From contig OY720345.1 of NCBI GenBank assembly GCA_963082975.1, forward strand, positions 76,911,034 to 76,975,033: DNA of 64,000 nucleotides, given 5' to 3'. Source of the DNA: Labia minor. Taxonomy: Eukaryota; Arthropoda; Insecta; Dermaptera; Spongiphoridae. The notes beneath the pieces are model-generated. The model worked only from the letters and a program-made list of their open reading frames with translations, did not search any database and was not told the DNA's origin. The position numbers were made by a program, and so were the translations under genes. Shown piece after piece: positions 1-64,000 of the stretch. The first letter of the stretch is position 1; each line of letters starts with the position of its first letter.

Positions 1-135
1 ATATCTTTATTATACAGAAAAGTAGGCGTGTTAATATAAAATATATACCTGGGACACCGAACTATCACTCGACCCTTTAACCAATTTATACAATTTATTT
101 TTATATACTTTAAAAATTTTACAATTTTTTAATTA
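1..135 (+). repeat. Family C repeat, fragment
   Basis: The stretch around 40-90 (ACCTGGGACACCGA, then CTCGACCCTTTAA) matches the early part of the family C copies at 27658 and 31797, which read ACCTGAGACACTGAG and ACCTGGCTCATCGAG. It lacks the GC-rich hairpin end and runs off the left edge. Nothing codes here. About 136-580 is AT-rich DNA with no recognisable feature. Confidence 0.5.
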
Positions 136-580
136 TTTATTATAATTGTTAAATGGGATTTCTAAAAATGACCCATTAAAAATTTGTTTCCTAAAATGTT
201 TCAAATTAATTAAAATAAATTGTATAAATGTTCATTTATAAAATCTATATATCTGTGAGTTTGTTTTTCGATTTTTTAAATTTTGATTTTGGATTCGATT
301 AGAGCTTAAAATGTGTAAATGTAAAGTGGTCTTGGTTTTTTTAAAATTCGTTTGGGAACATGGTCAAATCGGCAGTCAAAGTTGAAAATTCCCCATATAT
401 TATAACTACTGTAATTAGTATTATTATAATGTAAAATTATAAAGAAAAAATGTTTAGACATTATTATAGACATTTTCATTCTGTAAATTAAATAATTTTA
501 TTTCATTTAAATAAATATCTATTTTTAAATATTTTTTTCTCTCTACATTATTTATCTAATTCTCACAATATATTAAGATC

Positions 581-1540
581 ATACCGGGACCCCGAGCCTC
601 GGCTTTGTAATTAAGTTAAAAAAAAAAAATTCATTATTATTGATAAATATATATCGTAATTTATAATTATAAAATATTATTAAAATATATATTTTTAATT
701 TTATTTCGAAATTAAATAAAAAATTTTAAAATATTTTAAATATAAAAAAAATATATATTTTTAATTTTATTTCGAAATTAAATAAAAAATTTTAAAATAT
801 TTTAAATATAAAAAAAATATTAATACAATATTCTTTAAAAAAAGGCGGGAGTCAAATTTCAATATAAATGTCATTTGTGATGTCATCAATATATAAATTA
901 ATAATAAATAATATTAATAAATATTAAATTTAATAAAAGAACAATGAATAAATAAATATAAAATAGTAATTTATTAAAATGTAAACAATAGATAAAAAGA
1001 AAAAAAATAACAAATTCATTATTTTCATTTTCATTTTCATTTTTAAATAACGATTCACCCGGAGAGTTTCGAACCGACGAAATCCACTCGTTAAAACATC
1101 ACTTTACCATCTGGACTAAATGTATTTAGATAAAAAATTGTCATTTTTTTACTGTCTTAGCAGGCAGATTTGATGTTTTTTATTTTTTTTTTTTTTTTTT
1201 GAGAGAGATTAATAAATATCTATATATATTTTATTAAAAATAAATATTTTTAATTTTATTTCGAAATTAAATAATAAATTTTAAAATATTTTAAATAAAA
1301 AAAAATATTAATACAAATAAAAATGGAGGCCAATTTTGACGTTTTCCATATATAATTTTCAATTAAGAAATTAATAATGAAGCTGAATGTTTCAAGAGAT
1401 ATCATCAATAAAACTTAATTTTTCTTTATAAATACTATATCTAGTGTGAATTTGAAAAAAATCGTTAGAGCAGTTTTTGAGAACCAATATATATAGATAG
1501 ATAGATATATACAATTTTAGCTAGCATAATAAGATAAGAT
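581..1540 (+). repeat. Family C interspersed repeat, long copy
   Basis: It begins with a GC-rich hairpin, CCGAGCCTCGG, in the segment ATACCGGGACCCCGAGCC. An AT-rich body follows, in which a roughly 65-bp segment around 680-817 is tandemly repeated. The copy ends with TTTTAGCTAGCATAATAAGATAAGATA, shared with the copies ending at about 28400 and 32462. It has no long ORF. A tRNA-like block lies antisense at about 1055-1117. It is probably a non-autonomous transposable element; its class is unknown. Confidence 0.6.
1055..1117 (-). other. tRNA-like block inside family C
   Basis: Read on the minus strand this contains GGTTCGAAACT, close to the pol III B box GGTTCGANTCC, and upstream of it TGGTAAAGTGATG, which resembles an A box. 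The family C copy at 27658 keeps the equivalent block (about 27915-27985, minus strand, TGGTTAGAAC ... GGATCGAAAC). The length and spacing suit a degenerate tRNA, but no folded cloverleaf was established. A tRNA-derived promoter carried within the repeat is the inference. Confidence 0.35.
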
Positions 1541-1750
1541 ACCAAATTTTATCAAAAACCATTGAGCCGTTCAAGATATACACGTCTACGGACAGACGAA
1601 CGGACAGACAGACAGACAGAGAGACAGGCATTATGCTAAAAATAATTTTTCTGTTAACAAAATGCATGATTTGTGGAGATTTGTAAAAATTTCCACATGT
1701 GAAATTTGGTGTGAAGACAATACTTTCCCCTTCCTATCGTCGCTCGGTAA
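1541..1750 (-). repeat. HINE-B fragment (5' half)
   Basis: The minus strand carries the HINE-B core: AAATTTGGTRT, the (GTCT/GTCC)n microsatellite (seen here as GACA/GACG repeats), CATGTGGAAAT and a decayed 5' sub-terminal repeat near 1740. The 3' third is missing. It directly abuts family C at 1540, so one element was inserted in or truncated by the other. About 1751-2520 is AT-rich DNA with no supported feature. Confidence 0.55.
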
Positions 1751-2520
1751 AAATTATAAAAAAAATTTAATTTTCCTGATAATTTTGTTTAAATATTAAA
1801 AGTAATAATATTTAGCTGAGCTATAGTAGACTAGGCTGCCTCGTAAATTCCTACTTCTCCACATCCTCCATGTTCCTTTCAACATATTTATTGGTATATT
1901 TGAGCACAAATGTTTAAAAGAGTGTATAATGTTTAGGGAGGGAGGACACTTGAACGTAAGTTTGAAGAAAAAAATTCTCTAAATGTCAATAATCAATATT
2001 TATAAATATATTGTAATAATATACTAATACGAATTCTCTATCTTTATTTTTAGATCTAAATTTATTATATAAGGTAGCTACTATTAATGGACCGCTTAAA
2101 GAAAATTTGTAATAAATTTCATGAATAATGTAATATATATTTGTTAATGTATAAGATACATTAAATATTGTTTTTTTACTATACTAGTCACACAAGTAAT
2201 AAATATTCAATGTTAATGGGATATTTATAAAAAAAACTTCGTCATCGGCCCATTTATGGCGACTGCTTTCCTAGATTGAGCCGGGCAGTTCTCCTCCATT
2301 ATAAGGGACAAATGAGGACTGAATTCTTGATTTTGTCAATACAATATAGATTTATAATTAATAGGCTGATATTAATTTATTATTTAATTAAACTGGGAAT
2401 TAATTATTTGTTTATCTTATACACTTTAAATTAATATTATTAAACTAAATAATTCTCGTTTATTTTTATTCAGTCAGTTATTATTATTCAATTGTTTTTT
2501 GTTTTTAATTTGTTTGCTAC

Positions 2521-2910
2521 GAAACTAGGTAGTTGTGAAAAGGCGCGCAGATACAGTGTTTCATTTAAGACAACTAACACGGAATCACTTAGCAAGAGAC
2601 AGTCGCAGTTTATGGCAAGTAAATTTATATTGTGAATATAACAAACTTCCGACAAATGATCGAATTTTAAAATTTTGGCTGCATAAATTCATTCAACTGA
2701 ATCATTACGTTCATTAAACCCTAGTAATTTAGAAGAAATATGTTAAAAATCTTTTTTTCAATCATATAAATTCTTTCTGCATTTGAACAAACTCAAACTA
2801 AAATGGCTATTCTTTGGCAAGACAGGGTTGACTTAATTACTTTTATAATATGCGTAATGTCTTTATCTACTGAGAAATTAAGCTAACCCATTTTAAGAAC
2901 CGGTCGTATA
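2521..2910 (+). repeat. Family F repeat, copy 1 (possible transposase N-terminal relic)
   Basis: The block matches 36295-36650 over most of its length. Both have a GAAACT start, GCRCGCAGATACA, CAAGTAAATTTA, GACAAWTGATCGAA, CTGCATAAATT, TACTGAGAAATTA and a final CCCATTTTA. An open frame at 2535-2717 (no ATG at its start) reads like HTH-type transposase N-termini (LPTNDRILKFWLHKF). The second copy has stops, so this is not a functional gene. The resemblance to the DUF4817-type HTH region is inference from pattern only. Confidence 0.45.
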
Positions 2911-3309
2911 GTTGGAATTTCCCATCTCATCCAAATTAAGTAATTTTTTTATTAATCAATTTATTAAAAAATATTCCAAAGTATTCTTCAAACAACAAAA
3001 AATTAAAGAAAAATTATTTTACTTATTTTCAGAGTTCATTTATTTTTCATTTTATATTTTTCTTTTTATATCTATACTTATTTTAATTTATACTTAATTT
3101 GTTTAAAATATGGGTAATTAAATTTATACATTTATAATTTTTATTTTTCAGACTTATTCAAAATACCATAACATGCATATGAGGGAGGAATTATTTACGT
3201 TAAATTTTTTGAAAGATCAAATACTAAAGAAAATAATGATTGTTAAAACCTCCGGCACCATCCTTGACATTAGGACTTCGTCTCTTGATAAATGTATAAA
3301 TGCCTGGTA

Positions 3310-3378
3310 ATGGTATCTGGAGTGAAGAAGGAAGAAGGAAGAAGTGGAGGAAGATATGGAAGAAGAGGTGTGAAAGAG
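3310..3378 (+). other. Purine-rich candidate exon with strong donor
   Basis: A GAAGAAGGAAGAAG-type purine tract, of the kind that acts as a splicing enhancer, ends exactly at GAG|GTAAGAGAG, a strong donor. An ATG with G at -3 and +4 starts at 3310 and is open for 23 codons to the donor, giving a Lys/Arg/Gly/Glu-rich peptide. No acceptor, promoter or homology was found, so this is only a lead. 2911-3300 and 3390-3820 are otherwise AT-rich and empty. Confidence 0.12.
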
Positions 3379-3827
3379 GTAAGAGAGATTTGTATTACCT
3401 GAATCTAGTATATAAAAAATATTTTATAAAATTTATAAACTATTACAAAAAAGTTAATTAGAAAAAAAAATCAAAAGAAATTAAAAAAAAAATATCAATC
3501 AACCATTTCAAATTCAAGGAAAACAAAAAATATACTCCTTTGAATAGAAATGAACAAAATGCATAAAATTATTATATATATTATTTTCTATATATATTTT
3601 TAATATTATTTTGTATATTTTTTGATTCAATAAATATATATTGTATATAATGTGGATTCACATTTTCATTTATTTTTTCAATCATTATTGTGTGTATATA
3701 TTATTATTTTTTCCCAACTTCCAATAAATATTTTTAACTTTCACTAACCCTATATGTAAGTATTTATCTGTAACTCTCTCTTTCTCAATATATATATATT
3801 TATATATATATTATTATATGAAAATTG

Positions 3828-3975
3828 AAACTTGTTCCCGAACGATCCTTGGCGACCTTTGGCGGGAATTGTCTCGAATCCTCCCACTCCACACATCATG
3901 AGCGGAAATGCCTTTAGATATTCCCCCACCCCAATCATCCCCGAGCAGGGCTATTCGTCGAGTCACTAAATTTTC
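3828..3975. promoter_or_regulatory. GC-richer unique island
   Basis: About 150 bp of high-complexity sequence (for example CGAACGATCCTTGGCGACC, GGCGGGAATTG, CCCCGAGCAGGG) stands out from the surrounding AT-rich DNA. It is open in two overlapping minus-strand frames but shows no coding signature, and no similar copy was seen in the window. It could be a conserved regulatory element or an untranslated exon. 3976-4730 is AT-rich with nothing recognised. Confidence 0.25.
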
Positions 3976-4734
3976 TATATATATATAAATATGGAAAATA
4001 TTTCGATTTGTCAAAAATTTCAATTCAATGATGTCTACTTTTTATGGTCCCAAAAAACAAATTCTCACGAAATTTTCTCTTTGCTACTGTGCATATGAGT
4101 GCGGATTTGTTTATGTGTATATATTAATAAGTTGATACATGGACATGTATGACTGAGATTTTACAACAACATTAATTAATCATATTCATTTTGATTATTC
4201 TTTGTTTCGAAAACCTATATTAATATTAATATTAAATTATATAAATTCAGTCATTCTAAATGGGTAAACAATTTATTTTTATAGATATATCTAAATGATA
4301 TATAAATAAACGAAATATAAAAATTATGTTAGGTTATAGTATTAATATTAATTTTTTAAAGTATTTACCTTATAAGAATACTATATTATTAAAGAATATC
4401 TCTATTACAATTTTTTATAAATACATTTTATTATTTTATATATAAATTACTGTTAAGCGAATTTCTTTTTGTATTTTCTAAAGTAATTAATATTATTTAT
4501 TTTTTATATGTGCTATATAAATAATTCTTAGATAATATTATATTCAAACTCTTTTAGTAGTATAATCCTTTATTGAAAGTATTGAATTATTTCAAATCTT
4601 GAAATTACTTAACTGAACATCGTATATTTTATTTTATTTTATATTATTTTTTTTTTAAGAATAAATAGATGAAAAGATAATCTTATCTAAATCAAATAAT
4701 GTATTTCATGGAACAATAAGTTTATGTATAGCAA

Positions 4735-4890
4735 CTACGAGATGGGGGAGGGGTAAAGATTTCCATATGACGGTCGATAAGACGGCAGCGTGGTTCGCTT
4801 CCTGCCCCTGGTTGCCTTTCAAACAACTGCGGTCTGCTTACTCTCTCAGCTACATTTACTTCCCTCGAAATACCACTACTTTCTCTTCTA
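4735..4890. promoter_or_regulatory. GC-richer unique island
   Basis: A stretch containing GATGGGGGAGGGGTAAAG, GACGGTCGATAAGACGGCAG and CTGCGGTCTGCTTACTCTCTCAG. The last is a fair splice-acceptor-like pyrimidine tract ending in CAG at about 4848. No open frame of note follows it. It is single copy here. A regulatory or untranslated-exon role is possible but unproven. 4891-5317 is AT-rich and featureless. Confidence 0.22.
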
Positions 4891-5317
4891 AATAAAGTGC
4901 ACTACTATATCACAACTTCTCACCATAAACTCATCACAAATAACATGGGTTATTAATTAAATTTTTATCTCATCTTTTTTTTAAATTATATAAATATTTA
5001 TTTATTTTTTTAAAATTTTATACATTATATATATTGTTCAAATTAGTTTTTTGAGAATTCCTAAAAACATCATATATATGCTTATTTTTAATGTAAAAGC
5101 TAAAGAAACCACAAAATATACTCAATTATATTAATGAAAACTTATTAATTTTTATTTATTTATTATTATTATTTACATTTTTTTATTTACTAGAAATTAA
5201 AATTATTTTTAAAATGTATTTGTATATATTTATGTAATTTATATATGTATTTGGACCATCTTATGTATATATTACCTTATGAAATTTTCTATGTAATATA
5301 ATAATCAACAAAAATAA

Positions 5318-5915
5318 TAAGTTGACCTGTGGCCAGGTCCGAACCAACCGACGGTTTGAAGTAAATTAATTTCCAGCTACAGAAACAATTTCAAATAATT
5401 TTAATATATCTATTAATGTAATAAAAAACATATAGGCATATAACATAAATATTTTTAATTTTATTTTATTTATAATATATATGCAAGACCAGGCTGTGAC
5501 GTCATGAATGGCTGGATGACGTCATATAATTTTAAATCAAGAAAAAACTAATAAATATGATTTTCCCGAGGATAAAACCAATAAAAAGTGCATGATTCGT
5601 GGTGATATATAAAAAAATCTCCTCATGTGAAATTTGGTGTGAAAATAACCCTACCCTACCTATAGTCGATCGCTAATACTACCACTTCCGGTTTCCGGAT
5701 TTGCACCAAAAGTTGATCAATTCTTCCCACTGATGCATTAAGTAAATATACCAAATTTCATCAAAATCGGTTGAGCCGTTCAGGCTGTACACATCTATAC
5801 AGACGGACAGACGGACGGACAGACATCATGCTAAAAAGACTTTTTTCTGTTAAGATAATGCATGATTCGTGGAGATATGTAAAAATCTCCAAATGTGAAA
5901 TTTGGTGTGGTCGGT
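5318..5915 (-). mobile_element. HINE-B element (copy 1)
   Basis: The minus-strand 3' end is present: CCGTCGGTTGG, then the hairpin GACCTG-GCCA-CAGGTC, then AACTTA against a T-run. Inside are the GTCC/GTCT microsatellite and the core GGCTCAACCGATTTTGATG with AAATTTGGTAT. The 5' end is shortened to ...GTCGGTAA near 5910. It contains no ORF. The layout is that of DINE-1/HINE elements, which are Helentron-derived and mobilised in trans. Confidence 0.7.
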
Positions 5916-7378
5916 AAAAATTGTAAAAAATATTACAAAAATAGATAGCTTTAATTGACGAACATCTCTTACCTTAAATAATTTGTTATTTTATTGAATT
6001 CAAATACTTTCTTTTAAATTTAATTTTTAAATATATTGATTTTTTAAAAGATTTTACTTAGTTTATTAAAATGAAAACTCAATTTTTAGTTTATTCAAAA
6101 AATAATGTTCTATCAAGTCTTTTCAGTGGTTAGCACGACAGTCTACCACACTGAAATCTTGAGGGAAATTCTGTAATTAATAATTTATCTTTAAAACTCT
6201 CCTCAGAATCTATCCGCAAATAATAATAATAGTAATATTCTATAAATTCTATTCATTCAGGCATTGCAGCCGTCTTTATGTTGTTTAATTTATTTAGGTG
6301 TACTTCAAGTTAAGCTAAGTTGAAATGTACAAATTTCAAATAGAACGATGAATGATTAATTATTTTCAGAATTAATTAAGAAGATTTTCTTCTTTAATAT
6401 AAATTCTTAAGGAACAACTTTTCAATCAATACAGGCTTTTTATGAAAAATAGAAGGGAGTTCTGATTTTTTATTTAACATATACACTTTAAGCCTTTTAA
6501 CGCTTAAAAAAAATAAACTTTTTGATGTTACTCTTTGATTGAAGATTTTTTTAATCCTTTCATTAAAAAAAAACTCATTTCTAAATCTCTGGTTAATTTT
6601 TTATCAATCCATTCCAAGTAAGAAATGAATTTTAAATCTTTTAAAAAATCAATCAATTTCTTATTGAAATGAAAATACTTCTAAGATTATTTATAAGTAT
6701 TTGTTGAAGTAATTTTGCAACTAATAAGATTGAAGATTCATAATATTTGAAAAATACATATTAATACACGAATCGTTTTAAGAATATTAAATTTGATTGG
6801 AGCCAAATGGTTTCCAACGGATGCTCGTGCAAGAATAAATTTGCGGTTTAACTTAAATGGCGTTGGTAGCGAAATGCAGAGGGTGAAGAACAATTGGGAT
6901 GAGATATTTTGGAACAAAGAATCAGACAAAGTGAACGCACCTTCAGAACATATGGGAAATATAGCTAGATCTCTGTATTTAATTAAGTATACAATTATTA
7001 GATATTACCTAACTTTTAACTATCTAAACACCATTATCTATTATACTTATTATAAATATATTCAAAAAATTATATTTATTTAAGAAATCGATTAGTTGAA
7101 ATAAATAATATTTTACAAATTATTTATAGAGATTTATGTAGTCAAGTTTTTAATTTTAATTAATTTTTGTTTTTTGTATTTTTGCGTAGATATTCAAAAA
7201 ATATTTTATTTTTTATAAGTACTTAGTCCAAGTTAGTTATTATAATAAAAAAAATTTAATTTTTTTTTAATTAATCAAAACAATGAGTTAATAATGCATT
7301 TTATTGAAATTTGTAACTATTTTTCTTTCTGTTCCTTGCATAAATTGAAATTTTTTTTAATTTGAATAGGCACTTTTT
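5916..7378. other. AT-rich DNA with a weak ORF
   Basis: Mostly low-complexity AT sequence. At 6793-6985 (+) an open frame starting at an ATT codon has mixed composition (GAKWFPTDARARINLRFNL and later NNWDEIFWNKES) before it runs into AT-rich sequence. It has no ATG at its start, no splice signals were identified and the family is not recognised. It may be a relic of a transposon protein. Nothing else is supported here. Confidence 0.2.
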
Positions 7379-8104
7379 ACTATCACGTCAGAGATAGTAT
7401 TGCAATCACGAAAATTTTCGATGTTGAGATTTTGATGTTTTTATACGTTTTGAAGGTTCCTGAATCATTTTCACTAAGATTGAGAAAAATGTCTTGTTGT
7501 GAGTGTGTGTGTTTATTTGTGTAGATAAGATTACGCAAAAACGGTTTGAGCTAGAATCATGAAATTTGCTACCCGGGCATTATTCAAAATTCGTAGTTTG
7601 AAATGTCTGTGTGTGGGTGTGTGTGTGTGTATGTATGTAACAAAGATTACGCAAAAACGGTTTGAGCTAGAATGATGAAATTTGGTACATGTGCATTATT
7701 CAAAATTCATAGTTTTCTATCAAATTTTGAGAAATGTAGCTCAACCGGAAGAGGGTCATTACCTACAACGTTTTGATTTTTTTTCTTCTAAAGTGACCGT
7801 AAAAATAAAGATATATGTTTGATAATTTTTCACATGATTAATAATTGTATAAAACTGCTATATATAGAATTTCAGCTTGATTGAATCGCTGAAAGTACCA
7901 GAATTAATTTTTTAACACTGCAAATCTCACGCGCCAACACGTGACGTGGTACCATCAACAAAAAGCCAAACATGCGCTGGTTTACTAAATATTATTTATT
8001 AATTTATAATTTATAATTAATTAAATTTAATTTAAATATAATATATTATGTTATTTAATCCAATTCAAATTTGCGAGATAGTCGAGTGGAAACACTCCAG
8101 CTTA
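7379..8104 (+). mobile_element. HINE-A element (copy 1)
   Basis: The 5' end is ACTATCACGTCAGAGATAGT and the 3' end is GCGAGATAGTC followed by a hairpin and CCAGCTTA against a T-run. The (GT)n microsatellite plus core block (GATTACGCAAAAACGGTTTG, then GAAATTTG) is tandemly duplicated here, about 7490-7605 and 7606-7715, making this the longest copy. No ORF is present. It faces copy 2 (9019-9627) in inverted orientation across a GC-rich island. Confidence 0.8.
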
Positions 8105-8204
8105 TTTTTATTTTATATGAAATTATATGAGATTTCAAAGTAAAAAAGATAAAAAAGATGAGTTTTTTTTTTTGATTTCCGATTTAATAGGTTGAGAGAA
8201 TTAG

Positions 8205-8720
8205 AAGAGAATAAATAATTTGGACATAGAAGGGGAGAGGAGGAGGAGGGGGGGGGGTAGGAACATTGGCTATTCTCTTGCTCCTCTTCCTGAAAGCTCT
8301 CGGTGTGTTTCGTGCGAGATGGTGACGGTGGTGATGGTAGTGGCTGGGGTCGGCCTCATTAGGCGGCCGCCGGGTCGCCGATTTCAATCTCCGTTCTTGG
8401 TTCCGGCCAGCGCTTGCCTTCGAGCGGCCATAGAGCCTTATGCTGGCCACAATCGACCAATCGCGTGCAACTCACGACTAACTTGACTCCCCTCGCACTG
8501 ACTTTATCGTATTGCCAGTCACACGCTACATGTTTTATTAATGCACCGAGCATACACCGCACCTACCTACTCTATTACCATAACATCATTAATCGCCATA
8601 AGGGAACGAACCGGACACCCAATCGCAGAGGTGGATTCAAAAACAGGGAGTGGAAGAAATACAAGTGGCTAATTGTAGTCGAGGCGAATGTCGAGCAACC
8701 ATTTCCTTTTTTTCATTCCC
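8205..8720. promoter_or_regulatory. CpG-rich island between inverted HINE-A copies
   Basis: One of the two most GC-rich blocks of the window. It has many CpGs (GCGGCCGCCGGGTCGCCG near 8363), a run of G at about 8250, CGACCAATCGCG (CCAAT box) near 8454 and a Gly/Arg-rich open frame at 8220-8486. Overlapping ORFs on both strands point to base composition and not to coding. A promoter or first-exon CpG island is the simplest reading. 8721-9018 is AT-rich with nothing recognised. Confidence 0.4.
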
Positions 8721-9018
8721 AATCACAAAAGCGAAATTTTCCTCAAATACCTTAATTAAAAGCGTTTTCTATGATAGCTACCGATATTTATATAGAATCT
8801 TTGAATAATTTATGGGGGAGCTTATATCATGACTGACTATACGATTTATTTAAGACATTTTTCATTTTTTCCACCCCCTCCGAAGAGTGTATGCAAATGG
8901 GAATGTATAATCCAATTAATTATTAAAGAGAAATAGTAAAGTGTTAGAAGATTACACAAATGAGTATTACATAACATTATCATATTGGATTGCATTTTTT
9001 ATCAACCAAAAGAAAAAA

Positions 9019-9627
9019 TTAGCTGGAGTGTCTCCACACGACTATCTCGCAATTTGAATTGGATTAAATAACATAATATATTATATTTCAATTAAATTTA
9101 ATTAATTATAAATTATAAATTAATAAATAATATATAGTAAACTAGCGCATGTTTGGCACTTTGTTGATGGCACCACGTCACGTGTTGGCGCGTGAGATTT
9201 GCAGTGTTAAAAAATTAATTCTGGGTCTTTCAGCGATTCAATCAAGCTGAAATTCTATATATAGCAGTTTTATACAATTATTAATCATATGAAAAATTAT
9301 CAAACATATATCTTTATTTTTACGGTCACTTTAGAGGATAAAAAATCAAAACGTTGTAGGTAATGACCCTTTTCTGGTCGAGCTACATTTCTCAAAAGTT
9401 GATAGAAAACTTCGAATTTTGAATAATGCCCGTATACCAAATTTCATTATTCCAGCTCAAACCGTTTTTGCGTAATCTTGGTTACATACATACACACATA
9501 CACAAACACACAGACATTTTTCTCAACCTTAGTGAAAATGATTCAGGAACCTTCAAAACGTATAAAAACATCAAAATCTCAACAACGAAAATTTTCGTGA
9601 TCGCAATACTATCTCCGGCGAGATAGT
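9019..9627 (-). mobile_element. HINE-A element (copy 2)
   Basis: Full copy on the minus strand. The hairpin end is TTAGCTGGAGTGTCTCC at the left, with sub-terminal repeat ACTATCTCGC next to it, and GGCGAGATAGT is at the right. It contains the (GT)n tract and the CAAAACGTTGTAGGTAATGA core. The tip here is CTAA, not CTTA. No coding content; the open frame at 9426-9626 is internal repeat sequence. Confidence 0.8.
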
Positions 9628-9801
9628 AAAAAATAACTAATGAAATTAATAATTAATTATATATTCAGACTTGACATTTTGTAGAAGAGTAAGAGAGAAG
9701 GATATGATATTTTATCCAAGATTATTTGTAGTTGAATTTTATAAAATAAATAGCAATTTATGTTTTATATTAATTTAAAAATTTTTTTTATACCATAAGT
9801 A

Positions 9802-10012
9802 CAGGGTGTCTCAAAAAAATATATACCTGAAAAAACAAAAAAGCCAGTATGATATGACCAGTCAAATGGTTGGTACATTTTTTGCAAACATAAATCTTTT
9901 ATTCGTTAATTCGTTAATCTTTATAATACAAGCCTTTAAACTTGTCTTTATGTTCATAAATAATGTTTTTATAGTCATTCCAAGTGTTAGTACATTTTTT
10001 TGAGACACCATG
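9802..10012. mobile_element. Tc1/mariner-type MITE, 211 bp, TA duplication
   Basis: The terminal inverted repeats are CAGGGTGTCTCAAAAAAAT at the left and the complement of CATGGTGTCTCAAAAAAATG at the right, flanked by TA on both sides (9800-9801 and 10013-10014). The interior is AT-rich without transposase. TIR sequence and TA duplication fit a non-autonomous Tc1/mariner derivative. Confidence 0.7.
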
Positions 10013-10087
10013 TATATTATAATTCACTTTAACTGATTGATATATTGGTAACTCAGAAAATGATTCTTTATATCAGATATTCTTATA

Positions 10088-10480
10088 CAGTGAATGTTCT
10101 ATATAAGCAACCTCTCTATAAGCATTATTCTTTATCTGCAAACTCTATACAAGCAATTTTTTTAGTTCAACTGTTCTGTATAAGAAACTTATTTTTTTAA
10201 AGCTAAATATTTGTAGTTGACAGCTGTTCACAACAACATAATCTTTGAAAGAAAAAATTTCTCTTATTGGAATATGTATGTGTTTTGTGGTGTCAGAAGT
10301 GAAGTTAATTTCTGATGATTAAAATAGTTACCAAAATTTCTCTTAGTTTCTGTTAATTAATTAATTAATTAATATTTTTGTGCTTTAAATAAAATTGTTC
10401 CCTATAAACAACTTTTCCCGAATAAGAAACTTTTCTATTGAAATTGATTTAAGTGAGTTGCTTATATAGAGCGTTCACTT
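10088..10480. mobile_element. pogo/Tigger-like MITE, 393 bp
   Basis: The inverted ends are CAGTGAATGTTCTATATAAG and, on the other strand, AAGTGAACGCTCTATATAAG, with TA flanks at 10086-10087 and 10481-10482. CTCTATAYAAGCAA motifs recur just inside the left end, as at pogo/Tigger termini. No transposase remains. It is probably mobilised by a pogo-family transposase elsewhere in the genome. Confidence 0.7.
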
Positions 10481-10709
10481 TACCTCATTTAATGTCTCAG
10501 CACATGTAACACGGGTTACCAAAACTTTTAATACCTATTTTTTTACTTCTTTAATTACAATATACACTTGAATGATTTATAAAAAGCGTTATATAATTAG
10601 TAACGAAAAGTTTTCAAATAAAAAAAAAAAAAATATTTAAAAGAAAATGAATCCACCTCATTTGAGGGTTTCAAATAAAATTATTTAAGATAATCATACA
10701 AATGAGGTA

Positions 10710-10860
10710 TATTGACGGAAAAAAGTAATCGCTAGAGTGGCGCTGTAGGCGTGAAATCAACGGATTGAGAAGGTGCATTACTATTGCCCGACAACAGTGC
10801 CACTCTGATGTTTACATTTTTTCGCCACTGTTCCTAAAGCCTTCACACTCACATTTACAC
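10710..10860. promoter_or_regulatory. GC-richer unique island
   Basis: High-complexity sequence (GCTAGAGTGGCGCTGTAGGC ... GCCCGACAACAGTGCCACTC) with two near-inverted motifs, AGAGTGGCGCTGT and ACAGTGCCACTCT, about 60 bp apart, so it could fold. No frame is convincingly coding. It may be a regulatory island or the remnant of a small inverted-repeat element. 10861-11056 is plain AT-rich DNA. Confidence 0.25.
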
Positions 10861-11056
10861 AAACTTTCAAGCATTAATTATATTTTATGAATCTTCACTT
10901 TTCTCTTTCTTTCCATCTCGAAGTCACTTATCTGTTCTTGTTTAGTTTATTTATTTTTATTAAATAATAAATACTTAAATAATGTTTAATGAAATAAAAT
11001 TAAAAAAACTTGTTTTCAATTCTTATTGGTTATGATAACATATTATTTTATTTGTT

Positions 11057-11633
11057 ACCATCTCTGGCGAGTTAGTATTGCGATCATGAAAATTTTCGAT
11101 AACGAGATTTTGATGTTTTTATACGTTTTCAAGGTTCGTGAGTCATTTTCACTAAGGTTGAGACAAATGTCTGTGTGTATGTGTGTGTTTGATCTAGAAT
11201 CATCAAATTTGGTATACGGGCATTATTCGAAATTCCTAGTTTTCTATCAACTTTTGAGAAATGTAGCTCAACCGGGTCATTATCTACAACGTTTTGATTT
11301 TTTTTCCCTCTAAACTGACCATAAAAATAAAGATATATGTTTGATAATTTTTCACATGATTGAAAATTGTATACAACTGCTATATATAGAATTTCAGCTT
11401 GATTGAATCGCTGAAATTACCAGAATTAATTTTTTAACACTGCAAATCACAAACACGTGACGTGGTGCCATCAAAAAAGAGCCAAACATGTGCTGGTTTA
11501 ATAAATATTATTTATTAATTTTAATTTATAATTTATAATTAATTAAATTTAATTTAAATATTATTATAATATATTATGTTATTTAATCCTATTCAAATTG
11601 CGAGATAATCGAGTGGGGTGACACTCCAGCTTA
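11057..11633 (+). mobile_element. HINE-A element (copy 3)
   Basis: Degenerate 5' end ACCATCTCTGGCGAGTTAGT, shortened GT microsatellite, GCTCAACCGGGTCATTATC core, and 3' end GCGAGATAATCGAGTGGGGT then GACACTCCAGCTTA. The hairpin stem has an insertion in its loop. The copy is older than copies 2 and 9, judged by its mismatches. The ORF at 11026-11313 is repeat sequence. Confidence 0.75.
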
Positions 11634-12783
11634 TTTTTTGTTTAATTTCTTTTATTATTTTTATATTTATATTATTTAAAATTTTTATTTCAAAAATTTT
11701 TTTAAGAACTTTTTGTTTCCTTCTCCACATCTTGTCTAATATCCTTCCACAAACAAAATAGAAAATAGTAATGATAATATTTATTTGAATCCATATAAAA
11801 ATAAATACACCTATTTTTTCTTATCAGTAAATTTAAATCTTTATACTTCTAAAAGGTTTTTAAATAATATATTATTATTTTATTTTATTTTTTTTTTGAT
11901 TGTACACGAGAGATAAAAGAATAAAAATGTCAAAAATATTATTTGCTATCTAATTATGACACACACATATGGAAGTAGAAATTTTCTAATTAACACCTTT
12001 CCATTTAAGATGAAAATATAGATAAGTTATACGGAACATTCTTACATATTTTACATTTTATTAAAATAAAAAATTGAAAAAAAAAAAAAAAAAATTTAAT
12101 TAAAATTTGACTAATAGGGATATCAAGTGATTAAATATCTAAATGTCAGTAAATTAATAATAATATATATATATATAAAAAAACGTTTCCTTGTTATCAT
12201 CGGAAATATAAAGGCCTTGAAAACGATGACATTGATTGGCAATAAATGACATAATGCACCTGTCTGCTGTTCTCAATCTGATTCTAGTCAAGGACAAATT
12301 ATCAAATGCTCTATTTTCATAAACAGTTTAAACATTTTATAATAATAATAATAATAATAATAATTAAATAAAATTTTAATTTTAAATTTTAGGTTATTTT
12401 ATTAATTTTTTTTTAAATAATAAATTATTATTATTTCTTGTTTTCCTAAACAATTTACAAGTATTTAAGTATTTATAGATAACTTAGAATTATATAAATT
12501 ATAAATTCATTCAACTAAAAACACAAAATACAAATTATTGTTTAAATTAAATTATAGTTAAAAGTTTACTTTTTATTTTTTTATAAATAGGTACCTTTTC
12601 TAATTTAAATTACTGATATTGATATATCATTGATATTGATTATCTTAAGTCTAATTGCTTTCAGTTATAGAAAAATATGAATGAATATACATTTCAAAGT
12701 CTATAAAACATTTCCCACACAAAATAATCTTTGTATGTGTATATTCATATTTGAAGGTCCATAAATAAGATATTGAAATATAT
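11634..12783. other. AT-rich DNA, no gene seen
   Basis: Low-complexity AT sequence with A-runs (12078-12095) and an (ATA)n microsatellite at about 12342-12363. A small higher-complexity patch at 12185-12300 (TTATCATCGGAAATATAAAG) is unassigned. No splice-bounded open frame or repeat match was recognised. Confidence 0.5.
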
Positions 12784-13130
12784 ACGAGGGTGGGGTGAAA
12801 AGTTTCCTGCCTGACCAAGATAAACGATGTTTTTAAATTTTTTTTTTTTGGCCAACAACATCTCCGTAATAATGCCTCAACTAACGTATTCACCAGATTT
12901 GGTTCCCTGTGACTTTTTTCTATTCTCCAAACTGAATAGACCAATGAACGGAAAGCGTTTTGCCACAATTGATGAGATGAAGTCGGAATCGAAGAATGAA
13001 CTGATGGCCATACCGAAAAGCACTGGCATATGTGCTTATATCTGAGGGGAATTACTTTAAAGGGGTCAAAATGGATAGTGTGATGAATAAATAAATACTT
13101 TTAGAAATAATTCAAAATTCACCTTTTCTA
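12784..13130 (+). mobile_element. Chimeric truncated mariner
   Basis: The left end, ACGAGGGTGGGGTGAAAAG with CTGACCAAGATAAACGATG after it, belongs to the mariner family of 23337-23742. The rest belongs to the other mariner family (21137-22015): transposase C-terminus with YSPDLVPCDFFLF, the third catalytic Asp of mariner transposases, and the end AATTCAAAATTCACCTTTTC. The join lies in the T-run at about 12836-12850. The first two catalytic Asp regions are absent, so it cannot be active. Confidence 0.75.
12870..13045 (+). pseudogene. mariner transposase C-terminal fragment
   Basis: The open frame encodes the end of a DD34D mariner transposase, with the motif YSPDLVPCDFFLF containing the third metal-binding Asp, then KRFATIDEMKSESKNELMAI, typical of the family C-terminus. 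About 50 residues remain of some 345 in an intact protein. The N-terminal HTH domains and the DE(T/S)W region are lost. It is a dead fragment. Confidence 0.75.
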
Positions 13131-13772
13131 TGTTTTGAATATTATAGCAATATTTAAATTAATTTGTAATTGCCACTTTAATTTATAGATTTTACAATTT
13201 TATGTAGTGATTTCGAAATTGGGTCTAATTTAAAGTTCTCTTTTTAAAATGTCAGTAAATTTTAGCTCTTGAAAAATATTATAAAAAACCGAATTTTTAA
13301 AATGGATTTTTATATATTATATTTTTTAGCAACGCGATCTCAGGTTAATATTATATTAAAAGTGTATTAAGTATAAAAACTATAAATGGGGAATTTAACA
13401 TTAAAACAGAAAGAAGAAATTAAAAAATGGGTATTAAAAAAATGTAAGGGTTTTGTTAAGCCAAATTTATATAATATACTCCAAATTGATTTTCAACTTT
13501 TATTAATTTAAAAAACTTAATATGAATAATAAAAAAAACTATTATTATTTCATGGTACCAATTGATTTCATTTGACTTAGATTAATTATTATATGATTAA
13601 AAATTCTTAATAATATTCTTCACCATTTAATTATAAAAAAAAAAAAATAAATAAATAAAAAATAAAAGAAAGAGTGTCACTTAATGAAATTATTTCACAA
13701 ATGCATATTTCATAAATTTATATTAATAATGGCAAATTTTAAATTTAAAAAAAATTTATATTTTAAATTATT
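13131..13772. other. AT-rich DNA, no gene seen
   Basis: AT-rich sequence with many A/T runs and no open frame of note. No repeat match to other parts of the window was recognised. Confidence 0.5.
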
Positions 13773-13801
13773 ACTATCTCGAGTGGAGACACTGCAGCTT
13801 A
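13773..13801 (+). mobile_element. 29-bp mini HINE-A (both ends joined)
   Basis: The 5' sub-terminal repeat ACTATCTCG runs directly into the 3' hairpin and tip (AGTGGAGACACTGCAGCTTA), with all internal sequence missing. Two T residues separate it from the 5' end of the following full HINE-A at 13804. It is either an extreme internal-deletion copy or the junction of a tandem, rolling-circle-like pair. Confidence 0.6.
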
Positions 13802-13803
13802 TT

Positions 13804-14428
13804 ACTATCTCGTATATCTCTTATTGCGATCATGAAAATTTTCGATGTCGAAATTTTGATGTTTTTATACGTTTTGAAGGTTCCTGAATCATTTTCACTA
13901 AGGTTGAGAAAAATGTCTGTCTGTCTGTCTGTCTGTGTGTATGTGTGTATGTATGTAGACAAGATTACGCAAAAACGTTTTGAGCTAGAATAAAGAAATT
14001 TGGTGTACGGGAATTATTCAAAATTCGTAGTTTTCTATCAACTTTTGAGAAATGTAGCTCAACCGGAAGAGGGTCATTACCTACAACGTTTTGATTTTTT
14101 TTCTCTAAAGTGACCGTAAAAATAAAGATAGATGTTTGATAGTTTTTCCATATGGTTAAAAAGTGTATAAAACTGCTATATATAGAATTTCAGCTTGATT
14201 GAATCGCTGAAAGTACCGGAATTAATTTTTTAACACTTCAAATCTCACGCGCCAACACGTGACGTGGTGCCATCAACAAAGAGCCAAACATGCGCTGATT
14301 TAATAAATATTATTTATTAATTTTTATTTATAATTGATAATTAATTAAATTTAATTTAAATATAATTTATTATGTTATTTAATCCAATTCAAATTTGCGA
14401 GATAGTCGAGTGGAGACACTCCAGCTTA
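13804..14428 (+). mobile_element. HINE-A element (copy 4)
   Basis: 5' ACTATCTCG with a degraded palindrome, GTCTGTCTGTCTGTCTGTG microsatellite, core GATTACGCAAAAACG and AAATTTGGTGTAC, and 3' GCGAGATAGTCGAGTGGAG then ACACTCCAGCTTA before T's. It is preceded by the mini-element at 13773. The ORFs at 13684-13962 are repeat-derived. Confidence 0.8.
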
Positions 14429-14559
14429 TTTTTATTTTAAATGAAATAAAAAAAAATAAACAAATATATATATATATATATAATTTTTTGACAATTTCAA
14501 TAGAAATTTACCAATTTAAAATAATAATAAAAAAATATTGGTTGTTTCTCGTATGAATT

Positions 14560-14850
14560 TAGAATAATTGTGGTAGTTGCCTGCCTGTGGAGAAGAGCGC
14601 TCAATCTCAATGGGCTGGCTTTCTCCAACGTCAAAGAAGATTGGTTAACATTATTTGACTAGTGGGCGGAGTCAAGTAACCCAGCCAATCAGCGGCTTCA
14701 AAGGGGAGGTATCCCCACTTTATCCTTTCCACGCTTTTCCAACGTGTGCTTTGAAATTAAGTCTGAGCTACTACTACTATGTGCCGCCATCTTTATCAAA
14801 ATTTTCTCAACTTTCAAAGGTAGAACATATTTTTTTTTTCTAGCACCTTA
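14560..14850 (+). promoter_or_regulatory. GC-box/CCAAT-box island
   Basis: Island with GTGGGCGGAGTC (GC box) at about 14661, CAGCCAATCAGCGGC (CCAAT box) at about 14682 and CTATGTGCCGCCATC near 14780. GC box and CCAAT box lie about 15 bp apart, as in housekeeping-type promoters. The frame at 14655-14843 is open but starts without ATG and looks compositional. A promoter or 5' exon on the + strand is the best guess; the transcript is not identified. Confidence 0.4.
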
Positions 14851-14938
14851 GAAATGTTCAACCCGTTTAATTAATTTAAATTCATCAATTATACTATATT
14901 TTTTTTGTTCTTACTATATATATTTTTAATATATAAAA

Positions 14939-16247
14939 GGTAAATGCACCAGTGGTGGACCATGTTAAGAGAAATTATTCATTAAAAAACACTATTATTC
15001 TGTAATAAAAGTGAGAATAACAACAAAACAAGTGCTATCATATTGTACAACTATTTTTAATTATCACTACTACACAAACATTCGGTTAATGTATATTTAA
15101 ATATTTTTTTTTAATTTTTTTCAAAACGTATTTTTTGTTCTAATATTGGGCCATCTGAAAATCGAAAGTTTTAGTAGTGGGCCGGTAAAGGACCATCAAC
15201 CTAAAATGAGTTTTAAATAAATAAATGGAATAAAATTCACTAAGGATTGGTTTTATTCATATTTTTTATAATTTCTTATAATTTATTTTAATTATTCTTT
15301 ATATTTACAGTTTGTTTCTTCATATTTACAATTCTTATCCATTTAAAAACGCGGTTTTTAATCAAGAAAGGTCAGTTAATGCAATCGAAAAGAGAAAGAT
15401 AATGACATTAATATAATTTAAAAAATATATTGGAAATTTTAGTAATATTAATTTAATATAATTATAATTATTCATACTACTATAATAATAAATATATTTT
15501 ATTAAATTTATTATTATCAGTAATAAGATGTTTAAATATAATAAATTGTTGTTGATTTTTTGAGTTTCATAAAATAAAATTATAAATTTAATAATGTTTA
15601 TAAATTGGGAATTAACCTATTTATACAATTTATTATCAGCATAAAATTTAGTTATCTAAAGGAATGTGATGAAAATATAATTTAAGTTGTAAAGATTTAG
15701 TGATTAGTCATGTTTATCTCAGTATTTGACCACGTGGTCCACTACTGAATAGAATTGTTCTAGACACTTAAAACACAAAAAAAATTAGCATACATCACAT
15801 TTATTTTAATAAAAATAAAACGATTTTAGTAAAAAAAAATTTAATCTTATTTTTTAATAATTAATAATTTATAATCATCACATAAATTAAATATTTCAAA
15901 CTGATTAATATAATTTGTAGTATCAACTATTGAATTTAATTTTTGGATTGAAATTATTATTAAATAAAACATAATCTATTGGAAATAAACTGAAGCATAT
16001 CCTTAACGTTTTGCATAAGAAACGAACCTTAAAATACAAGAACGCTTGCCTCGTGTTTTAAAAAATTCATAATTATAATATAAATGCAGCGATTGGTCTC
16101 TGTTTCATTGTTAAGCAATCCGAAAAAGGCTCTTCTCGATATTTATCGATATTTCAAGTTTAATTTGAAATTAAAAAGCTTATTTTGATCAAAAATTTAT
16201 CAAATGGTTCATTACTGGGTCAGTGGTCCACCACTGGTACGTTTACC
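14939..16247. mobile_element. 1.3-kb TIR element, unclassified
   Basis: The ends are inverted repeats: GGTAAATGCACCAGTGGTGG at the left, and on the other strand GGTAAACGTACCAGTGGTGG at the right, both followed by ACCA. Variants of the motif recur inside, at about 15172-15200 (AGTAGTGGGCC, GGACCATCAAC) and about 15726-15745 (GACCACGTGGTCCACTACTG). The interior is AT-rich without transposase. Target duplication is unclear, so the superfamily is open. Confidence 0.6.
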
Positions 16248-16679
16248 TAATATATATTTAAATTATTTTAGATAATAGAAAATGAAGAAGAAGAAGAAAA
16301 TGATGAATAATTGTTTTAATTAATTAATTAATTGTGATATTTAGAATCAACTTTTGTTAAATTTCTTACTATACTGTTAATTAATTGTAATAATATTATA
16401 TAAAATGTAATTTAAACCTAACAAAAAGAAAATCTCTCTAAATAAATAAATCAATTAAAATAAATCAATTAAAAATGAGTGAAAAATTGAAATAATTATT
16501 CTTTTATTAATTATTCATATTTAGCTATACATGAGTTAAAATTAATTTAGAGATATGTATATATTTTCTATTTTTTTTTTTTATTTTATGAATATAAAAT
16601 CCCATTAACAATAAATATTAAATATCATATATAAAAGGGGAATTCTAATCTTATAAATGTCATATATTCTCTTTTCCCA

Positions 16680-16826
16680 ATGGATTTATTTTTTCTAATT
16701 TACTGTTTGGTCTACCGCAGATCCAATGAAGGCGAAGGCCAATTATACTTTCCTGGAATCGACTTCCTCATTGAAAAAGTTGAAAAAATTGATGAATTTT
16801 TAGAAAACTTTCTAGTATTTAAATAA
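16680..16826 (+). CDS. Candidate 48-aa small ORF, function unknown
   Basis: ATG to TAA gives 48 residues: a hydrophobic start (MDLFFLIYCLVY), a basic RR, then an acidic part with EGEGQLYFPGIDFLIEKVEK. The base composition is higher in GC than the flanks. Alternatively the CTACCGCAG at about 16720 is a splice acceptor and this is the 3' end of an exon in the same frame. No Kozak strength, promoter or homology supports it, so confidence is low. Confidence 0.18.
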   Translation: MDLFFLIYCLVYRRSNEGEGQLYFPGIDFLIEKVEKIDEFLENFLVFK

Positions 16827-17018
16827 TGAACGATGAATTTGCAACATTTCAATAAAAAAAAATAAAAATTTTATCTACAAATAATATTATTTCTATGAAA
16901 TTAGTATTTATAACCAAATTGGAATTAAATTATTTAGATTAATTAATATTATCTCATTAACTAATTTTAAATTTTAAATTTCTAAATAAAAATTTATCAG
17001 AAAAATTAAAGAATTTTT

Positions 17019-17513
17019 ACAAACTGACGATAGGTAAGGAAGGTATTGTTTGCTCACTAAATTTCACATGTGGAGATTTTTACATATCTCCACCAATCAT
17101 GCATTTTGTTAATAGAAAAATGTATTTTTCGCATATCTGTCCGTCCTTCCATCTGTCCATACTGTGTCTGTATAGAGGTGTACAGCTTGAACGGCTCAAC
17201 GGATTTTGATAAAATTTGGTATATTTACTTAATGCATCAGTAGCATGAATTCCTCAACTTTAACCGGAATTAGTAGTTTTCAAAGTAAATAATTAATTTT
17301 ATATTCATTGTCGGAAAATATTTTACTTAAATTATAGTAGTAATTAATAATTTAGTAATTAAACTAAAAATAAAAACCAAGATAATATAATTTAGTCATT
17401 TTGATTCAAATTTTAAAAATATTTTTTTTATACTTTATATATATATATAATGTTGTTTGGAAATTAATTTATATCAAATCGTCGGTCGGTTCTATGTCTG
17501 GCCACATCTCATA
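17019..17513 (+). mobile_element. HINE-B element (copy 2, long-core subfamily)
   Basis: 5' end ACAAACTGACGATAGG (decayed ACCGACCGACG), ATGTGGAGATTTTTACATAT core, GTCCGTCC-type microsatellite, TTTGGTATATTTACTTAATG, a long AT-rich middle, then the 3' repeat CGTCGGTCGGT and a weakened hairpin around TATGTCTGGCCACAT. It is followed in the same orientation by copy 3, giving a head-to-tail pair. Confidence 0.7.
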
Positions 17514-17544
17514 TTTTTTAAATTAGATTAAAAAGAAATTAAAT

Positions 17545-18010
17545 TGTTTTCTGTCTGTCCACGAGTCCGTCCGTCTGGTCGTCTGTCAGTTGTGTAACCG
17601 AATAGAGGTGTACAGCTTGAACGGCTTAATGGATTTTGATAAAATTTGGTATATTTACTTAATGCATCAGTAGCATGAATTCTTCAACTTTAGGTGTGTA
17701 TCCGCAAACCAGAAGTGGTAGTTTCCAAAGTATTAATTTTATATTCATTGTCGGAAAAAATTTCATTTAAATTATAGTAGTGATAAATAATTGATTAATT
17801 AAAGTAAAAATAAAAACTAAGATAGTATAATTAAGTAATTTTAACTCTTTTTTTTTCTTTTCTTTCTTTTTTTTGATACTTTCTATACACAAAAATGATT
17901 TTCACTAACAATTTTTATTCTTAATATATAATTAGATATATAATGTAGTTTGGAAATAATAATAATTTATTTGAAATCGTCGGTAGGTTCTGTACCTGCT
18001 CTCAGCTCAT
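17545..18010 (+). mobile_element. HINE-B element (copy 3, 5' truncated)
   Basis: It starts inside the microsatellite (TCTGTCTGTCC near 17550) and repeats the same core and AT-rich middle as copy 2. The 3' repeat is decayed to CGTCGGTAGGT, followed by TGTACCTGCTCTCAGCTC. Direct-orientation adjacency to copy 2 suggests a tandem duplication or a multimeric insertion. Confidence 0.65.
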
Positions 18011-18671
18011 TTTTTTATCTATAATATTATTAGAGCAACTAGATTTTAAAGGTATGATATTTAATACTTGTAAATATTGTAAACATCATTACCCGGGCAT
18101 AGGTATTTTATTACAATTGCTGCTGTAGATATTTTAGGATTAAGATGTAAATTTTAATTTGATTCGTATTAAGATGTAAAATTTTCTGAAAAAAAATAAT
18201 TAAATTTAAAAAGACAAAAATTAATGCTTACTGAAGTTATTAATGAAAACATTCACTTGAATTGAAAATAATTCTTGTTAATATGTAGGAAAACAGGTGT
18301 TATCACTATAAAAATATTTTCATAAATATTATGTAAATTTAACAAATTTTTTAGTTTTTTTTTTTAAATGACCTTGATACGTATCTACTTACATATCAAT
18401 GATTAATATTTGATAACATAAGTGCTATAAATATAAATAATTATTTTATTAATCAACTTCTTTTCTTTAAATAAATTAAACGTATATAAAAATTTATTAG
18501 CTATTTTTTTTTTTAATTTTGTAATTGATATTTTTCTTGGACATATGTTTATAAGAAATAATTTATTTGCAGAAATTGTTTTATAGACAACCATACTATA
18601 CCAGATTATATATATTATTAATTAATAAATGTAAAAATAATCTTTTGAGGGATTTTACTTCTCTGTGTTTT
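18011..18671. other. AT-rich DNA, no gene seen
   Basis: AT-rich sequence with long T-runs. An open frame on the minus strand at 18403-18594 is Lys/Ile/Asn-rich, as expected by chance at this composition. No motif was recognised. Confidence 0.5.
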
Positions 18672-18825
18672 TACTATCTCGCCAGAGAGCCAAACATGCG
18701 CTGGTTTACTAAATATTATTTATTAATTTATAATTTATAATTAATTAAATTTAATTTATATATAATATATGTGTTAATTAATTCAATTCAAATTGCGAGA
18801 TAGTCGAGTGGAGACACTCCAGCTT
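18672..18825 (+). mobile_element. HINE-A short internal-deletion copy (5)
   Basis: Only 154 bp. The 5' end ACTATCTCGCCAGA joins directly to the 3' third (GAGCCAAACATGCGCTGG), continuing through GCGAGATAGTCGAGTGGAGA to GCTTA. Both sub-terminal repeats and the hairpin are intact although the microsatellite and core are gone, so the termini may suffice for mobilisation. Confidence 0.75.
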
Positions 18826-19199
18826 ATTTTTTATATTATTATTATTATTAATATTATTATAGTTATTTAAATTAAGTTTTAATTTCATTTAAATTCATAC
18901 CTCTAATTCAAAAGTCATATGTAAATAAAATATTAAATTATATCTTTTAGGTAAGTAATAATTTTTAATTTATCAATCTTTTAAGTTTATATCATCCAAT
19001 ATGTAAAGTTTACATTGTAAACAATAAAAAAACTGAATTATCAAAAATCATTAAATTATATCCACATTTTGCACATAATGTTCTTCTATTTTTCTAAATA
19101 TTAATTTTCCTTCAATTAATTTTATTGAGTATTAAAAAAATACATAAATGAAGATTTTATAAATATTTAAATAAATTATCAAATTAGATAGATATTTTT

Positions 19200-19380
19200 A
19201 CTATCTCGCCAGCAAGTCACGTGGTATCATCGACAAAGAGCCAAACACGCGCTGGTTTAATAAATATTATTTATTATAATTTTAATTTATAATTTAATGA
19301 ATTAAATTTCATTTAAATATAATATATGTTAATTAATCTAATTCAAATTTTCAAGATAGTCGAGTGGAAAGTCTCCAGAT
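19200..19380 (+). mobile_element. HINE-A short internal-deletion copy (6)
   Basis: The 5' end ACTATCTCGCCAG joins to CAAGTCACGTGGTATCATCG, close to but not at the same junction as copy 5. The 3' end is decayed (TCAAGATAGTCGAGTGGAAA, then GTCTCCAGAT). It is therefore an independent deletion derivative. 18826-19199 between the two is AT-rich DNA. Confidence 0.7.
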
Positions 19381-20192
19381 TTTTTTATGTAAATGCAAAT
19401 TTCTTCTTTTAAAAAATTGTTTTAAGTCCCTGTGTGTATGAATATAAGTGAAGGAATATATGAGTAATCATTACACTATTATCTCTTTTACTTTGTTTAT
19501 TCTCGTTGTTAAAACATTATGTAAAATAGTTGTTTTTTAAAAACAAAAAAAAAATGATTACTAAAAATATAAAATGTCTTATGTTTATTTTTAAACTTTA
19601 ATTAAATCCTATTTTATTAACGATATATTGATTTACTTATAATAAAAAGTAAACATTTCAATTTCAATTGTACAATTCTCCTAAACAGGGCCCCTCATTC
19701 TTGACCTAAAGATTTTAATCATTTAACAATTACGTTTTCAAGGATTCCTTTAAGAATCAATTAAATATAACTTGTAATATTTTTTTTTCTAATATTCCTC
19801 CATTTATATAAAATCTTATCCTGGTGGTAATTTGCTCTGACTGACTTAATTGGAGATGAGGAGTTTCTATCGTCTGCAAGGAAAATATACCTATAATTAC
19901 ATATTTCTTTATTTTTCTTATTTTTTTATTTTTATTTTTATTTCTTTTTTTTTGTCATTCATTAGCATTCAAACAATTTTAGAGTAAAAATATTGTCATG
20001 TCATCACACTTAATGGATAATCGAATGTTGACAGGGCTAAACTACCAATTGGTTAATAAAAATTTTTGTTAATTTCAAAAAGTTTCTTTCTTCTAATTAA
20101 TTAAAGTGGCATTGCACCATTAATTTTACAAACACTACCAATGATAATTTATTATATATAAAATAAATCAATCGTCAATTAGATTTTAGTAA
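19381..20192. other. AT-rich DNA, no gene seen
   Basis: AT-rich sequence with one more complex patch at about 19815-19890 (GGTGGTAATTTGCTCTGACT ... TCTATCGTCTGCAAGG). No repeat, ORF or splice-bounded exon could be supported. Confidence 0.45.
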
Positions 20193-20470
20193 GGCGCCAC
20201 AGGGTGTAATAGCTAGCGTTGCTGACTCACATTCTCGTGGTTCCGGGTTCAAGCCCCGGGCCTGGTAAAGGAATTTCTCTAGCTGGGGTCTATGGAACGA
20301 AGGGATCAACATTGGGAAGTTACTTTATAAAAAGTAGCGCCTCCGATCAAGAAAATCAAGGTAAAGGTTGATAGGACCCGTTCTATTGATCATAGGACAC
20401 CTAATTAATATAACCGACTTGATAGGCGTTGTCCTTGCTTAGGACGTACAAAAGTGAGAGTTTTTTTTTT
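20193..20470 (+). mobile_element. tRNA-derived SINE, most complete copy
   Basis: The head is tRNA-like: GGCGCCACAGGGTG, A-box-like TAGCTAGCGTTG at about 20210, B box GGGTTCAAGCCCC at about 20245. A unique body follows (GGGAAGTTACTT, AAAAGTAGCGCCTCCGATC, GACTTGATAGGCGTTG, TAGGACGTACAAAAG), ending in a T-run at 20461-20470 like a pol III stop. Six related copies occur in the window, three of them near full length. Typical of an insect SINE moved by a LINE reverse transcriptase. Confidence 0.85.
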
Positions 20471-21039
20471 ATTAGATTTTATAGTATCGCTTTACATTTT
20501 CTTGTCATAGTTGTTTCTTCTTTTATTTATTAAATGTTATTATTATTGGTATTATATTTAAATGATTTTTCTTTTTATCAATTCATTGAGCGATTATTTT
20601 AAGAGATAATGTCACTTAAATTATAAACGATTGTTTTAAATAACATATGGCATAACACTTGTTCATTTATATATTATCGCTAGAACCGAACCAGACCTTT
20701 TTCAAAAAGTCGAATGTGCTTCTTTTTTAATTAAATAATCAGCCGCGGAGATAAGTTGGGCAAACGCCTGATCAGAAGACATCTGAAATTCTAATTGGTT
20801 ATACAAATACAAAGATATTTTTATTTATAGGTTTTTATCACTTTTAAAAACTTTAAACTTCTTATTGACTTATTTATATCATATTTTTGTTGTGTTATTA
20901 ATAAATAATAAATTAGAATGTTTAGTAGTTCTTAATACAAAAGATGATTAATATCATCCACTGTGGTAGAATTGATAGAAATTTATTATTCTTTTGTTCA
21001 TGTGGGTATATAATTTAAATTTAAATATGAAATACTTAA
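20471..21039. other. AT-rich DNA, no gene seen
   Basis: AT-rich sequence with a short more complex patch at about 20685-20790 (CCGAACCAGACC, AGCCGCGGAGATAAG). No ORF, splice boundary or repeat match was found. Confidence 0.4.
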
Positions 21040-21120
21040 AAGAGAATAAGAATTGAGTGGAAGTGATTCTGGATAAGGATAGATGTAGGAAAGTGGTTAT
21101 TGTAGCTAAGAACTATCGTA
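21040..21120 (+). pseudogene. LINE ORF2 C-terminal scrap
   Basis: One frame reads KDRCRKVVIVAKNYRI and then a stop, the same type of C-terminus as the larger LINE fragment at 31485-31718 (there WSWMVMAQD ... ). Such ends are common in 5'-truncated non-LTR retrotransposons. Too short to assign a clade. Confidence 0.4.
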
Positions 21121-21136
21121 TTTAGTAGTACCTTAC

Positions 21137-22015
21137 GAGAAAAGGTGAATTTTGAATTAATTCGAAAAGTATTTATTTATTCATAACTATCCATTTTGTT
21201 CCCTTCAAAGTAATTCCCCTCAGATATAATGCACTTATGTGCCAGCGCTTCTTCCAATTGTCGAAGCACTTTTGAAATACGCTTCACGGAATGCGGGAAT
21301 GGCCATCATCTCGTTCTTCAATTCCGACTTTATTTCATCAATTGTCGCAAAACGTTTTCCTTTCATTGGTCTCTTCAGTTTTGAGAATAGGAAAAAGTCT
21401 CAGAGGGCCAAATCTGGTGAATACGGTGGTTGAGGGATTATTACGGTGTTATTTTTGGCCAAAAAATCACGAACAAGCAATAATGTGTGAGCTGGTACAT
21501 TATGGTAATGCATAATCCATGATCTGTTTGTCCACAATTCCGATCGTTTGAGTCGTATTGCTTCAAGCAAAAGTTACATAACTTCTTTGTACTATTCCAT
21601 ATAAAGAGTACGACCTGTTGGCAAGTACTCATGATGACCACGCCATTGTAATCGAAGAAAACAGTGAGCAAAACCTTCACATTTTTTTAACCTCTTATAA
21701 ACATTTTTTTGAGACAAAGAAGACTCGCCGAATGTCACACTCAACATTTTAATTGTGTTTGAGCACTTTATTTATTCCATTTTTAACGCAAAATTTAATA
21801 CACATTCACTGATTCATTTTTTTAAAGTAAAAAATCAAAGAACACTCAAAAACGTGACTAACTTTTTCAGTTGTCAAAAAAAAACAACTACTAATCTAAA
21901 ATGACTAATAATGTCAACATATGAGAAACATATGAGTACCAACATAAAAAAATTTCAATAATCGAATGTACTCAGCCCGCGCTAATTCAAAATTCACCTT
22001 TTTTTTGAACATACC
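21137..22015 (-). mobile_element. mariner element, DD34D, shortened
   Basis: The inverted ends are AAAAGGTGAATTTTGAATTA at the left and CTAATTCAAAATTCACCTTT at the right, the latter extended by GAACATACCT. About 880 bp against about 1.3 kb for an intact mariner. The minus strand holds a decayed transposase. Related fragments are at 12784 and 28972, so this family was active in this genome in the past. Confidence 0.85.
21200..21745 (-). pseudogene. mariner transposase relic
   Basis: Minus-strand frames give mariner motifs in order: VLLTVFFDYNGVV (first catalytic Asp region is upstream or lost), ELWTN-like text, then NVPAHTLLLVRDFLAKN and PQPPYSPDLAL. The second catalytic Asp (HHDNAPAH in the family) is His here, and a stop precedes the third Asp (codon order CTC TGA GAC). 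Several frameshifts are present. The protein is non-functional. Confidence 0.8.
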
Positions 22016-22835
22016 TCCTATGTATTATTACAGGTAGATATTTAATTTTTTTACATTTAATTATGTTTTAAAATTGGAATATTTGATTTTTAGATCTGGT
22101 AATCAAAGTAATTTTATTTTTTATTTTAATTACCTAATAAAACCCAATTTTAAATGTAATAATACTACTTATAACTACTTTAAATTTAATTTAAAATTGA
22201 AATTTTATATAAAAAATAAAATTTAATTTAATTAGTTAATTTTTAAAAATATATTGAAGGTAAACGCATTATGATTTATTTTTATTTAAAATTTATATCC
22301 CATTTACGTGCGAATATGTTGATTAATTATTTAATTTCTCTACTCTTTTAAATTGTTATAAATTATATATGATTTTCATTGATTTGTTTAATGATCTTTA
22401 TTTGTTAAAAATTAAAAATTAATTAAATTAATAATTTTAAATTCGATTGATAAATGGAAATGAATGTGATTCATTTTAATTCTACTTTAGATTGTGAGTT
22501 GGTTAGGTAGTTAGTTATTTAGCTGGATGAGATAAAACTTTCCGAGTTAGTCGGCTCATTACAAAGGAAGTATACAAGTCCCAAGGCGCGAAATAAAGGA
22601 ATTTAAATTACTGTAATAGCTTCATTTGGTTTTTCAACCTGAAGCATTTCCATTGGATAATAATTATCTTTGGAATCCGGGATTCAAGCCAAGAAAGGGT
22701 AAGGAAGGCGTTGCTTACGAATAAGGAAGTGGTGCTGCTCCATGAGGAAATGATCATCATCAGACAAGAGGAATTCATTAAAAACTTAATTGGAATTTAT
22801 TAGTTTATTCAAATGCAAATAGCATGACAGGAAAA

Positions 22836-22876
<41 letters not shown>

Positions 22877-23296
22877 CTAAGCTTCATTTCACCCTTTAAA
22901 TCGTTTATATATGCAATTAAATGGAATTTAAATATTTTCGCTATAAATTGAATTTTCCTTGAATTATATTTTCACCTGTTCTTGGGTGTTTAATCGAAAT
23001 CTCCCTCCCTCTCTCTCTCGCTCTTCTTCTCATTTCCTACATGGACTGATTTTTAATTTCTCCCTGTTTATCTAATCTTTTACATACAATCGTCCTCGTT
23101 CAAGTTTCATAGCTTAACACAAAACATTGATAACTCATGAATATTCTACTTGCATTTTGGATCACCTATTTTACATTATTAGAATTAGGTAAGTAATTTA
23201 AATAGATTAAACATATAAAATTTATACAATTATAAATAGATTTATTATACCTATAATAACATTTAATAAAAAAAAAATCTTTATTGGTTAAAATAA
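22016..23296. other. AT-rich DNA with a (TA)n tract
   Basis: Mostly AT-rich. 22480-22800 is more complex (GGTTAGGTAGTTAGTTATTT, CAAGGCGCGAAATAAAGG, GTGGTGCTGCTCCATGAGG) and could be a decayed gene or element, but no family was recognised. A (TA)n run lies at about 22843-22871 and a CT-rich tract at about 23000-23030. No exon is supported. Confidence 0.4.
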
Positions 23297-23330
23297 TATC
23301 TTATCTTATTATACTAGCAAAAATTGAATA
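23297..23330 (-). repeat. Family C end fragment
   Basis: ATATCTTATCTTATTATACTAGC is the reverse complement of the shared family C end (GCTAGCATAATAAGATAAGATA). Only this tip is recognisable; a deleted or 5'-truncated copy is likely. It lies right next to the mariner at 23337. Confidence 0.5.
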
Positions 23331-23336
23331 TATATA

Positions 23337-23742
23337 CGACGATGGACTGAAAAGTTTCCGACCTGACCAAGAAAAACGATGTTTTTCAATTTTTTTTTTT
23401 GTTTTATTTCTCAAAATTCAAGATAATTGAAACCTGTACGATGTCAGCTGAAGGTGTGCAAAATATTTTGAATATAGAAAGCTGTGTGCAACGTGGGTGC
23501 CGCGTTTGCTAACGTTAGACCTAAAATTGCTTCGAAAAACCATTTCTAACGACAATTTGGCACTGTAGGCGTAATCCAAACGAATTTTTGCGTCGATTCA
23601 TAACTGTTGATGAGACTTAAATTAAATTAAATTAATTAGAACACCGTTATGAGAAATGTATCAGTTTTGATGGAGATTATGTTGAAAAATATAGCAAAAA
23701 ACAAATCGAAAAACAGGTCGGAAACTTTTCAGTCCACCCTCG
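23337..23742 (+). mobile_element. mariner deletion derivative, about 406 bp
   Basis: Long TIRs: CGACGATGGACTGAAAAGTT at the left and, on the other strand, CGAGGGTGGACTGAAAAGTT at the right, both continuing TCCGACCTG, with TA flanks. Inside, the transposase is cut from FLRRFITVDET (first catalytic Asp, VDET) directly to the C-terminal end (SFDGDYVEK) across an AAATTAAATTAAATTAAT join. It is non-autonomous. Family differs from the one at 21137. Confidence 0.85.
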
Positions 23743-23773
<31 letters not shown>

Positions 23774-24671
23774 ATATTTTTGAGATATTAAATCACTCTA
23801 AGGAAGGATTTTTTGAAATTCACACAAGAGATAATTTTTATAAAGAAAATTCGATTTGAATTGATTTCCTGAAAAATTATCTATATTTTTTCTTAACTTA
23901 AAATAGTAAATTTAAATGACGTCACCAACTATATCATTCATATTGAAATTTACCTTCCGTCATATACTTTTTTAATTGATATTATGTTAATGTTATATTT
24001 AAAATATTTTAAAATTTTTAATTTAATTTCGAAATTTAATTATATTAATAAATATTTTAGAATTAAATTACGAAATATATTTAATCTCTCGCAAAAAAAA
24101 AATTTTCATGAAGTTAGCAACATAATTTATATGATAGTAGTAATATAATTATATATATCTTCTATTATTACAATTTACACAAATTCCTTAAAAAGTAATA
24201 TTCATATTCATATCAAAATTAATTTTAAATTATAATTATTTTAAATTTAATAAAATACCACAATAGACGTATTTTTGCAGGTCGTAAACCTCCTTTCAAA
24301 CTTGAAAGTGATTAAGTAGTAAAAAAATAGGACAAGAGACAGGGTCATGTCCTTCAAGGAAGCTATAGTTTTTGTGTTTCTAATATGTATACCTAAATAT
24401 TATAATTAATTTAAATTTTTTTCTCTATAATTATATTTTTTTAAAGTGATTGATATCGTAAAAGTAGTAATTTATTTTTAATGTGAATATATTTATATAT
24501 TATTTGTTATAAAATTCAATAAAATGAATTTCAAAGTCAATAATAACTTAGGTATTATAGAATTTGGCGTTTTTAATTAATATTGATAATAATTTATAAA
24601 ACAATTTAAATAAAAAAAAGAAACGTGTGTTTTTTGTATATTATATTCTACGAAAAAACATTGCATTTCAA
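23743..24671. other. AT-rich DNA, no gene seen
   Basis: It begins with a (TA)n tract to about 23770. A patch at about 24270-24370 (TTTTTGCAGGTCGTAAACC ... GACAGGGTCATGTCCTTCAAGG) contains an AG-like acceptor but no exon could be bounded. The rest is low complexity. Confidence 0.45.
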
Positions 24672-24750
24672 GTTGTTTGCGCCTAAGCGGAGTAGAGGTG
24701 TTCTATGATCAGTAAAACGGTACCTCTCCACCTTTATCTTTTGTAAGTAG
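24672..24750 (-). mobile_element. SINE fragment (body only)
   Basis: Matches the SINE body on the minus strand: GGTGTTCTATGATCAGTAAA, then ACGGTACCTC and CACCTTTATC. The tRNA-like head is absent. A short, old copy. Confidence 0.55.
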
Positions 24751-26313
24751 TAGAAATTGACGATGTGCTTAATGATAACATGTAATGTTAGGTGATGAGG
24801 TGAAAAACGTCTTCGGTTGGCTACCTTGATAGTTAAATTAGTTTATGTTTATAACGATAACGATATATACCTACATTATACATATAATGATTAATTTCAT
24901 AATATATTTTTTAAATAAAATATATATAATATCTAATGTTATCATTTGATATTTTCTTTTAATAAATATTTAAGCTTCCATACAAACAAAAGGCATTCTT
25001 TTGGAAACAAATGATTTGAAAAATTCAATTTATGACCGGAAATTATATTTGCATTCGAGCTTAGAAACTTTCTGGTATTTTTTTTTTATCGTTTCTTCTA
25101 AATCTATTAATAATATTAACGTGCTCATTATTTTTAGCCAATAAGAATAATGGATTTCCATTAAAAGAGATTATATAATAGATAAATGTGTGTGTTAAAT
25201 AAATATAAATAATAATAATAAAAAAAAAACAACAAAAAATAAATAAATAAATAAATCTGAAATCGCCAAGTCCAACTTTAATTGAATTTCCACGAATGTT
25301 CATCAATCCAGAACCTAATATTTTGCCAGTTAAATGCAGTGTTTTCGAATCGTTTCGCTTTCAACTCTGATATTAAAGATATTTCCACCCATTTACATAA
25401 CTTAAGCATATATTGACAATTGCTCACATTATCTTTTTTAATAATTGTATTTATCAAGTCAAATAATAGAAATAATTTCTTTTGTTAAGAATTTGAAATA
25501 TCTATCATAATTCCAATGCTCTCCCTCCCCCCTCTCTCTCTTTCTTTTTCTCTTCTTGTAGGTACGGTTGCGTAAATAAATAAATAAAGGACAAAAAGTC
25601 TATTTATCAAATATAATATAACACTTATCAAGAAGTTTTTTTTATTTTTTTTCTATTTTCTTACATTACTATATCTATATAACTAGTGAAGTAAATAATA
25701 GTTTGAATATTTTTTTTTTTTTTTTTGTATTGAATTGTGTGATAAAAATTTAAATAAATCAAATAAACTTAAATATTAGGTATTAAATATAATTATGTTT
25801 ATATGTTGAATATCTATTTATTTATTTATTTGTTTATTTATATTAATTTATTTAAGATAAATTTCAATAAATGAAATGAATAAATAGTTTTGTTATTGTG
25901 ATCAAAATGATATCGATTTAGTCACTAAACAATTTATTTATATTCTTGAGTAATGTTATTAAAAAACACTTTATTTATTTATTTTCATAAAAATGTCCAT
26001 TACTTTCATTTAATACTTTGAAATGCAAAATTAACTTAACGGAATAAGGAAATATCATAATTTGTGTGATTTCAATATTCAGAAATTAGATTGATATATG
26101 AATACAAAAATTATAGTAAATTTATTTAATTTTCTCCTTAAACTTAAATTTGAATAACTATTCACATTATTAATTTAATACAAGATATAAACAAGTACTT
26201 AGCTTGAAACTCGGATTTAAAAATTTTGAAATATTTTCAACTAGCCAGTAAATAGGTAAAAGTTCACATTTTATTTATATATTAACTATAGTAACTACTA
26301 TAAAATTAAAAAA
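24751..26313. other. AT-rich DNA, no gene seen
   Basis: Long AT-rich stretch with a CT-rich tract at about 25520-25558, T-runs and (TTTA)n at about 25815-25845. The minus-strand open frame at 25061-25306 is Phe/Ile/Tyr-rich and compositional. No repeat family was matched. Confidence 0.45.
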
Positions 26314-26490
26314 TAAGCTGTGGTCAGGTAAAGAACCGAACGACGATTTAAAAATAATTAAAACCAACATTATATATATGTATTTTTTACTTCACTAGTT
26401 ATTTTAATGTAATAATAGAGGATTGGGGTCATATTAAATTTTAAATCATTACCGACTGACGATAGGATGGGAAGGTATTGTTTTTAATTC
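26314..26490. repeat. HINE-B end pieces in opposite orientation
   Basis: At 26314 the minus-strand 3' end is visible (TAAGCTGTGGTCAGGTAAAG, CCGAACGACG). At 26451 a + strand 5' end starts (ACCGACTGACGATAGGATGG, then GAAGGTATTG) and stops after about 35 bp. The two belong to different insertions or to a rearranged one. Confidence 0.5.
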
Positions 26491-26494
26491 GATC

Positions 26495-26605
26495 TGTACA
26501 TATATGTCTTCGGCCGGACGCATGGGAAGCGAGCGCCAGGTACATAGTCGCAGTTAGCACACTGTCTGCATCATTGAGCAGGGAGAATTAGCAATTTTGT
26601 GCAAG
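26495..26605. other. GC-rich patch inside a repeat cluster
   Basis: GTCTTCGGCCGGACGCATGG, then GAAGCGAGCGCCAGGTACAT and GCAGTTAGCACACTGTCTGC, are unlike the HINE sequence on both sides. It may be the 5' part of an inserted retroelement, a captured host fragment or a regulatory site. No ORF or known family is visible. Confidence 0.3.
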
Positions 26606-26694
26606 TTTAAAATTTTTAAATTCTTTATTTTTTCCTATGAATTGATTTAACACTGAGCTATACTATTCCATGAGTGTACTTAGAAAAATTATAT

Positions 26695-27172
26695 CGAATT
26701 TTTAGTAAAAATCATTTGTGTGTAGAAAGTATCAAAAAAAAATAAAAATATTTTTAAAACTTGAGTTAAAATGACTAAATTATTATTTTAGTTTTTATTT
26801 TTAGTTTAATTAATCAATTATTTATCATTACTATAATTTAAGTGAAATTTTTTCCGATAATGAATATAAAATTAATACTTTGTAAACTACCACTTCTGGT
26901 TGCCGGATACACACCAAAAGTTGAAGAATTCATGCTACTGATGCATTAAGTAAATATACCAAATTTTATCAAAATCCATTGAGTCGTTCAAGCTGTACAC
27001 GTCTATTCGGACACACAATGGACAGACGGACAGGCGGACAGACCTCATGCTAAAAATACTTTTTTCTGTTAACAAAATGTACGATACATGGAGATATGTA
27101 AAAATCTCCACATGTGAAATTTGTTGTGAAAACAATACCTTCCCTTCCTATTTCGGTCGCCAAATATATATA
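26695..27172 (-). mobile_element. HINE-B element (copy 4, long-core subfamily)
   Basis: The reverse complement matches copies 2 and 3, including TTGATACTTTCTATACACA, the long AT-rich middle, TTTGGTATATTTACTTAATG, a GTCC/GTCT microsatellite, ACATGTGGAGATTTTTACAT and a 5' end decayed to GGCGACCGAAATAGGAAGG at 27170. The 3' sub-terminal repeat and hairpin are not found next to it. Confidence 0.65.
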
Positions 27173-27657
27173 TTATATATATTTATACTTGGAATAATTA
27201 TTAATTTTAATTATATGTACTTAAATAAATAAAAAAGTACTTTGTGCTGAACAATTTAATGAGAATATAGTTTAGAGATAGGCAACAATTATCATCAATT
27301 ATAATTAATTAAAGATTATTTCTACTAAAATAATAATGAGAACAATGCACACGAAACAATAATTTAAATTAATTATTCACTTTAAACCAAAACAAATCCT
27401 TTTCATTTATTTATATCATAAGAAATAGAAAACCAGTCATAAAATATTTATTATAATAATAATTTAGGTTGTGATTTTTAATGAAATTTAAAATTCAAGA
27501 TCTATTTACCATAATTACTTAATTAATTAATGAAAGCTTGTTTGTCGAATTGTCAAATAAGGGCCCTATATAAGAGTAAGGGAGGCTTTTTTGAAATAAG
27601 TAACAAAGATCAAATAATAATACAAGTTGATTATTATTATTATTATTATTATTATTA
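27173..27657. other. AT-rich DNA, (TTA)n at the end
   Basis: AT-rich with no ORF above chance. A (TTA)n tract at about 27632-27655 abuts family C. Nothing else was recognised. Confidence 0.5.
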
Positions 27658-28400
27658 GTACCGGGACCCCGAGCCTCGGCTCGGTACTTAAGTTAAAAAA
27701 AATGATTCATTATTATTGGATTTGGCTGGTAATATTAATACCTGAGACACTGAGCTCTCGCTCTACCCTTTAAAAAATATTGATATACAATTCTTTAATT
27801 ATTTATTACTATTATTAAATGTATTAAATAATATTTTATTGAAAAAATATTAAAAATTATAAAACTATCTAAAACTTAATTAATAAAAGAATCACGAAAA
27901 TAGATAAAAAAATGCACGCGGCGAGTTTCGATCCTTCGAACTCGGGGAGTAAAAACAATTGTTCTAACCACTGGTCTAAGATATTTTGATAATTAATTTT
28001 ACCATCTTTCGAAGACATTTATTTGTTTTGTTATTTTTTTTTTTGAGAGAGATTAATAAATATATATATATTTTATTAAAAATAAATATTTTTAATTTTA
28101 TTTCGAAATTAAATAATAAATTTTAAAATATTTTAAATAAAAAAAAAATATTAATACAATTTCAGTTAAAAAATAAAAATGAATGTCATGTGACGTCACC
28201 CATATATAATTTTAAATTAAGAAATAAATAATGAAAATGTACGTTTCCTGAGATGTGATCAATAAAACTCAATTTTTCTTTATAAATACTATATCTAGTG
28301 TGAATTTGAAAAAAATCGTTAGAGCGGTTTTTGAGAACCCATGGCTATATATATATATATATATATATATACAATTTTAGCTAGCATAATAAGATAAGAT
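27658..28400 (+). repeat. Family C interspersed repeat
   Basis: The end GTACCGGGACCCCGAGCCTC contains a hairpin (CCGAGCC/GGCTCGG), and GTACCG/CGGTAC pair around it. It is followed by TAATATTAATACCTGAGACA, the antisense tRNA-like block (about 27915-27985), TTTTAATTTTATTTCGAAAT, ATGTGACGTCACCCATATAT and the terminal GCTAGCATAATAAGATAAGA. A (TA)n tract lies before the end. No ORF. Confidence 0.65.
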
Positions 28401-28971
28401 ATAATATATAAGCACTATTTTTGTAAATTCTTAAACATCACACACTTTTAAAATTTTTAAATACTTTTAAAATAATATTTGAAAAAACTTGTCCTAAATT
28501 ATTTTCTGGATTTGACTCTCAAAACTAATATAAAAAAATAATATTCATATAATAGCTTTTTGTTATAGGTATACTATGAGTAAGTAGAAATTGAATCAAG
28601 TTATAATAATTATGATAATATAATTGCACTAATTATAACTTGTAAAATCTATAGAAATTAATTGAATATCATTTTATATAATTTTGTTTGCTGTCGATTC
28701 ATTTGAAAAGGACGTTAATGGGAATTTCCAAGGAATGGAAAGTGAACTTTGTATCTCCTATACCTGAAAAGAGAATTAATAAATTTTATTAGTAAATTTA
28801 TATTAGTTTCAAAATTCAAAAAATGTCATAAAATAATTATGATAAAGAAGTCATATGGTTCAAATCGATGAAATTTATCATAAAAAGTAGTTTTAGGGAA
28901 ACCAATAGGAAAAAGACTATTGAATATAGGACTAGGCTAATGGGATTAAATTTTTTAAAGGCACTATTATA
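28401..28971. other. AT-rich DNA, no gene seen
   Basis: AT-rich. A small patch at 28690-28760 (GACGTTAATGGGAATTTCCA) is more complex but cannot be assigned. Confidence 0.45.
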
Positions 28972-29770
28972 CTAGGTCTGTTCAAAAGAAAAGGTGAATT
29001 TTGAATTTATTTTCAAAAAAAAATTTTTTTTTGTTATGTTGGTAAACATATGCTTCTCATATGATGACATAATCAGCCATTTTGGATTAGTAATTTGTTT
29101 TTGACAACTGAAAAAATTAGTTCGTTTTTTGTTAAATGTTACGTTTAAAATGGAAAAAGGTGCTCCAACGCATTTAAAATGTTGACTGAGGCATTTAGCA
29201 AATCAACTTTGTCTCAAAAAAAATGTTTATAAGTGGTCCAAGCGCTTTAAAAAAACATGCCAGTTCGATCAAATGTGAAGGTATTGCTCACTGTTTTCTT
29301 TGATTAGAATAGCGTGGTGCATCATTAGTTTTTGCCAACAGGTCATACTATTAATAAGGAATACTACTAGGAAGTTAAGCAACGTTTGTGTGAAGGAATA
29401 CGGCTCAAACGATCGGAATTGTGGACAAACATGAATTATGAATTATGCATTACCATGATGCACCAGCTCTCACATCATTACTTGTTCGTGATTTTTTGGC
29501 TAAAAACGACACCGTAATCATGCCTCAACCACCGTATTCACCAGATTTGACTCCCTGCGAATTTTTTTTATTCCCAAAACTGAAGAGTCGGAATCAAAGA
29601 ACAAGCTGATTGCCATACCGAAAAGCCCATTTCAGAAGTGCTTCGACGATTGGCATAAGTGCATTATATCTGAGGGGAATTATTTTGAAGGGGACAAAAA
29701 AAATGGATATTGATGAATAAATAAATACTTTTAGAAATAATTAATTAATTTCACTTTTGCTTTTAACAAA
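28972..29770 (+). mobile_element. mariner element (DD34D family), decayed
   Basis: Same family as 21137-22015, opposite orientation: left end CTGTTCAAAAGAAAAGGTGA, right end decayed around TTAATTTCACTTTTGC. Fragments of the transposase run through it, with numerous frameshifts. It has lost more of its 3' TIR than the minus-strand copy. Confidence 0.8.
29440..29700 (+). pseudogene. mariner transposase relic with Asp-to-Glu change
   Basis: The frame through HDAPALTSLLVRDFLAKND and PQPPYSPDLTPCEFFLF shows the second catalytic Asp kept (29457-29459) but one codon lost right after it. The third metal-binding residue is Glu (GAA, 29559-29561) where mariner transposases have Asp. Upstream text is frameshifted. 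Non-functional. Confidence 0.75.
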
Positions 29771-29858
29771 TCTCGTATATTTAAGAAAAATTAACCGAGT
29801 AAAAGAATTGAATGGAGGTTGCTTAGAAAATTGAACAGGGTACTTTTAATATAATCTA

Positions 29859-30560
29859 CAGGGTGGGGCAGAAAAACCTATCCGATTTCAAATCCCTTTT
29901 TCTCAGAGGGAGCAGGTAGAGTAGTGGGGTAAAAACCGTTAGAAAGCCGGTTTTATATATGCCATATGTCAGTAGTCAACATGTCTTGATCTGGTGAACA
30001 TCGTGCTTTTGTTATTGAGCGGTTTATCGAAAACGGCGGTTCGATAATTGCTACACAACGTGCTTTTCGAATTCATTTCTTCGACCCAAAATGGGAGAAA
30101 ATGGCGTGGAAAATGTGTGGTTTCAACAGGATGGTGCAACCGCCCACACATCGCGACGATCAATGAACATTCTCAGGGAAATGTTTCCAGGTCGCCTCAT
30201 TTCTCTGAGAGGTGATCTTGGCTGGCCGCCGCGCTCACCGGATCTCACTTCATATGACTTCTTCCTTTGGGGTTACCTCAAATCGAAGGTTTTCCAAGGA
30301 CCCTTCTTTACGAAGGGAAATTGCTCGGGCAATTGAAGAAATTCCTGTGGAAATGACGATGAAAGTCATGGAAAGCTACCGCGAGCGCCTAAATCAGTGT
30401 ATCCGCTCCCAAGGACGACATTTAAGTGATGTGCTTTTCAAAACTTAAATTTAAAAATGGCATAAAATTTGCGATATATTAATAAAAGAAATTTTTTGAC
30501 AAGCTGAGTGGTTTTAATTTTATAACGTTTTAAAATCGGATAGATTTTTCTGCCCCACCC
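29859..30560 (+). mobile_element. DD41D-type mariner-like element, 702 bp, TA duplication
   Basis: Ends CAGGGTGGGGCAGAAAAACC and the complementary GATTTTTCTGCCCCACCC, both followed inward by TATCCGATTT or its complement, with TA at 29857-29858 and 30561-30562. It holds a transposase with an internal deletion. The distance between the second and third catalytic Asp, 41 residues, is the hallmark of the rosa-like DD41D group of the IS630-Tc1-mariner superfamily. Confidence 0.85.
29974..30448 (+). pseudogene. DD41D transposase, deleted and frameshifted
   Basis: N-terminal text HRAFVIERFIENGGSIIATQ follows an ATG with a stop at codon 3. A deletion at about 30085 removes the first catalytic Asp region. 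Then come WFQQDGATAHTSRR with the second Asp at 30130-30132 and WPPRSPDLTSYDFFLWGYLK with the third at 30256-30258. A frameshift near 30290-30310 separates this from the C-terminus (REIARAIEEIP ... HLSDVLFKT). Confidence 0.85.
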
Positions 30561-30562
30561 TA

Positions 30563-31480
30563 CAATTATACTTGAAAATATTTAAAATGGATGTTGAATG
30601 ATCCTACCTCTCTCTAAATCAAATTTGAATATTATTACTGTTAAAGGCTTGATTCCAATTTATGCTCATCTCCATAAAAGCATATCATGCGCTGTTCGCA
30701 TCGGCAATTATTTTACGATGTAACTTGAAAAAATACGGAAGCAAAACGATCAGTAAAAATATTTCATGGAATGAAATCACATAATAATTCTCAGAAAAAA
30801 AAATTCATCTTTTTTTGATATTCATCTAATCGCGTAGTCTAATATTCATTTGCATATATAAATATGTTTAAAATAATTTAAATAAACAAAATTCCTTTGC
30901 TGAGAGCACTCCTACATTATTATTATACATTTAAATTTAATAATGATTAACCTTCGAATATTGCCAGATAAATAATAAAAAAATGTATTTTTTAATTGCT
31001 TAATTATGAATGTTTATTAGATTTATTAAGTAGGTATATACCTAAATATTTATCTTGTTTATAAATGTGCCCTACAATCAATGACAATCTTAGTCATGAA
31101 CACATTAATATTATCTATAAAACAAACAAACAAATTTTAAAAAATTTTTTAAAAGGTATCATATGTACCTGTAAAAATACCTGAAAAGATATTAATAGTT
31201 ATTTAATCAAAATAATATAATATGATGTAAAATTACAATGAATTAATGTTGTAACTAATGGAATTTGCTACAACTTCACTAGGGTTATTTTTTTATATTA
31301 ACCGATGGTTTCTTTAATTCAAAAAACTATCAATGGTATACATTTTATTTGTCAAACCAAATTTTGTTAAAGAAGATTATATAGTGGGTTATTTATAAGT
31401 TTCAAGATCCAATTCTTATTTATATTTTAATAAAATATACTACTTTTAGTTAGAATTATAAAATCGAAAAGACTGTAATA
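30563..31480. other. AT-rich DNA, no gene seen
   Basis: AT-rich. The patch at 30645-30760 (AGGCTTGATTCCAATTTATG ... CGGAAGCAAAACGATC) is more complex but unassigned. No ORF above chance. Confidence 0.45.
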
Positions 31481-31484
31481 GACA

Positions 31485-31718
31485 GGACACGTGGCTAGAA
31501 TAGGAGAGGAAAGAATGGCGAAAAATATACTGATGGGGAGACCGATAGAGAAACGTCTGCTTGGATCACTAAGGACGCGGTGGGTGGCCACTGTAGGAAG
31601 AACTGAGAGAGAAATTGGAGAGGGTTGGAGTTGGATGGTTATGGCTCAGGATATGGGCACTGAGAAATGTGGTTGCTGCGGTCAAGAACTTTCGAGTTAC
31701 GTAGAGCCACAAAGATAG
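31485..31718 (+). pseudogene. Non-LTR retrotransposon ORF2 C-terminal fragment
   Basis: One frame reads GHVARIGEERMAKNILMGRP, then ..LRTRWVATVGRTEREIGEG, a pattern common at the C-terminus of LINE polyproteins after the reverse transcriptase domain (GHV.RM ... GRP...R..W.D). No RT motif such as YADD is present, so it is a 5'-truncated copy. Stops lie directly upstream. It ends in TAG. Confidence 0.6.
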
Positions 31719-31796
31719 ATAAATATTTGTTTTAAGCATTTTAGACTTATCACAGTTGACTTTTTCTTATATACTCGTATAATATATAATAGTAGC

Positions 31797-32462
31797 TGTT
31801 TCACCGAGCCGACTCTCGGTTATTAAAAAACAATTATTCCTTACTATCGGGTTTGACTGATAATATTAATACCTGGCTCATCGAGCCACCGTTCAATTAA
31901 TTTAAAAGAACATAAATGAAAAAAAAATAGTCATAAAAGATACTGCCCTTAAACGTACGTATTAATGCACTTAAAGTCAGAAAAGTATGGCCTGTGGATA
32001 TAACATAATATATATTTGGTAATTTGATTTTATTTATATTTATAATATTTTGTATTTAAGGCACTGTCTGAAGTAATTGCTGACATTATTTAAATTTCTT
32101 ATTTTAAATTAAGAAAACACTAATAAACGTTTCTGAAACAATTTCAAATAATTTAGAAGTACGTATTAATGCACTGAAAGACAGATATAACATAAATATT
32201 TTTAATTTTATTTTATTTATAATATTTTGTATTTAAAGAAGCGTTCTCTGACGTAGTTGCTGACGTCATTTAAATTTCCTATTTTAAATTAAGAAAAAAC
32301 TAATAAAGATGATTTTTCCTTAGGCTGAAACCAATACAGCTCGATTTTTCTTTATAAAAATTGTCTATGGTGTGAATTTCAAAAAAATCGTTCGAGTGGT
32401 TTAATATTTCAAAAATACAAATATATATATACAATTTTGGCTAGTCTAATAAGATAAGATAT
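31797..32462 (+). repeat. Family C interspersed repeat, variant
   Basis: The hairpin end is CACCGAGCCGACTCTCGG here, followed by ACTGATAATATTAATACCTG and an AT-rich body. TTTTTAATTTTATTTTATTT and TGACGTCATTTAAATTTCC are also found in HINE-B. The end is GGCTAGTCTAATAAGATAAG. The mixture of C and B text suggests that the families share ancestry or recombined. Confidence 0.6.
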
Positions 32463-33010
32463 GACATTATATATGCATTTTTTTAAGATATTTTTTTAAA
32501 AAATATGAAATGTGGGTGGAATGATTATCCTCTCTTCCTCCCGCCTAGTAGAATTATTTTTTCTAATTTCAAAAATATTTTTTTTATTATAATTCTTTAA
32601 ATTACTACATTATCAACAAAAAAGTATATTGTATGAGTATTTAGTTGTTGCGGTTGAGATATTTTTTGTATTTAAAATTACTTGACTTTTTAAATATTTA
32701 ATTGCACAATTGTTGTTTGTAACAAATTTAAAATATTAGATTTATTAATAATTTGAAAAATGATGTAAAACTTTAAATTTTAATTAATAAATTCAAATAT
32801 AACTATTGTTTATCAAGCACAGATATTAAAAATATTGATTTTAACCTAAAAATAAATTTATATAACTACTGTAGTAAATTATTTAAAAAAAAAAATATCA
32901 AAATTTTGTTTTATTTAAATTTAGATAATTATTTCTTTACTAATTATTTTATTTTATTTTTTTAAATTATAGGAAAGTTATCACTCTAACGAACTATTGG
33001 CTTAAAACTA
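32463..33010. other. AT-rich DNA, no gene seen
   Basis: AT-rich, many homopolymer runs. No repeat or ORF recognised. Confidence 0.5.
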
Positions 33011-33360
33011 ATTATAGATGGCAATTTGTCTTTTTTTGGCGGTTTTGGCTTGATTTAACATTTCCCATAATGGGTTTAAAACAAAAACAAAAACAAAACA
33101 AAAAAATGAAAACTACTTGAATTTCGATATTATCAGGAATGAAGCGAGGGTGATTGTCTGGAAAAGATGATGTTGTTGGCCACAAGAACGAAAGAGGTAG
33201 AAGGTCCAGGTGATTGCGGCCCCAACCACTGACACGCACATCTCAGCAACCGAACAAGCACTTGGAACAAGAAAGCAATGTTCAGAATAAAGAAAAATTT
33301 GGAAATAACATTTGAAACACGCAATGGATCAACCTCTCAACTATCTCTTGTTGCTTTGCA
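33011..33360. promoter_or_regulatory. Moderate-GC unique island
   Basis: High-complexity stretch (GGAATGAAGCGAGGGTGATT ... GGTCCAGGTGATTGCGGCCC, then AACCACTGACACGCAC). Two overlapping open frames exist on the minus strand (33012-33239, 33133-33324) but neither resembles a known protein. Splice boundaries are not evident. Possibly an untranslated exon or conserved regulatory element. Confidence 0.25.
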
Positions 33361-33624
33361 TTCACGAATCTTAAAAAAAAAATCTAATCCCCTTTCAAAT
33401 TCTTTCTATTGATTATCGATTTTGATTAGAAATACATTAACAAGTTAAAATAGATAATAAATAAATTCTTAGTCTATTCAGCATAAAACAATTCAAAGAG
33501 AAAATTGACTAATTTAATTAATTTCAATTAAGGAATCCCCTGTGATACTTAATTCCCATTGAAATAATAAATTTTTAATTTCAAATTAAAATCAATAATT
33601 TATAAATAGTTTTATATTATAGAA

Positions 33625-33860
33625 GGCGCCACAGGGTGAGAGGCTAGCGTCGCTGTCTCACATTCTCGTGGTCCCAGGAGTCAACCCAGCCTCCGGGTTC
33701 ACATTGGGAAGCTACTTGATAAAAAGTAGCGCCTCCGATCAAGAAAATCAAGGTAAAGGTTCATAGGACCCGATCTACTGATCATAGGATACCTCATTGA
33801 TATAACGGACTTGAAAGGCGTTGCCTTGCGTAGGACGTACAAAAGTCAGAGGTTTTTTTT
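33625..33860 (+). mobile_element. tRNA-derived SINE, B box deleted
   Basis: Head GGCGCCACAGGGTGAGAGGC and CTCACATTCTCGTGGTCCC, then a jump to CAACCCAGCCTCCGGG, so the B box and about 40 bp are missing. Body and T-run tail are intact (AAAAGTAGCGCCTCCGATC ... GGTTTTTTTT). It preserves body text lost from the copy at 20193. Confidence 0.8.
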
Positions 33861-34420
33861 AATATTATTATTAGCACTGTTTACGAATGAATTGCGACTC
33901 CATTTATTTATTCATCAATTTCAAACTTACACCTACGTATATCCTTTAATATATATAAATGCATTTAATTTTTTATTTTATTGTAATATATATTTGTATA
34001 AAGGTATATAATTATATTTTTTTTCTTTTATTTGTATATATTGTTATTTATGTTTATGATGAATGAATAAGTGAATGTAAATGAGTTTTACTTTATGAAG
34101 GGATTATGGAAACTGAGATCTTACATATTAAATATAAAAATATTAAAAAATTTTTTTTGTGTTTTTTCTTCTTCTATTTTTAGATGTATGGGTTTTTGAA
34201 AGAATTTTATTTAATTCTTCTTGTTACGTTGAATTATTGTTTGTCTTTGATTTTTTTTTTCTGTTGTTTTCTTTTTCTGTAAATCCTCTACCTCAAAAAG
34301 AGGGAGGATAGAGATATAGCTGGTTTTGTATATAATCTTTTAAATTAAATAAATAAATAAATAAATTAATAAGAAAAAATACTTTGTATATGCTTACAAA
34401 AGGAAAGCGTATATTGAGTC
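33861..34420. other. AT-rich DNA, no gene seen
   Basis: AT-rich, T-rich runs and a small (AAAT)n tract at about 34350-34370. Nothing recognised. Confidence 0.5.
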
Positions 34421-34668
34421 AGTTACCGCCTAAATTGGGTAAAGGTGTTCTATGATCAGTAGAACGGAACCTCTGAATCATTAACTTGATTTTCCTGATC
34501 GGAGGCACTACTTTTTATTTCAAGTAGCTTCCTTATTTTGATCCCAGAAATTGGTTGGACATTATTCCATAGACCTCAGCTAGAAAAATTCGTTTGCCAG
34601 GTACTTGAACCCGGGACCATAAGGATGAGAGTCAAACACGTTGGCCCCCAGACTGCGTGTCGTCCTGG
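34421..34668 (-). mobile_element. tRNA-derived SINE, diverged copy
   Basis: Minus strand: GGTCCCGGGTTCAAGTACCT (B box region), CTAGCTGAGGTCTATGGAAT, AAAAAGTAGTGCCTCCGATC and TGATCATAGAACACC. Many mismatches to the other copies and a decayed head make it an older insertion. Confidence 0.7.
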
Positions 34669-35504
34669 AAAATAGAAATCACAACAAATTATTAGTAATG
34701 TAATTCACACAAATCTTAAGTGTTATGTAAAGTGTGACATAAATATACTTAATAAGAATTAAATTTAAAAAAATTAAAAAATTATCTAATAATTTTTTTA
34801 TTAAAATTTTTCCTGTAGTCAAAAGAAATAATTTAAAAAAAATAAAAAATACTAATCATAATAATAATAATAATAATAATAATAAAGATTTTAATTTTAG
34901 AATAGTATTTGGTAAAATGATTATGGAATAAAGTATCGAATTTAAAATAAAATTTTAAAAGGCAGATTTTATATCCTACTGATGAATCTTTGAAATGTAT
35001 AAATGGAGGGGGAAAAGCGGTATCATCGACTGCCAGGAAGCAATTACATTTTTTTTTCTGAGTTACCAACCCGGTTTAAAGTGAATCAATGTGGCCCACA
35101 GTTATTATCATTGCAGAAAATATTTTTTCAATCATAATTGATCTCGTGGTCCAAAAGAACAGGATGTTTAGCATAATTTAAGAGAAATAGGAAAGAAAAC
35201 TATTATTTCTGAAATGTATTGAAACATAAGAAGTATAAAATACAAGTCGAAAGTAACCGATAATTTATTTTAATAGGTATTGTTGGTATGTATACTACTT
35301 ACTATTTATTAAGTGTATGTGATCCATTGATTAATAAACTTTTTAATATTCATTTTGAAGTCAAAGACAGGGGATTGAGAATTCACTTTTTTAAAATTAT
35401 TTCAAAAACTTAAAATTTTATAGCATATTATTATTGGTTGTTGTATTGTTTTGAAATCGGACTAACTGTGTAAACTTATACCTCCAGTATCTATCTACAT
35501 GAGT
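34669..35504. other. AT-rich DNA with (AAT)n
   Basis: AT-rich with an (AAT)n tract at about 34857-34884. The minus-strand frame at 34833-35069 is low complexity. No gene supported. Confidence 0.45.
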
Positions 35505-35938
35505 CCTGGCCAACCCGCGGCCCTCGGGCCGTATGCGGCCCACCGTGAAAAATTGTGCGGCCCGCCAGTTAATTTTATATTTCTTTTGTAACTTTCATTT
35601 CTTGTCTGTATATTCAAAGACAGAATATAATTGAAATAATTATAATTAATTCATATTTTTATTTAAAATATGCCCTACAATTTTGAAACTACATATTTGA
35701 TTCTATAAAAAGGAAGGAAAAAGTTAGAAATAATAGTAATTAATAGAGAATATATTTTTTTATTTTAAATTGTTTTTATTATTTTTATTTAATAAAAAGT
35801 AGCAGAAAAATAATAAATAATAAACATTAAACATTAAGCATCAAGAAAATATTAAAAGTGTTTTTTAATACATTGTAAAGTTTCCTTAAAATGCGACCCT
35901 TGTAGCAGAGGCCCATGGAGTCATTTGGGTTGGCCAGG
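35505..35938. mobile_element. hAT-like MITE, 434 bp
   Basis: Ends CCTGGCCAACCCGCGGCCC at the left and GGGTTGGCCAGG at the right form inverted repeats. GGGCCGTATGCGGCCC follows, a motif common in hAT MITEs of many animals. The interior is AT-rich with no transposase. A matching 8-bp target duplication was not found, so class assignment rests on the ends. Confidence 0.5.
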
Positions 35939-36294
35939 TTGGATCTTCATAATTAATATAAATGCAATTTTATAGATTGAGGATTAAAATAAATTAATGT
36001 GAGAAGATATAAATATATTAATTATTAATTAAGGAAAAATGCAACTGTTTATTTGAACAAAGACACCTTTCTTACATTGTAAATATTTTTTTAGTATATA
36101 TATATATATATATAAGAATAGATTTTATTTATTTAATCAATAAATGTTTGAAATTAGGTAAATCTGTTCTTTTAAGAGGCAAATTTAGATTAAATAATAT
36201 TAATATTCTTAAATCTAAAAAGTGAATTAAAATGATAATAAATAATAATAAATAATCAATTAAATAATATGAATTGTTTCATTTTTAATGTGTT

Positions 36295-36650
36295 ATGAAA
36301 CTGGGGGTAGATGTTAAAAGGCACGCAGATACACAGTTGGCTTCGCTTAACAAAGGGAAGCCAGTTTACAGCAAGTAAATTTACAATGTATTCTGAATAT
36401 GACAAAATGCTGACAATTGATCGAACTTTTATTTATTGACTGCATAAATTTTATCACTGTTAATATCTTATTGAAACGTTTCGTCCCTTAAAACTAGTAA
36501 ATTAGAAGAAATAAATTAAAGTCTTACCTTTAAACACAGAGTTTTTTCTCTACTTGAAACAACTCAAAACTAAAATGGGTAAGTAGAATATGAGTAATGT
36601 CTACTGAGAAATTAGGAAAGCCCATTTTATGAGCCTGCCGATTGATATCA
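36295..36650 (+). repeat. Family F repeat, copy 2
   Basis: Matches 2521-2910 with small indels: AAAGGCACGCAGATACACAG, CAAGTAAATTTACAATGTAT, GACAATTGATCGAACTTTTA, TCTACTGAGAAATTAGG. The open frame of copy 1 is broken here. No terminal repeats were located, so the element's limits are approximate. Confidence 0.5.
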
Positions 36651-37264
36651 ACCTTCCCCTAAGTTTCTAATAATTATAAAACTTAGTTTTTCATTAAGTG
36701 TTTAATAATTTTTAATTAATTTTCAATGTTTCATCCATGAACAAGGTTCATCATTGATATCAGCGTTTTTCAATCTTTTCACCATATACAGAACCCTTAT
36801 GACCTTTCTCTAAGTTAGAAGAAAGATTATTAATCAACTTTAAACACACAAAATTATTAAAACTTCAACGGTTTTTATCAATGTCTTTTAATTAAAAAAC
36901 ATATAATTGGAGTAATTTGGATACAATTTATAATTACCAACAAGTAATTTTTTTTAAAAAAAATTAAATAAATCATAGAATCTTAAACTATTTTAGTCAT
37001 CTAAGAATGGATAAATTACAAATGTAAGCCAGGTCGGTTTCTATCTTTTAAATAAGACTACAAATTAGTACGAAAGGACCTTTTGTGGGGAATAGTTTTT
37101 ATATACGATGAATAAAAAAAATTATTTTGGCAGAATAGTGGGTTAGATTTAGAACTTAAATTATGTAACATGGTTACAAATAATAATGCAATTTAAAATT
37201 CTTGATAATTTATTAACCTTTGTAGGAATGTTGATTTTGGTGATTGGGATTTTGGACTTTACTC
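36651..37264. other. AT-rich DNA with one hAT-like end
   Basis: At about 36759 CAGCGTTTTTCAATCTTTTC resembles the end of hAT MITEs (CAGNGNTTNTCAA), but no second end was found. The rest is AT-rich with no ORF. Confidence 0.35.
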
Positions 37265-37495
37265 TAAATTAATTGGTAATTGTTTAGCCTAACCGACGAA
37301 TGATGAATTTGGATAAAAGTTTACCAGTGGATTCCTTTTTACTTTCCCGCATACTTCGTATAATTACTTTCCCGCATACTTCGTATAAGGGAAGTATTGG
37401 AATCGTCAAAAATTTCGACTTCGAGATTTTGATAGATCTTGACGTTTTAGACCTCCCTGAGTCGGAAAATACCATTTTTCGAATTATGTCTGTGT

Positions 37496-37532
37496 GTATG
37501 TATGTATGTATGTATGTATGTATGTATGTATG

Positions 37533-37562
<30 letters not shown>
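37496..37562 (+). repeat. (GTAT)n microsatellite
   Basis: About 16 perfect GTAT units at the position where HINE-A has (GT)n and HINE-B has (GTCC)n. The microsatellite slot is a shared structural feature of these elements. Overlapping ORFs that read as Met-Tyr-Val-Cys repeats are artefacts of it. Confidence 0.95.
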
Positions 37563-37563
<1 letters not shown>

Positions 37564-37850
37564 TGTCTGTAAGCAAATTTACTCAAAAACTAATCAAGCT
37601 AGGACTTCGAAATTTGGTACACCGATATTATTCACAGTTTCAAATTTCGTCAAAATCGGTTAACCGGAAGTGGTACTTTACCTACCCTGGTTGCGTTTAC
37701 CTTTCAAGTAAAGTACCAGTTTGCTTCTAGATATTTGCTTCATATTTTGTATATAGATTTAAAAATATGAAAAAAATTGAGATACCAAATTTCATCATGA
37801 TCTGACTACCGGAAGTGACATTTTACCTATACAAGAAGCGTTTCTTTTTT

Positions 37851-38370
37851 ACCGACCGACGATAGTAAGGGAGGTATTGTTTTCACACCAAATTTCACCT
37901 GTGGATATTTTTAGGTACATGTCTCCACGAATCATGCATTTTCTTTACAGAAAAATGTATTTTTAGCATGATGTCTGTCCGTCCGTCCGCTGTGTGACCG
38001 TAGAGATGTGTACAGCTTGAACGGCTCAACGGATTTTGATGAAATTTGGTATATTTACTTAATGCATCAGTATGATGAATGGATCAACTTTTGGTGCAAA
38101 TCCGGAAACCGGAAGTGCTAGTATTGCCGATCGAAGAGAGGAAGTGAAGGGTTATTTTCATATCAAATTTCACATGAAGACATATCTCCACGTGTTAGGC
38201 ACTTTGAATTGGTTTTATCCTCGTGAAAAATCATCTTCATTAGTTTTTTCTTAATTTAAAATTATATGACGTCACCCAGCACTTCATGACGTCACAGCCT
38301 GCCCTTATATATTATAAATAAAATAAAATTAAAAATATTTATATTATATCCATATCTGTTTTTTTACATT
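37851..38370 (+). mobile_element. HINE-B (5' part) inside HINE-D
   Basis: 5' end ACCGACCGACGATAGTAAGG, microsatellite GTCCGTCCGTCC, core GGCTCAACGGATTTTGATG, GGAAACCGGAAGTGC and TGACGTCACCCAGCACTTCA. It lacks the 3' repeat and hairpin: the text changes to HINE-D (AGTTAACCGGAAGTAGC) near 38375. It is either a 3'-truncated insertion or the result of capture by HINE-D. Confidence 0.75.
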
Positions 38371-38954
38371 TAAAATATCAGTTAACCGGAAGTAGCACTT
38401 TATTACATTCTAGATATTCATTCACAACTCTTTATACCTATTTATATGCGGGAAAGTCTAGGGGAGGACACTCCCGCTTATTTGATTCAAAACAAACTTT
38501 CCTTAAGCAGTATGTGGCGGTTGCTTCTAGTTTACACGATAAAAATTATTAAAGTTTTCATATTATATTTAGCTACCATGTTTTATTATTTGACCAGTAG
38601 AGGGTTTCACTAATTTTTTGTTTTTATAAGTTCAGTTTGGATATAAGAAAATAAAAAAATTAATTAATTAAATAATTTTCCTATATACAAACCGAAAATT
38701 AGTGAATAAGTGAATAATTACTGAATTAGTCAATAAAACATTATTAAGTGGCTGCTCATTCATAATTAGTTTATCTCTCAAACTTTAATAATTTTTATCT
38801 CGTAAACTAGAAGCGACCGCCATATACTGCTTAAAGAAAGTTTGTTTTGAATCAAAAAAGGAATCCATTGGTAAAGTTTTATCCAAATCTATCATACATC
38901 GGTTAGACTAAACAATTACCAATTAATTTATAAATAAAATATAGCAATAAAAAA

Positions 38955-39542
38955 TAAGCTGGAGTGTCTCCACTCGACTATCTCGCAATTTGAATTGGAT
39001 TAAATAACATAATATATTATATTATAATTAAATTTAATTTATTATAGATTATAAATTAAAATTAATAAAAAATATTTATTAAACCAGCACATATGTTGAT
39101 GGCACCAAGTCACGTGTTGGCGGGTGAGATTTGCAGTGTTAAAAAATTAATTCTGGTACTTTCAGCGATTCAATAGAGCTGAAATTCTATATATACCGGT
39201 TTTATACAATTATTAATCATGTGAAAAATTATTCAACATATATCTTTATTTTTACGGTCACTTTAGAAGAAAAAAAATCAAAACGTTGTAGGTAATGCCC
39301 CTCTTCCGGTTGAGTTACATTTCTCAAATGTTGATAGAATACTATAAATTTTGAATAATGCCCATGTATCAAATTTCATGATTCTAGCTCAAACAGTTTT
39401 TACGTAATCTTGGTTACATACATACACACATACAGACATTTTTCTCAACTTTAGTGAAAATGATTCAGGAACCTTCAAAACGTATAAAAACATCAAAATC
39501 TCAACAACAAAATGATCGCAATACTATCTCTGGCGAGATAGT
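38955..39542 (-). mobile_element. HINE-A element (copy 7)
   Basis: Full minus-strand copy, left TAAGCTGGAGTGTCTCCAC then ACTATCTCGC, right CTGGCGAGATAGT. The microsatellite is short (TGTATGTGTG). It lies 24 bp beyond family E and about 200 bp upstream of the CpG island at 39.74 kb. Confidence 0.8.
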
Positions 39543-39729
39543 AAAAAACTAAATAAAATAAAATGAATTCATTCGTTACATTTGAGATGCTTTTCATTTT
39601 CTACTCTTAAAAATTTTTGATAATTTTTTTCTATTTTTTTTTTAATTACTAAAAAATATTTTTTAAAATTTTTTTCCCGAGATAAAATAAAATGATGATG
39701 TGAATGGGATTTTGTCTGAAAATTAATGG

Positions 39730-40104
39730 AGCGATGGCAGGTGTTAAAAGTGCGGTCGCCGTTGTCCGCCGACCGGGCATCGATTGCTTTGCCCGCTGAC
39801 ATCCTGTTGCCCCTTCCTGATTGCGTTGGCCCCGCCCCTCCCCCACTCTGCCTGCCCCTTGATCCGCTTGTTCGTAGCGGTGTGCGCCCGCTCGCCCATT
39901 GACGTGCGCTGCCTGCCCCTCTCCAGGAGCCGGCCAATGCCCGCCCTCCGCATCCCGCGCCCCGCCAACCCCGCAGCCGCCACACCATCGCCCTGCTGGC
40001 TCAGTCTTGGCCGCGCCGCCGAACGAATTAATCGATTTGCCCAACTTCAACATCCAGGCTTATCCACGGCGAACGACCGGCGACCCAGCACTCTCCAAAC
40101 ACCT
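39730..40104 (+). promoter_or_regulatory. CpG island and candidate first exon
   Basis: The other very GC-rich block of the window, with GCCCCGCCCCTCCCCCAC (GC box) at about 39829 and GCCGGCCAATGCCCGCC (CCAAT box) at about 39930. It ends in a strong donor, ACACCT|GTGAGT, at 40104. Overlapping long ORFs on both strands reflect composition. In the + frame LPNFNIQAYPRRTTGDPALS a TGA overlaps the donor. Spliced to 48742, every frame meets a stop, so it would be a 5' untranslated exon. A minus-strand gene is the alternative. Confidence 0.45.
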
Positions 40105-43100
40105 GTGAGTCAACCACAACCACCCATGAACCCCCCCAAAATAAAAACAATTTCATACAATTTAGGTTTTATTAACGACTTTTAAAAACAAAATCAATTT
40201 TCAAATTAATAGAAATTTTTTTCTTGTTAAAACAACACAAATCCAAAACTTAGGCTAATACTACTAGAATATAAAAATTTAAAAATAAAAACAAACCAAT
40301 AATCACATTTTTAATTTTTTTTTTATCAAATTTCTCTCGTTAAATATTTTCAAAATTTTTGTAAACATTAGCTTTACAAATTATAATAAGAATTTAATTC
40401 AATTTTTAGAAATTAAAAAAAAAAAATTAATAATTTCATTTATGAAAAAATATTTATTTCCATTTTCTATTATATTTAAAAAAAAAATGAAAATATATTT
40501 TTATTATAAATTTCTATATTTTAAAATTATTATCATACGCTTAAGCACATCTCAAATTAAACTTATAAAAAAATTGAAAAGTTTCTTAAAAAATTTTTTT
40601 TTCAAATTTCTCTCGTTAAATATTTACAAAATTTTTGTAAACATTAGCGTTTTAAATTATAATAAGAATTCAATTCAATTTTTAGAAATTAAAAAAAAAA
40701 ACAATTAAATTAAATTAAATTCGATTATTCTATGATAAATGATAAATAAATAGAAAAATATTTTTTTTTATTATTATATATGCATTTCTTTTGGTTATTT
40801 TATAAATTACTAAAGTCCTTGAGAAGTATAATTTATTTTATTTCAAAGTTTATTGTTTTTTTCAAATTACTAGATTAGAAAATTCAAATGTATTTTTTTT
40901 TTAAATTTCTAATTGATTAAGATTTGAGCAATCACCATTAAACATTAATATTCATGAATCTTAAATTTATTTAAATTCAGCCACACTCACATTTCATATG
41001 CTAAAAAAATAACAAATTCATACTTAAAATTCTAACATATTTTAAAGTGATATTATAATATATATTAAATAATAATATTATATCCAATTTAAACTAACAT
41101 TTTATAAAAAAATGAATCAATATATAAAATTACTAATAAGTAAATGAACTGATATCAGTAAAAATAATACAACCCCTTCATATGTTATTGAAATTATATA
41201 TAATTAATTGCATCTTAGCATCTATGAACTAAAAAATAAATTTCCAATGATTTTTAATAATTATTATTATTTTTATTATTTTTTTCTAATAAAAATAAAT
41301 CAAACAGAAAATTCAATTGTATTTTTTTTTCTAATTTTCTAATTGATTAAGTTTGAACAAAAACTATTAAAAATTAATAACACTTCTTTCTTAAATTTTC
41401 TTAAATTCATTCACACATTTCATTAATAACAATGAAAATACCATATTGATACTTAAAATACTAACATATTATAAAATAATATACCTAAATTCCATAAGAT
41501 TTATTATTAAGATGATTATAATTCTTTGTATTTATTTTTTTCTATATATATATATATATAGAAAAATTATAGATAACATTTTTATGATAATTCTTTCAAA
41601 AAATGGAATTAGTTAATTAGATTACCTTAATAGGAAATTAGTGGTTGGACATGAAAAAATATTTTGACAATATCTCTTTTTATTAAACGGAAATGTACAT
41701 TTTAATTAAAATGTAATCTCAGTAGTATTTTTTCTTAATATTAAATTATACCAATAATCAATTTAAAAAAATTAAAAATATATTATTTCTTTTTATTATA
41801 TTTTTTTCAATAGTTATCCTTGATGTTTAAAATATGATTTTACTAGAGAAATGATTCATAAGAGGTTTTCTGACAGAAACTTATTTTAATATATAATCAC
41901 TTCACTAGGTATATAATAATAATTTGATATATCATACTTAATAATATCTTAACTCCCCTTTTCACTGATAATTTTTTAAAAAGAAAAAAAAAATAATGTT
42001 TTAAAAATTATGTTTGATTTATTTTTATTAAAAAAATAATAAAAATAATAATAATTAATGAAAATCATAGGAAATTTATTTTTTAATTCATAGATATGTT
42101 AAAATGAAATTAATTATATATAATTTCATTTACATATGAAGGGGTTATATTATTTTTATTGATATCATAGTGATTCATTTTTTTTAAGAAATGTTAGTTT
42201 AAATTGGTGTGATTGGATTTAATATTATTATTTAATATATATTATATACATATATAGGTATATAAAAATATATATATAAATGGGAAGCGATTTTTTATTG
42301 AATAAATAAGTTTATTGAAGAAAAAAATAAATACAAGGAATTATAATCATCTTAATAATAAATCTTATGGAATTTAGGTATATTCCTTTATAATATGTTA
42401 GTATTTTAAGTATCAATCTGGTATTTTCATTGTTATTCATGAAATGTGTGAATGGATTTAAGAAAATTTAAGAAACAAGAATATTAATTTTTAATAGTGG
42501 TTGTTCAAACTTAATCAATTATAAAATTAGAAAAAAAAAAATAAGATGATTATAATTACTTGTATTTATTTTTTTCTTCAATAAACTTAGCTTTTTAGAT
42601 TATATATATATATACCTACATAAATGAAAGTAAAAATTTATTAGAATAGCTAATATTGAAAATAATTTATGATGTCTATCGCTGTAAAAAAACTTTATTT
42701 AAGTTTTTAATCTACTAAAAGTATTATAGTTTGGTGTTTTGAACAAGCATCCAAAATTGCATGTTTCTGATATTTTTATTTTTTTTATTTTTTAATTAAT
42801 TAATTGAAATAATTCTCTGATTTTTTTTAAAATTTTATAGTTATGTATTATATCTCTTATTAATTTATAGGTAAATCTCTCTCATATGTTTTATTTTCAA
42901 TTTATCTTCTTTATTATTATATTGACATTTTGATCAATGATAATCATTTCATTTATATATCAATCAATTATACTCTTCTCTTATGATATATCAATTAATC
43001 TAAATTTTATATTATAGTGAATTATCATTGCATTAATATCAATAAACTTAAAAATTAAAATTAAAATTACTTATATTATTATATTTCTAAATATTTTTAT

Positions 43101-43125
43101 TAATTTATTTATATATTTATTTATT
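40105..43125. repeat. AT-rich inverted- and direct-repeat cluster
   Basis: Direct repeats of about 95 bp at 40331-40428 and 40610-40705 (TTTCTCTCGTTAAATATTT). A unit at 40917-41215 recurs inverted at 42090-42535. A further copy of half of that unit, 41320-41545, is nearly the complement of 42308-42535 (AAATTCCATAAGATTTATTA). A 50-bp piece at 42300-42352 is inverted again at 42541-42592. No TIR, transposase or ORF; the source is unknown. Confidence 0.6.
42619..42778 (+). repeat. Family G repeat, copy 1
   Basis: About 160 bp (AATGAAAGTAAAAATTTATT ... GTTTTGAACAAGCATCCAAA, TTGCATGTTTCTGATATTTT) nearly identical to 55438-55600, same orientation, 12.8 kb apart. It ends the inverted-repeat cluster. 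No features explain it. Confidence 0.65.
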
Positions 43126-43720
43126 ACTCTCTCGTAAGAGATAGTATTGCGATCACGAAAATTTTCGATGTTGAGATTTTGATGTTTTTATACGTTTTGA
43201 AGGTTCCTGAATCATTTTCACTAAAGTTGAGAAAAATGTCTCTCTGTGTGTGTGTGTATGTAACCAAGATTACGCAAAAACGGTTTGAGCTAGAATCATG
43301 AAATTTGATAGATGGGCATTATTCAAAATTTATAGTATTTTATCAACTTTTGAGAAATGTAGCTCAAGCGGAAGAGGGTCATTACCTACAACGTTTTGAT
43401 TTTTTTTCTTCTAAAGTGGCCGTAAAAATAAAGATATATGTTTGATAATTTTTAACATGATTAATAATTGTATAAAACTGCTATTTATAGAATTTCAGCT
43501 TGATTGATTCGCTGAAATTACCAGAATTAATTTTTAAACATTGCAAATCTCACGCGCCAACACGTGACGTGGTGCAATCAACAAAAAGTCAAAAATTAAT
43601 AAATATTTATTAATTTTAATTTATAATTTATAATTAATTAAATTTAATTATAATATAATATATTATGTTATTTAATCCAATTCAAATTGCGAGATAGTCG
43701 AGTGGAGACACTCCAGCTAA
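43126..43720 (+). mobile_element. HINE-A element (copy 8)
   Basis: 5' ACTCTCTCGTAAGAGATAGT (palindrome kept by paired changes), (GT)n, the core, 3' GCGAGATAGTCGAGTGGAGA and CACTCCAGCTAA before a T-run. The end here is CTAA. Well preserved. Confidence 0.8.
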
Positions 43721-44727
43721 TTTTTTTATTTATTTTTATAACATTTGTTGTTGTTTTTTTTATTTTTATTATTTGTAAATTAATTAATTTTAATTTTAGG
43801 CAATCATGGAAATTTTAATTATATAAAATATTCTTTAGATAGTCTGCTTAAACCAAACAAAAGGGATTCTCTAATTGGTTGGTGTATTTATTAAAACCGT
43901 TGGAGTTAATTGATTTTCTTTAGCTGGCATATGTTTTTCTTTCAACACGAATATTTCATGAAGAGAAATTGGTAGAGAAATTATAGGTTTATAGTCATTG
44001 GAAAACTTCATTTATTTTTGACAAAATTTTATTTTGCCGTTCAACCTACACCCCCCCACCCCCACCCCCTTTCACCTCCCTTCAACCCAAAACTTATTTT
44101 TATTGGTGTATAAATAATTCACTTTTGGTCATTTTCAATTAAATTGATATATAAAATTTTTAAATTCTTGGAAATAATTTTTCAATATCATTTCAATTAA
44201 CTTGATTAATTTTATTATCTCTTATATATTTATTTACTATAAATTATTTAAATATATCGTATTTAAGTATATAAAAAAAAATCAAAAAAATCAAAACAAT
44301 AATTATATCTTTAAAAGTCTATGAAATTATTAAAATTGAGCATAATATAAAATAAATCGTTTTTATTTATTATCAGAACACATTTACTTTAATTATTTTT
44401 TTAAAATTTAAAAAATAAATTAATTTATATTTATAATTATATGTTGATAATAAGGTAAGCTTAATAATAATAATAATAAAAAAATTAAGACCAGTTAAAA
44501 CAAAAATTAATCTTTTTATGATATTTTAGTTTTTTAATTAAATTATAATCATAATTAAGCCACTTAAACAATCTCAGACAATAAAACAATAAAAAATAAA
44601 GTAAAAAATTTTAACATTGCTAATTATACAGTAATATATAATATTAATATATATATAAAATATTATTTAAAATATTTGATCAATCAAAATTAATTATTAT
44701 TTTTATTGGAATTCAGTTCAATTTTTT
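43721..44727. other. AT-rich DNA with a C-rich run
   Basis: A C/A-rich tract at about 44048-44070 (CACCCCCCCACCCCCACCCC) and an (AAT)n tract at about 44465. The rest is low-complexity AT. No gene or element seen. Confidence 0.45.
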
Positions 44728-44859
44728 CTATCTCGCCAGAGATAGTATTGCGATCACGAAAATTTTCGATGTTGAGATTTTGATGTTTTTATACGTTTTG
44801 AAGGTTCCTGACTCATTTTCACTAAGGTTGAGAAAAATGTCTGTGTGTGTGTGTGTATG

Positions 44860-44891
<32 letters not shown>

Positions 44892-45348
44892 GACAAGATT
44901 ACGCAAAAACGGTTTGAGCTAGAATGATGCAATTTGGTACATGAGTATTATTCAAAATTCATAGTTTTCTATCAACTTTTGAGAAATGTAGCTCAACCGG
45001 AAGAGGGTCATTACCTACAACGTTTTGATTTTTTTTCCTCTAAAGTGACCGTAAAAATAAAGATATATATTTGATAATTCTTCACATGATTAATAATTGT
45101 ATAAAACTGCTATATATAGAATTTCAGCTTGATTGAATCGCTGAAAGTACCAGAATTAATTTTTTAACACTGCAAATCTCACGCGCCAACACGTGCCATG
45201 GTGCCATCAATAAAAAACCAAACATGCGCTGGTTTAATATTTATTATTTATAATTTATAATTAATTAAATTTAATTTAAATATAATATATTATGTTATTT
45301 AATCAAATTCAAATTTGCGAGATAGTTAAATGGAGACACTCCAGCTTA
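44728..45348 (+). mobile_element. HINE-A element (copy 9)
   Basis: CTATCTCGCCAGAGATAGTA start, long (GT)n at about 44840-44885, complete core, and 3' GCGAGATAGTTAAATGGAGA then CACTCCAGCTTA. The hairpin stem is weakened (TAAATG for TCGAGTG). Otherwise close to consensus and likely recent. Confidence 0.8.
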
Positions 45349-46089
45349 TTTTTTTTAAATAGTATACTTTAATAATTAAATTAATTATATTAAATTAGAG
45401 GAGAAAATGGTGGGTAATTGTATTCTAATCCTTATGCATCATAAAATATTAATATTAAAAATATCATTAATAAAGGATACATAGAAACTAATTATTTGTG
45501 TGTGCAAATTAAATAAATATTATTAATTAATATAATTAATTAATTAATTTTTCTCATGATAATAAAATTTAAACGACAAAATATCCAATCTATAAATAAT
45601 ATTGATTGTTTTGATTTTTTTTTTAATTTTATTTTCGAAATTTCACAAACATATAAAAAGAAATACATTTTTCATATAATTATGATTTATAAATGATAAT
45701 ACCAAGATTAACCACAAACAGAGAGTGGGTCTATTATTATATTATCGAAATTAACCTTTTAAAGTTCATATGGTACGAAAAATTAAAATATTTATTGATT
45801 TTCACCATGGAAATGAATTTTTCATATAAATTCAATAAGCTTTATTATTGATTGAATTTTATTTACGTTTTATTTTTTTTTTATTTTTAAGATTTAAATC
45901 TCATAATATCAGATTTTATTGGTTGAAGTGGAAAAATATAAAAATATATTTAATTTATTATAAATTTAAATTGGTTAAAATTATTATTGTAATAAATAAT
46001 GAGATTGGGTACTACTCATTAACGTTTATTAATTATTTAATTTGTATTTTATGAATTAATCAATCAATTATTATTTTATAAATTATAAT
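45349..46089. other. AT-rich DNA, no gene seen
   Basis: AT-rich; the + frame at 45848-46054 is Ile/Tyr/Lys-rich and compositional. Nothing else. Confidence 0.5.
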
Positions 46090-46093
46090 TTAA

Positions 46094-47412
46094 CCCTTTC
46101 AATACTGTAGGGACATATTGTCCCAGAGAATTTCTAATAAAAACTAAAATAATTTAAATGCTTACAAATGCATTGGGATCTGGGATTTCAGTTGTGCACT
46201 GTCATAGGCTAGTAAATAAGCCCAAAACTGTCTGCTTTTTTTATTTTTTATAATATTTTGTCATTCTAGATGTTACTAGCAAACAGTATACACGGGTCAT
46301 GCCTATTACTATCTGTTTTTATTTGTTCTGTGCTCGGATTTGCGTAGGAAGCTATTTATAATTTTATATTACTTATTTAGTGTGCAGCAATAGTTTATGT
46401 CAGTTTTTTAGTTCCAAAAATAATAATGGGACTTATATGTCCCAATAGTGTTAATTATTGGGATATTATTTCCCATCAGTATTGACTAACCGATATATTC
46501 AACAAAATAAGCTATTTTTTATTTTATTTTATTTTATTTTACTTATTTCCCATCAGTATTGAATAACCAATATATTCAAAAATAAGCTGGAGTGTCTCTA
46601 CTCGACTATCTCGCAATTTGTTAAAAAATTAATTCCGGTACTTTCAGCGATTCAATCAAGCTGAAATTCTATATATAGCAGTTTTATAGAATTTTTAATC
46701 ATGTGAAAAACTATCAAATATATTTCTTTATTTTTACGGTCACTTTAGAGGAAAAAAAATCAAAACGTGGTAGGTAATAGCCCTCTTCCGGTTGAGCTGC
46801 ATTTCTCAAAAGTTGAGAGAAAACTACAAATTTTGAATAATGCTCGTATACCAAATTTCATTTTTCTAGCTCAAACCGTTTTTGAGTAATCTTGTCTAGA
46901 TACACACACATACACACAGACATTTTTTAGTGAAAATGACTCAGGAGCCTTCAATACGTATAAAAACATCAAAATCTCGACATCGAAAATTTTCGTGATC
47001 GCAAATACTATTTCTAGCGAGATAGTAAAAAGGAAACAAAAATCACTTGCCAAATGTACACAGTAGTGCTCTGCAATGATTGTTTTGCTAAATATCATTC
47101 TTGATTACTTTATATATATATATATATATGCAGTAAAAAAGAAATGTTGAATTTCAATGATGTTTTTCTTTTCTTTTTTTTTTCTTATTTTATGTGCTCC
47201 ACAATTTTACTATCATAAAATACTGTTGGGACATACGACCCACATACCAATAATATTGGGACAATATGTCCCAATTATTATTGTACAATAATCAAAAAAT
47301 AATATGATCATTTAATAATATGATGTTTTTCCCGCCAAACTAAATTAGAAATAAATATTTTTTGCTATAAATATTACATTAATTATTAGAAAAATAAATC
47401 GTATTGAAAGGG
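46094..47412. mobile_element. piggyBac-like element, TTAA duplication
   Basis: CCCTTTCAATACTGTAGGG at the left and CGTATTGAAAGGG at the right form TIRs flanked by TTAA (46090-46093, 47413-47416), the piggyBac target. GGGACATATTGTCCC-type palindromes recur inside both ends (about 46112, 46428, 47227, 47259). No transposase; a HINE-A lies in the middle. About 875 bp without the insert. A segment (TTTCCCATCAGTATTGA ...) is duplicated at 46468 and 46546. Confidence 0.8.
46583..47026 (-). mobile_element. HINE-A element (copy 10), nested in piggyBac-like element
   Basis: TAAGCTGGAGTGTCTCTACT and ACTATCTCGCAATTTG, then an internal deletion to TTAAAAAATTAATTCCGGT, core, GT tract and GCGAGATAGT at the right. 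It is younger than the host element. Confidence 0.8.
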
Positions 47413-47577
47413 TTAATCAAATTTTTTAATTAGAAAAATATACAATTTTTTTTCTTTTACACAATATAAATTTTATTATGTTTTTTTATGAAATTAAATT
47501 TTCTTACAGTTCTTATCAAAGAAAAAAAAACTTCATATTTTAGATATATAATATTATATTATGATCTTTATCTTGAC

Positions 47578-47919
47578 CAGTGTTTCCCAATATTTTTGTG
47601 CCATGCCCCACCTAAGCCCTTCTAAAATTCTTATGCCCCCCCCCCCCATGTAACATACATAATTTTAATATTAATATTAATTTTAATATTAATATATTAA
47701 ATTGTTCAGTAAAAAAATTTAAATAATAGACAAATTTGATTGGACGCAATTTTTACAAAATTTGCTTTTTTCTTTCAATTTTGGCATCAAAATCTAGCAT
47801 TTCATTTCTATTGCCCAGTGCAAAAGAGTTAAACTCGTGTCGAGTCCATTTTCGAATTGCCCCCCTTTACAACCAAATTATCCCCCTGTGGGACATGGGC
47901 CCCACGCCGGGAAACACTG
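47578..47919. mobile_element. hAT-like MITE, 342 bp
   Basis: CAGTGTTTCCCAA at the left and GGGAAACACTG at the right, inverted. Next to these, both ends carry C-rich text (TGCCCCACCTAAGCCC, TGCCCCCCCC; CCCCCCTTTACAACC, GGGCCCCACGCC). CAGTGTTTCCC-type ends are known from hAT elements. An exact 8-bp duplication was not seen. Confidence 0.6.
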
Positions 47920-48741
47920 GACATTAATAAGAATAACACTACCTTCTTATAAAGATTGGAAATATTCATATTCCTTATAATTTTGATGTTTTAGCAGATA
48001 TTCAAACATAAACGAGTTATAAAGTAAAAAAAAAGTTATTTACTAATCCTTAAAAAATATTAATTTTTTTTTATTTGTAAATTTAGAATTTTATTTGAAG
48101 TATTTCCATATTCATTAATTATCAATATTATTTTTAGAACTATAATTAGATTTGAGTCCAATATTCAGGTGTGTCAACGACTTTTCTTTCCCTTAACTAA
48201 AGTACAATAAAAATAATTAAAATTATATATACAAATAAAATTTTATATATTTCCTATTATGAATATAATACAGTCAACTCTTATTAGTAAATTAATAAAT
48301 AAAATAATTAACTTCATCAATAGAAATATTTAAGAATTTAAAACAATATTTGCGCAAGATTACTTCTCTCACTTACATTTCACAATTTTAAATGTTATAT
48401 TGATATATTTATTTTTTGAGCATTTCGGTTGTTACACCATATTCTTTGTTTGTTACCATATTTTATAGTGTAACAAGTGTAAGCTTGCATAATAAAGCAA
48501 ATATATCAATCAATATAAAAATTCAACGATTATTTTAATTATTCTTATGAATCTTTCTATTTATTTTTTTTAGGTTTGATGTTAGTTTACATAATAATTA
48601 CTAAAAGTTTATTAATAAAAAAAAAAAATAAACATTTTTAATAATACTTGAATGGTTATTTTTCATTTTTTGTAAAATTGAAATTTTTCATTTCTTACTA
48701 GCAAAGTGATAATTGAATTGGTTGTTTTGTTGTTGTTTCAG
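47920..48741. other. Intron-like AT-rich DNA before the exon
   Basis: AT-rich. It ends with the pyrimidine-biased stretch TTGTTTTGTTGTTGTTTCAG (48722-48741), a good splice acceptor for the exon at 48742. No other feature. Confidence 0.5.
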
Positions 48742-48997
48742 AGGCCCTGAAGGAAGAGGCTCCGACTTGTCGGTGTAGCGGGCAATGCGCGGCTGCAGTC
48801 TGTGGCCACCACGATGCTAATCTCCGTTGACGAGCTTGCGTTCGGAGGCAAAGCAGATTTAAAGGGAAGTGGCTGTGGGGACACAGCAAGGCATTCGGCA
48901 CTCTGGGGTACTGCCATGGCCGATAACAACCACTCGCCACCCCATCAACCTCCGGCGACTTCGGCTTCCGCCACCTCTCATTTGCACTGTTCTCCCG
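48742..48997 (+). CDS. Coding exon with start codon, gene not recognised
   Basis: 256-nt exon between a good acceptor (TTGTTGTTTCAG) and a strong donor (CCCG|GTGAGT). All three frames have stops near the start, then the frame from ATG 48814 (A at -3) stays open to the donor, giving 61 codons and phase 1. A second in-frame ATG at 48919 has a strong context (GCCATGGCC) and begins MADNNHSPPHQPPATSASAT, then SHLHCSP. The His/Pro/Ser/Ala-rich, disordered N-terminus suits a regulatory or RNA-binding protein, but no family is recognised. It would be the first coding exon. Confidence 0.65.
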
Positions 48998-49034
48998 GTG
49001 AGTTGGACATTTTACTTTTTTTATTATTATTGTA

Positions 49035-49318
49035 TAAAAAAAACCCTCTGACTTTGTACGTCCTACGCAAGGACAACGCCTATCAAGTCGGTTATATCAA
49101 TGAGGTGTCCTATGATCAGTAGAACGGGTCCTCTCAACCTTTACCTTGATTTTCTTGATCGGAGCCGCTATCAAGTAGCTTTTCCCCAATGTTGTTCCCG
49201 GAGGCTGGGTTGACTCCGTTCCATAGACCCCAGCTAAGGAAATTCCATTGCCAGGCCCGGGACTTGAATCCGAGACCATGTGAACGTGAAGGTTCGCTAC
49301 CCACACACCCAATGGCGC
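49035..49318 (-). mobile_element. tRNA-derived SINE inside the intron
   Basis: Minus-strand copy starting 38 bp after the donor at 48997. The A-run at 49036-49042 is the complement of the T-tail, followed by GACTTTGTACGTCCTACGCA and TTACCTTGATTTTCTTGATC. The head is decayed (ATGCGCCATTGGGTGTG) but the B box region GGATTCAAGTCCC survives. Confidence 0.8.
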
Positions 49319-49462
49319 ATTGTATATTAATCTCCAAAAAAATCACAACTCTATTTAAATTGATATGAATGTAATGAAAGAAAGAAGAAAAATAATTTAC
49401 GATAATTTTTAGATTCGCTAGGTTGCTTTCATTTTTTATATAATTGTTCATACTTATATATA

Positions 49463-49508
<46 letters not shown>

Positions 49509-50475
49509 TATATACATATATATAGGTAAAGAAATTTTAATTGAAATAATCAAGGAAATGAGTTTTATTATTAAATATAATAGAAGATACAAATTTAAAA
49601 TAAAATAAAAAAAAACATTTACTTTAATCTTCTTTGATATTATCTTTTTAGTTAATTTTTTTTTTATTTATTTTTTATTTTATTAAAAAAATTGTCATAA
49701 GTAATTTTGATGGTTTTTTGAAAAATCTAAAGGGAAAAATACCTTAAGATTTAAGAGGCAAGATAGAATGAAGTTGCATTTGAACTTTATATTTAATCTG
49801 AGTACAATATCCCACACATTCCTTATATTTTTTTATTTATTCATTTATTCATATAAATTTTTTATATATATTAAATTTGAATTATAAAATATTGAATTAG
49901 TATTCGAATTAGCTATGTTGAGATTTCTTAAAATAACTATTTAAATTAGAAAATTGTTTTGAAACATAATATGAATATCCATAACGGAGGAATTTTTCAA
50001 TTATCCATTTCTTTCTTAAGACCAGAATATAAAAACTTTCTTCGTTTATTCCTATTTCATCTTCCTAATTGTACTATCGAATTTCTTTATTTTTATATTA
50101 AACTTATTTATTTAATTAATTTTTTATTAGATATTGAAACATTTGAAACATTTTTTGTTGTCCCTTCTTTAAAAAATGCACGTCATTTTAATATTACCTG
50201 AGAAGATATAGGTATAAAATTCCGTGTGAATAGTAAGAAAGAAATTAATCACAAACAACACCTGTCAATTTGATACTTTATCCCATTCCAAAGTTCTCAA
50301 GCAATTTTCTAAATTTAATGCTCTCATTTGAATTCTTTATTGTTATTATTATTATTATTATTACTTTTCAAAATAAAACAAAATATTTTTAAAAGAATTT
50401 ATTCAATTTTTATTTACTTAACTCTTATTTTTTTTGAATAAAAGTATGTACTATATATATATATATATATATATA
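49319..50475. other. AT-rich intron-like DNA with (TA)n
   Basis: (TA)n at about 49456-49505 and again at about 50452-50475. The open frames at 49134-49592 and 49959-50201 are Ile/Tyr/Phe-rich, and the former runs through the SINE and the TA tract. No exon supported. Confidence 0.5.
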
Positions 50476-51353
50476 TTAGTATGTTCAATAAGTTCGCGGA
50501 GCGCCATCTATTCGTCAATATTAGACATAAAACTTCGACGCTATTTTCATATTTGTTCTTTCTTAGGAAGTGAGAAATATTTTAAGTGTTAATTTGGGTT
50601 TCAAAAAACTATGTGCAAAATGGGTGCCGCATTTTCTAACGATGGAGCAAAAATACATTCGTGTGCGATTTTACCAGCAACATTTGAAGGGTTTTAAGAA
50701 GAATAAAAGCAACTTTATCCGTCGATTTATCACAATGGATGAGACTTGGGTCTACCATCATGATCCTGAATCAAAACAGGACGCTAAGGAGTGGTGTGAA
50801 CCCATTTGGCGCCTAAGCGAGTTCGTGTGCAAAAATCAGCCAAGAAGGTGTTAGTATCAGTTTTTTTAGGGATTCAAAAGGAATTTTGATTATAGATAAC
50901 CTCCAAACTGGCAAAACAATCAATGCGGATTATTATTGTTACCTTTTGAATCAATTAGACGAACAAATTTGTGAAAGAAGACACGGATTACAGAAGAAGT
51001 AAATCATTTTCCACTAACTTCAAAACCATTGCTAAAATAACTGAATTGAATTGAACAAATTGTTGTAACATCCAGCTTATTCGCCAGATTTAGCCCCCTC
51101 CGACTTTTGGCTCTTCCCACGCCTCAAACAATATCCCCATGGAAAACGATTTTCTTCAAACGAAGAGGTAATAGCTGCGGTGGAGGGATATTTTGCAGAG
51201 CTACCAGAAATCCACTAGTCAAGGGATCCATAAATTAGAAGACCGTTGGAATAAGTATATTGAAGTTGAGGGAAACTACGCTGAAAAATAGTCATTTTTA
51301 CAAATAAAAATTGGTTTCTTTATTTCCGTTCCACGCACTTATTGAACAACCTA
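50476..51353 (+). mobile_element. mariner element, third family, 878 bp
   Basis: Ends TTAGTATGTTCAATAAGT at the left and, on the other strand, TTAGGTTGTTCAATAAGT at the right, followed inward by TCGCGGA/GCGTGGA. It sits in a TA-rich site. The transposase is decayed. Family differs from the mariners at 21137 and 23337. Confidence 0.85.
50570..51290 (+). pseudogene. mariner transposase relic
   Basis: The first frame reads FIRRFITMDETWVYHHDPES, the first catalytic Asp region (family: VDETW.HH). After frameshifts near 50850 comes the third Asp region AYSPDLAPSDFWLFPRLKQ at about 51072-51125. The middle region with the second Asp (HHDNA.PH) is mutated beyond reading. Non-functional. Confidence 0.8.
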
Positions 51354-52494
51354 ATATATACCTATATATATAGAGTTATAATATAATATTATAGATTTGA
51401 TAAAAAAAATTTTAATAAAGATATTTTTTTTTTTAATTTTCATATTAAATTGATAGATTTTTGTTTTGTTTTTATTTCCCCCCATTGCTAGGAAAGAATC
51501 ATCTCCCCTATATATCTACAATTTTAATTTCAATTTTAATATTAAAAAAAATATCCCCTTCGTCACATCCATTAATTAATAAATATCAAAAAAAAAAAAA
51601 TTATTAATTATCCAAACTCACTAAAATCATTTTTGAATTCATTCCCCATGTTTTAGTGTTATTATAAAATAAATAGCATTTATTTATTTTTTTCATAATG
51701 AAAATTATGTAGATAAAGCTTACATGATAGTTGAAAAAAGCATACCAGTGAAATTCCAAATAGATAATGATATGATAATTATTCATTTATTTAAAAATCC
51801 ACTCTAATTGCTTTTTCTTTTATTATCCAGTTAAACACAATCATTTTTTCATTTTTTTTTCTGGTTCTTAATGTTATATTATTTTATTTTTATTTATAGA
51901 TAATATATATCCACCATATGAATATACTTATTATTAATGTGTTTGTTTGTTTTAGTATAATAATTTAAATCAATTATATATTTTGAAATTAACTGAATGT
52001 TTCTACAAATATGTAAATTACTTATAAAATCAAGGCAAACGGAATGATTAAGTTAATTTTTTTTTAAATATCAAATTACCTCCACACACCTACCAACTAT
52101 TATAAATCTCTCCATTATAAATTATCTATATCTATCTATTTAAATTTCTTAATATATTTTACATTAACGATCTGCCCAATATTGAATCATTTTTCTATCT
52201 TTAAGATAAACTACATTACATTTATATAATACATATATTATAGATATATTTATATCACATTTTTAAATTAATGAATTTTCAATATTCTAAAACTTTTAAA
52301 TTTAAATAACTGATCATAATTTATGAACCCTTGTCTATATTTTATTACTATGAATTTGTATTTTGTTGAGTGTGATTTTATCAAATTAATAAATAAATAT
52401 TTTAATTTTCTTAATTTGATAATAAACAATATTCAAACTTATTTTTTATTTTGGTTATTTTTTTATTCTAGGGATACAATCCAACAGGGTCCGC
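51354..52494. other. AT-rich intron-like DNA, no gene seen
   Basis: AT-rich sequence with homopolymer runs. Minus-strand frame 51604-51786 is compositional. No repeat match. Confidence 0.5.
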
Positions 52495-52608
52495 TCTAGA
52501 GGGCGGTAAAACTGACATTTGTCCGGGGCGGCAAATCTGAAGGGTGGCAATTTTATAAATATAGGGGCGGCGGCAATTTATTCGCTATAAATACTAAAGC
52601 GGGCCCTG
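52495..52608. mobile_element. Small hAT-like MITE, 114 bp
   Basis: CAGGGTCCGCTCTAG at the left and, on the other strand, CAGGGCCCGCTTTAG at the right. GAGGGCGG and GGGGCGGCAAAT-type text lies between. CAGGG-starting ends fit hAT; the 8-bp flanks do not match, so the duplication has decayed. Confidence 0.5.
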
Positions 52609-52873
52609 TACCCATATAAACATCTTTTCCTTTAAACTTGTATTTTTTTTTTTGTAGTTTTCTCTAAATTTTCAAACACAATTTTAATGCTATACAAGTA
52701 TTAATTAACTTATTAATTATTCCGTTTGAATTTATTCATGGAAACAGTAGCTAGTTGGTGTTAACATGAATATTATAATATATTAATGTTTAGTGATCAA
52801 AAAGTAAGTGTTTATATCATCATCTTTGATTGATTTACTCATATAATTAATTGCTCATATTCATGATTGGGGT

Positions 52874-53128
52874 CAGTGATGTATTGGTAAAATAAAAAGT
52901 AAGGGAACGCATAGTGGGAGCAAAAAAAAGGCCCTATTTTCAGCAAACTATTTTTTTCCATATAAGTTTTTATTTTTTCTTATTCTTACTATATAAAATA
53001 TATACCAACACAAAAAAGAAATTTTAACAGTAGATTTAAGTGGGAGTTGTCGGGACATGAAAAAGTACGGTTCTAAAAAAAGGTAAGGGAACGTCGTTCT
53101 CCCGCGTTCCCCTCCCAATACATCACTG
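52874..53128. mobile_element. hAT-like MITE with exact 8-bp target duplication
   Basis: CAGTGATGTATTGG at the left and CCAATACATCACTG at the right form perfect 14-bp TIRs. The 8-bp target ATTGGGGT is present on both sides (52866-52873, 53129-53136), the hAT hallmark. Sub-terminal AAGGGAACG motifs occur near both ends. Non-coding, 255 bp, and likely a recent insertion. Confidence 0.88.
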
Positions 53129-53445
53129 ATTGGGGTTTATGTGATTGTGATGAAATTATTATATAATAAAAATAGAAAATGAAAAAAGAGGAAGAGAGAG
53201 GGTTTTGTTGTCAAAAATCAGTGTAGTCAATTTATATTTCATAATAATTAAGTTTTTTTAAATTTAAATCTAATATCAAGTTTTATTAGATTTAATCTAT
53301 GAAATTTTATATTATCTTTTATTGATTAAATTACAAATTTATTAATTTAAAAAATATATTTCTCTTCTTTTACTATCTTATTATTTTTTTTTTATAAAAT
53401 TCATTAATTGTATAAAATCCAAAAGCTGTTGAGGTGTACATTTTT

Positions 53446-54070
53446 ACCGACCGACGATAGTAAGGGAGGTATTGTTTTCACACCAAATTTCACATGTGGA
53501 GATTTTTACATATCTCCACGAATCATGCATTTTCTAAACAGAAAAAAGTATTTTTAGCATGATGTCTGACCGTCTGTCCGTCCGTCCGTATAGATGTGTA
53601 CAGCCTGAACGGCTCAACCGATTTTGATGAAATTTGGTATATTTACTTAATGCATCAGTGGGATGAATTGATCAACTTTTGGTGTATATCCGGAAACCGG
53701 AAGTGGTAGTATTAGAGATCGACGATAGGAAGGGAAGGGTTATTTTCACACCAAATTTCACATGAGGAGATTTTTTTATATATCACCACGAATCGTACAC
53801 TTTGTATTGGTTTTATCCTCTGGAAAATCATATTTATTAGTTTTTTCTTGATTTAAAATTATATGATGTCATCCAGCCATTCATGACGTCACAGCCTGGT
53901 CTTACATATATATTATAAATAAAATAAAATTAAAAATATTTATGTTATATTCATATCTGTTTTTTATTACATTAATAGATATATTAAAATTATTTGAAAT
54001 TGTTTCTGTAGCTGAAAATTAATTTACTTCAAAACGTCGGTCGGTTCGGACCTGGCCACAGGTCAACTTA
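53446..54070 (+). mobile_element. HINE-B element (copy 6), complete reference copy
   Basis: 5' ACCGACCGACGATAGTAAGG; core ACATGTGGAGATTTTTACAT; GTCCGTCCGTCCG microsatellite; AACGGCTCAACCGATTTTG; AACCGGAAGTGGTAG; TGACGTCACAGCCTGG; 3' CGTCGGTCGGT. Hairpin GACCTG-GCCA-CAGGTC and AACTTA follow, against TTT. The two sub-terminal repeats are perfect 11-bp inverts. This copy best defines the family. Confidence 0.85.
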
Positions 54071-54284
54071 TTTAAATTTAAATTCTAATCACAATTGGAA
54101 ATAACTTCTCGTACTTTTTATTCTAGTGTAGTATTCACTTGATTATCAATTTCATTCTTTTTCTTTTATTTTTTTTAGTTTTGTATAATTATAGACTTTT
54201 TTTTTCTTTTTCTTGGAATATTTTTATCAATGTGTAATACAAATGTATATATATTTTAATTTACTGTTTTGGTAATACATTATA

Positions 54285-54315
<31 letters not shown>

Positions 54316-55108
54316 AGAAAAAATATTGGAATGTACTATTTATTACAAAGTTCATAAGTAATTTCATTTACTTTATCAAAAATAATAGGACTAATAATCA
54401 TTTTTAATAGTTTTTGTTATACCAAAAGGAAAGTTAGATAAAATTAATTAATATACCTATATTCAAATTAATTTATATTGCTGGAAAATACAAAATCATA
54501 TTGCATTGTTTTCATGTTTCTATAATTTGCTTAATACTTTTATTAATTGTATGAATTATTCTTTGCATGTCTCTTTCTATTAAATTAGACATCAGTTAAT
54601 ACAATTTATAAGTTTAAATTAGAATTGGGTTACAAATTCATAAAAACTTTCAATTTTAGCTTTTCACAAACTAATCAATGAACAAAAATAACAAAAAATA
54701 TTTTATTTATTTATTAAATAAATTAACTATTCATTAATTATGCCCATATAACAGAAAGGACATTTTAAGTTTTTAGAAGCTCTGATGAAATAACATAAAA
54801 AAGTTGTGAAACACTGATCATGATAAAATGTTACTAAACGTGAACGATGATTAAGAAAAAGAAAAAATATATAAAAGAATTAAAACCAGAGTTGGGTCTA
54901 ATTTAATATCTATTTATTGTTAAAAACTGACCAAACTAAATTTCTAATATTTTCAAATATATTATAAATTTTTGATTGAAATCTTTATTTCAAATTTTTA
55001 TAATAAAAGTAAATAATTAAATAATTTCCCAAAATTCCTATTCTTAGTGTATCCAACCTTTCGTCCCCCATTTGAGTCAGGTAATTAATATATATGATAT
55101 ATCTATAT
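54071..55108. other. AT-rich intron-like DNA with (TA)n
   Basis: (TA)n at about 54287-54315. Nothing else recognised. Confidence 0.5.
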
Positions 55109-55385
55109 AAAAAAAATCCTCTTACTTTTGTACATCCTTGTACTTTTGGACAACGTCAATCAAGTCGGTTATATTAATGAGGTGTCCTATGATCAGGAGA
55201 GCGCGTCATCTCAACCTTTACCTTGATTTTCTTGATCGGAGGCGCTACTTTTTATTATTCCTAGTGTTGATCCCGGAGGCTGGGTTGACTCTGTAGCATA
55301 GACCCCAGCTAGAGAAACTCTCTTGACTTGCACCCAGGTCTACGAAAATGTGAGCCAACGCTGTTGCCTCCCACCCTGTGGTGCC
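55109..55385 (-). mobile_element. tRNA-derived SINE
   Basis: Minus-strand copy: A-run, CTTACTTTTGTACATCC, TCAAGTCGGTTATATTAATG, CGGAGGCGCTACTTTTTATT. The head CACCCTGTGGTGCC is intact at the right. The B box is decayed (GGTGCAAGTC). Confidence 0.8.
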
Positions 55386-55437
55386 TTTTATATATATATA
55401 AACTTATTATTATGTTTTTATATTATATATATACTTA

Positions 55438-55600
55438 TATAAATGAAAGTGAAAATTTAATAGAATAGCTAATATTGAAAATAATCTATGATGTCTATCG
55501 CTGTAAAAAAAAAAACTTTATTTAAGTTTTTAATCTACTAAAAGTATTATAGTTTGGTGTTTTGAACAAGCATCCAAAATTGCATGTTTCTGATATTTTT
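55438..55600 (+). repeat. Family G repeat, copy 2
   Basis: Near-identical to 42619-42778 (AATAGCTAATATTGAAAATA, GATGTCTATCGCTGTAAAA, TTTGAACAAGCATCCAAAAT). Only small indels in an A-run separate the two. The end of both is followed by different text. Confidence 0.65.
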
Positions 55601-55976
55601 CTGGGAATTCTTGTCCAGGAACATTCCCCAGCAATATTTCTGTTTTTTCCTTTACTAAATCAACCAACCAACATGCCAACAAGCTACCTCTTGCCTGATA
55701 ACCTATTTCTATAAATTGTTGCTCTTCTTAAAAGGGTTAATTTTTATTTTTAACTTATCTTTCAATTTCAAATACATTAGTAGATTTTCTAGTTTTGTTG
55801 CTTATGGTAGGCAGCAGACTTTATGGAGAATATTAACATCTCACTTTCTCTCTCTCTCTCTCTCTCTATTAATAATATAATAATAATATTAATATACTAC
55901 CCATGTGTACTCCTGTGAGTATAGCGTGCAAGGTTCATTATTCAAGAACACTGACCCATACTTTTTGGGTTTGCAG

Positions 55977-56027
55977 CCCTCGTGGCAGCCCACGCGATCC
56001 TTTCCCCAACTTTGGATCTCTTGCGAG
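55977..56027 (+). CDS. Candidate 51-nt internal exon
   Basis: Acceptor CTTTTTGGGTTTGCAG| and donor GCGAG|GTACTT enclose 51 nt of GC-richer sequence. Joined in phase 1 to the exon ending at 48997 it adds 17 residues (ALVAAHAILSPTLDLLR) and keeps phase 1. All three frames are open over the exon, so the phase is not decisive. The 7-kb gap fits the long introns. A minus-strand open frame of 61 aa (55889-56074) is the competing reading. Confidence 0.3.
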
Positions 56028-57395
56028 GTACTTAGCACTTCGTTGACACGACATGCCGTTGATCGATTATTCATTAGCGTCTTAATATTTTCAAATTAAA
56101 CTTTTTATTTCTAATATTGGTTCATATCTTAATTTTAATTAATTTAATTGTTTAACTTAAAGAAAAAAAAAAAAATTAATAAAAAAATTACAAAGGAAAA
56201 AAAGCAAAATTAAACAAAATAATTTAAAAAAAATTACAAAAAATAAACAAAATATCCTTGAAATATTAACAAATCAATGTATATTATAATACTATTTTAA
56301 ATAATTAAATAATCATAGTACTCATATCTGTTCAGTATTAGAAAAGTTTTTATTTGAATTTTGAGGCAAACTTTAATCAAACAAACTTTAGTAAAAATAT
56401 CGATAGAAGAAAGTTAAATCATTCATTCATTCTTAAGTTTTGTTTTTGTTTTTTTTTAATGTTTTTAATTTTTCATTTTAATAATTTCTTTTAATTTTCA
56501 ATTGTATATTTATTTTATTTCATCGAAGATTAAAATATTCTCATTGATTTTTTTTTATTAAAATTTACTAAAAACAAAACATTCTAGTATAGTATTTATA
56601 TATATATATATATATATACCTATATAATATATCAATAGGAATAATATATAAGACTAAAGTAAATCACCAAATATCTCATTAGAAACCTGTTGAACCAGTA
56701 AATTTGTTGAAAAAGTTGTTAATCTTTAAAAAAAAATGAAAAAACTTTGACCAAGTTATTGATTCAGTCATGAAACAATTTTATATTAGAAAAATAAATT
56801 TAAAAATCTTTATTTTCCTCAGCAAAATAATAAAAAAAAAAAAAAAAATTAAGAAATTTAATATATTAACTAGAATAAAATTTTCTTCTTTATGGGAATT
56901 TTAGAATACTCTCATCTTAAAATTTTTTCAACCCCTAAACTTTTTAAAATTTCTGTTTTGCGTTAATTTTGAAAGTTGCATAATAGTATCATTTAATTTT
57001 ATATTAATAGGCAAAAATATTCATAAACACAATAGATAGCAATAATAATAATAATAATAATAATAATAGTTAATAGAAAAAAAAACATTAATTTTGTAAT
57101 TTTTCTAGTATAATAGGTAGGTAATATTTTTATCATTGAATATTTCTATTGAAAATGAATAAACCGAAAATATATAATGATACTATTATGCGATTAAATT
57201 TAGATTTTATCTTTAGAAAAAATAGTGACTGAATCGGGTAGCCATTATAAAAAAAAACATTTATTATATACTCTGAGGACTTATCTACAAATTCGACTTT
57301 CCAATATGATCACATCATGTAATGACCATCTGAATACATATTTATGGAAACCGGTTTTTATATAAGATATACCTTAGATAAAATCACATCAATTT

Positions 57396-57434
<39 letters not shown>

Positions 57435-57582
57435 CAACAAGTTGAACATTCCTTTCTTATATGTCCTTTTGTTTCAATTCTATTATGATAATACTATTAT
57501 CATTTACTTACATATTTGATATTTATTAAATTTTTTTTTATTTAACCTATATGCTCAAAAATACCAATCAAAATAAGTTATT
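56028..57582. other. AT-rich intron-like DNA
   Basis: (TA)n at about 56599-56618 and 57400-57430, (AAT)n at about 57040-57068, long A-runs. No ORF, repeat family or exon supported. Confidence 0.5.
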
Positions 57583-58110
57583 ACAATTATGGTCATTCAT
57601 TTAGCATAAGTGTAATAGATTTGGATAAAACTTTACCAGTGGATTCCTTTTTTAATTCCAAAGAAAATTTCCTTACGCAATATTTATCAGTCACTACTAG
57701 TTTACGAGATAAAAATTATTAAAATTTGGATATAAATCCATTGATCTTCTATTTATCTACCATGTTTTATTCATTGGACCAGCAGAGGGCTCCACTAATT
57801 TTTGTTATTCTAAGTTCGGTTTGAATATAGGAAAATTAAAAAATTAATTAATCTATATCCAAACAAAACTTTTAAAAACCGAAAATTAGTGAATAAGTGA
57901 ATAATTAGTGAATTAGTCAATAAAACATTAAATGGCTGCTCATTCATAATTAGTTTATCTGTCAAACTTTAATAATTTTTATCTTGTAAACTAGAAGCGA
58001 CCAACAAATATTGCATAAGAAAAGTTTCTTTGGAATTAAAAAAGGAATCCGCTGTTAAAATTTTATCCAAATCCATCATACATACTTAAAACTGAACAAT
58101 TACCAAAATT
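57583..58110. mobile_element. Family E long-TIR element (copy 2), uninterrupted
   Basis: Arms starting around GATTTGGATAAAACTTTACC pair with GGTTAAAATTTTATCC-type text on the right over 100 bp or more (GTGGATTCCTTTTTTAATTC, CTACTAGTTTACGAGATAAA). The centre again has inverted text (CCGAAAATTAGTG / CACTAATTTTTG). It provides the empty site for HINE-D in copy 1. Confidence 0.75.
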
Positions 58111-58740
58111 GTTATTAATAATTTGGAAAAATTTTTGAATTTTTTATATAAAATCCTTTAGATTTTTTTTTTCAAAAGGAATAGTTCTAGGCTTGGATAT
58201 TTTATATTTTATTTCATTTTATTATAAATCAAAATCCAAAAAAAATTTATAATTTTTTATTTTTAGAAATGAATATTACTTATTATATTGTTAATTTTGT
58301 AAAAAAAAAAAATAATATTTTAATTTTTTAGCATTAGATTCCAAAACTTTAATTTAATTAAATTTATAATTTACAAACCTACATAGTAAGTTATGTGAAA
58401 TTAATCATTAACCCCTTTTATAACTACAACATGAATTAACTGTTTTTGTTTTGTTTTTATTGTCTATTTTGTCCTTTCTTTGGTTCATATACCAGCATTA
58501 TAAGTAACTAAAGTGACTTCATAATTGAATTGAGTTGTTGAAGTAATTTTAGTTTAAAAAAAAAACATTCAATATATATTCATTAATTTTGTATTCTACA
58601 TCACATAGCTTAAAACACGCATAGAATTTGACCACAAAAATATATTTAATGGCTAGTCACTAACATAATTACTTTGAAATTAAAGTGTCTAATGATAAAG
58701 TTAAAGCAACTAATAGACAAAGAAAAAAAAAACAAAACAT
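58111..58740. other. AT-rich DNA, no gene seen
   Basis: AT-rich sequence. Nothing recognised. Confidence 0.5.
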
Positions 58741-58749
58741 AGGTTAATT

Positions 58750-58900
58750 ATAGCCATTAGACCGATGGAAAATGGCAATGGCTGCGTCGCTCAACCAATT
58801 GCAAGGCTTCCAAACGCCCTGTTCCATGTCCCTCCTTTTACTCATTGACAAACAAGTTTTCACTTATTATCTATCCATGAAGAGGCGTCAACCTATCATT
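58750..58900. promoter_or_regulatory. GC-richer unique island
   Basis: AGACCGATGGAAAATGGCAA, TGCGTCGCTCAACCAATTGC, CGCCCTGTTCCATGTCCCTC and AAGAGGCGTCAACC are clustered within AT-rich DNA. Single copy, with no coding frame longer than chance. Compatible with a conserved intronic enhancer. Confidence 0.25.
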
Positions 58901-59560
58901 TTTTATTAACAAATTCCCATAAGAAATTCTTATTTTTTTTTTTTTGTTATTTCTAATATGATTTTACATTTATTTTAAACTAAATAAATTTATTTTAAAG
59001 TGTAAAATAAAAATATTTAATTGAAATGTTTTTGATAAATTATTTAATAGTTTGTTTTATTAAATATTAAATTCATTGATTCATATTTCTATTTAAATTT
59101 TAATTAAGATTCATATTAATAGCTTTGAATTTTGATAAACCAAACGATAAATGAATATTAATCAAAAGATTAATAATATAATAAATATTAAATTAAAAGT
59201 TAGTATTCAATAAATACAAGAATCTCAATTGACATAAATTAAATAAAAATTATATAAAATAATAATATTAAATAGAAATCTATAGTTTTGAAATCATTAT
59301 TGTTATCATCAGTAAAATATAATAATCAATCATGCTTTAATAGATTATTTCTTTTATAAATACTTAAAATTTTTAATGATTTTTTTTTGTTATTATTAAC
59401 GTCAATTAAACATTTACTTTTAATAAACCTGCCACGTCTCTATGTAATGTTCATTAATTTAGGTTTTATTTTTTTTTTTATTTTTTTTTGTTAATTTTTA
59501 TTAAGTTTTTAATAATTAATATCTGTAAAGAATGATTTTCTTTGATATATTAAAGTCTGG
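58901..59560. other. AT-rich DNA, no gene seen
   Basis: AT-rich with T-runs. Nothing recognised. Confidence 0.5.
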
Positions 59561-59720
59561 CACAATGGAATTAGTCAGGATGCAGTTCTCTGCTTGCTTG
59601 GCTGTGCCCCGGCAAAGCTGGCTCTATCTCCCTTAATGGGACGTCTATAATACGAAAAAAAATCGTATAGAGATATATATAATGACACAAATGACCTCTG
59701 CTGAAGTGCCTTTAAGCCTC
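59555..59720. promoter_or_regulatory. GC-richer unique island
   Basis: GCACAATGGAATTAGTCAGG, CTTGGCTGTGCCCCGGCAAA, GCTGGCTCTATCTCCCTTAA and GACCTCTGCTGAAGTGCC. A short inverted motif, ATACGA/TCGTAT, lies at about 59650-59668. CATTGT(G)-type Sox sites are conceivable (ACAATGG). No coding signal. Possibly regulatory. Confidence 0.25.
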
Positions 59721-60948
59721 AAATAATGATAATAATAATAATATTAATAATAAATAAATATTAATAATATGTATTATATGTATACTTGACAATAACATGA
59801 CATATGTGGAATAGATAAACTTATTGATTAAAATTTCAATTTATATTGCTACAAAACAATTTTATGATGAATCTTCATAATCTATGAAAATTCAGAATGT
59901 GTTCCTCATTTATTTTCATCCCTCCCTACTCTTTCAATATCTTTTAAATTACTTTATCTAATTTCATCCAATTTTGATAAATTTTGATAAGTATAAATAA
60001 CAGAATATAAATCACCTGAAATCGATGTAAAAACAAATTCTTGAAATTATCTTAGGTTAAAGTTTATCATGATTTTCCACAGTAAATGATTGAAAATTAA
60101 TTATAGCTATTAAAAATTGAAGTAAACAATTTAACAAAAAAAATATATTGTAAACTTTTAGTCTTTTTAATTGAATTCTATTCATCCAAGTTAACAATGT
60201 TTTTTTTTATTGTAAACTATTTATCAAATCTATTTAAATAGTCATTTGTTAAAAAAAGGGATGAAATGGAACGAATATTTTTTTCTTCAACCCTTGACGA
60301 TCTTTGTTCTTAAATCGATTCTATATTATGATGTACACTTATTTAAAGTTTTATAATATAGTATTAATATTATTTTAATATTTATTTACATATAGGACCA
60401 ATTATTAATCCTATAAATTATTTATTAATGTTTATTAATCGTTGTTTTTTCCGTTATTTTAAACTTTTTTTTTTTGTTTGTTTTTTGTTTTTTCTATATA
60501 AACTTTTTCCATAATTAAGAATAACTGAAAGCTTAATTAAAAATTTGCTATAATTGTTGCGAGTTGTTGATCACGAAATATTATGAAAAAAAAAAAAATT
60601 TTAATAAGTTTTTTTCTTCTCATCATTAAGAATTATGTACAATTATTCAAGTTCATATTTATAAACAAACTTAATGACTAGATACTGTCTAAGCAACTAC
60701 ATACATATTTTAATTAATAACACTTTTTTTAGTGTATATGTAAGGTCACATAAAATTCTTATCATTTGTGTTCCATCACACATTCATTCATTATTCAAAA
60801 AAATACTAGAAAATTTTTAAATAGAAACTTTTTTCTTTTTTTTTTGAGTTTGTATTAATATATGAAAAAGTATTCTATTTTAAATTATAATTTATTTTTA
60901 TTTTAATTTATAATGATATTTATTAATATTTTATAAATACTTTAATGT
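59721..60948. other. AT-rich DNA, no gene seen
   Basis: AT-rich with an (AAT)n-like tract at about 59725-59770 and long T-runs. Nothing recognised. Confidence 0.5.
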
Positions 60949-61449
60949 GAGGACAGGTCAATAAGTCAGTGACTTTTTTAATTTCCTGTCTCTTAAATGA
61001 AAAGGTGACACTGCTCCTATCAGCTGACTACTGTCGAGATTCTAACCAGTCAGGCCTTTTAGTTTTTGTTTGACATTCATTAATAGCCGACTACTTCTTG
61101 ATTTGAGAAGAAAATGGAAAAAAATGAATTTCCATGAAAATCCATGATTTGGAATATGAATTGCTCCCTCATCCGCCCTATTCTCCGGATTTAGCTCTGA
61201 GTGACTATTTCTTGTTTCCAAACTTGAAGAAATGGCTGGATGGAAAGTGATTCGACTTCAAAAATGGAATCATCTTACAAACAAATAAATACCTATTTTG
61301 ATGTCCTCTACAAGTTTTATCTTTTGGATAAACATTGAACGCATTGTATTGAGCTCAAAGGGGGGTACGTTGAAAAATAAAATAATTTTTTATCGAAAAA
61401 ACTGTATTTCATTAAAAAAAGTCACGGATTTATTGACTTACCCTCGTAG
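60949..61449 (+). mobile_element. mariner element, deleted, fourth family
   Basis: GAGGACAGGTCAATAAGTCA (then GTGAC) at the left and, on the other strand, TACGAGGGTAAGTCAATAAA (then TCCGTGAC) at the right. The interior retains HPPYSPDLALSDYFLFPNLK with the third catalytic Asp, then a stop. The upstream two thirds of the transposase are deleted. About 500 bp. Confidence 0.8.
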
Positions 61450-61835
61450 GTATATATATGTATAATATAATTTAATTTTCAGAAGAACATAAACCATTTG
61501 ACCATATTCAGTTACCCTTTAAATAATACAATTAATTGCATTATCATTAAAGAAATATTTATATTTTTATTTGCATTTAAAATTAAGTCGATTTATTTAT
61601 TTTTTTTCCACCTAGATACATCATTTCAATTACATAATCTTTTATTATTATTATTATTAACAAGCAATTAATATTTATAAATCATCGCCTGGTAATTTTT
61701 AATACCTCGTCCCCCTCCAATTCCCCTATTAACTTCCATTATTCCTATAAGCTTATATAACTTTATTTTTTCAAATCAATTTATTTTATGAATTCTTTTC
61801 ACATCTCTAATTTCCCTAACCATTCGTATCGGACA
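61450..61835. other. AT-rich DNA, no gene seen
   Basis: AT-rich sequence with a (TTA)n tract at about 61640-61660. Nothing recognised. Confidence 0.45.
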
Positions 61836-62140
61836 TAACATTTATGAGTGTAAGCATTGAAATATCGGTTTCCGGGAAGACACCTGAATTACAAATCCAC
61901 TGACAATAATTATCGAATCAAAAGGCGGAAGGGGCAAATGGCACAAAAGATGCCTATTGGGTGGGAGGAAGGGGGCGAACTAGTGGCGGCGATTTCGCTC
62001 TATGATAGAGTACATGCAACACGGAATTAGCCTGGGGATTGTCGTGTTTAATATCTCCATTTTGGGCCAATGGCCTTCAACATTAGCGTCACCGGGATTT
62101 ACATAGACATTCGTCTGCTGCAAATGCAGTCTTTATAGTA
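61836..62140. promoter_or_regulatory. Large moderate-GC unique island
   Basis: About 300 bp of high-complexity sequence: TCGGTTTCCGGGAAGACACC, CAAAAGGCGGAAGGGGCAAA, AACTAGTGGCGGCGATTTCG, CATTTTGGGCCAATGGCC (CCAAT) and ATTAGCGTCACCGGGATTTA. No long ORF and no splice-bounded exon. Length and complexity suggest a conserved enhancer or alternative promoter of the surrounding gene. Confidence 0.35.
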
Positions 62141-62519
62141 CATTCAATCAAAACCATTCACCTCATTTATTATAATATATCAATGCGAAATTATTCTCTT
62201 ACCAAGTAATTTGAAGTAAAATACTAAAATAAATCATTTATTCATAATAATAACATCATAAGTAGAAGTAACTTATAAAATAAATAAATTAAATTTAAAA
62301 GGTGTATTTTTATAGAAAATACATTTATAATATATAAGTTCTTATTAAAATATGATTAAGTATGTTTTTTAAAATGAGCCTTATACGTACTTATATCTTA
62401 AAATTTAATATTTTAAAATTTAAATCAAATTACTTACTAAATCGATTAGTTCATTTCTTAATTCTCACGCGTTTAAATACTTTTGTATAAGTATTTAATA
62501 CTTATATTTATCCTGTCAA

Positions 62520-62810
62520 TAAAAAAAACCCTCTGAATTTGTACGTCCTACGCAAGAACAACACCTATCAAGTCGGTTATATCAATGAGGTGTCCTATGA
62601 TCAGTAGAACGGGTCCTATCAACCTTTACCTTGATTTTTTTGATCGGAGGCGCTACTTTTTATAAGTAGCTTCCCAATTTTGATCCCGGAAGCTGAGTTG
62701 ACTCCTTCCCATAGACCCCTGATAGAGAAATTCCCTTGCCAGGCCCGGGACTTGAACCCGGGATCACGCGAATGTGAGGCAGCTTCGCTAATCTCTCATT
62801 CTGCGGCGTC
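62520..62810 (-). mobile_element. tRNA-derived SINE
   Basis: Near full-length minus-strand copy: A-run, CTCTGAATTTGTACGTCCTA, TCAAGTCGGTTATATCAATG, CGGAGGCGCTACTTTTTATA. B box region GGGTTCAAGTCCC is intact. The head ends GACGCCGCAGAATGAGAG. Confidence 0.85.
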
Positions 62811-63621
62811 TTTTTCTTGACAAAACTCACTCTATTAAGAAAATAAATAATTAAATTTTTAAAATTTTACACGATTTGTATCAAGCTATCAGATCATTGA
62901 TTCTTGTTTTAAATAATTTTGTCCATTATTAAAATAATCGGATCCCATTTGTTCACAAAAATCTTATTTAAAATTTAAATTTGATGTTAGAAATTAATTA
63001 ATGATTAAATAAATTGATAGTAATTGTTATTTTTATTTGTGATGGTTATAAAAGTGAAAAATTTTATGAGGAAAGAGGGATGGGGGGAGCAAGAAAATTA
63101 TTGATTTTTTTTAAGTGGGCGGTAGAAAAAAATAAGTTTAAAATAATACTCGATTTTCTTGAATAAATTCATTTAAAATGATAATTAAAAAGAAACTATT
63201 AATATCTTTTATTTCTATTAATAATATTAAATAAATATGGTCTAATAATTTCAATTCAATTAATTTAAATGATTAAATTGAATAAAAATTTTATATTAAA
63301 AAATAAATTTATTAATTTAATCATATTTGATTATTTCGAAATTTAAATTTAGCATTTATTTATATTTTAAATAAATCTTAGGGATTTATAAGAATGTGTT
63401 CTTTGAACAATCTGCGCAAAGAACAGTGAACTGTGCGAAGATAAAATTGTTTACATGAACTTTTAATGTTTTTATGTAAAAATAATTTTTAAGTTGTTTT
63501 TTTTTAATAAAATAATTTATAATATTTTTCAAACAATATAATATGTACAACATAAGAATAATGTGACGAATATTTTATGAATAAAAAATTACAAAATTCA
63601 CAGGGACATGAAAAATTATAA
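62811..63621. other. AT-rich DNA, no gene seen
   Basis: AT-rich; a G-rich patch GGAAAGAGGGATGGGGGGAG at about 63072. Nothing recognised. Confidence 0.5.
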
Positions 63622-64000
63622 AATTATTTTTGGTAATTATTTAAGTAAACGCCTTTTCGTGGATTTGGATAATAACATTACCAGTGGGTTTCTTTTGCAA
63701 TTCCAAATAAACTTTTCTTATGAAATTTCTTCGGGACTCAACTAGTTTACGAGATAAACATTTTTAAAATAAAGATTTATTAAGTTTAATAGATTAGTTT
63801 CATGAACCTCGAAATGTGCCATTAAGTAACTTTTTATTGACTAATTCACTAATTATTCACTTATTCACTAATTTTCGGTTTTTATAAGTTCGGTTTGGAT
63901 ATAAGAAAATTATTTAATTATTTTTTTAATTTTCATAAATTCAAACCGAACTCATCAAAACCGAAAATTAGTGCGCCCTCTGGCAATCAAACGGAAAAAC
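63622..64000. mobile_element. Family E long-TIR element (copy 3), cut by window end
   Basis: GTGGATTTGGATAATAACAT, TACCAGTGGGTTTCTTTTGC and CAACTAGTTTACGAGATAAA match the left arm. The centre has CACTAATTTTCGG and CCGAAAATTAGTG as inverted text. The right arm lies beyond 64000. Confidence 0.7.

Follow-up and report, generated by a model that had tools for sequence, protein, structure and literature searches.

The closest described systems are HINE-Mo/Helentron-Mo and the DINE-1/Helentron pairs of Culex and Drosophila (PMC4067079). Like the elements analysed here, they possess sub-terminal inverted repeats, a 3' palindrome and a T-rich target without long target duplication, their partners encode Rep, PIF1 helicase and AP-endonuclease with an RGSPH motif, and the HINEs are deletion derivatives, as we propose below. 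Cg_HINE of the Pacific oyster (PMC7492417) is alike in its 5' repeat, adjoining hairpin arm and microsatellite slot (the GTCC type included), and also in its 3' repeat, palindrome and insertion in a T run. We analysed a window of 64,000 nucleotides of Labia minor DNA (contig OY720345.1; positions below are those of the window unless a locus is named). The layout of its elements matches that of published HINEs, and the three families HINE-A, HINE-B and HINE-D are further members of an already known type. Unlike Cg_HINE, the copies in the window have no satellite array between modules. The HINE-A repeat measures 10 bp, compared with 12-15 bp in the mite (PMC4067079), and the end sequences of all three families differ from those given in the accessible part of PMC4067079. 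A kinship with the Helentron-related DINE-1/HINE elements had been suggested in the preliminary description, which also proposed a search for autonomous Helentrons with the same ends. This search was positive: coding Helentrons were found with A ends on both sides, with D ends on both sides and with the B 5' end only. By sequence comparison, HINE-A, HINE-B and HINE-D are very probably non-autonomous Helentrons, each derived by deletion from a coding Helentron of its own.

Copies in the window and structure of their ends

The following features were recognized in the window.

7379..8104, forward strand: HINE-A; 5' repeat degraded (ACTATCACGT), internal tandem duplication of ~116 bp, 3' hairpin and CTTA
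9019..9627, reverse strand: HINE-A; sub-terminal repeats intact, 5' hairpin ACTATCTC/GAGATAGT
11069..11639, forward strand: HINE-A, diverged
13804..14428, forward strand: HINE-A; a 31-bp A remnant (13773-13803) lies immediately before it
18673..18830, forward strand: HINE-A, short, internal deletion
19200..19385, forward strand: HINE-A, short, internal deletion
38955..39542, reverse strand: HINE-A
43126..43720, forward strand: HINE-A
44727..45348, forward strand: HINE-A; ~94% identity to the A Helentron 5' end over the first ~540 bp
46583..47026, reverse strand: HINE-A, internal deletion
53446..54070, forward strand: HINE-B, complete; 5' ACCGACCGACG, GTCC slot, 3' CGTCGGTCGGT, hairpin 54049-54064, CTTA
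5316..5909, reverse strand: HINE-B without the first ~40 bp; 95% identity to 53446-54070
17013..17524, forward strand: HINE-B, diverged; match in two pieces
26886..27167, reverse strand: HINE-B 5' part, diverged
37341..38480, forward strand: HINE-D; 25-bp 5' unit tandemly duplicated, GTAT slot 37485-37571, 3' repeat 38445-38457, palindrome 38462-38475, CTTA
37846..38370, forward strand: HINE-B 5' part without a B 3' end, inside HINE-D; the position recurs in other D copies
38780..38930, reverse strand: paralogue of the D insertion site without the element; T6, versus T5 + T3 at the filled site

The preliminary description had distinguished three end classes built on one plan. All three were confirmed, with the amendments that the D element of the window is a composite of D and B and that further end classes exist. 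The perfect sub-terminal inverted repeats of 10-13 bp were likewise found (A 10, B 11 and D 13 bp), the degraded 5' repeat of the copy at 7379 being an exception. Against a family criterion of 11 identical bp for such repeats, B and D reach this length and A lies below it. The repeats are arranged asymmetrically: the 5' copy lies directly at the 5' border, while the 3' copy is set back 22-25 bp from the 3' border and the palindrome lies outside it. Exact sub-terminal repeats were counted on both strands of the window, yielding 13 A 10-mers, 4 B 11-mers and 3 D 13-mers, while 100 Markov-shuffled windows summed to 1, 0 and 0, respectively. Genome-wide, exact patterns gave 13,589 A 3' tips (~1 per 44 kb for these alone), 21,408 B 5' ends and 6,796 D sub-terminal repeats; the same patterns read backwards served as a control and gave 0, 0 and 5. 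The end classes, 3' hairpins, microsatellite slot and common core are thus present far above chance.

By sequence, the 3' palindromes are GAGTG-GAGA-CACTC in HINE-A, GACCTG-GCCA-CAGGTC in HINE-B and GGGAG-GACA-CTCCC in HINE-D, with stems of 5-6 bp, followed by CTTA and then T; CTAA replaces CTTA in some A copies. The hairpins with loops GAGA, GCCA and GACA described previously therefore stand as sequence. DNA folding predicted exactly this hairpin for B only (z -1.9). For A an overlapping, shifted hairpin TGGAG-ACA-CTCCA was favoured (z -2.1), and for D a longer pairing involving the sub-terminal repeat (z -4.0). Near the 5' end, the microsatellite slot and the related cores GAAATTTGGTA and CCGGAAG, noted before, could be aligned among HINE-A, HINE-B, HINE-D and their coding Helentrons, apart from exceptions in single copies. 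The 5' regions of A, B and D are homologous over ~330 bp. The core sequence had no match among viral contigs, and a literature search with it returned only papers unrelated by their listing.

Borders and target sites

Comparison across the borders covered 4 D copies and the 10 A copies left after one of 11 calls had been discarded as spurious. Identity among copies was 28.7-36.4% in the 50 bp outside the borders, close to the 27.8-35.2% of a shuffled left flank, and 64.3-100% just inside. For A and D no consensus extends beyond the borders as originally drawn; two of the three B calls began at an internal repeat. Borders lie within T runs and read T|AC at the 5' and CTTA or CTAA|T at the 3' side. 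All 10 A copies have runs of 2-8 T on both sides; for B a T run was seen at a single border, the 5' one of a fragment within the A Helentron e2 described below. Empty sites were found for three of the four D copies. Each insertion added two bases without any longer target duplication. The gain was the same at all three insertions and could be a 2-bp TT duplication, whereas PMC4067079 describes T numbers that vary and targets left unmodified. No empty site was found for the 11 A calls or the 3 B calls, and a narrow empty-site pattern detected none for A. In the A joined-flank search only the right flank matched, at 40 places (40 of 1,990 candidates were scored), all beginning at the A border. 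In this way a nested fourth element was recognized.

In cut-and-paste MITEs, terminal inverted repeats form both borders and the target is duplicated. It is extremely improbable that the families are MITEs whose transposase acts on the inverted repeats and generates a 2-bp TT target duplication. The perfect 10-13 bp repeats would fit, as would the gain of two bases at three D insertions, but the repeats are asymmetric and the matching ends were found on Helentrons coding for Rep, helicase and endonuclease; this reading was rejected on border structure, on the target site with its two-base gain only and on the partners. Canonical Helitrons begin with TC and end with CTRR. They insert between A and T, according to the accessible part of PMC5148889. 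This type was also rejected, considering the 5' T|AC and 3' CTTA/CTAA|T borders, insertion in T runs and the partners.

Coding Helentrons with matching ends

The A partner was found as a 12.2 kb copy, e2 (C1:47858301-47878300, reversed), with A ends on both sides of a 2,181-codon open frame. The frame matches PF20209, PF14214 and PIF1 in Pfam, and Exo_endo_phos_2 below threshold. Its A 5' end at 3524 shares 93-94% identity with HINE-A over the first ~540 bp; the A 3' end at 15652-15696 stands without a HINE body. A second copy (C1:44.69 Mb; 98.6% DNA identity over 6.4 kb) has the same A 3' end, and in a third (C10, 88-93%) the A 5' end precedes the gene by 1.4 kb. In all, the 5' end was present in two of four A Helentron copies (absent in e7 and C60), and the 3' end in two of the three inspected (C60 excluded), being absent from 1,080 bp after C10. 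In e2 a B-Helentron 5' fragment separates the A 5' end from the gene. In the C10 copy the A 5' end is nearest the gene, which argues that this fragment is probably an insertion.

The D Helentron at e7 has a D 5' end at 5371, pieces of Rep, helicase and endonuclease and, at 19115, the D 3' repeat with the hairpin. This copy is broken, a nested A Helentron interrupts it, and CTTA is missing from its 3' tip; Rep, PIF1 helicase and endonuclease were identified by BLAST and a GDFN motif. At C1:55784501 a B 5' end lies 1.8 kb ahead of a Helentron gene. The gene, seen as two parts with ~8.5 kb between them, resumes past a ~5-kb interruption and terminates in endonuclease and OTU domains. Rep was assigned by Pfam and the helicase by BLAST to A, while OTU scored above and endonuclease below the Pfam cut-off. 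The B 3' end was not found on a coding copy, with 2.8 kb searched after this gene; L054 is the sole locus with a full-length match to the B C-terminus. Further B-type genes, both broken, are located at e6 (98% DNA identity to the start of the C1 gene) and C2:51573570.

C-terminal deubiquitinase domains, OTU or VTD, are described for Helentron proteins in the accessible part of PMC9741609, and OTU also in PMC4067079. The B Helentron resembles these OTU-ending elements. The C-terminus of the A Helentron instead gives a weak Ulp1/SENP-like match (E 0.0013 in Pfam, below the cut-off; E 0.0043 to SENP8 in PDB); no literature pairing a Helentron with Ulp1 was among the matches listed.

It could be argued that the ends beside Helentron genes are chance neighbours, left by truncated HINEs that landed there. 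HINEs are dense, B fragments do occur within A and D elements, and two of the four A copies have no 5' end. However, the A and D ends lie on the correct sides in the correct orientation without the remainder of a HINE, and two copies each show the A 3' end behind the gene and the A 5' end before it. We consider this explanation very unlikely.

Rep/helicase proteins (the B sequence taken from e6) are 50% identical between A and B, 55-58% between A and D and 49% between B and D, and 23-36% identical to the e3 and e5 lineages; the endonuclease region of A and D shares only 33-36%. The motif RGSPH, characteristic of Helentron Rep as opposed to RGLPH in Helitron (PMC4067079), is present in the A, D and B-type (e6) genes. 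RGLPH copies also exist in the genome. At 49-58% identity, each end class goes with its own distinct Rep/helicase lineage. This supports the earlier suggestion of several transposases or fast end evolution.

A single promiscuous Helentron, for example A with its open gene, might instead move all three families, with neutral drift at their ends. This would accord with the ~330 bp of 5' homology, and an uninterrupted gene with both ends was found only for A among the three. Yet each end class adjoins its own diverged Rep lineage, and where a repeat has changed, the opposite end and the hairpin arm show the matching change; drift would not preserve this. Read by eye and without a statistic, both A-to-D repeat substitutions are matched in both partners, except for one base missing in the D hairpin arm. 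The single-Helentron explanation is very improbable.

As deletion derivatives of their own Helentrons, the HINEs would retain ~500 bp of the partner's 5' end (sub-terminal repeat, its hairpin arm, microsatellite slot and conserved core), fused to a short 3' end with sub-terminal repeat, hairpin and CTTA. The partner Rep would nick at the T/5' border, and the strand would be peeled off, copied as far as the stop formed by the 3' hairpin and CTTA, and joined into a T tract, nicked perhaps by the endonuclease domain. The ends may have diverged alongside the proteins, with the 5' repeat, the 5' hairpin arm and the 3' repeat still able to pair. Within one genome, several HINE end classes can be assigned a coding Helentron each, and such sets are natural material for testing which part of the end a Helentron Rep recognises.

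Composite elements and further Helentrons

Eight of nine D copies sampled were composite and held a B piece. HINE-A was found nested in the fourth element class, with 218 exact junctions; the end classes of the genome therefore number more than three. Nesting suggests an origin of new non-autonomous families. A joint reading, which we offer tentatively and rate at somewhat below even chances, is that several matched sets of transposase and ends diverged in parallel (the 5' repeat changing jointly with the 5' hairpin arm and the 3' repeat, and with a C-terminal protease that is Ulp1-like in A and OTU in B), and that HINEs multiply as nested passengers, a B piece lacking its 3' end at one fixed D site and A at one fixed site in the endonuclease-bearing fourth element. 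If so, copying would begin at the 5' end of the outer element and ignore the inner one, and composites would be a regular route to new HINE families. For annotation, genome-wide counts of HINE-A and HINE-B partly reflect passengers of other elements.

Of the other Helentron genes inspected (the e1/e3/e4 family, e5 and e6), none was flanked on both sides by A, B or D ends within the 20 kb around each. From TTTTACCACGTTTTTC onward, two copies of the e1/e3 family agree with each other.

Borders and common layout of the HINE families

The window (C2:76911034-76975033; 75% A+T) belongs to a genome of 604 Mb in 71 contigs, and all sequence comparisons were made within this single genome, the remainder being taken from papers. 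The perfect sub-terminal repeats of HINE-A, HINE-B and HINE-D reported in the preliminary description were confirmed (13, 4 and 3 exact occurrences in the window vs 1, 0 and 0 in 100 pooled Markov shuffles). About ten A copies, one complete and several partial or diverged B copies and a single D were found there. Across the genome, exact matches number 13,589 for the 21-base A 3' tip and 21,408 for the 29-base B 5' end, B pieces embedded in D included; both reversed patterns gave 0. The D 13-mer, counted at both ends of every element, occurs 6,796 times (reversed pattern 5).

Identity was compared across the borders of A and D, where the consensus did not extend further. In ten A copies the 50 bp outside were 36.4% and 36.0% identical (shuffled left flank 35.2%) and the 50 bp inside 64.5% and 84.3%. 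Four D copies gave 28.7% and 32.0% outside (27.8% shuffled) and 64.3% and 100% inside. Beyond the borders, the copies within each of these two families are unrelated. One of the 11 A calls, which starts inside a gene, was excluded, and two of the three B calls began at an internal repeat.

When HINEs and coding partners were aligned (four A, two B and three D sequences), a single layout of ~330 bp became visible, from which only individual copies deviate. Its order is:

sub-terminal repeat; hairpin arm ending GTATTG; GAGATTT; microsatellite slot; AAATTTGGTA; CCGGAAG

In most rows ATGTCTG precedes the slot. The shared plan of slot and related core stands. Regarding the 3' hairpins, predicted folds returned exactly the described one for B, an overlapping one for A and a longer one for D. 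Repeat and hairpin arm read ACTATCTC/GAGATAGT in A and ACTTTCCC/GGGAAGT in D, where the arm is one base short; in B they pair only in part (5/7). Each of the two A-to-D substitutions has a matching change in both hairpin arm and 3' repeat. In our reading of the alignment, sub-terminal repeat and hairpin arm appear to change together. A Pacific oyster HINE, in an excerpt of its report (PMC7492417), has the layout of A, B and D, GTCC slot included.

Two further features of the window were noticed. A 31-bp HINE-A remnant (13773-13803), in which the 5' repeat is fused to the 3' hairpin, directly precedes a full HINE-A and resembles a head-to-tail junction. Palindromic repeats with inverted arms lie at 37200-37340 and 38486-38930, one arm carrying the D insertion, and additional, diverged copies at 57619-58106 and 63630-63768.

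Insertion sites

Empty sites could be compared for three of four D copies (3, 3 and 14 empty copies); the 11 A and three B calls yielded none. One D had inserted into the palindromic repeat of the window and one into a HINE-A. With respect to target duplications, which the preliminary description took as a sign of cut-and-paste, the empty site was shorter by exactly two bases at the junction in 19 of 20 filter-passing alignments, the exception being a diverged copy (L048) aligned with larger gaps. This gain is plainly two T within a T run in two insertions; in the third (L001) the run also differs by substitutions. The two-base gain at three D insertions is new here. In e2, a stretch holding an A Helentron (C1:47858301-47878300, reversed), a B-Helentron 5' fragment starts right after GTATTTTT, and the stretch around this insertion occurs twice uninterrupted in the same element. 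By analogy with the known family, nicking would be followed by strand peeling and then by joining at the T tract.

Coding partners

The Rep family PF14214 has at least 104 matches in the genome, some with RGLPH and others with RGSPH, the Helitron and Helentron motifs, respectively, according to part of PMC4067079. The A Helentron of e2 contains a 2,181-codon frame with DUF6570, Rep and PIF1 helicase, and an endonuclease match below threshold with GDFN. On either side of the gene, in its orientation and 12.2 kb apart, lie an A 5' end (93-94% over ~540 bp, in part duplicated) and a 3' end of A that lacks the HINE body. Another copy, whose DNA is 98.6% identical over 6.4 kb, has the same 3' end and has lost the 5' end. 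In a C10 copy (88-93%) the A 5' end lies 1.4 kb upstream of the gene and the 3' end was not found in the following 1,080 bp; in a C60 copy no A 5' end was found on the 5' side. Altogether, the 5' end is present in 2/4 copies and the 3' end in 2/3 examined for it.

A broken Rep/helicase/endonuclease gene in e7 lies between a D 5' end, which matches at 84% over ~480 bp, and a D 3' end, which matches at 94% over 79 bp but has one mismatch in its repeat and no CTTA at its tip. An A Helentron nested there lacks its 5' end. At C1:55784501, the B 5' end and first ~525 bp of HINE-B (91%) are followed from 1.8 kb on by a Helentron gene start, 98% identical in DNA to that of e6, a broken B-type gene. 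Gene matches return past a ~5-kb gap and finish with endonuclease and OTU domains, the two parts being seen separately. The autonomous Helentrons with matching ends envisaged earlier were thus found with both ends for A, with both ends around a broken gene for D, and with the 5' end for B, whose 3' end was not seen in the 2.8 kb following the gene. The match to the respective Helentron covers ~540 bp at the start and ~45 bp at the end of HINE-A, ~480 bp 5' and ~80 bp 3' in HINE-D and, restricted to the 5' end, ~525 bp in HINE-B. Judged from these matches, the HINEs are probably deletion derivatives of coding Helentrons.

Layout, T target and coding partners identify A, B and D as HINEs of the Helentron group, as first proposed. 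The suggestion of several transposases was likewise supported by three end/transposase sets with Rep/helicases 49-58% identical; their presence within one genome is new. Protein identity was 50% for A-B (B from e6), 49% over most of the length and 57% over 37 residues for B-D, and 55% and 58% for A-D Rep/helicase (endonuclease region 33-36%). Two other Helentron lineages, e3 and e5, are 23-36% identical to these proteins and 57% to each other. Also new are the different C-terminal proteases, OTU in B and, by a weak match, Ulp1-like in A. Helentrons with OTU and VTD proteases are already known, and other DNA transposons have been described with Ulp1, as stated in parts of PMC9741609 and PMC2836005, respectively.

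Helentrons of different lineages have a segment immediately 5' of the gene in common (A vs B 90%; vs the e1/e3 family 79-89%), although their proteins differ:

L041/L042, 5404-7536, reversed: upstream shared stretch
L053, 832-2629: upstream shared stretch
L039, 6949-7490: upstream shared stretch

This similarity suggests a possible 5' module exchange or insertion.

Composite elements and canonical Helitrons

Nesting of B in D was analyzed in nine closely spaced D pairs from the first 3.5 Mb of C1, excluding unpaired D ends and one 2.2-kb pair. Six pairs enclose an exact B 5' end, spaced 449-469 bp from that of D, and BLAST revealed diverged or truncated B in two more; the remaining pair (580 bp) has no B and is too short for one. 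The embedded piece lacks the B 3' end, so the long HINE-D is apparently a composite and may multiply as a unit. Composite HINEs are new here.

In the stretch e1, a HINE-A is embedded in a 1.7-kb element that has a 15-bp inverted repeat close to its ends and carries, on the minus strand, a 206-codon frame containing a Helentron-type endonuclease part.

L039/L040 joined, 18044-19759 (C6:19239044-19240759): fourth HINE-like element, inverted repeat GAAGTGAAACTTCTT near its ends

The exact junction of HINE-A with this element occurs 218 times genome-wide (reversed control 0). An endonuclease match could be paired with 12 of 40 flank matches, at the spacing expected with A present (996-1,048 bp). 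In a search with the B C-terminus, 99 of 104 match rows cover the endonuclease part only, 12 at the fourth-element spacing. Because the predicted folds of its ends do not surpass those of shuffled controls (z -0.3 and -0.5), the classification of the fourth element as a HINE is only provisional.

Five damaged, equal-scoring canonical Helitron Rep matches at C5:46739897-46771612 (G000), spaced 9.8, 9.8, 5.7 and 5.7 kb, resemble a tandem array. Seven Rep matches on C9, C10, C1, C2 and C5 (L015-L021), each scoring 195.7 bits, have open frames of 1,537-1,652 codons, are of the RGLPH type where read, and perhaps represent a recent canonical Helitron family.
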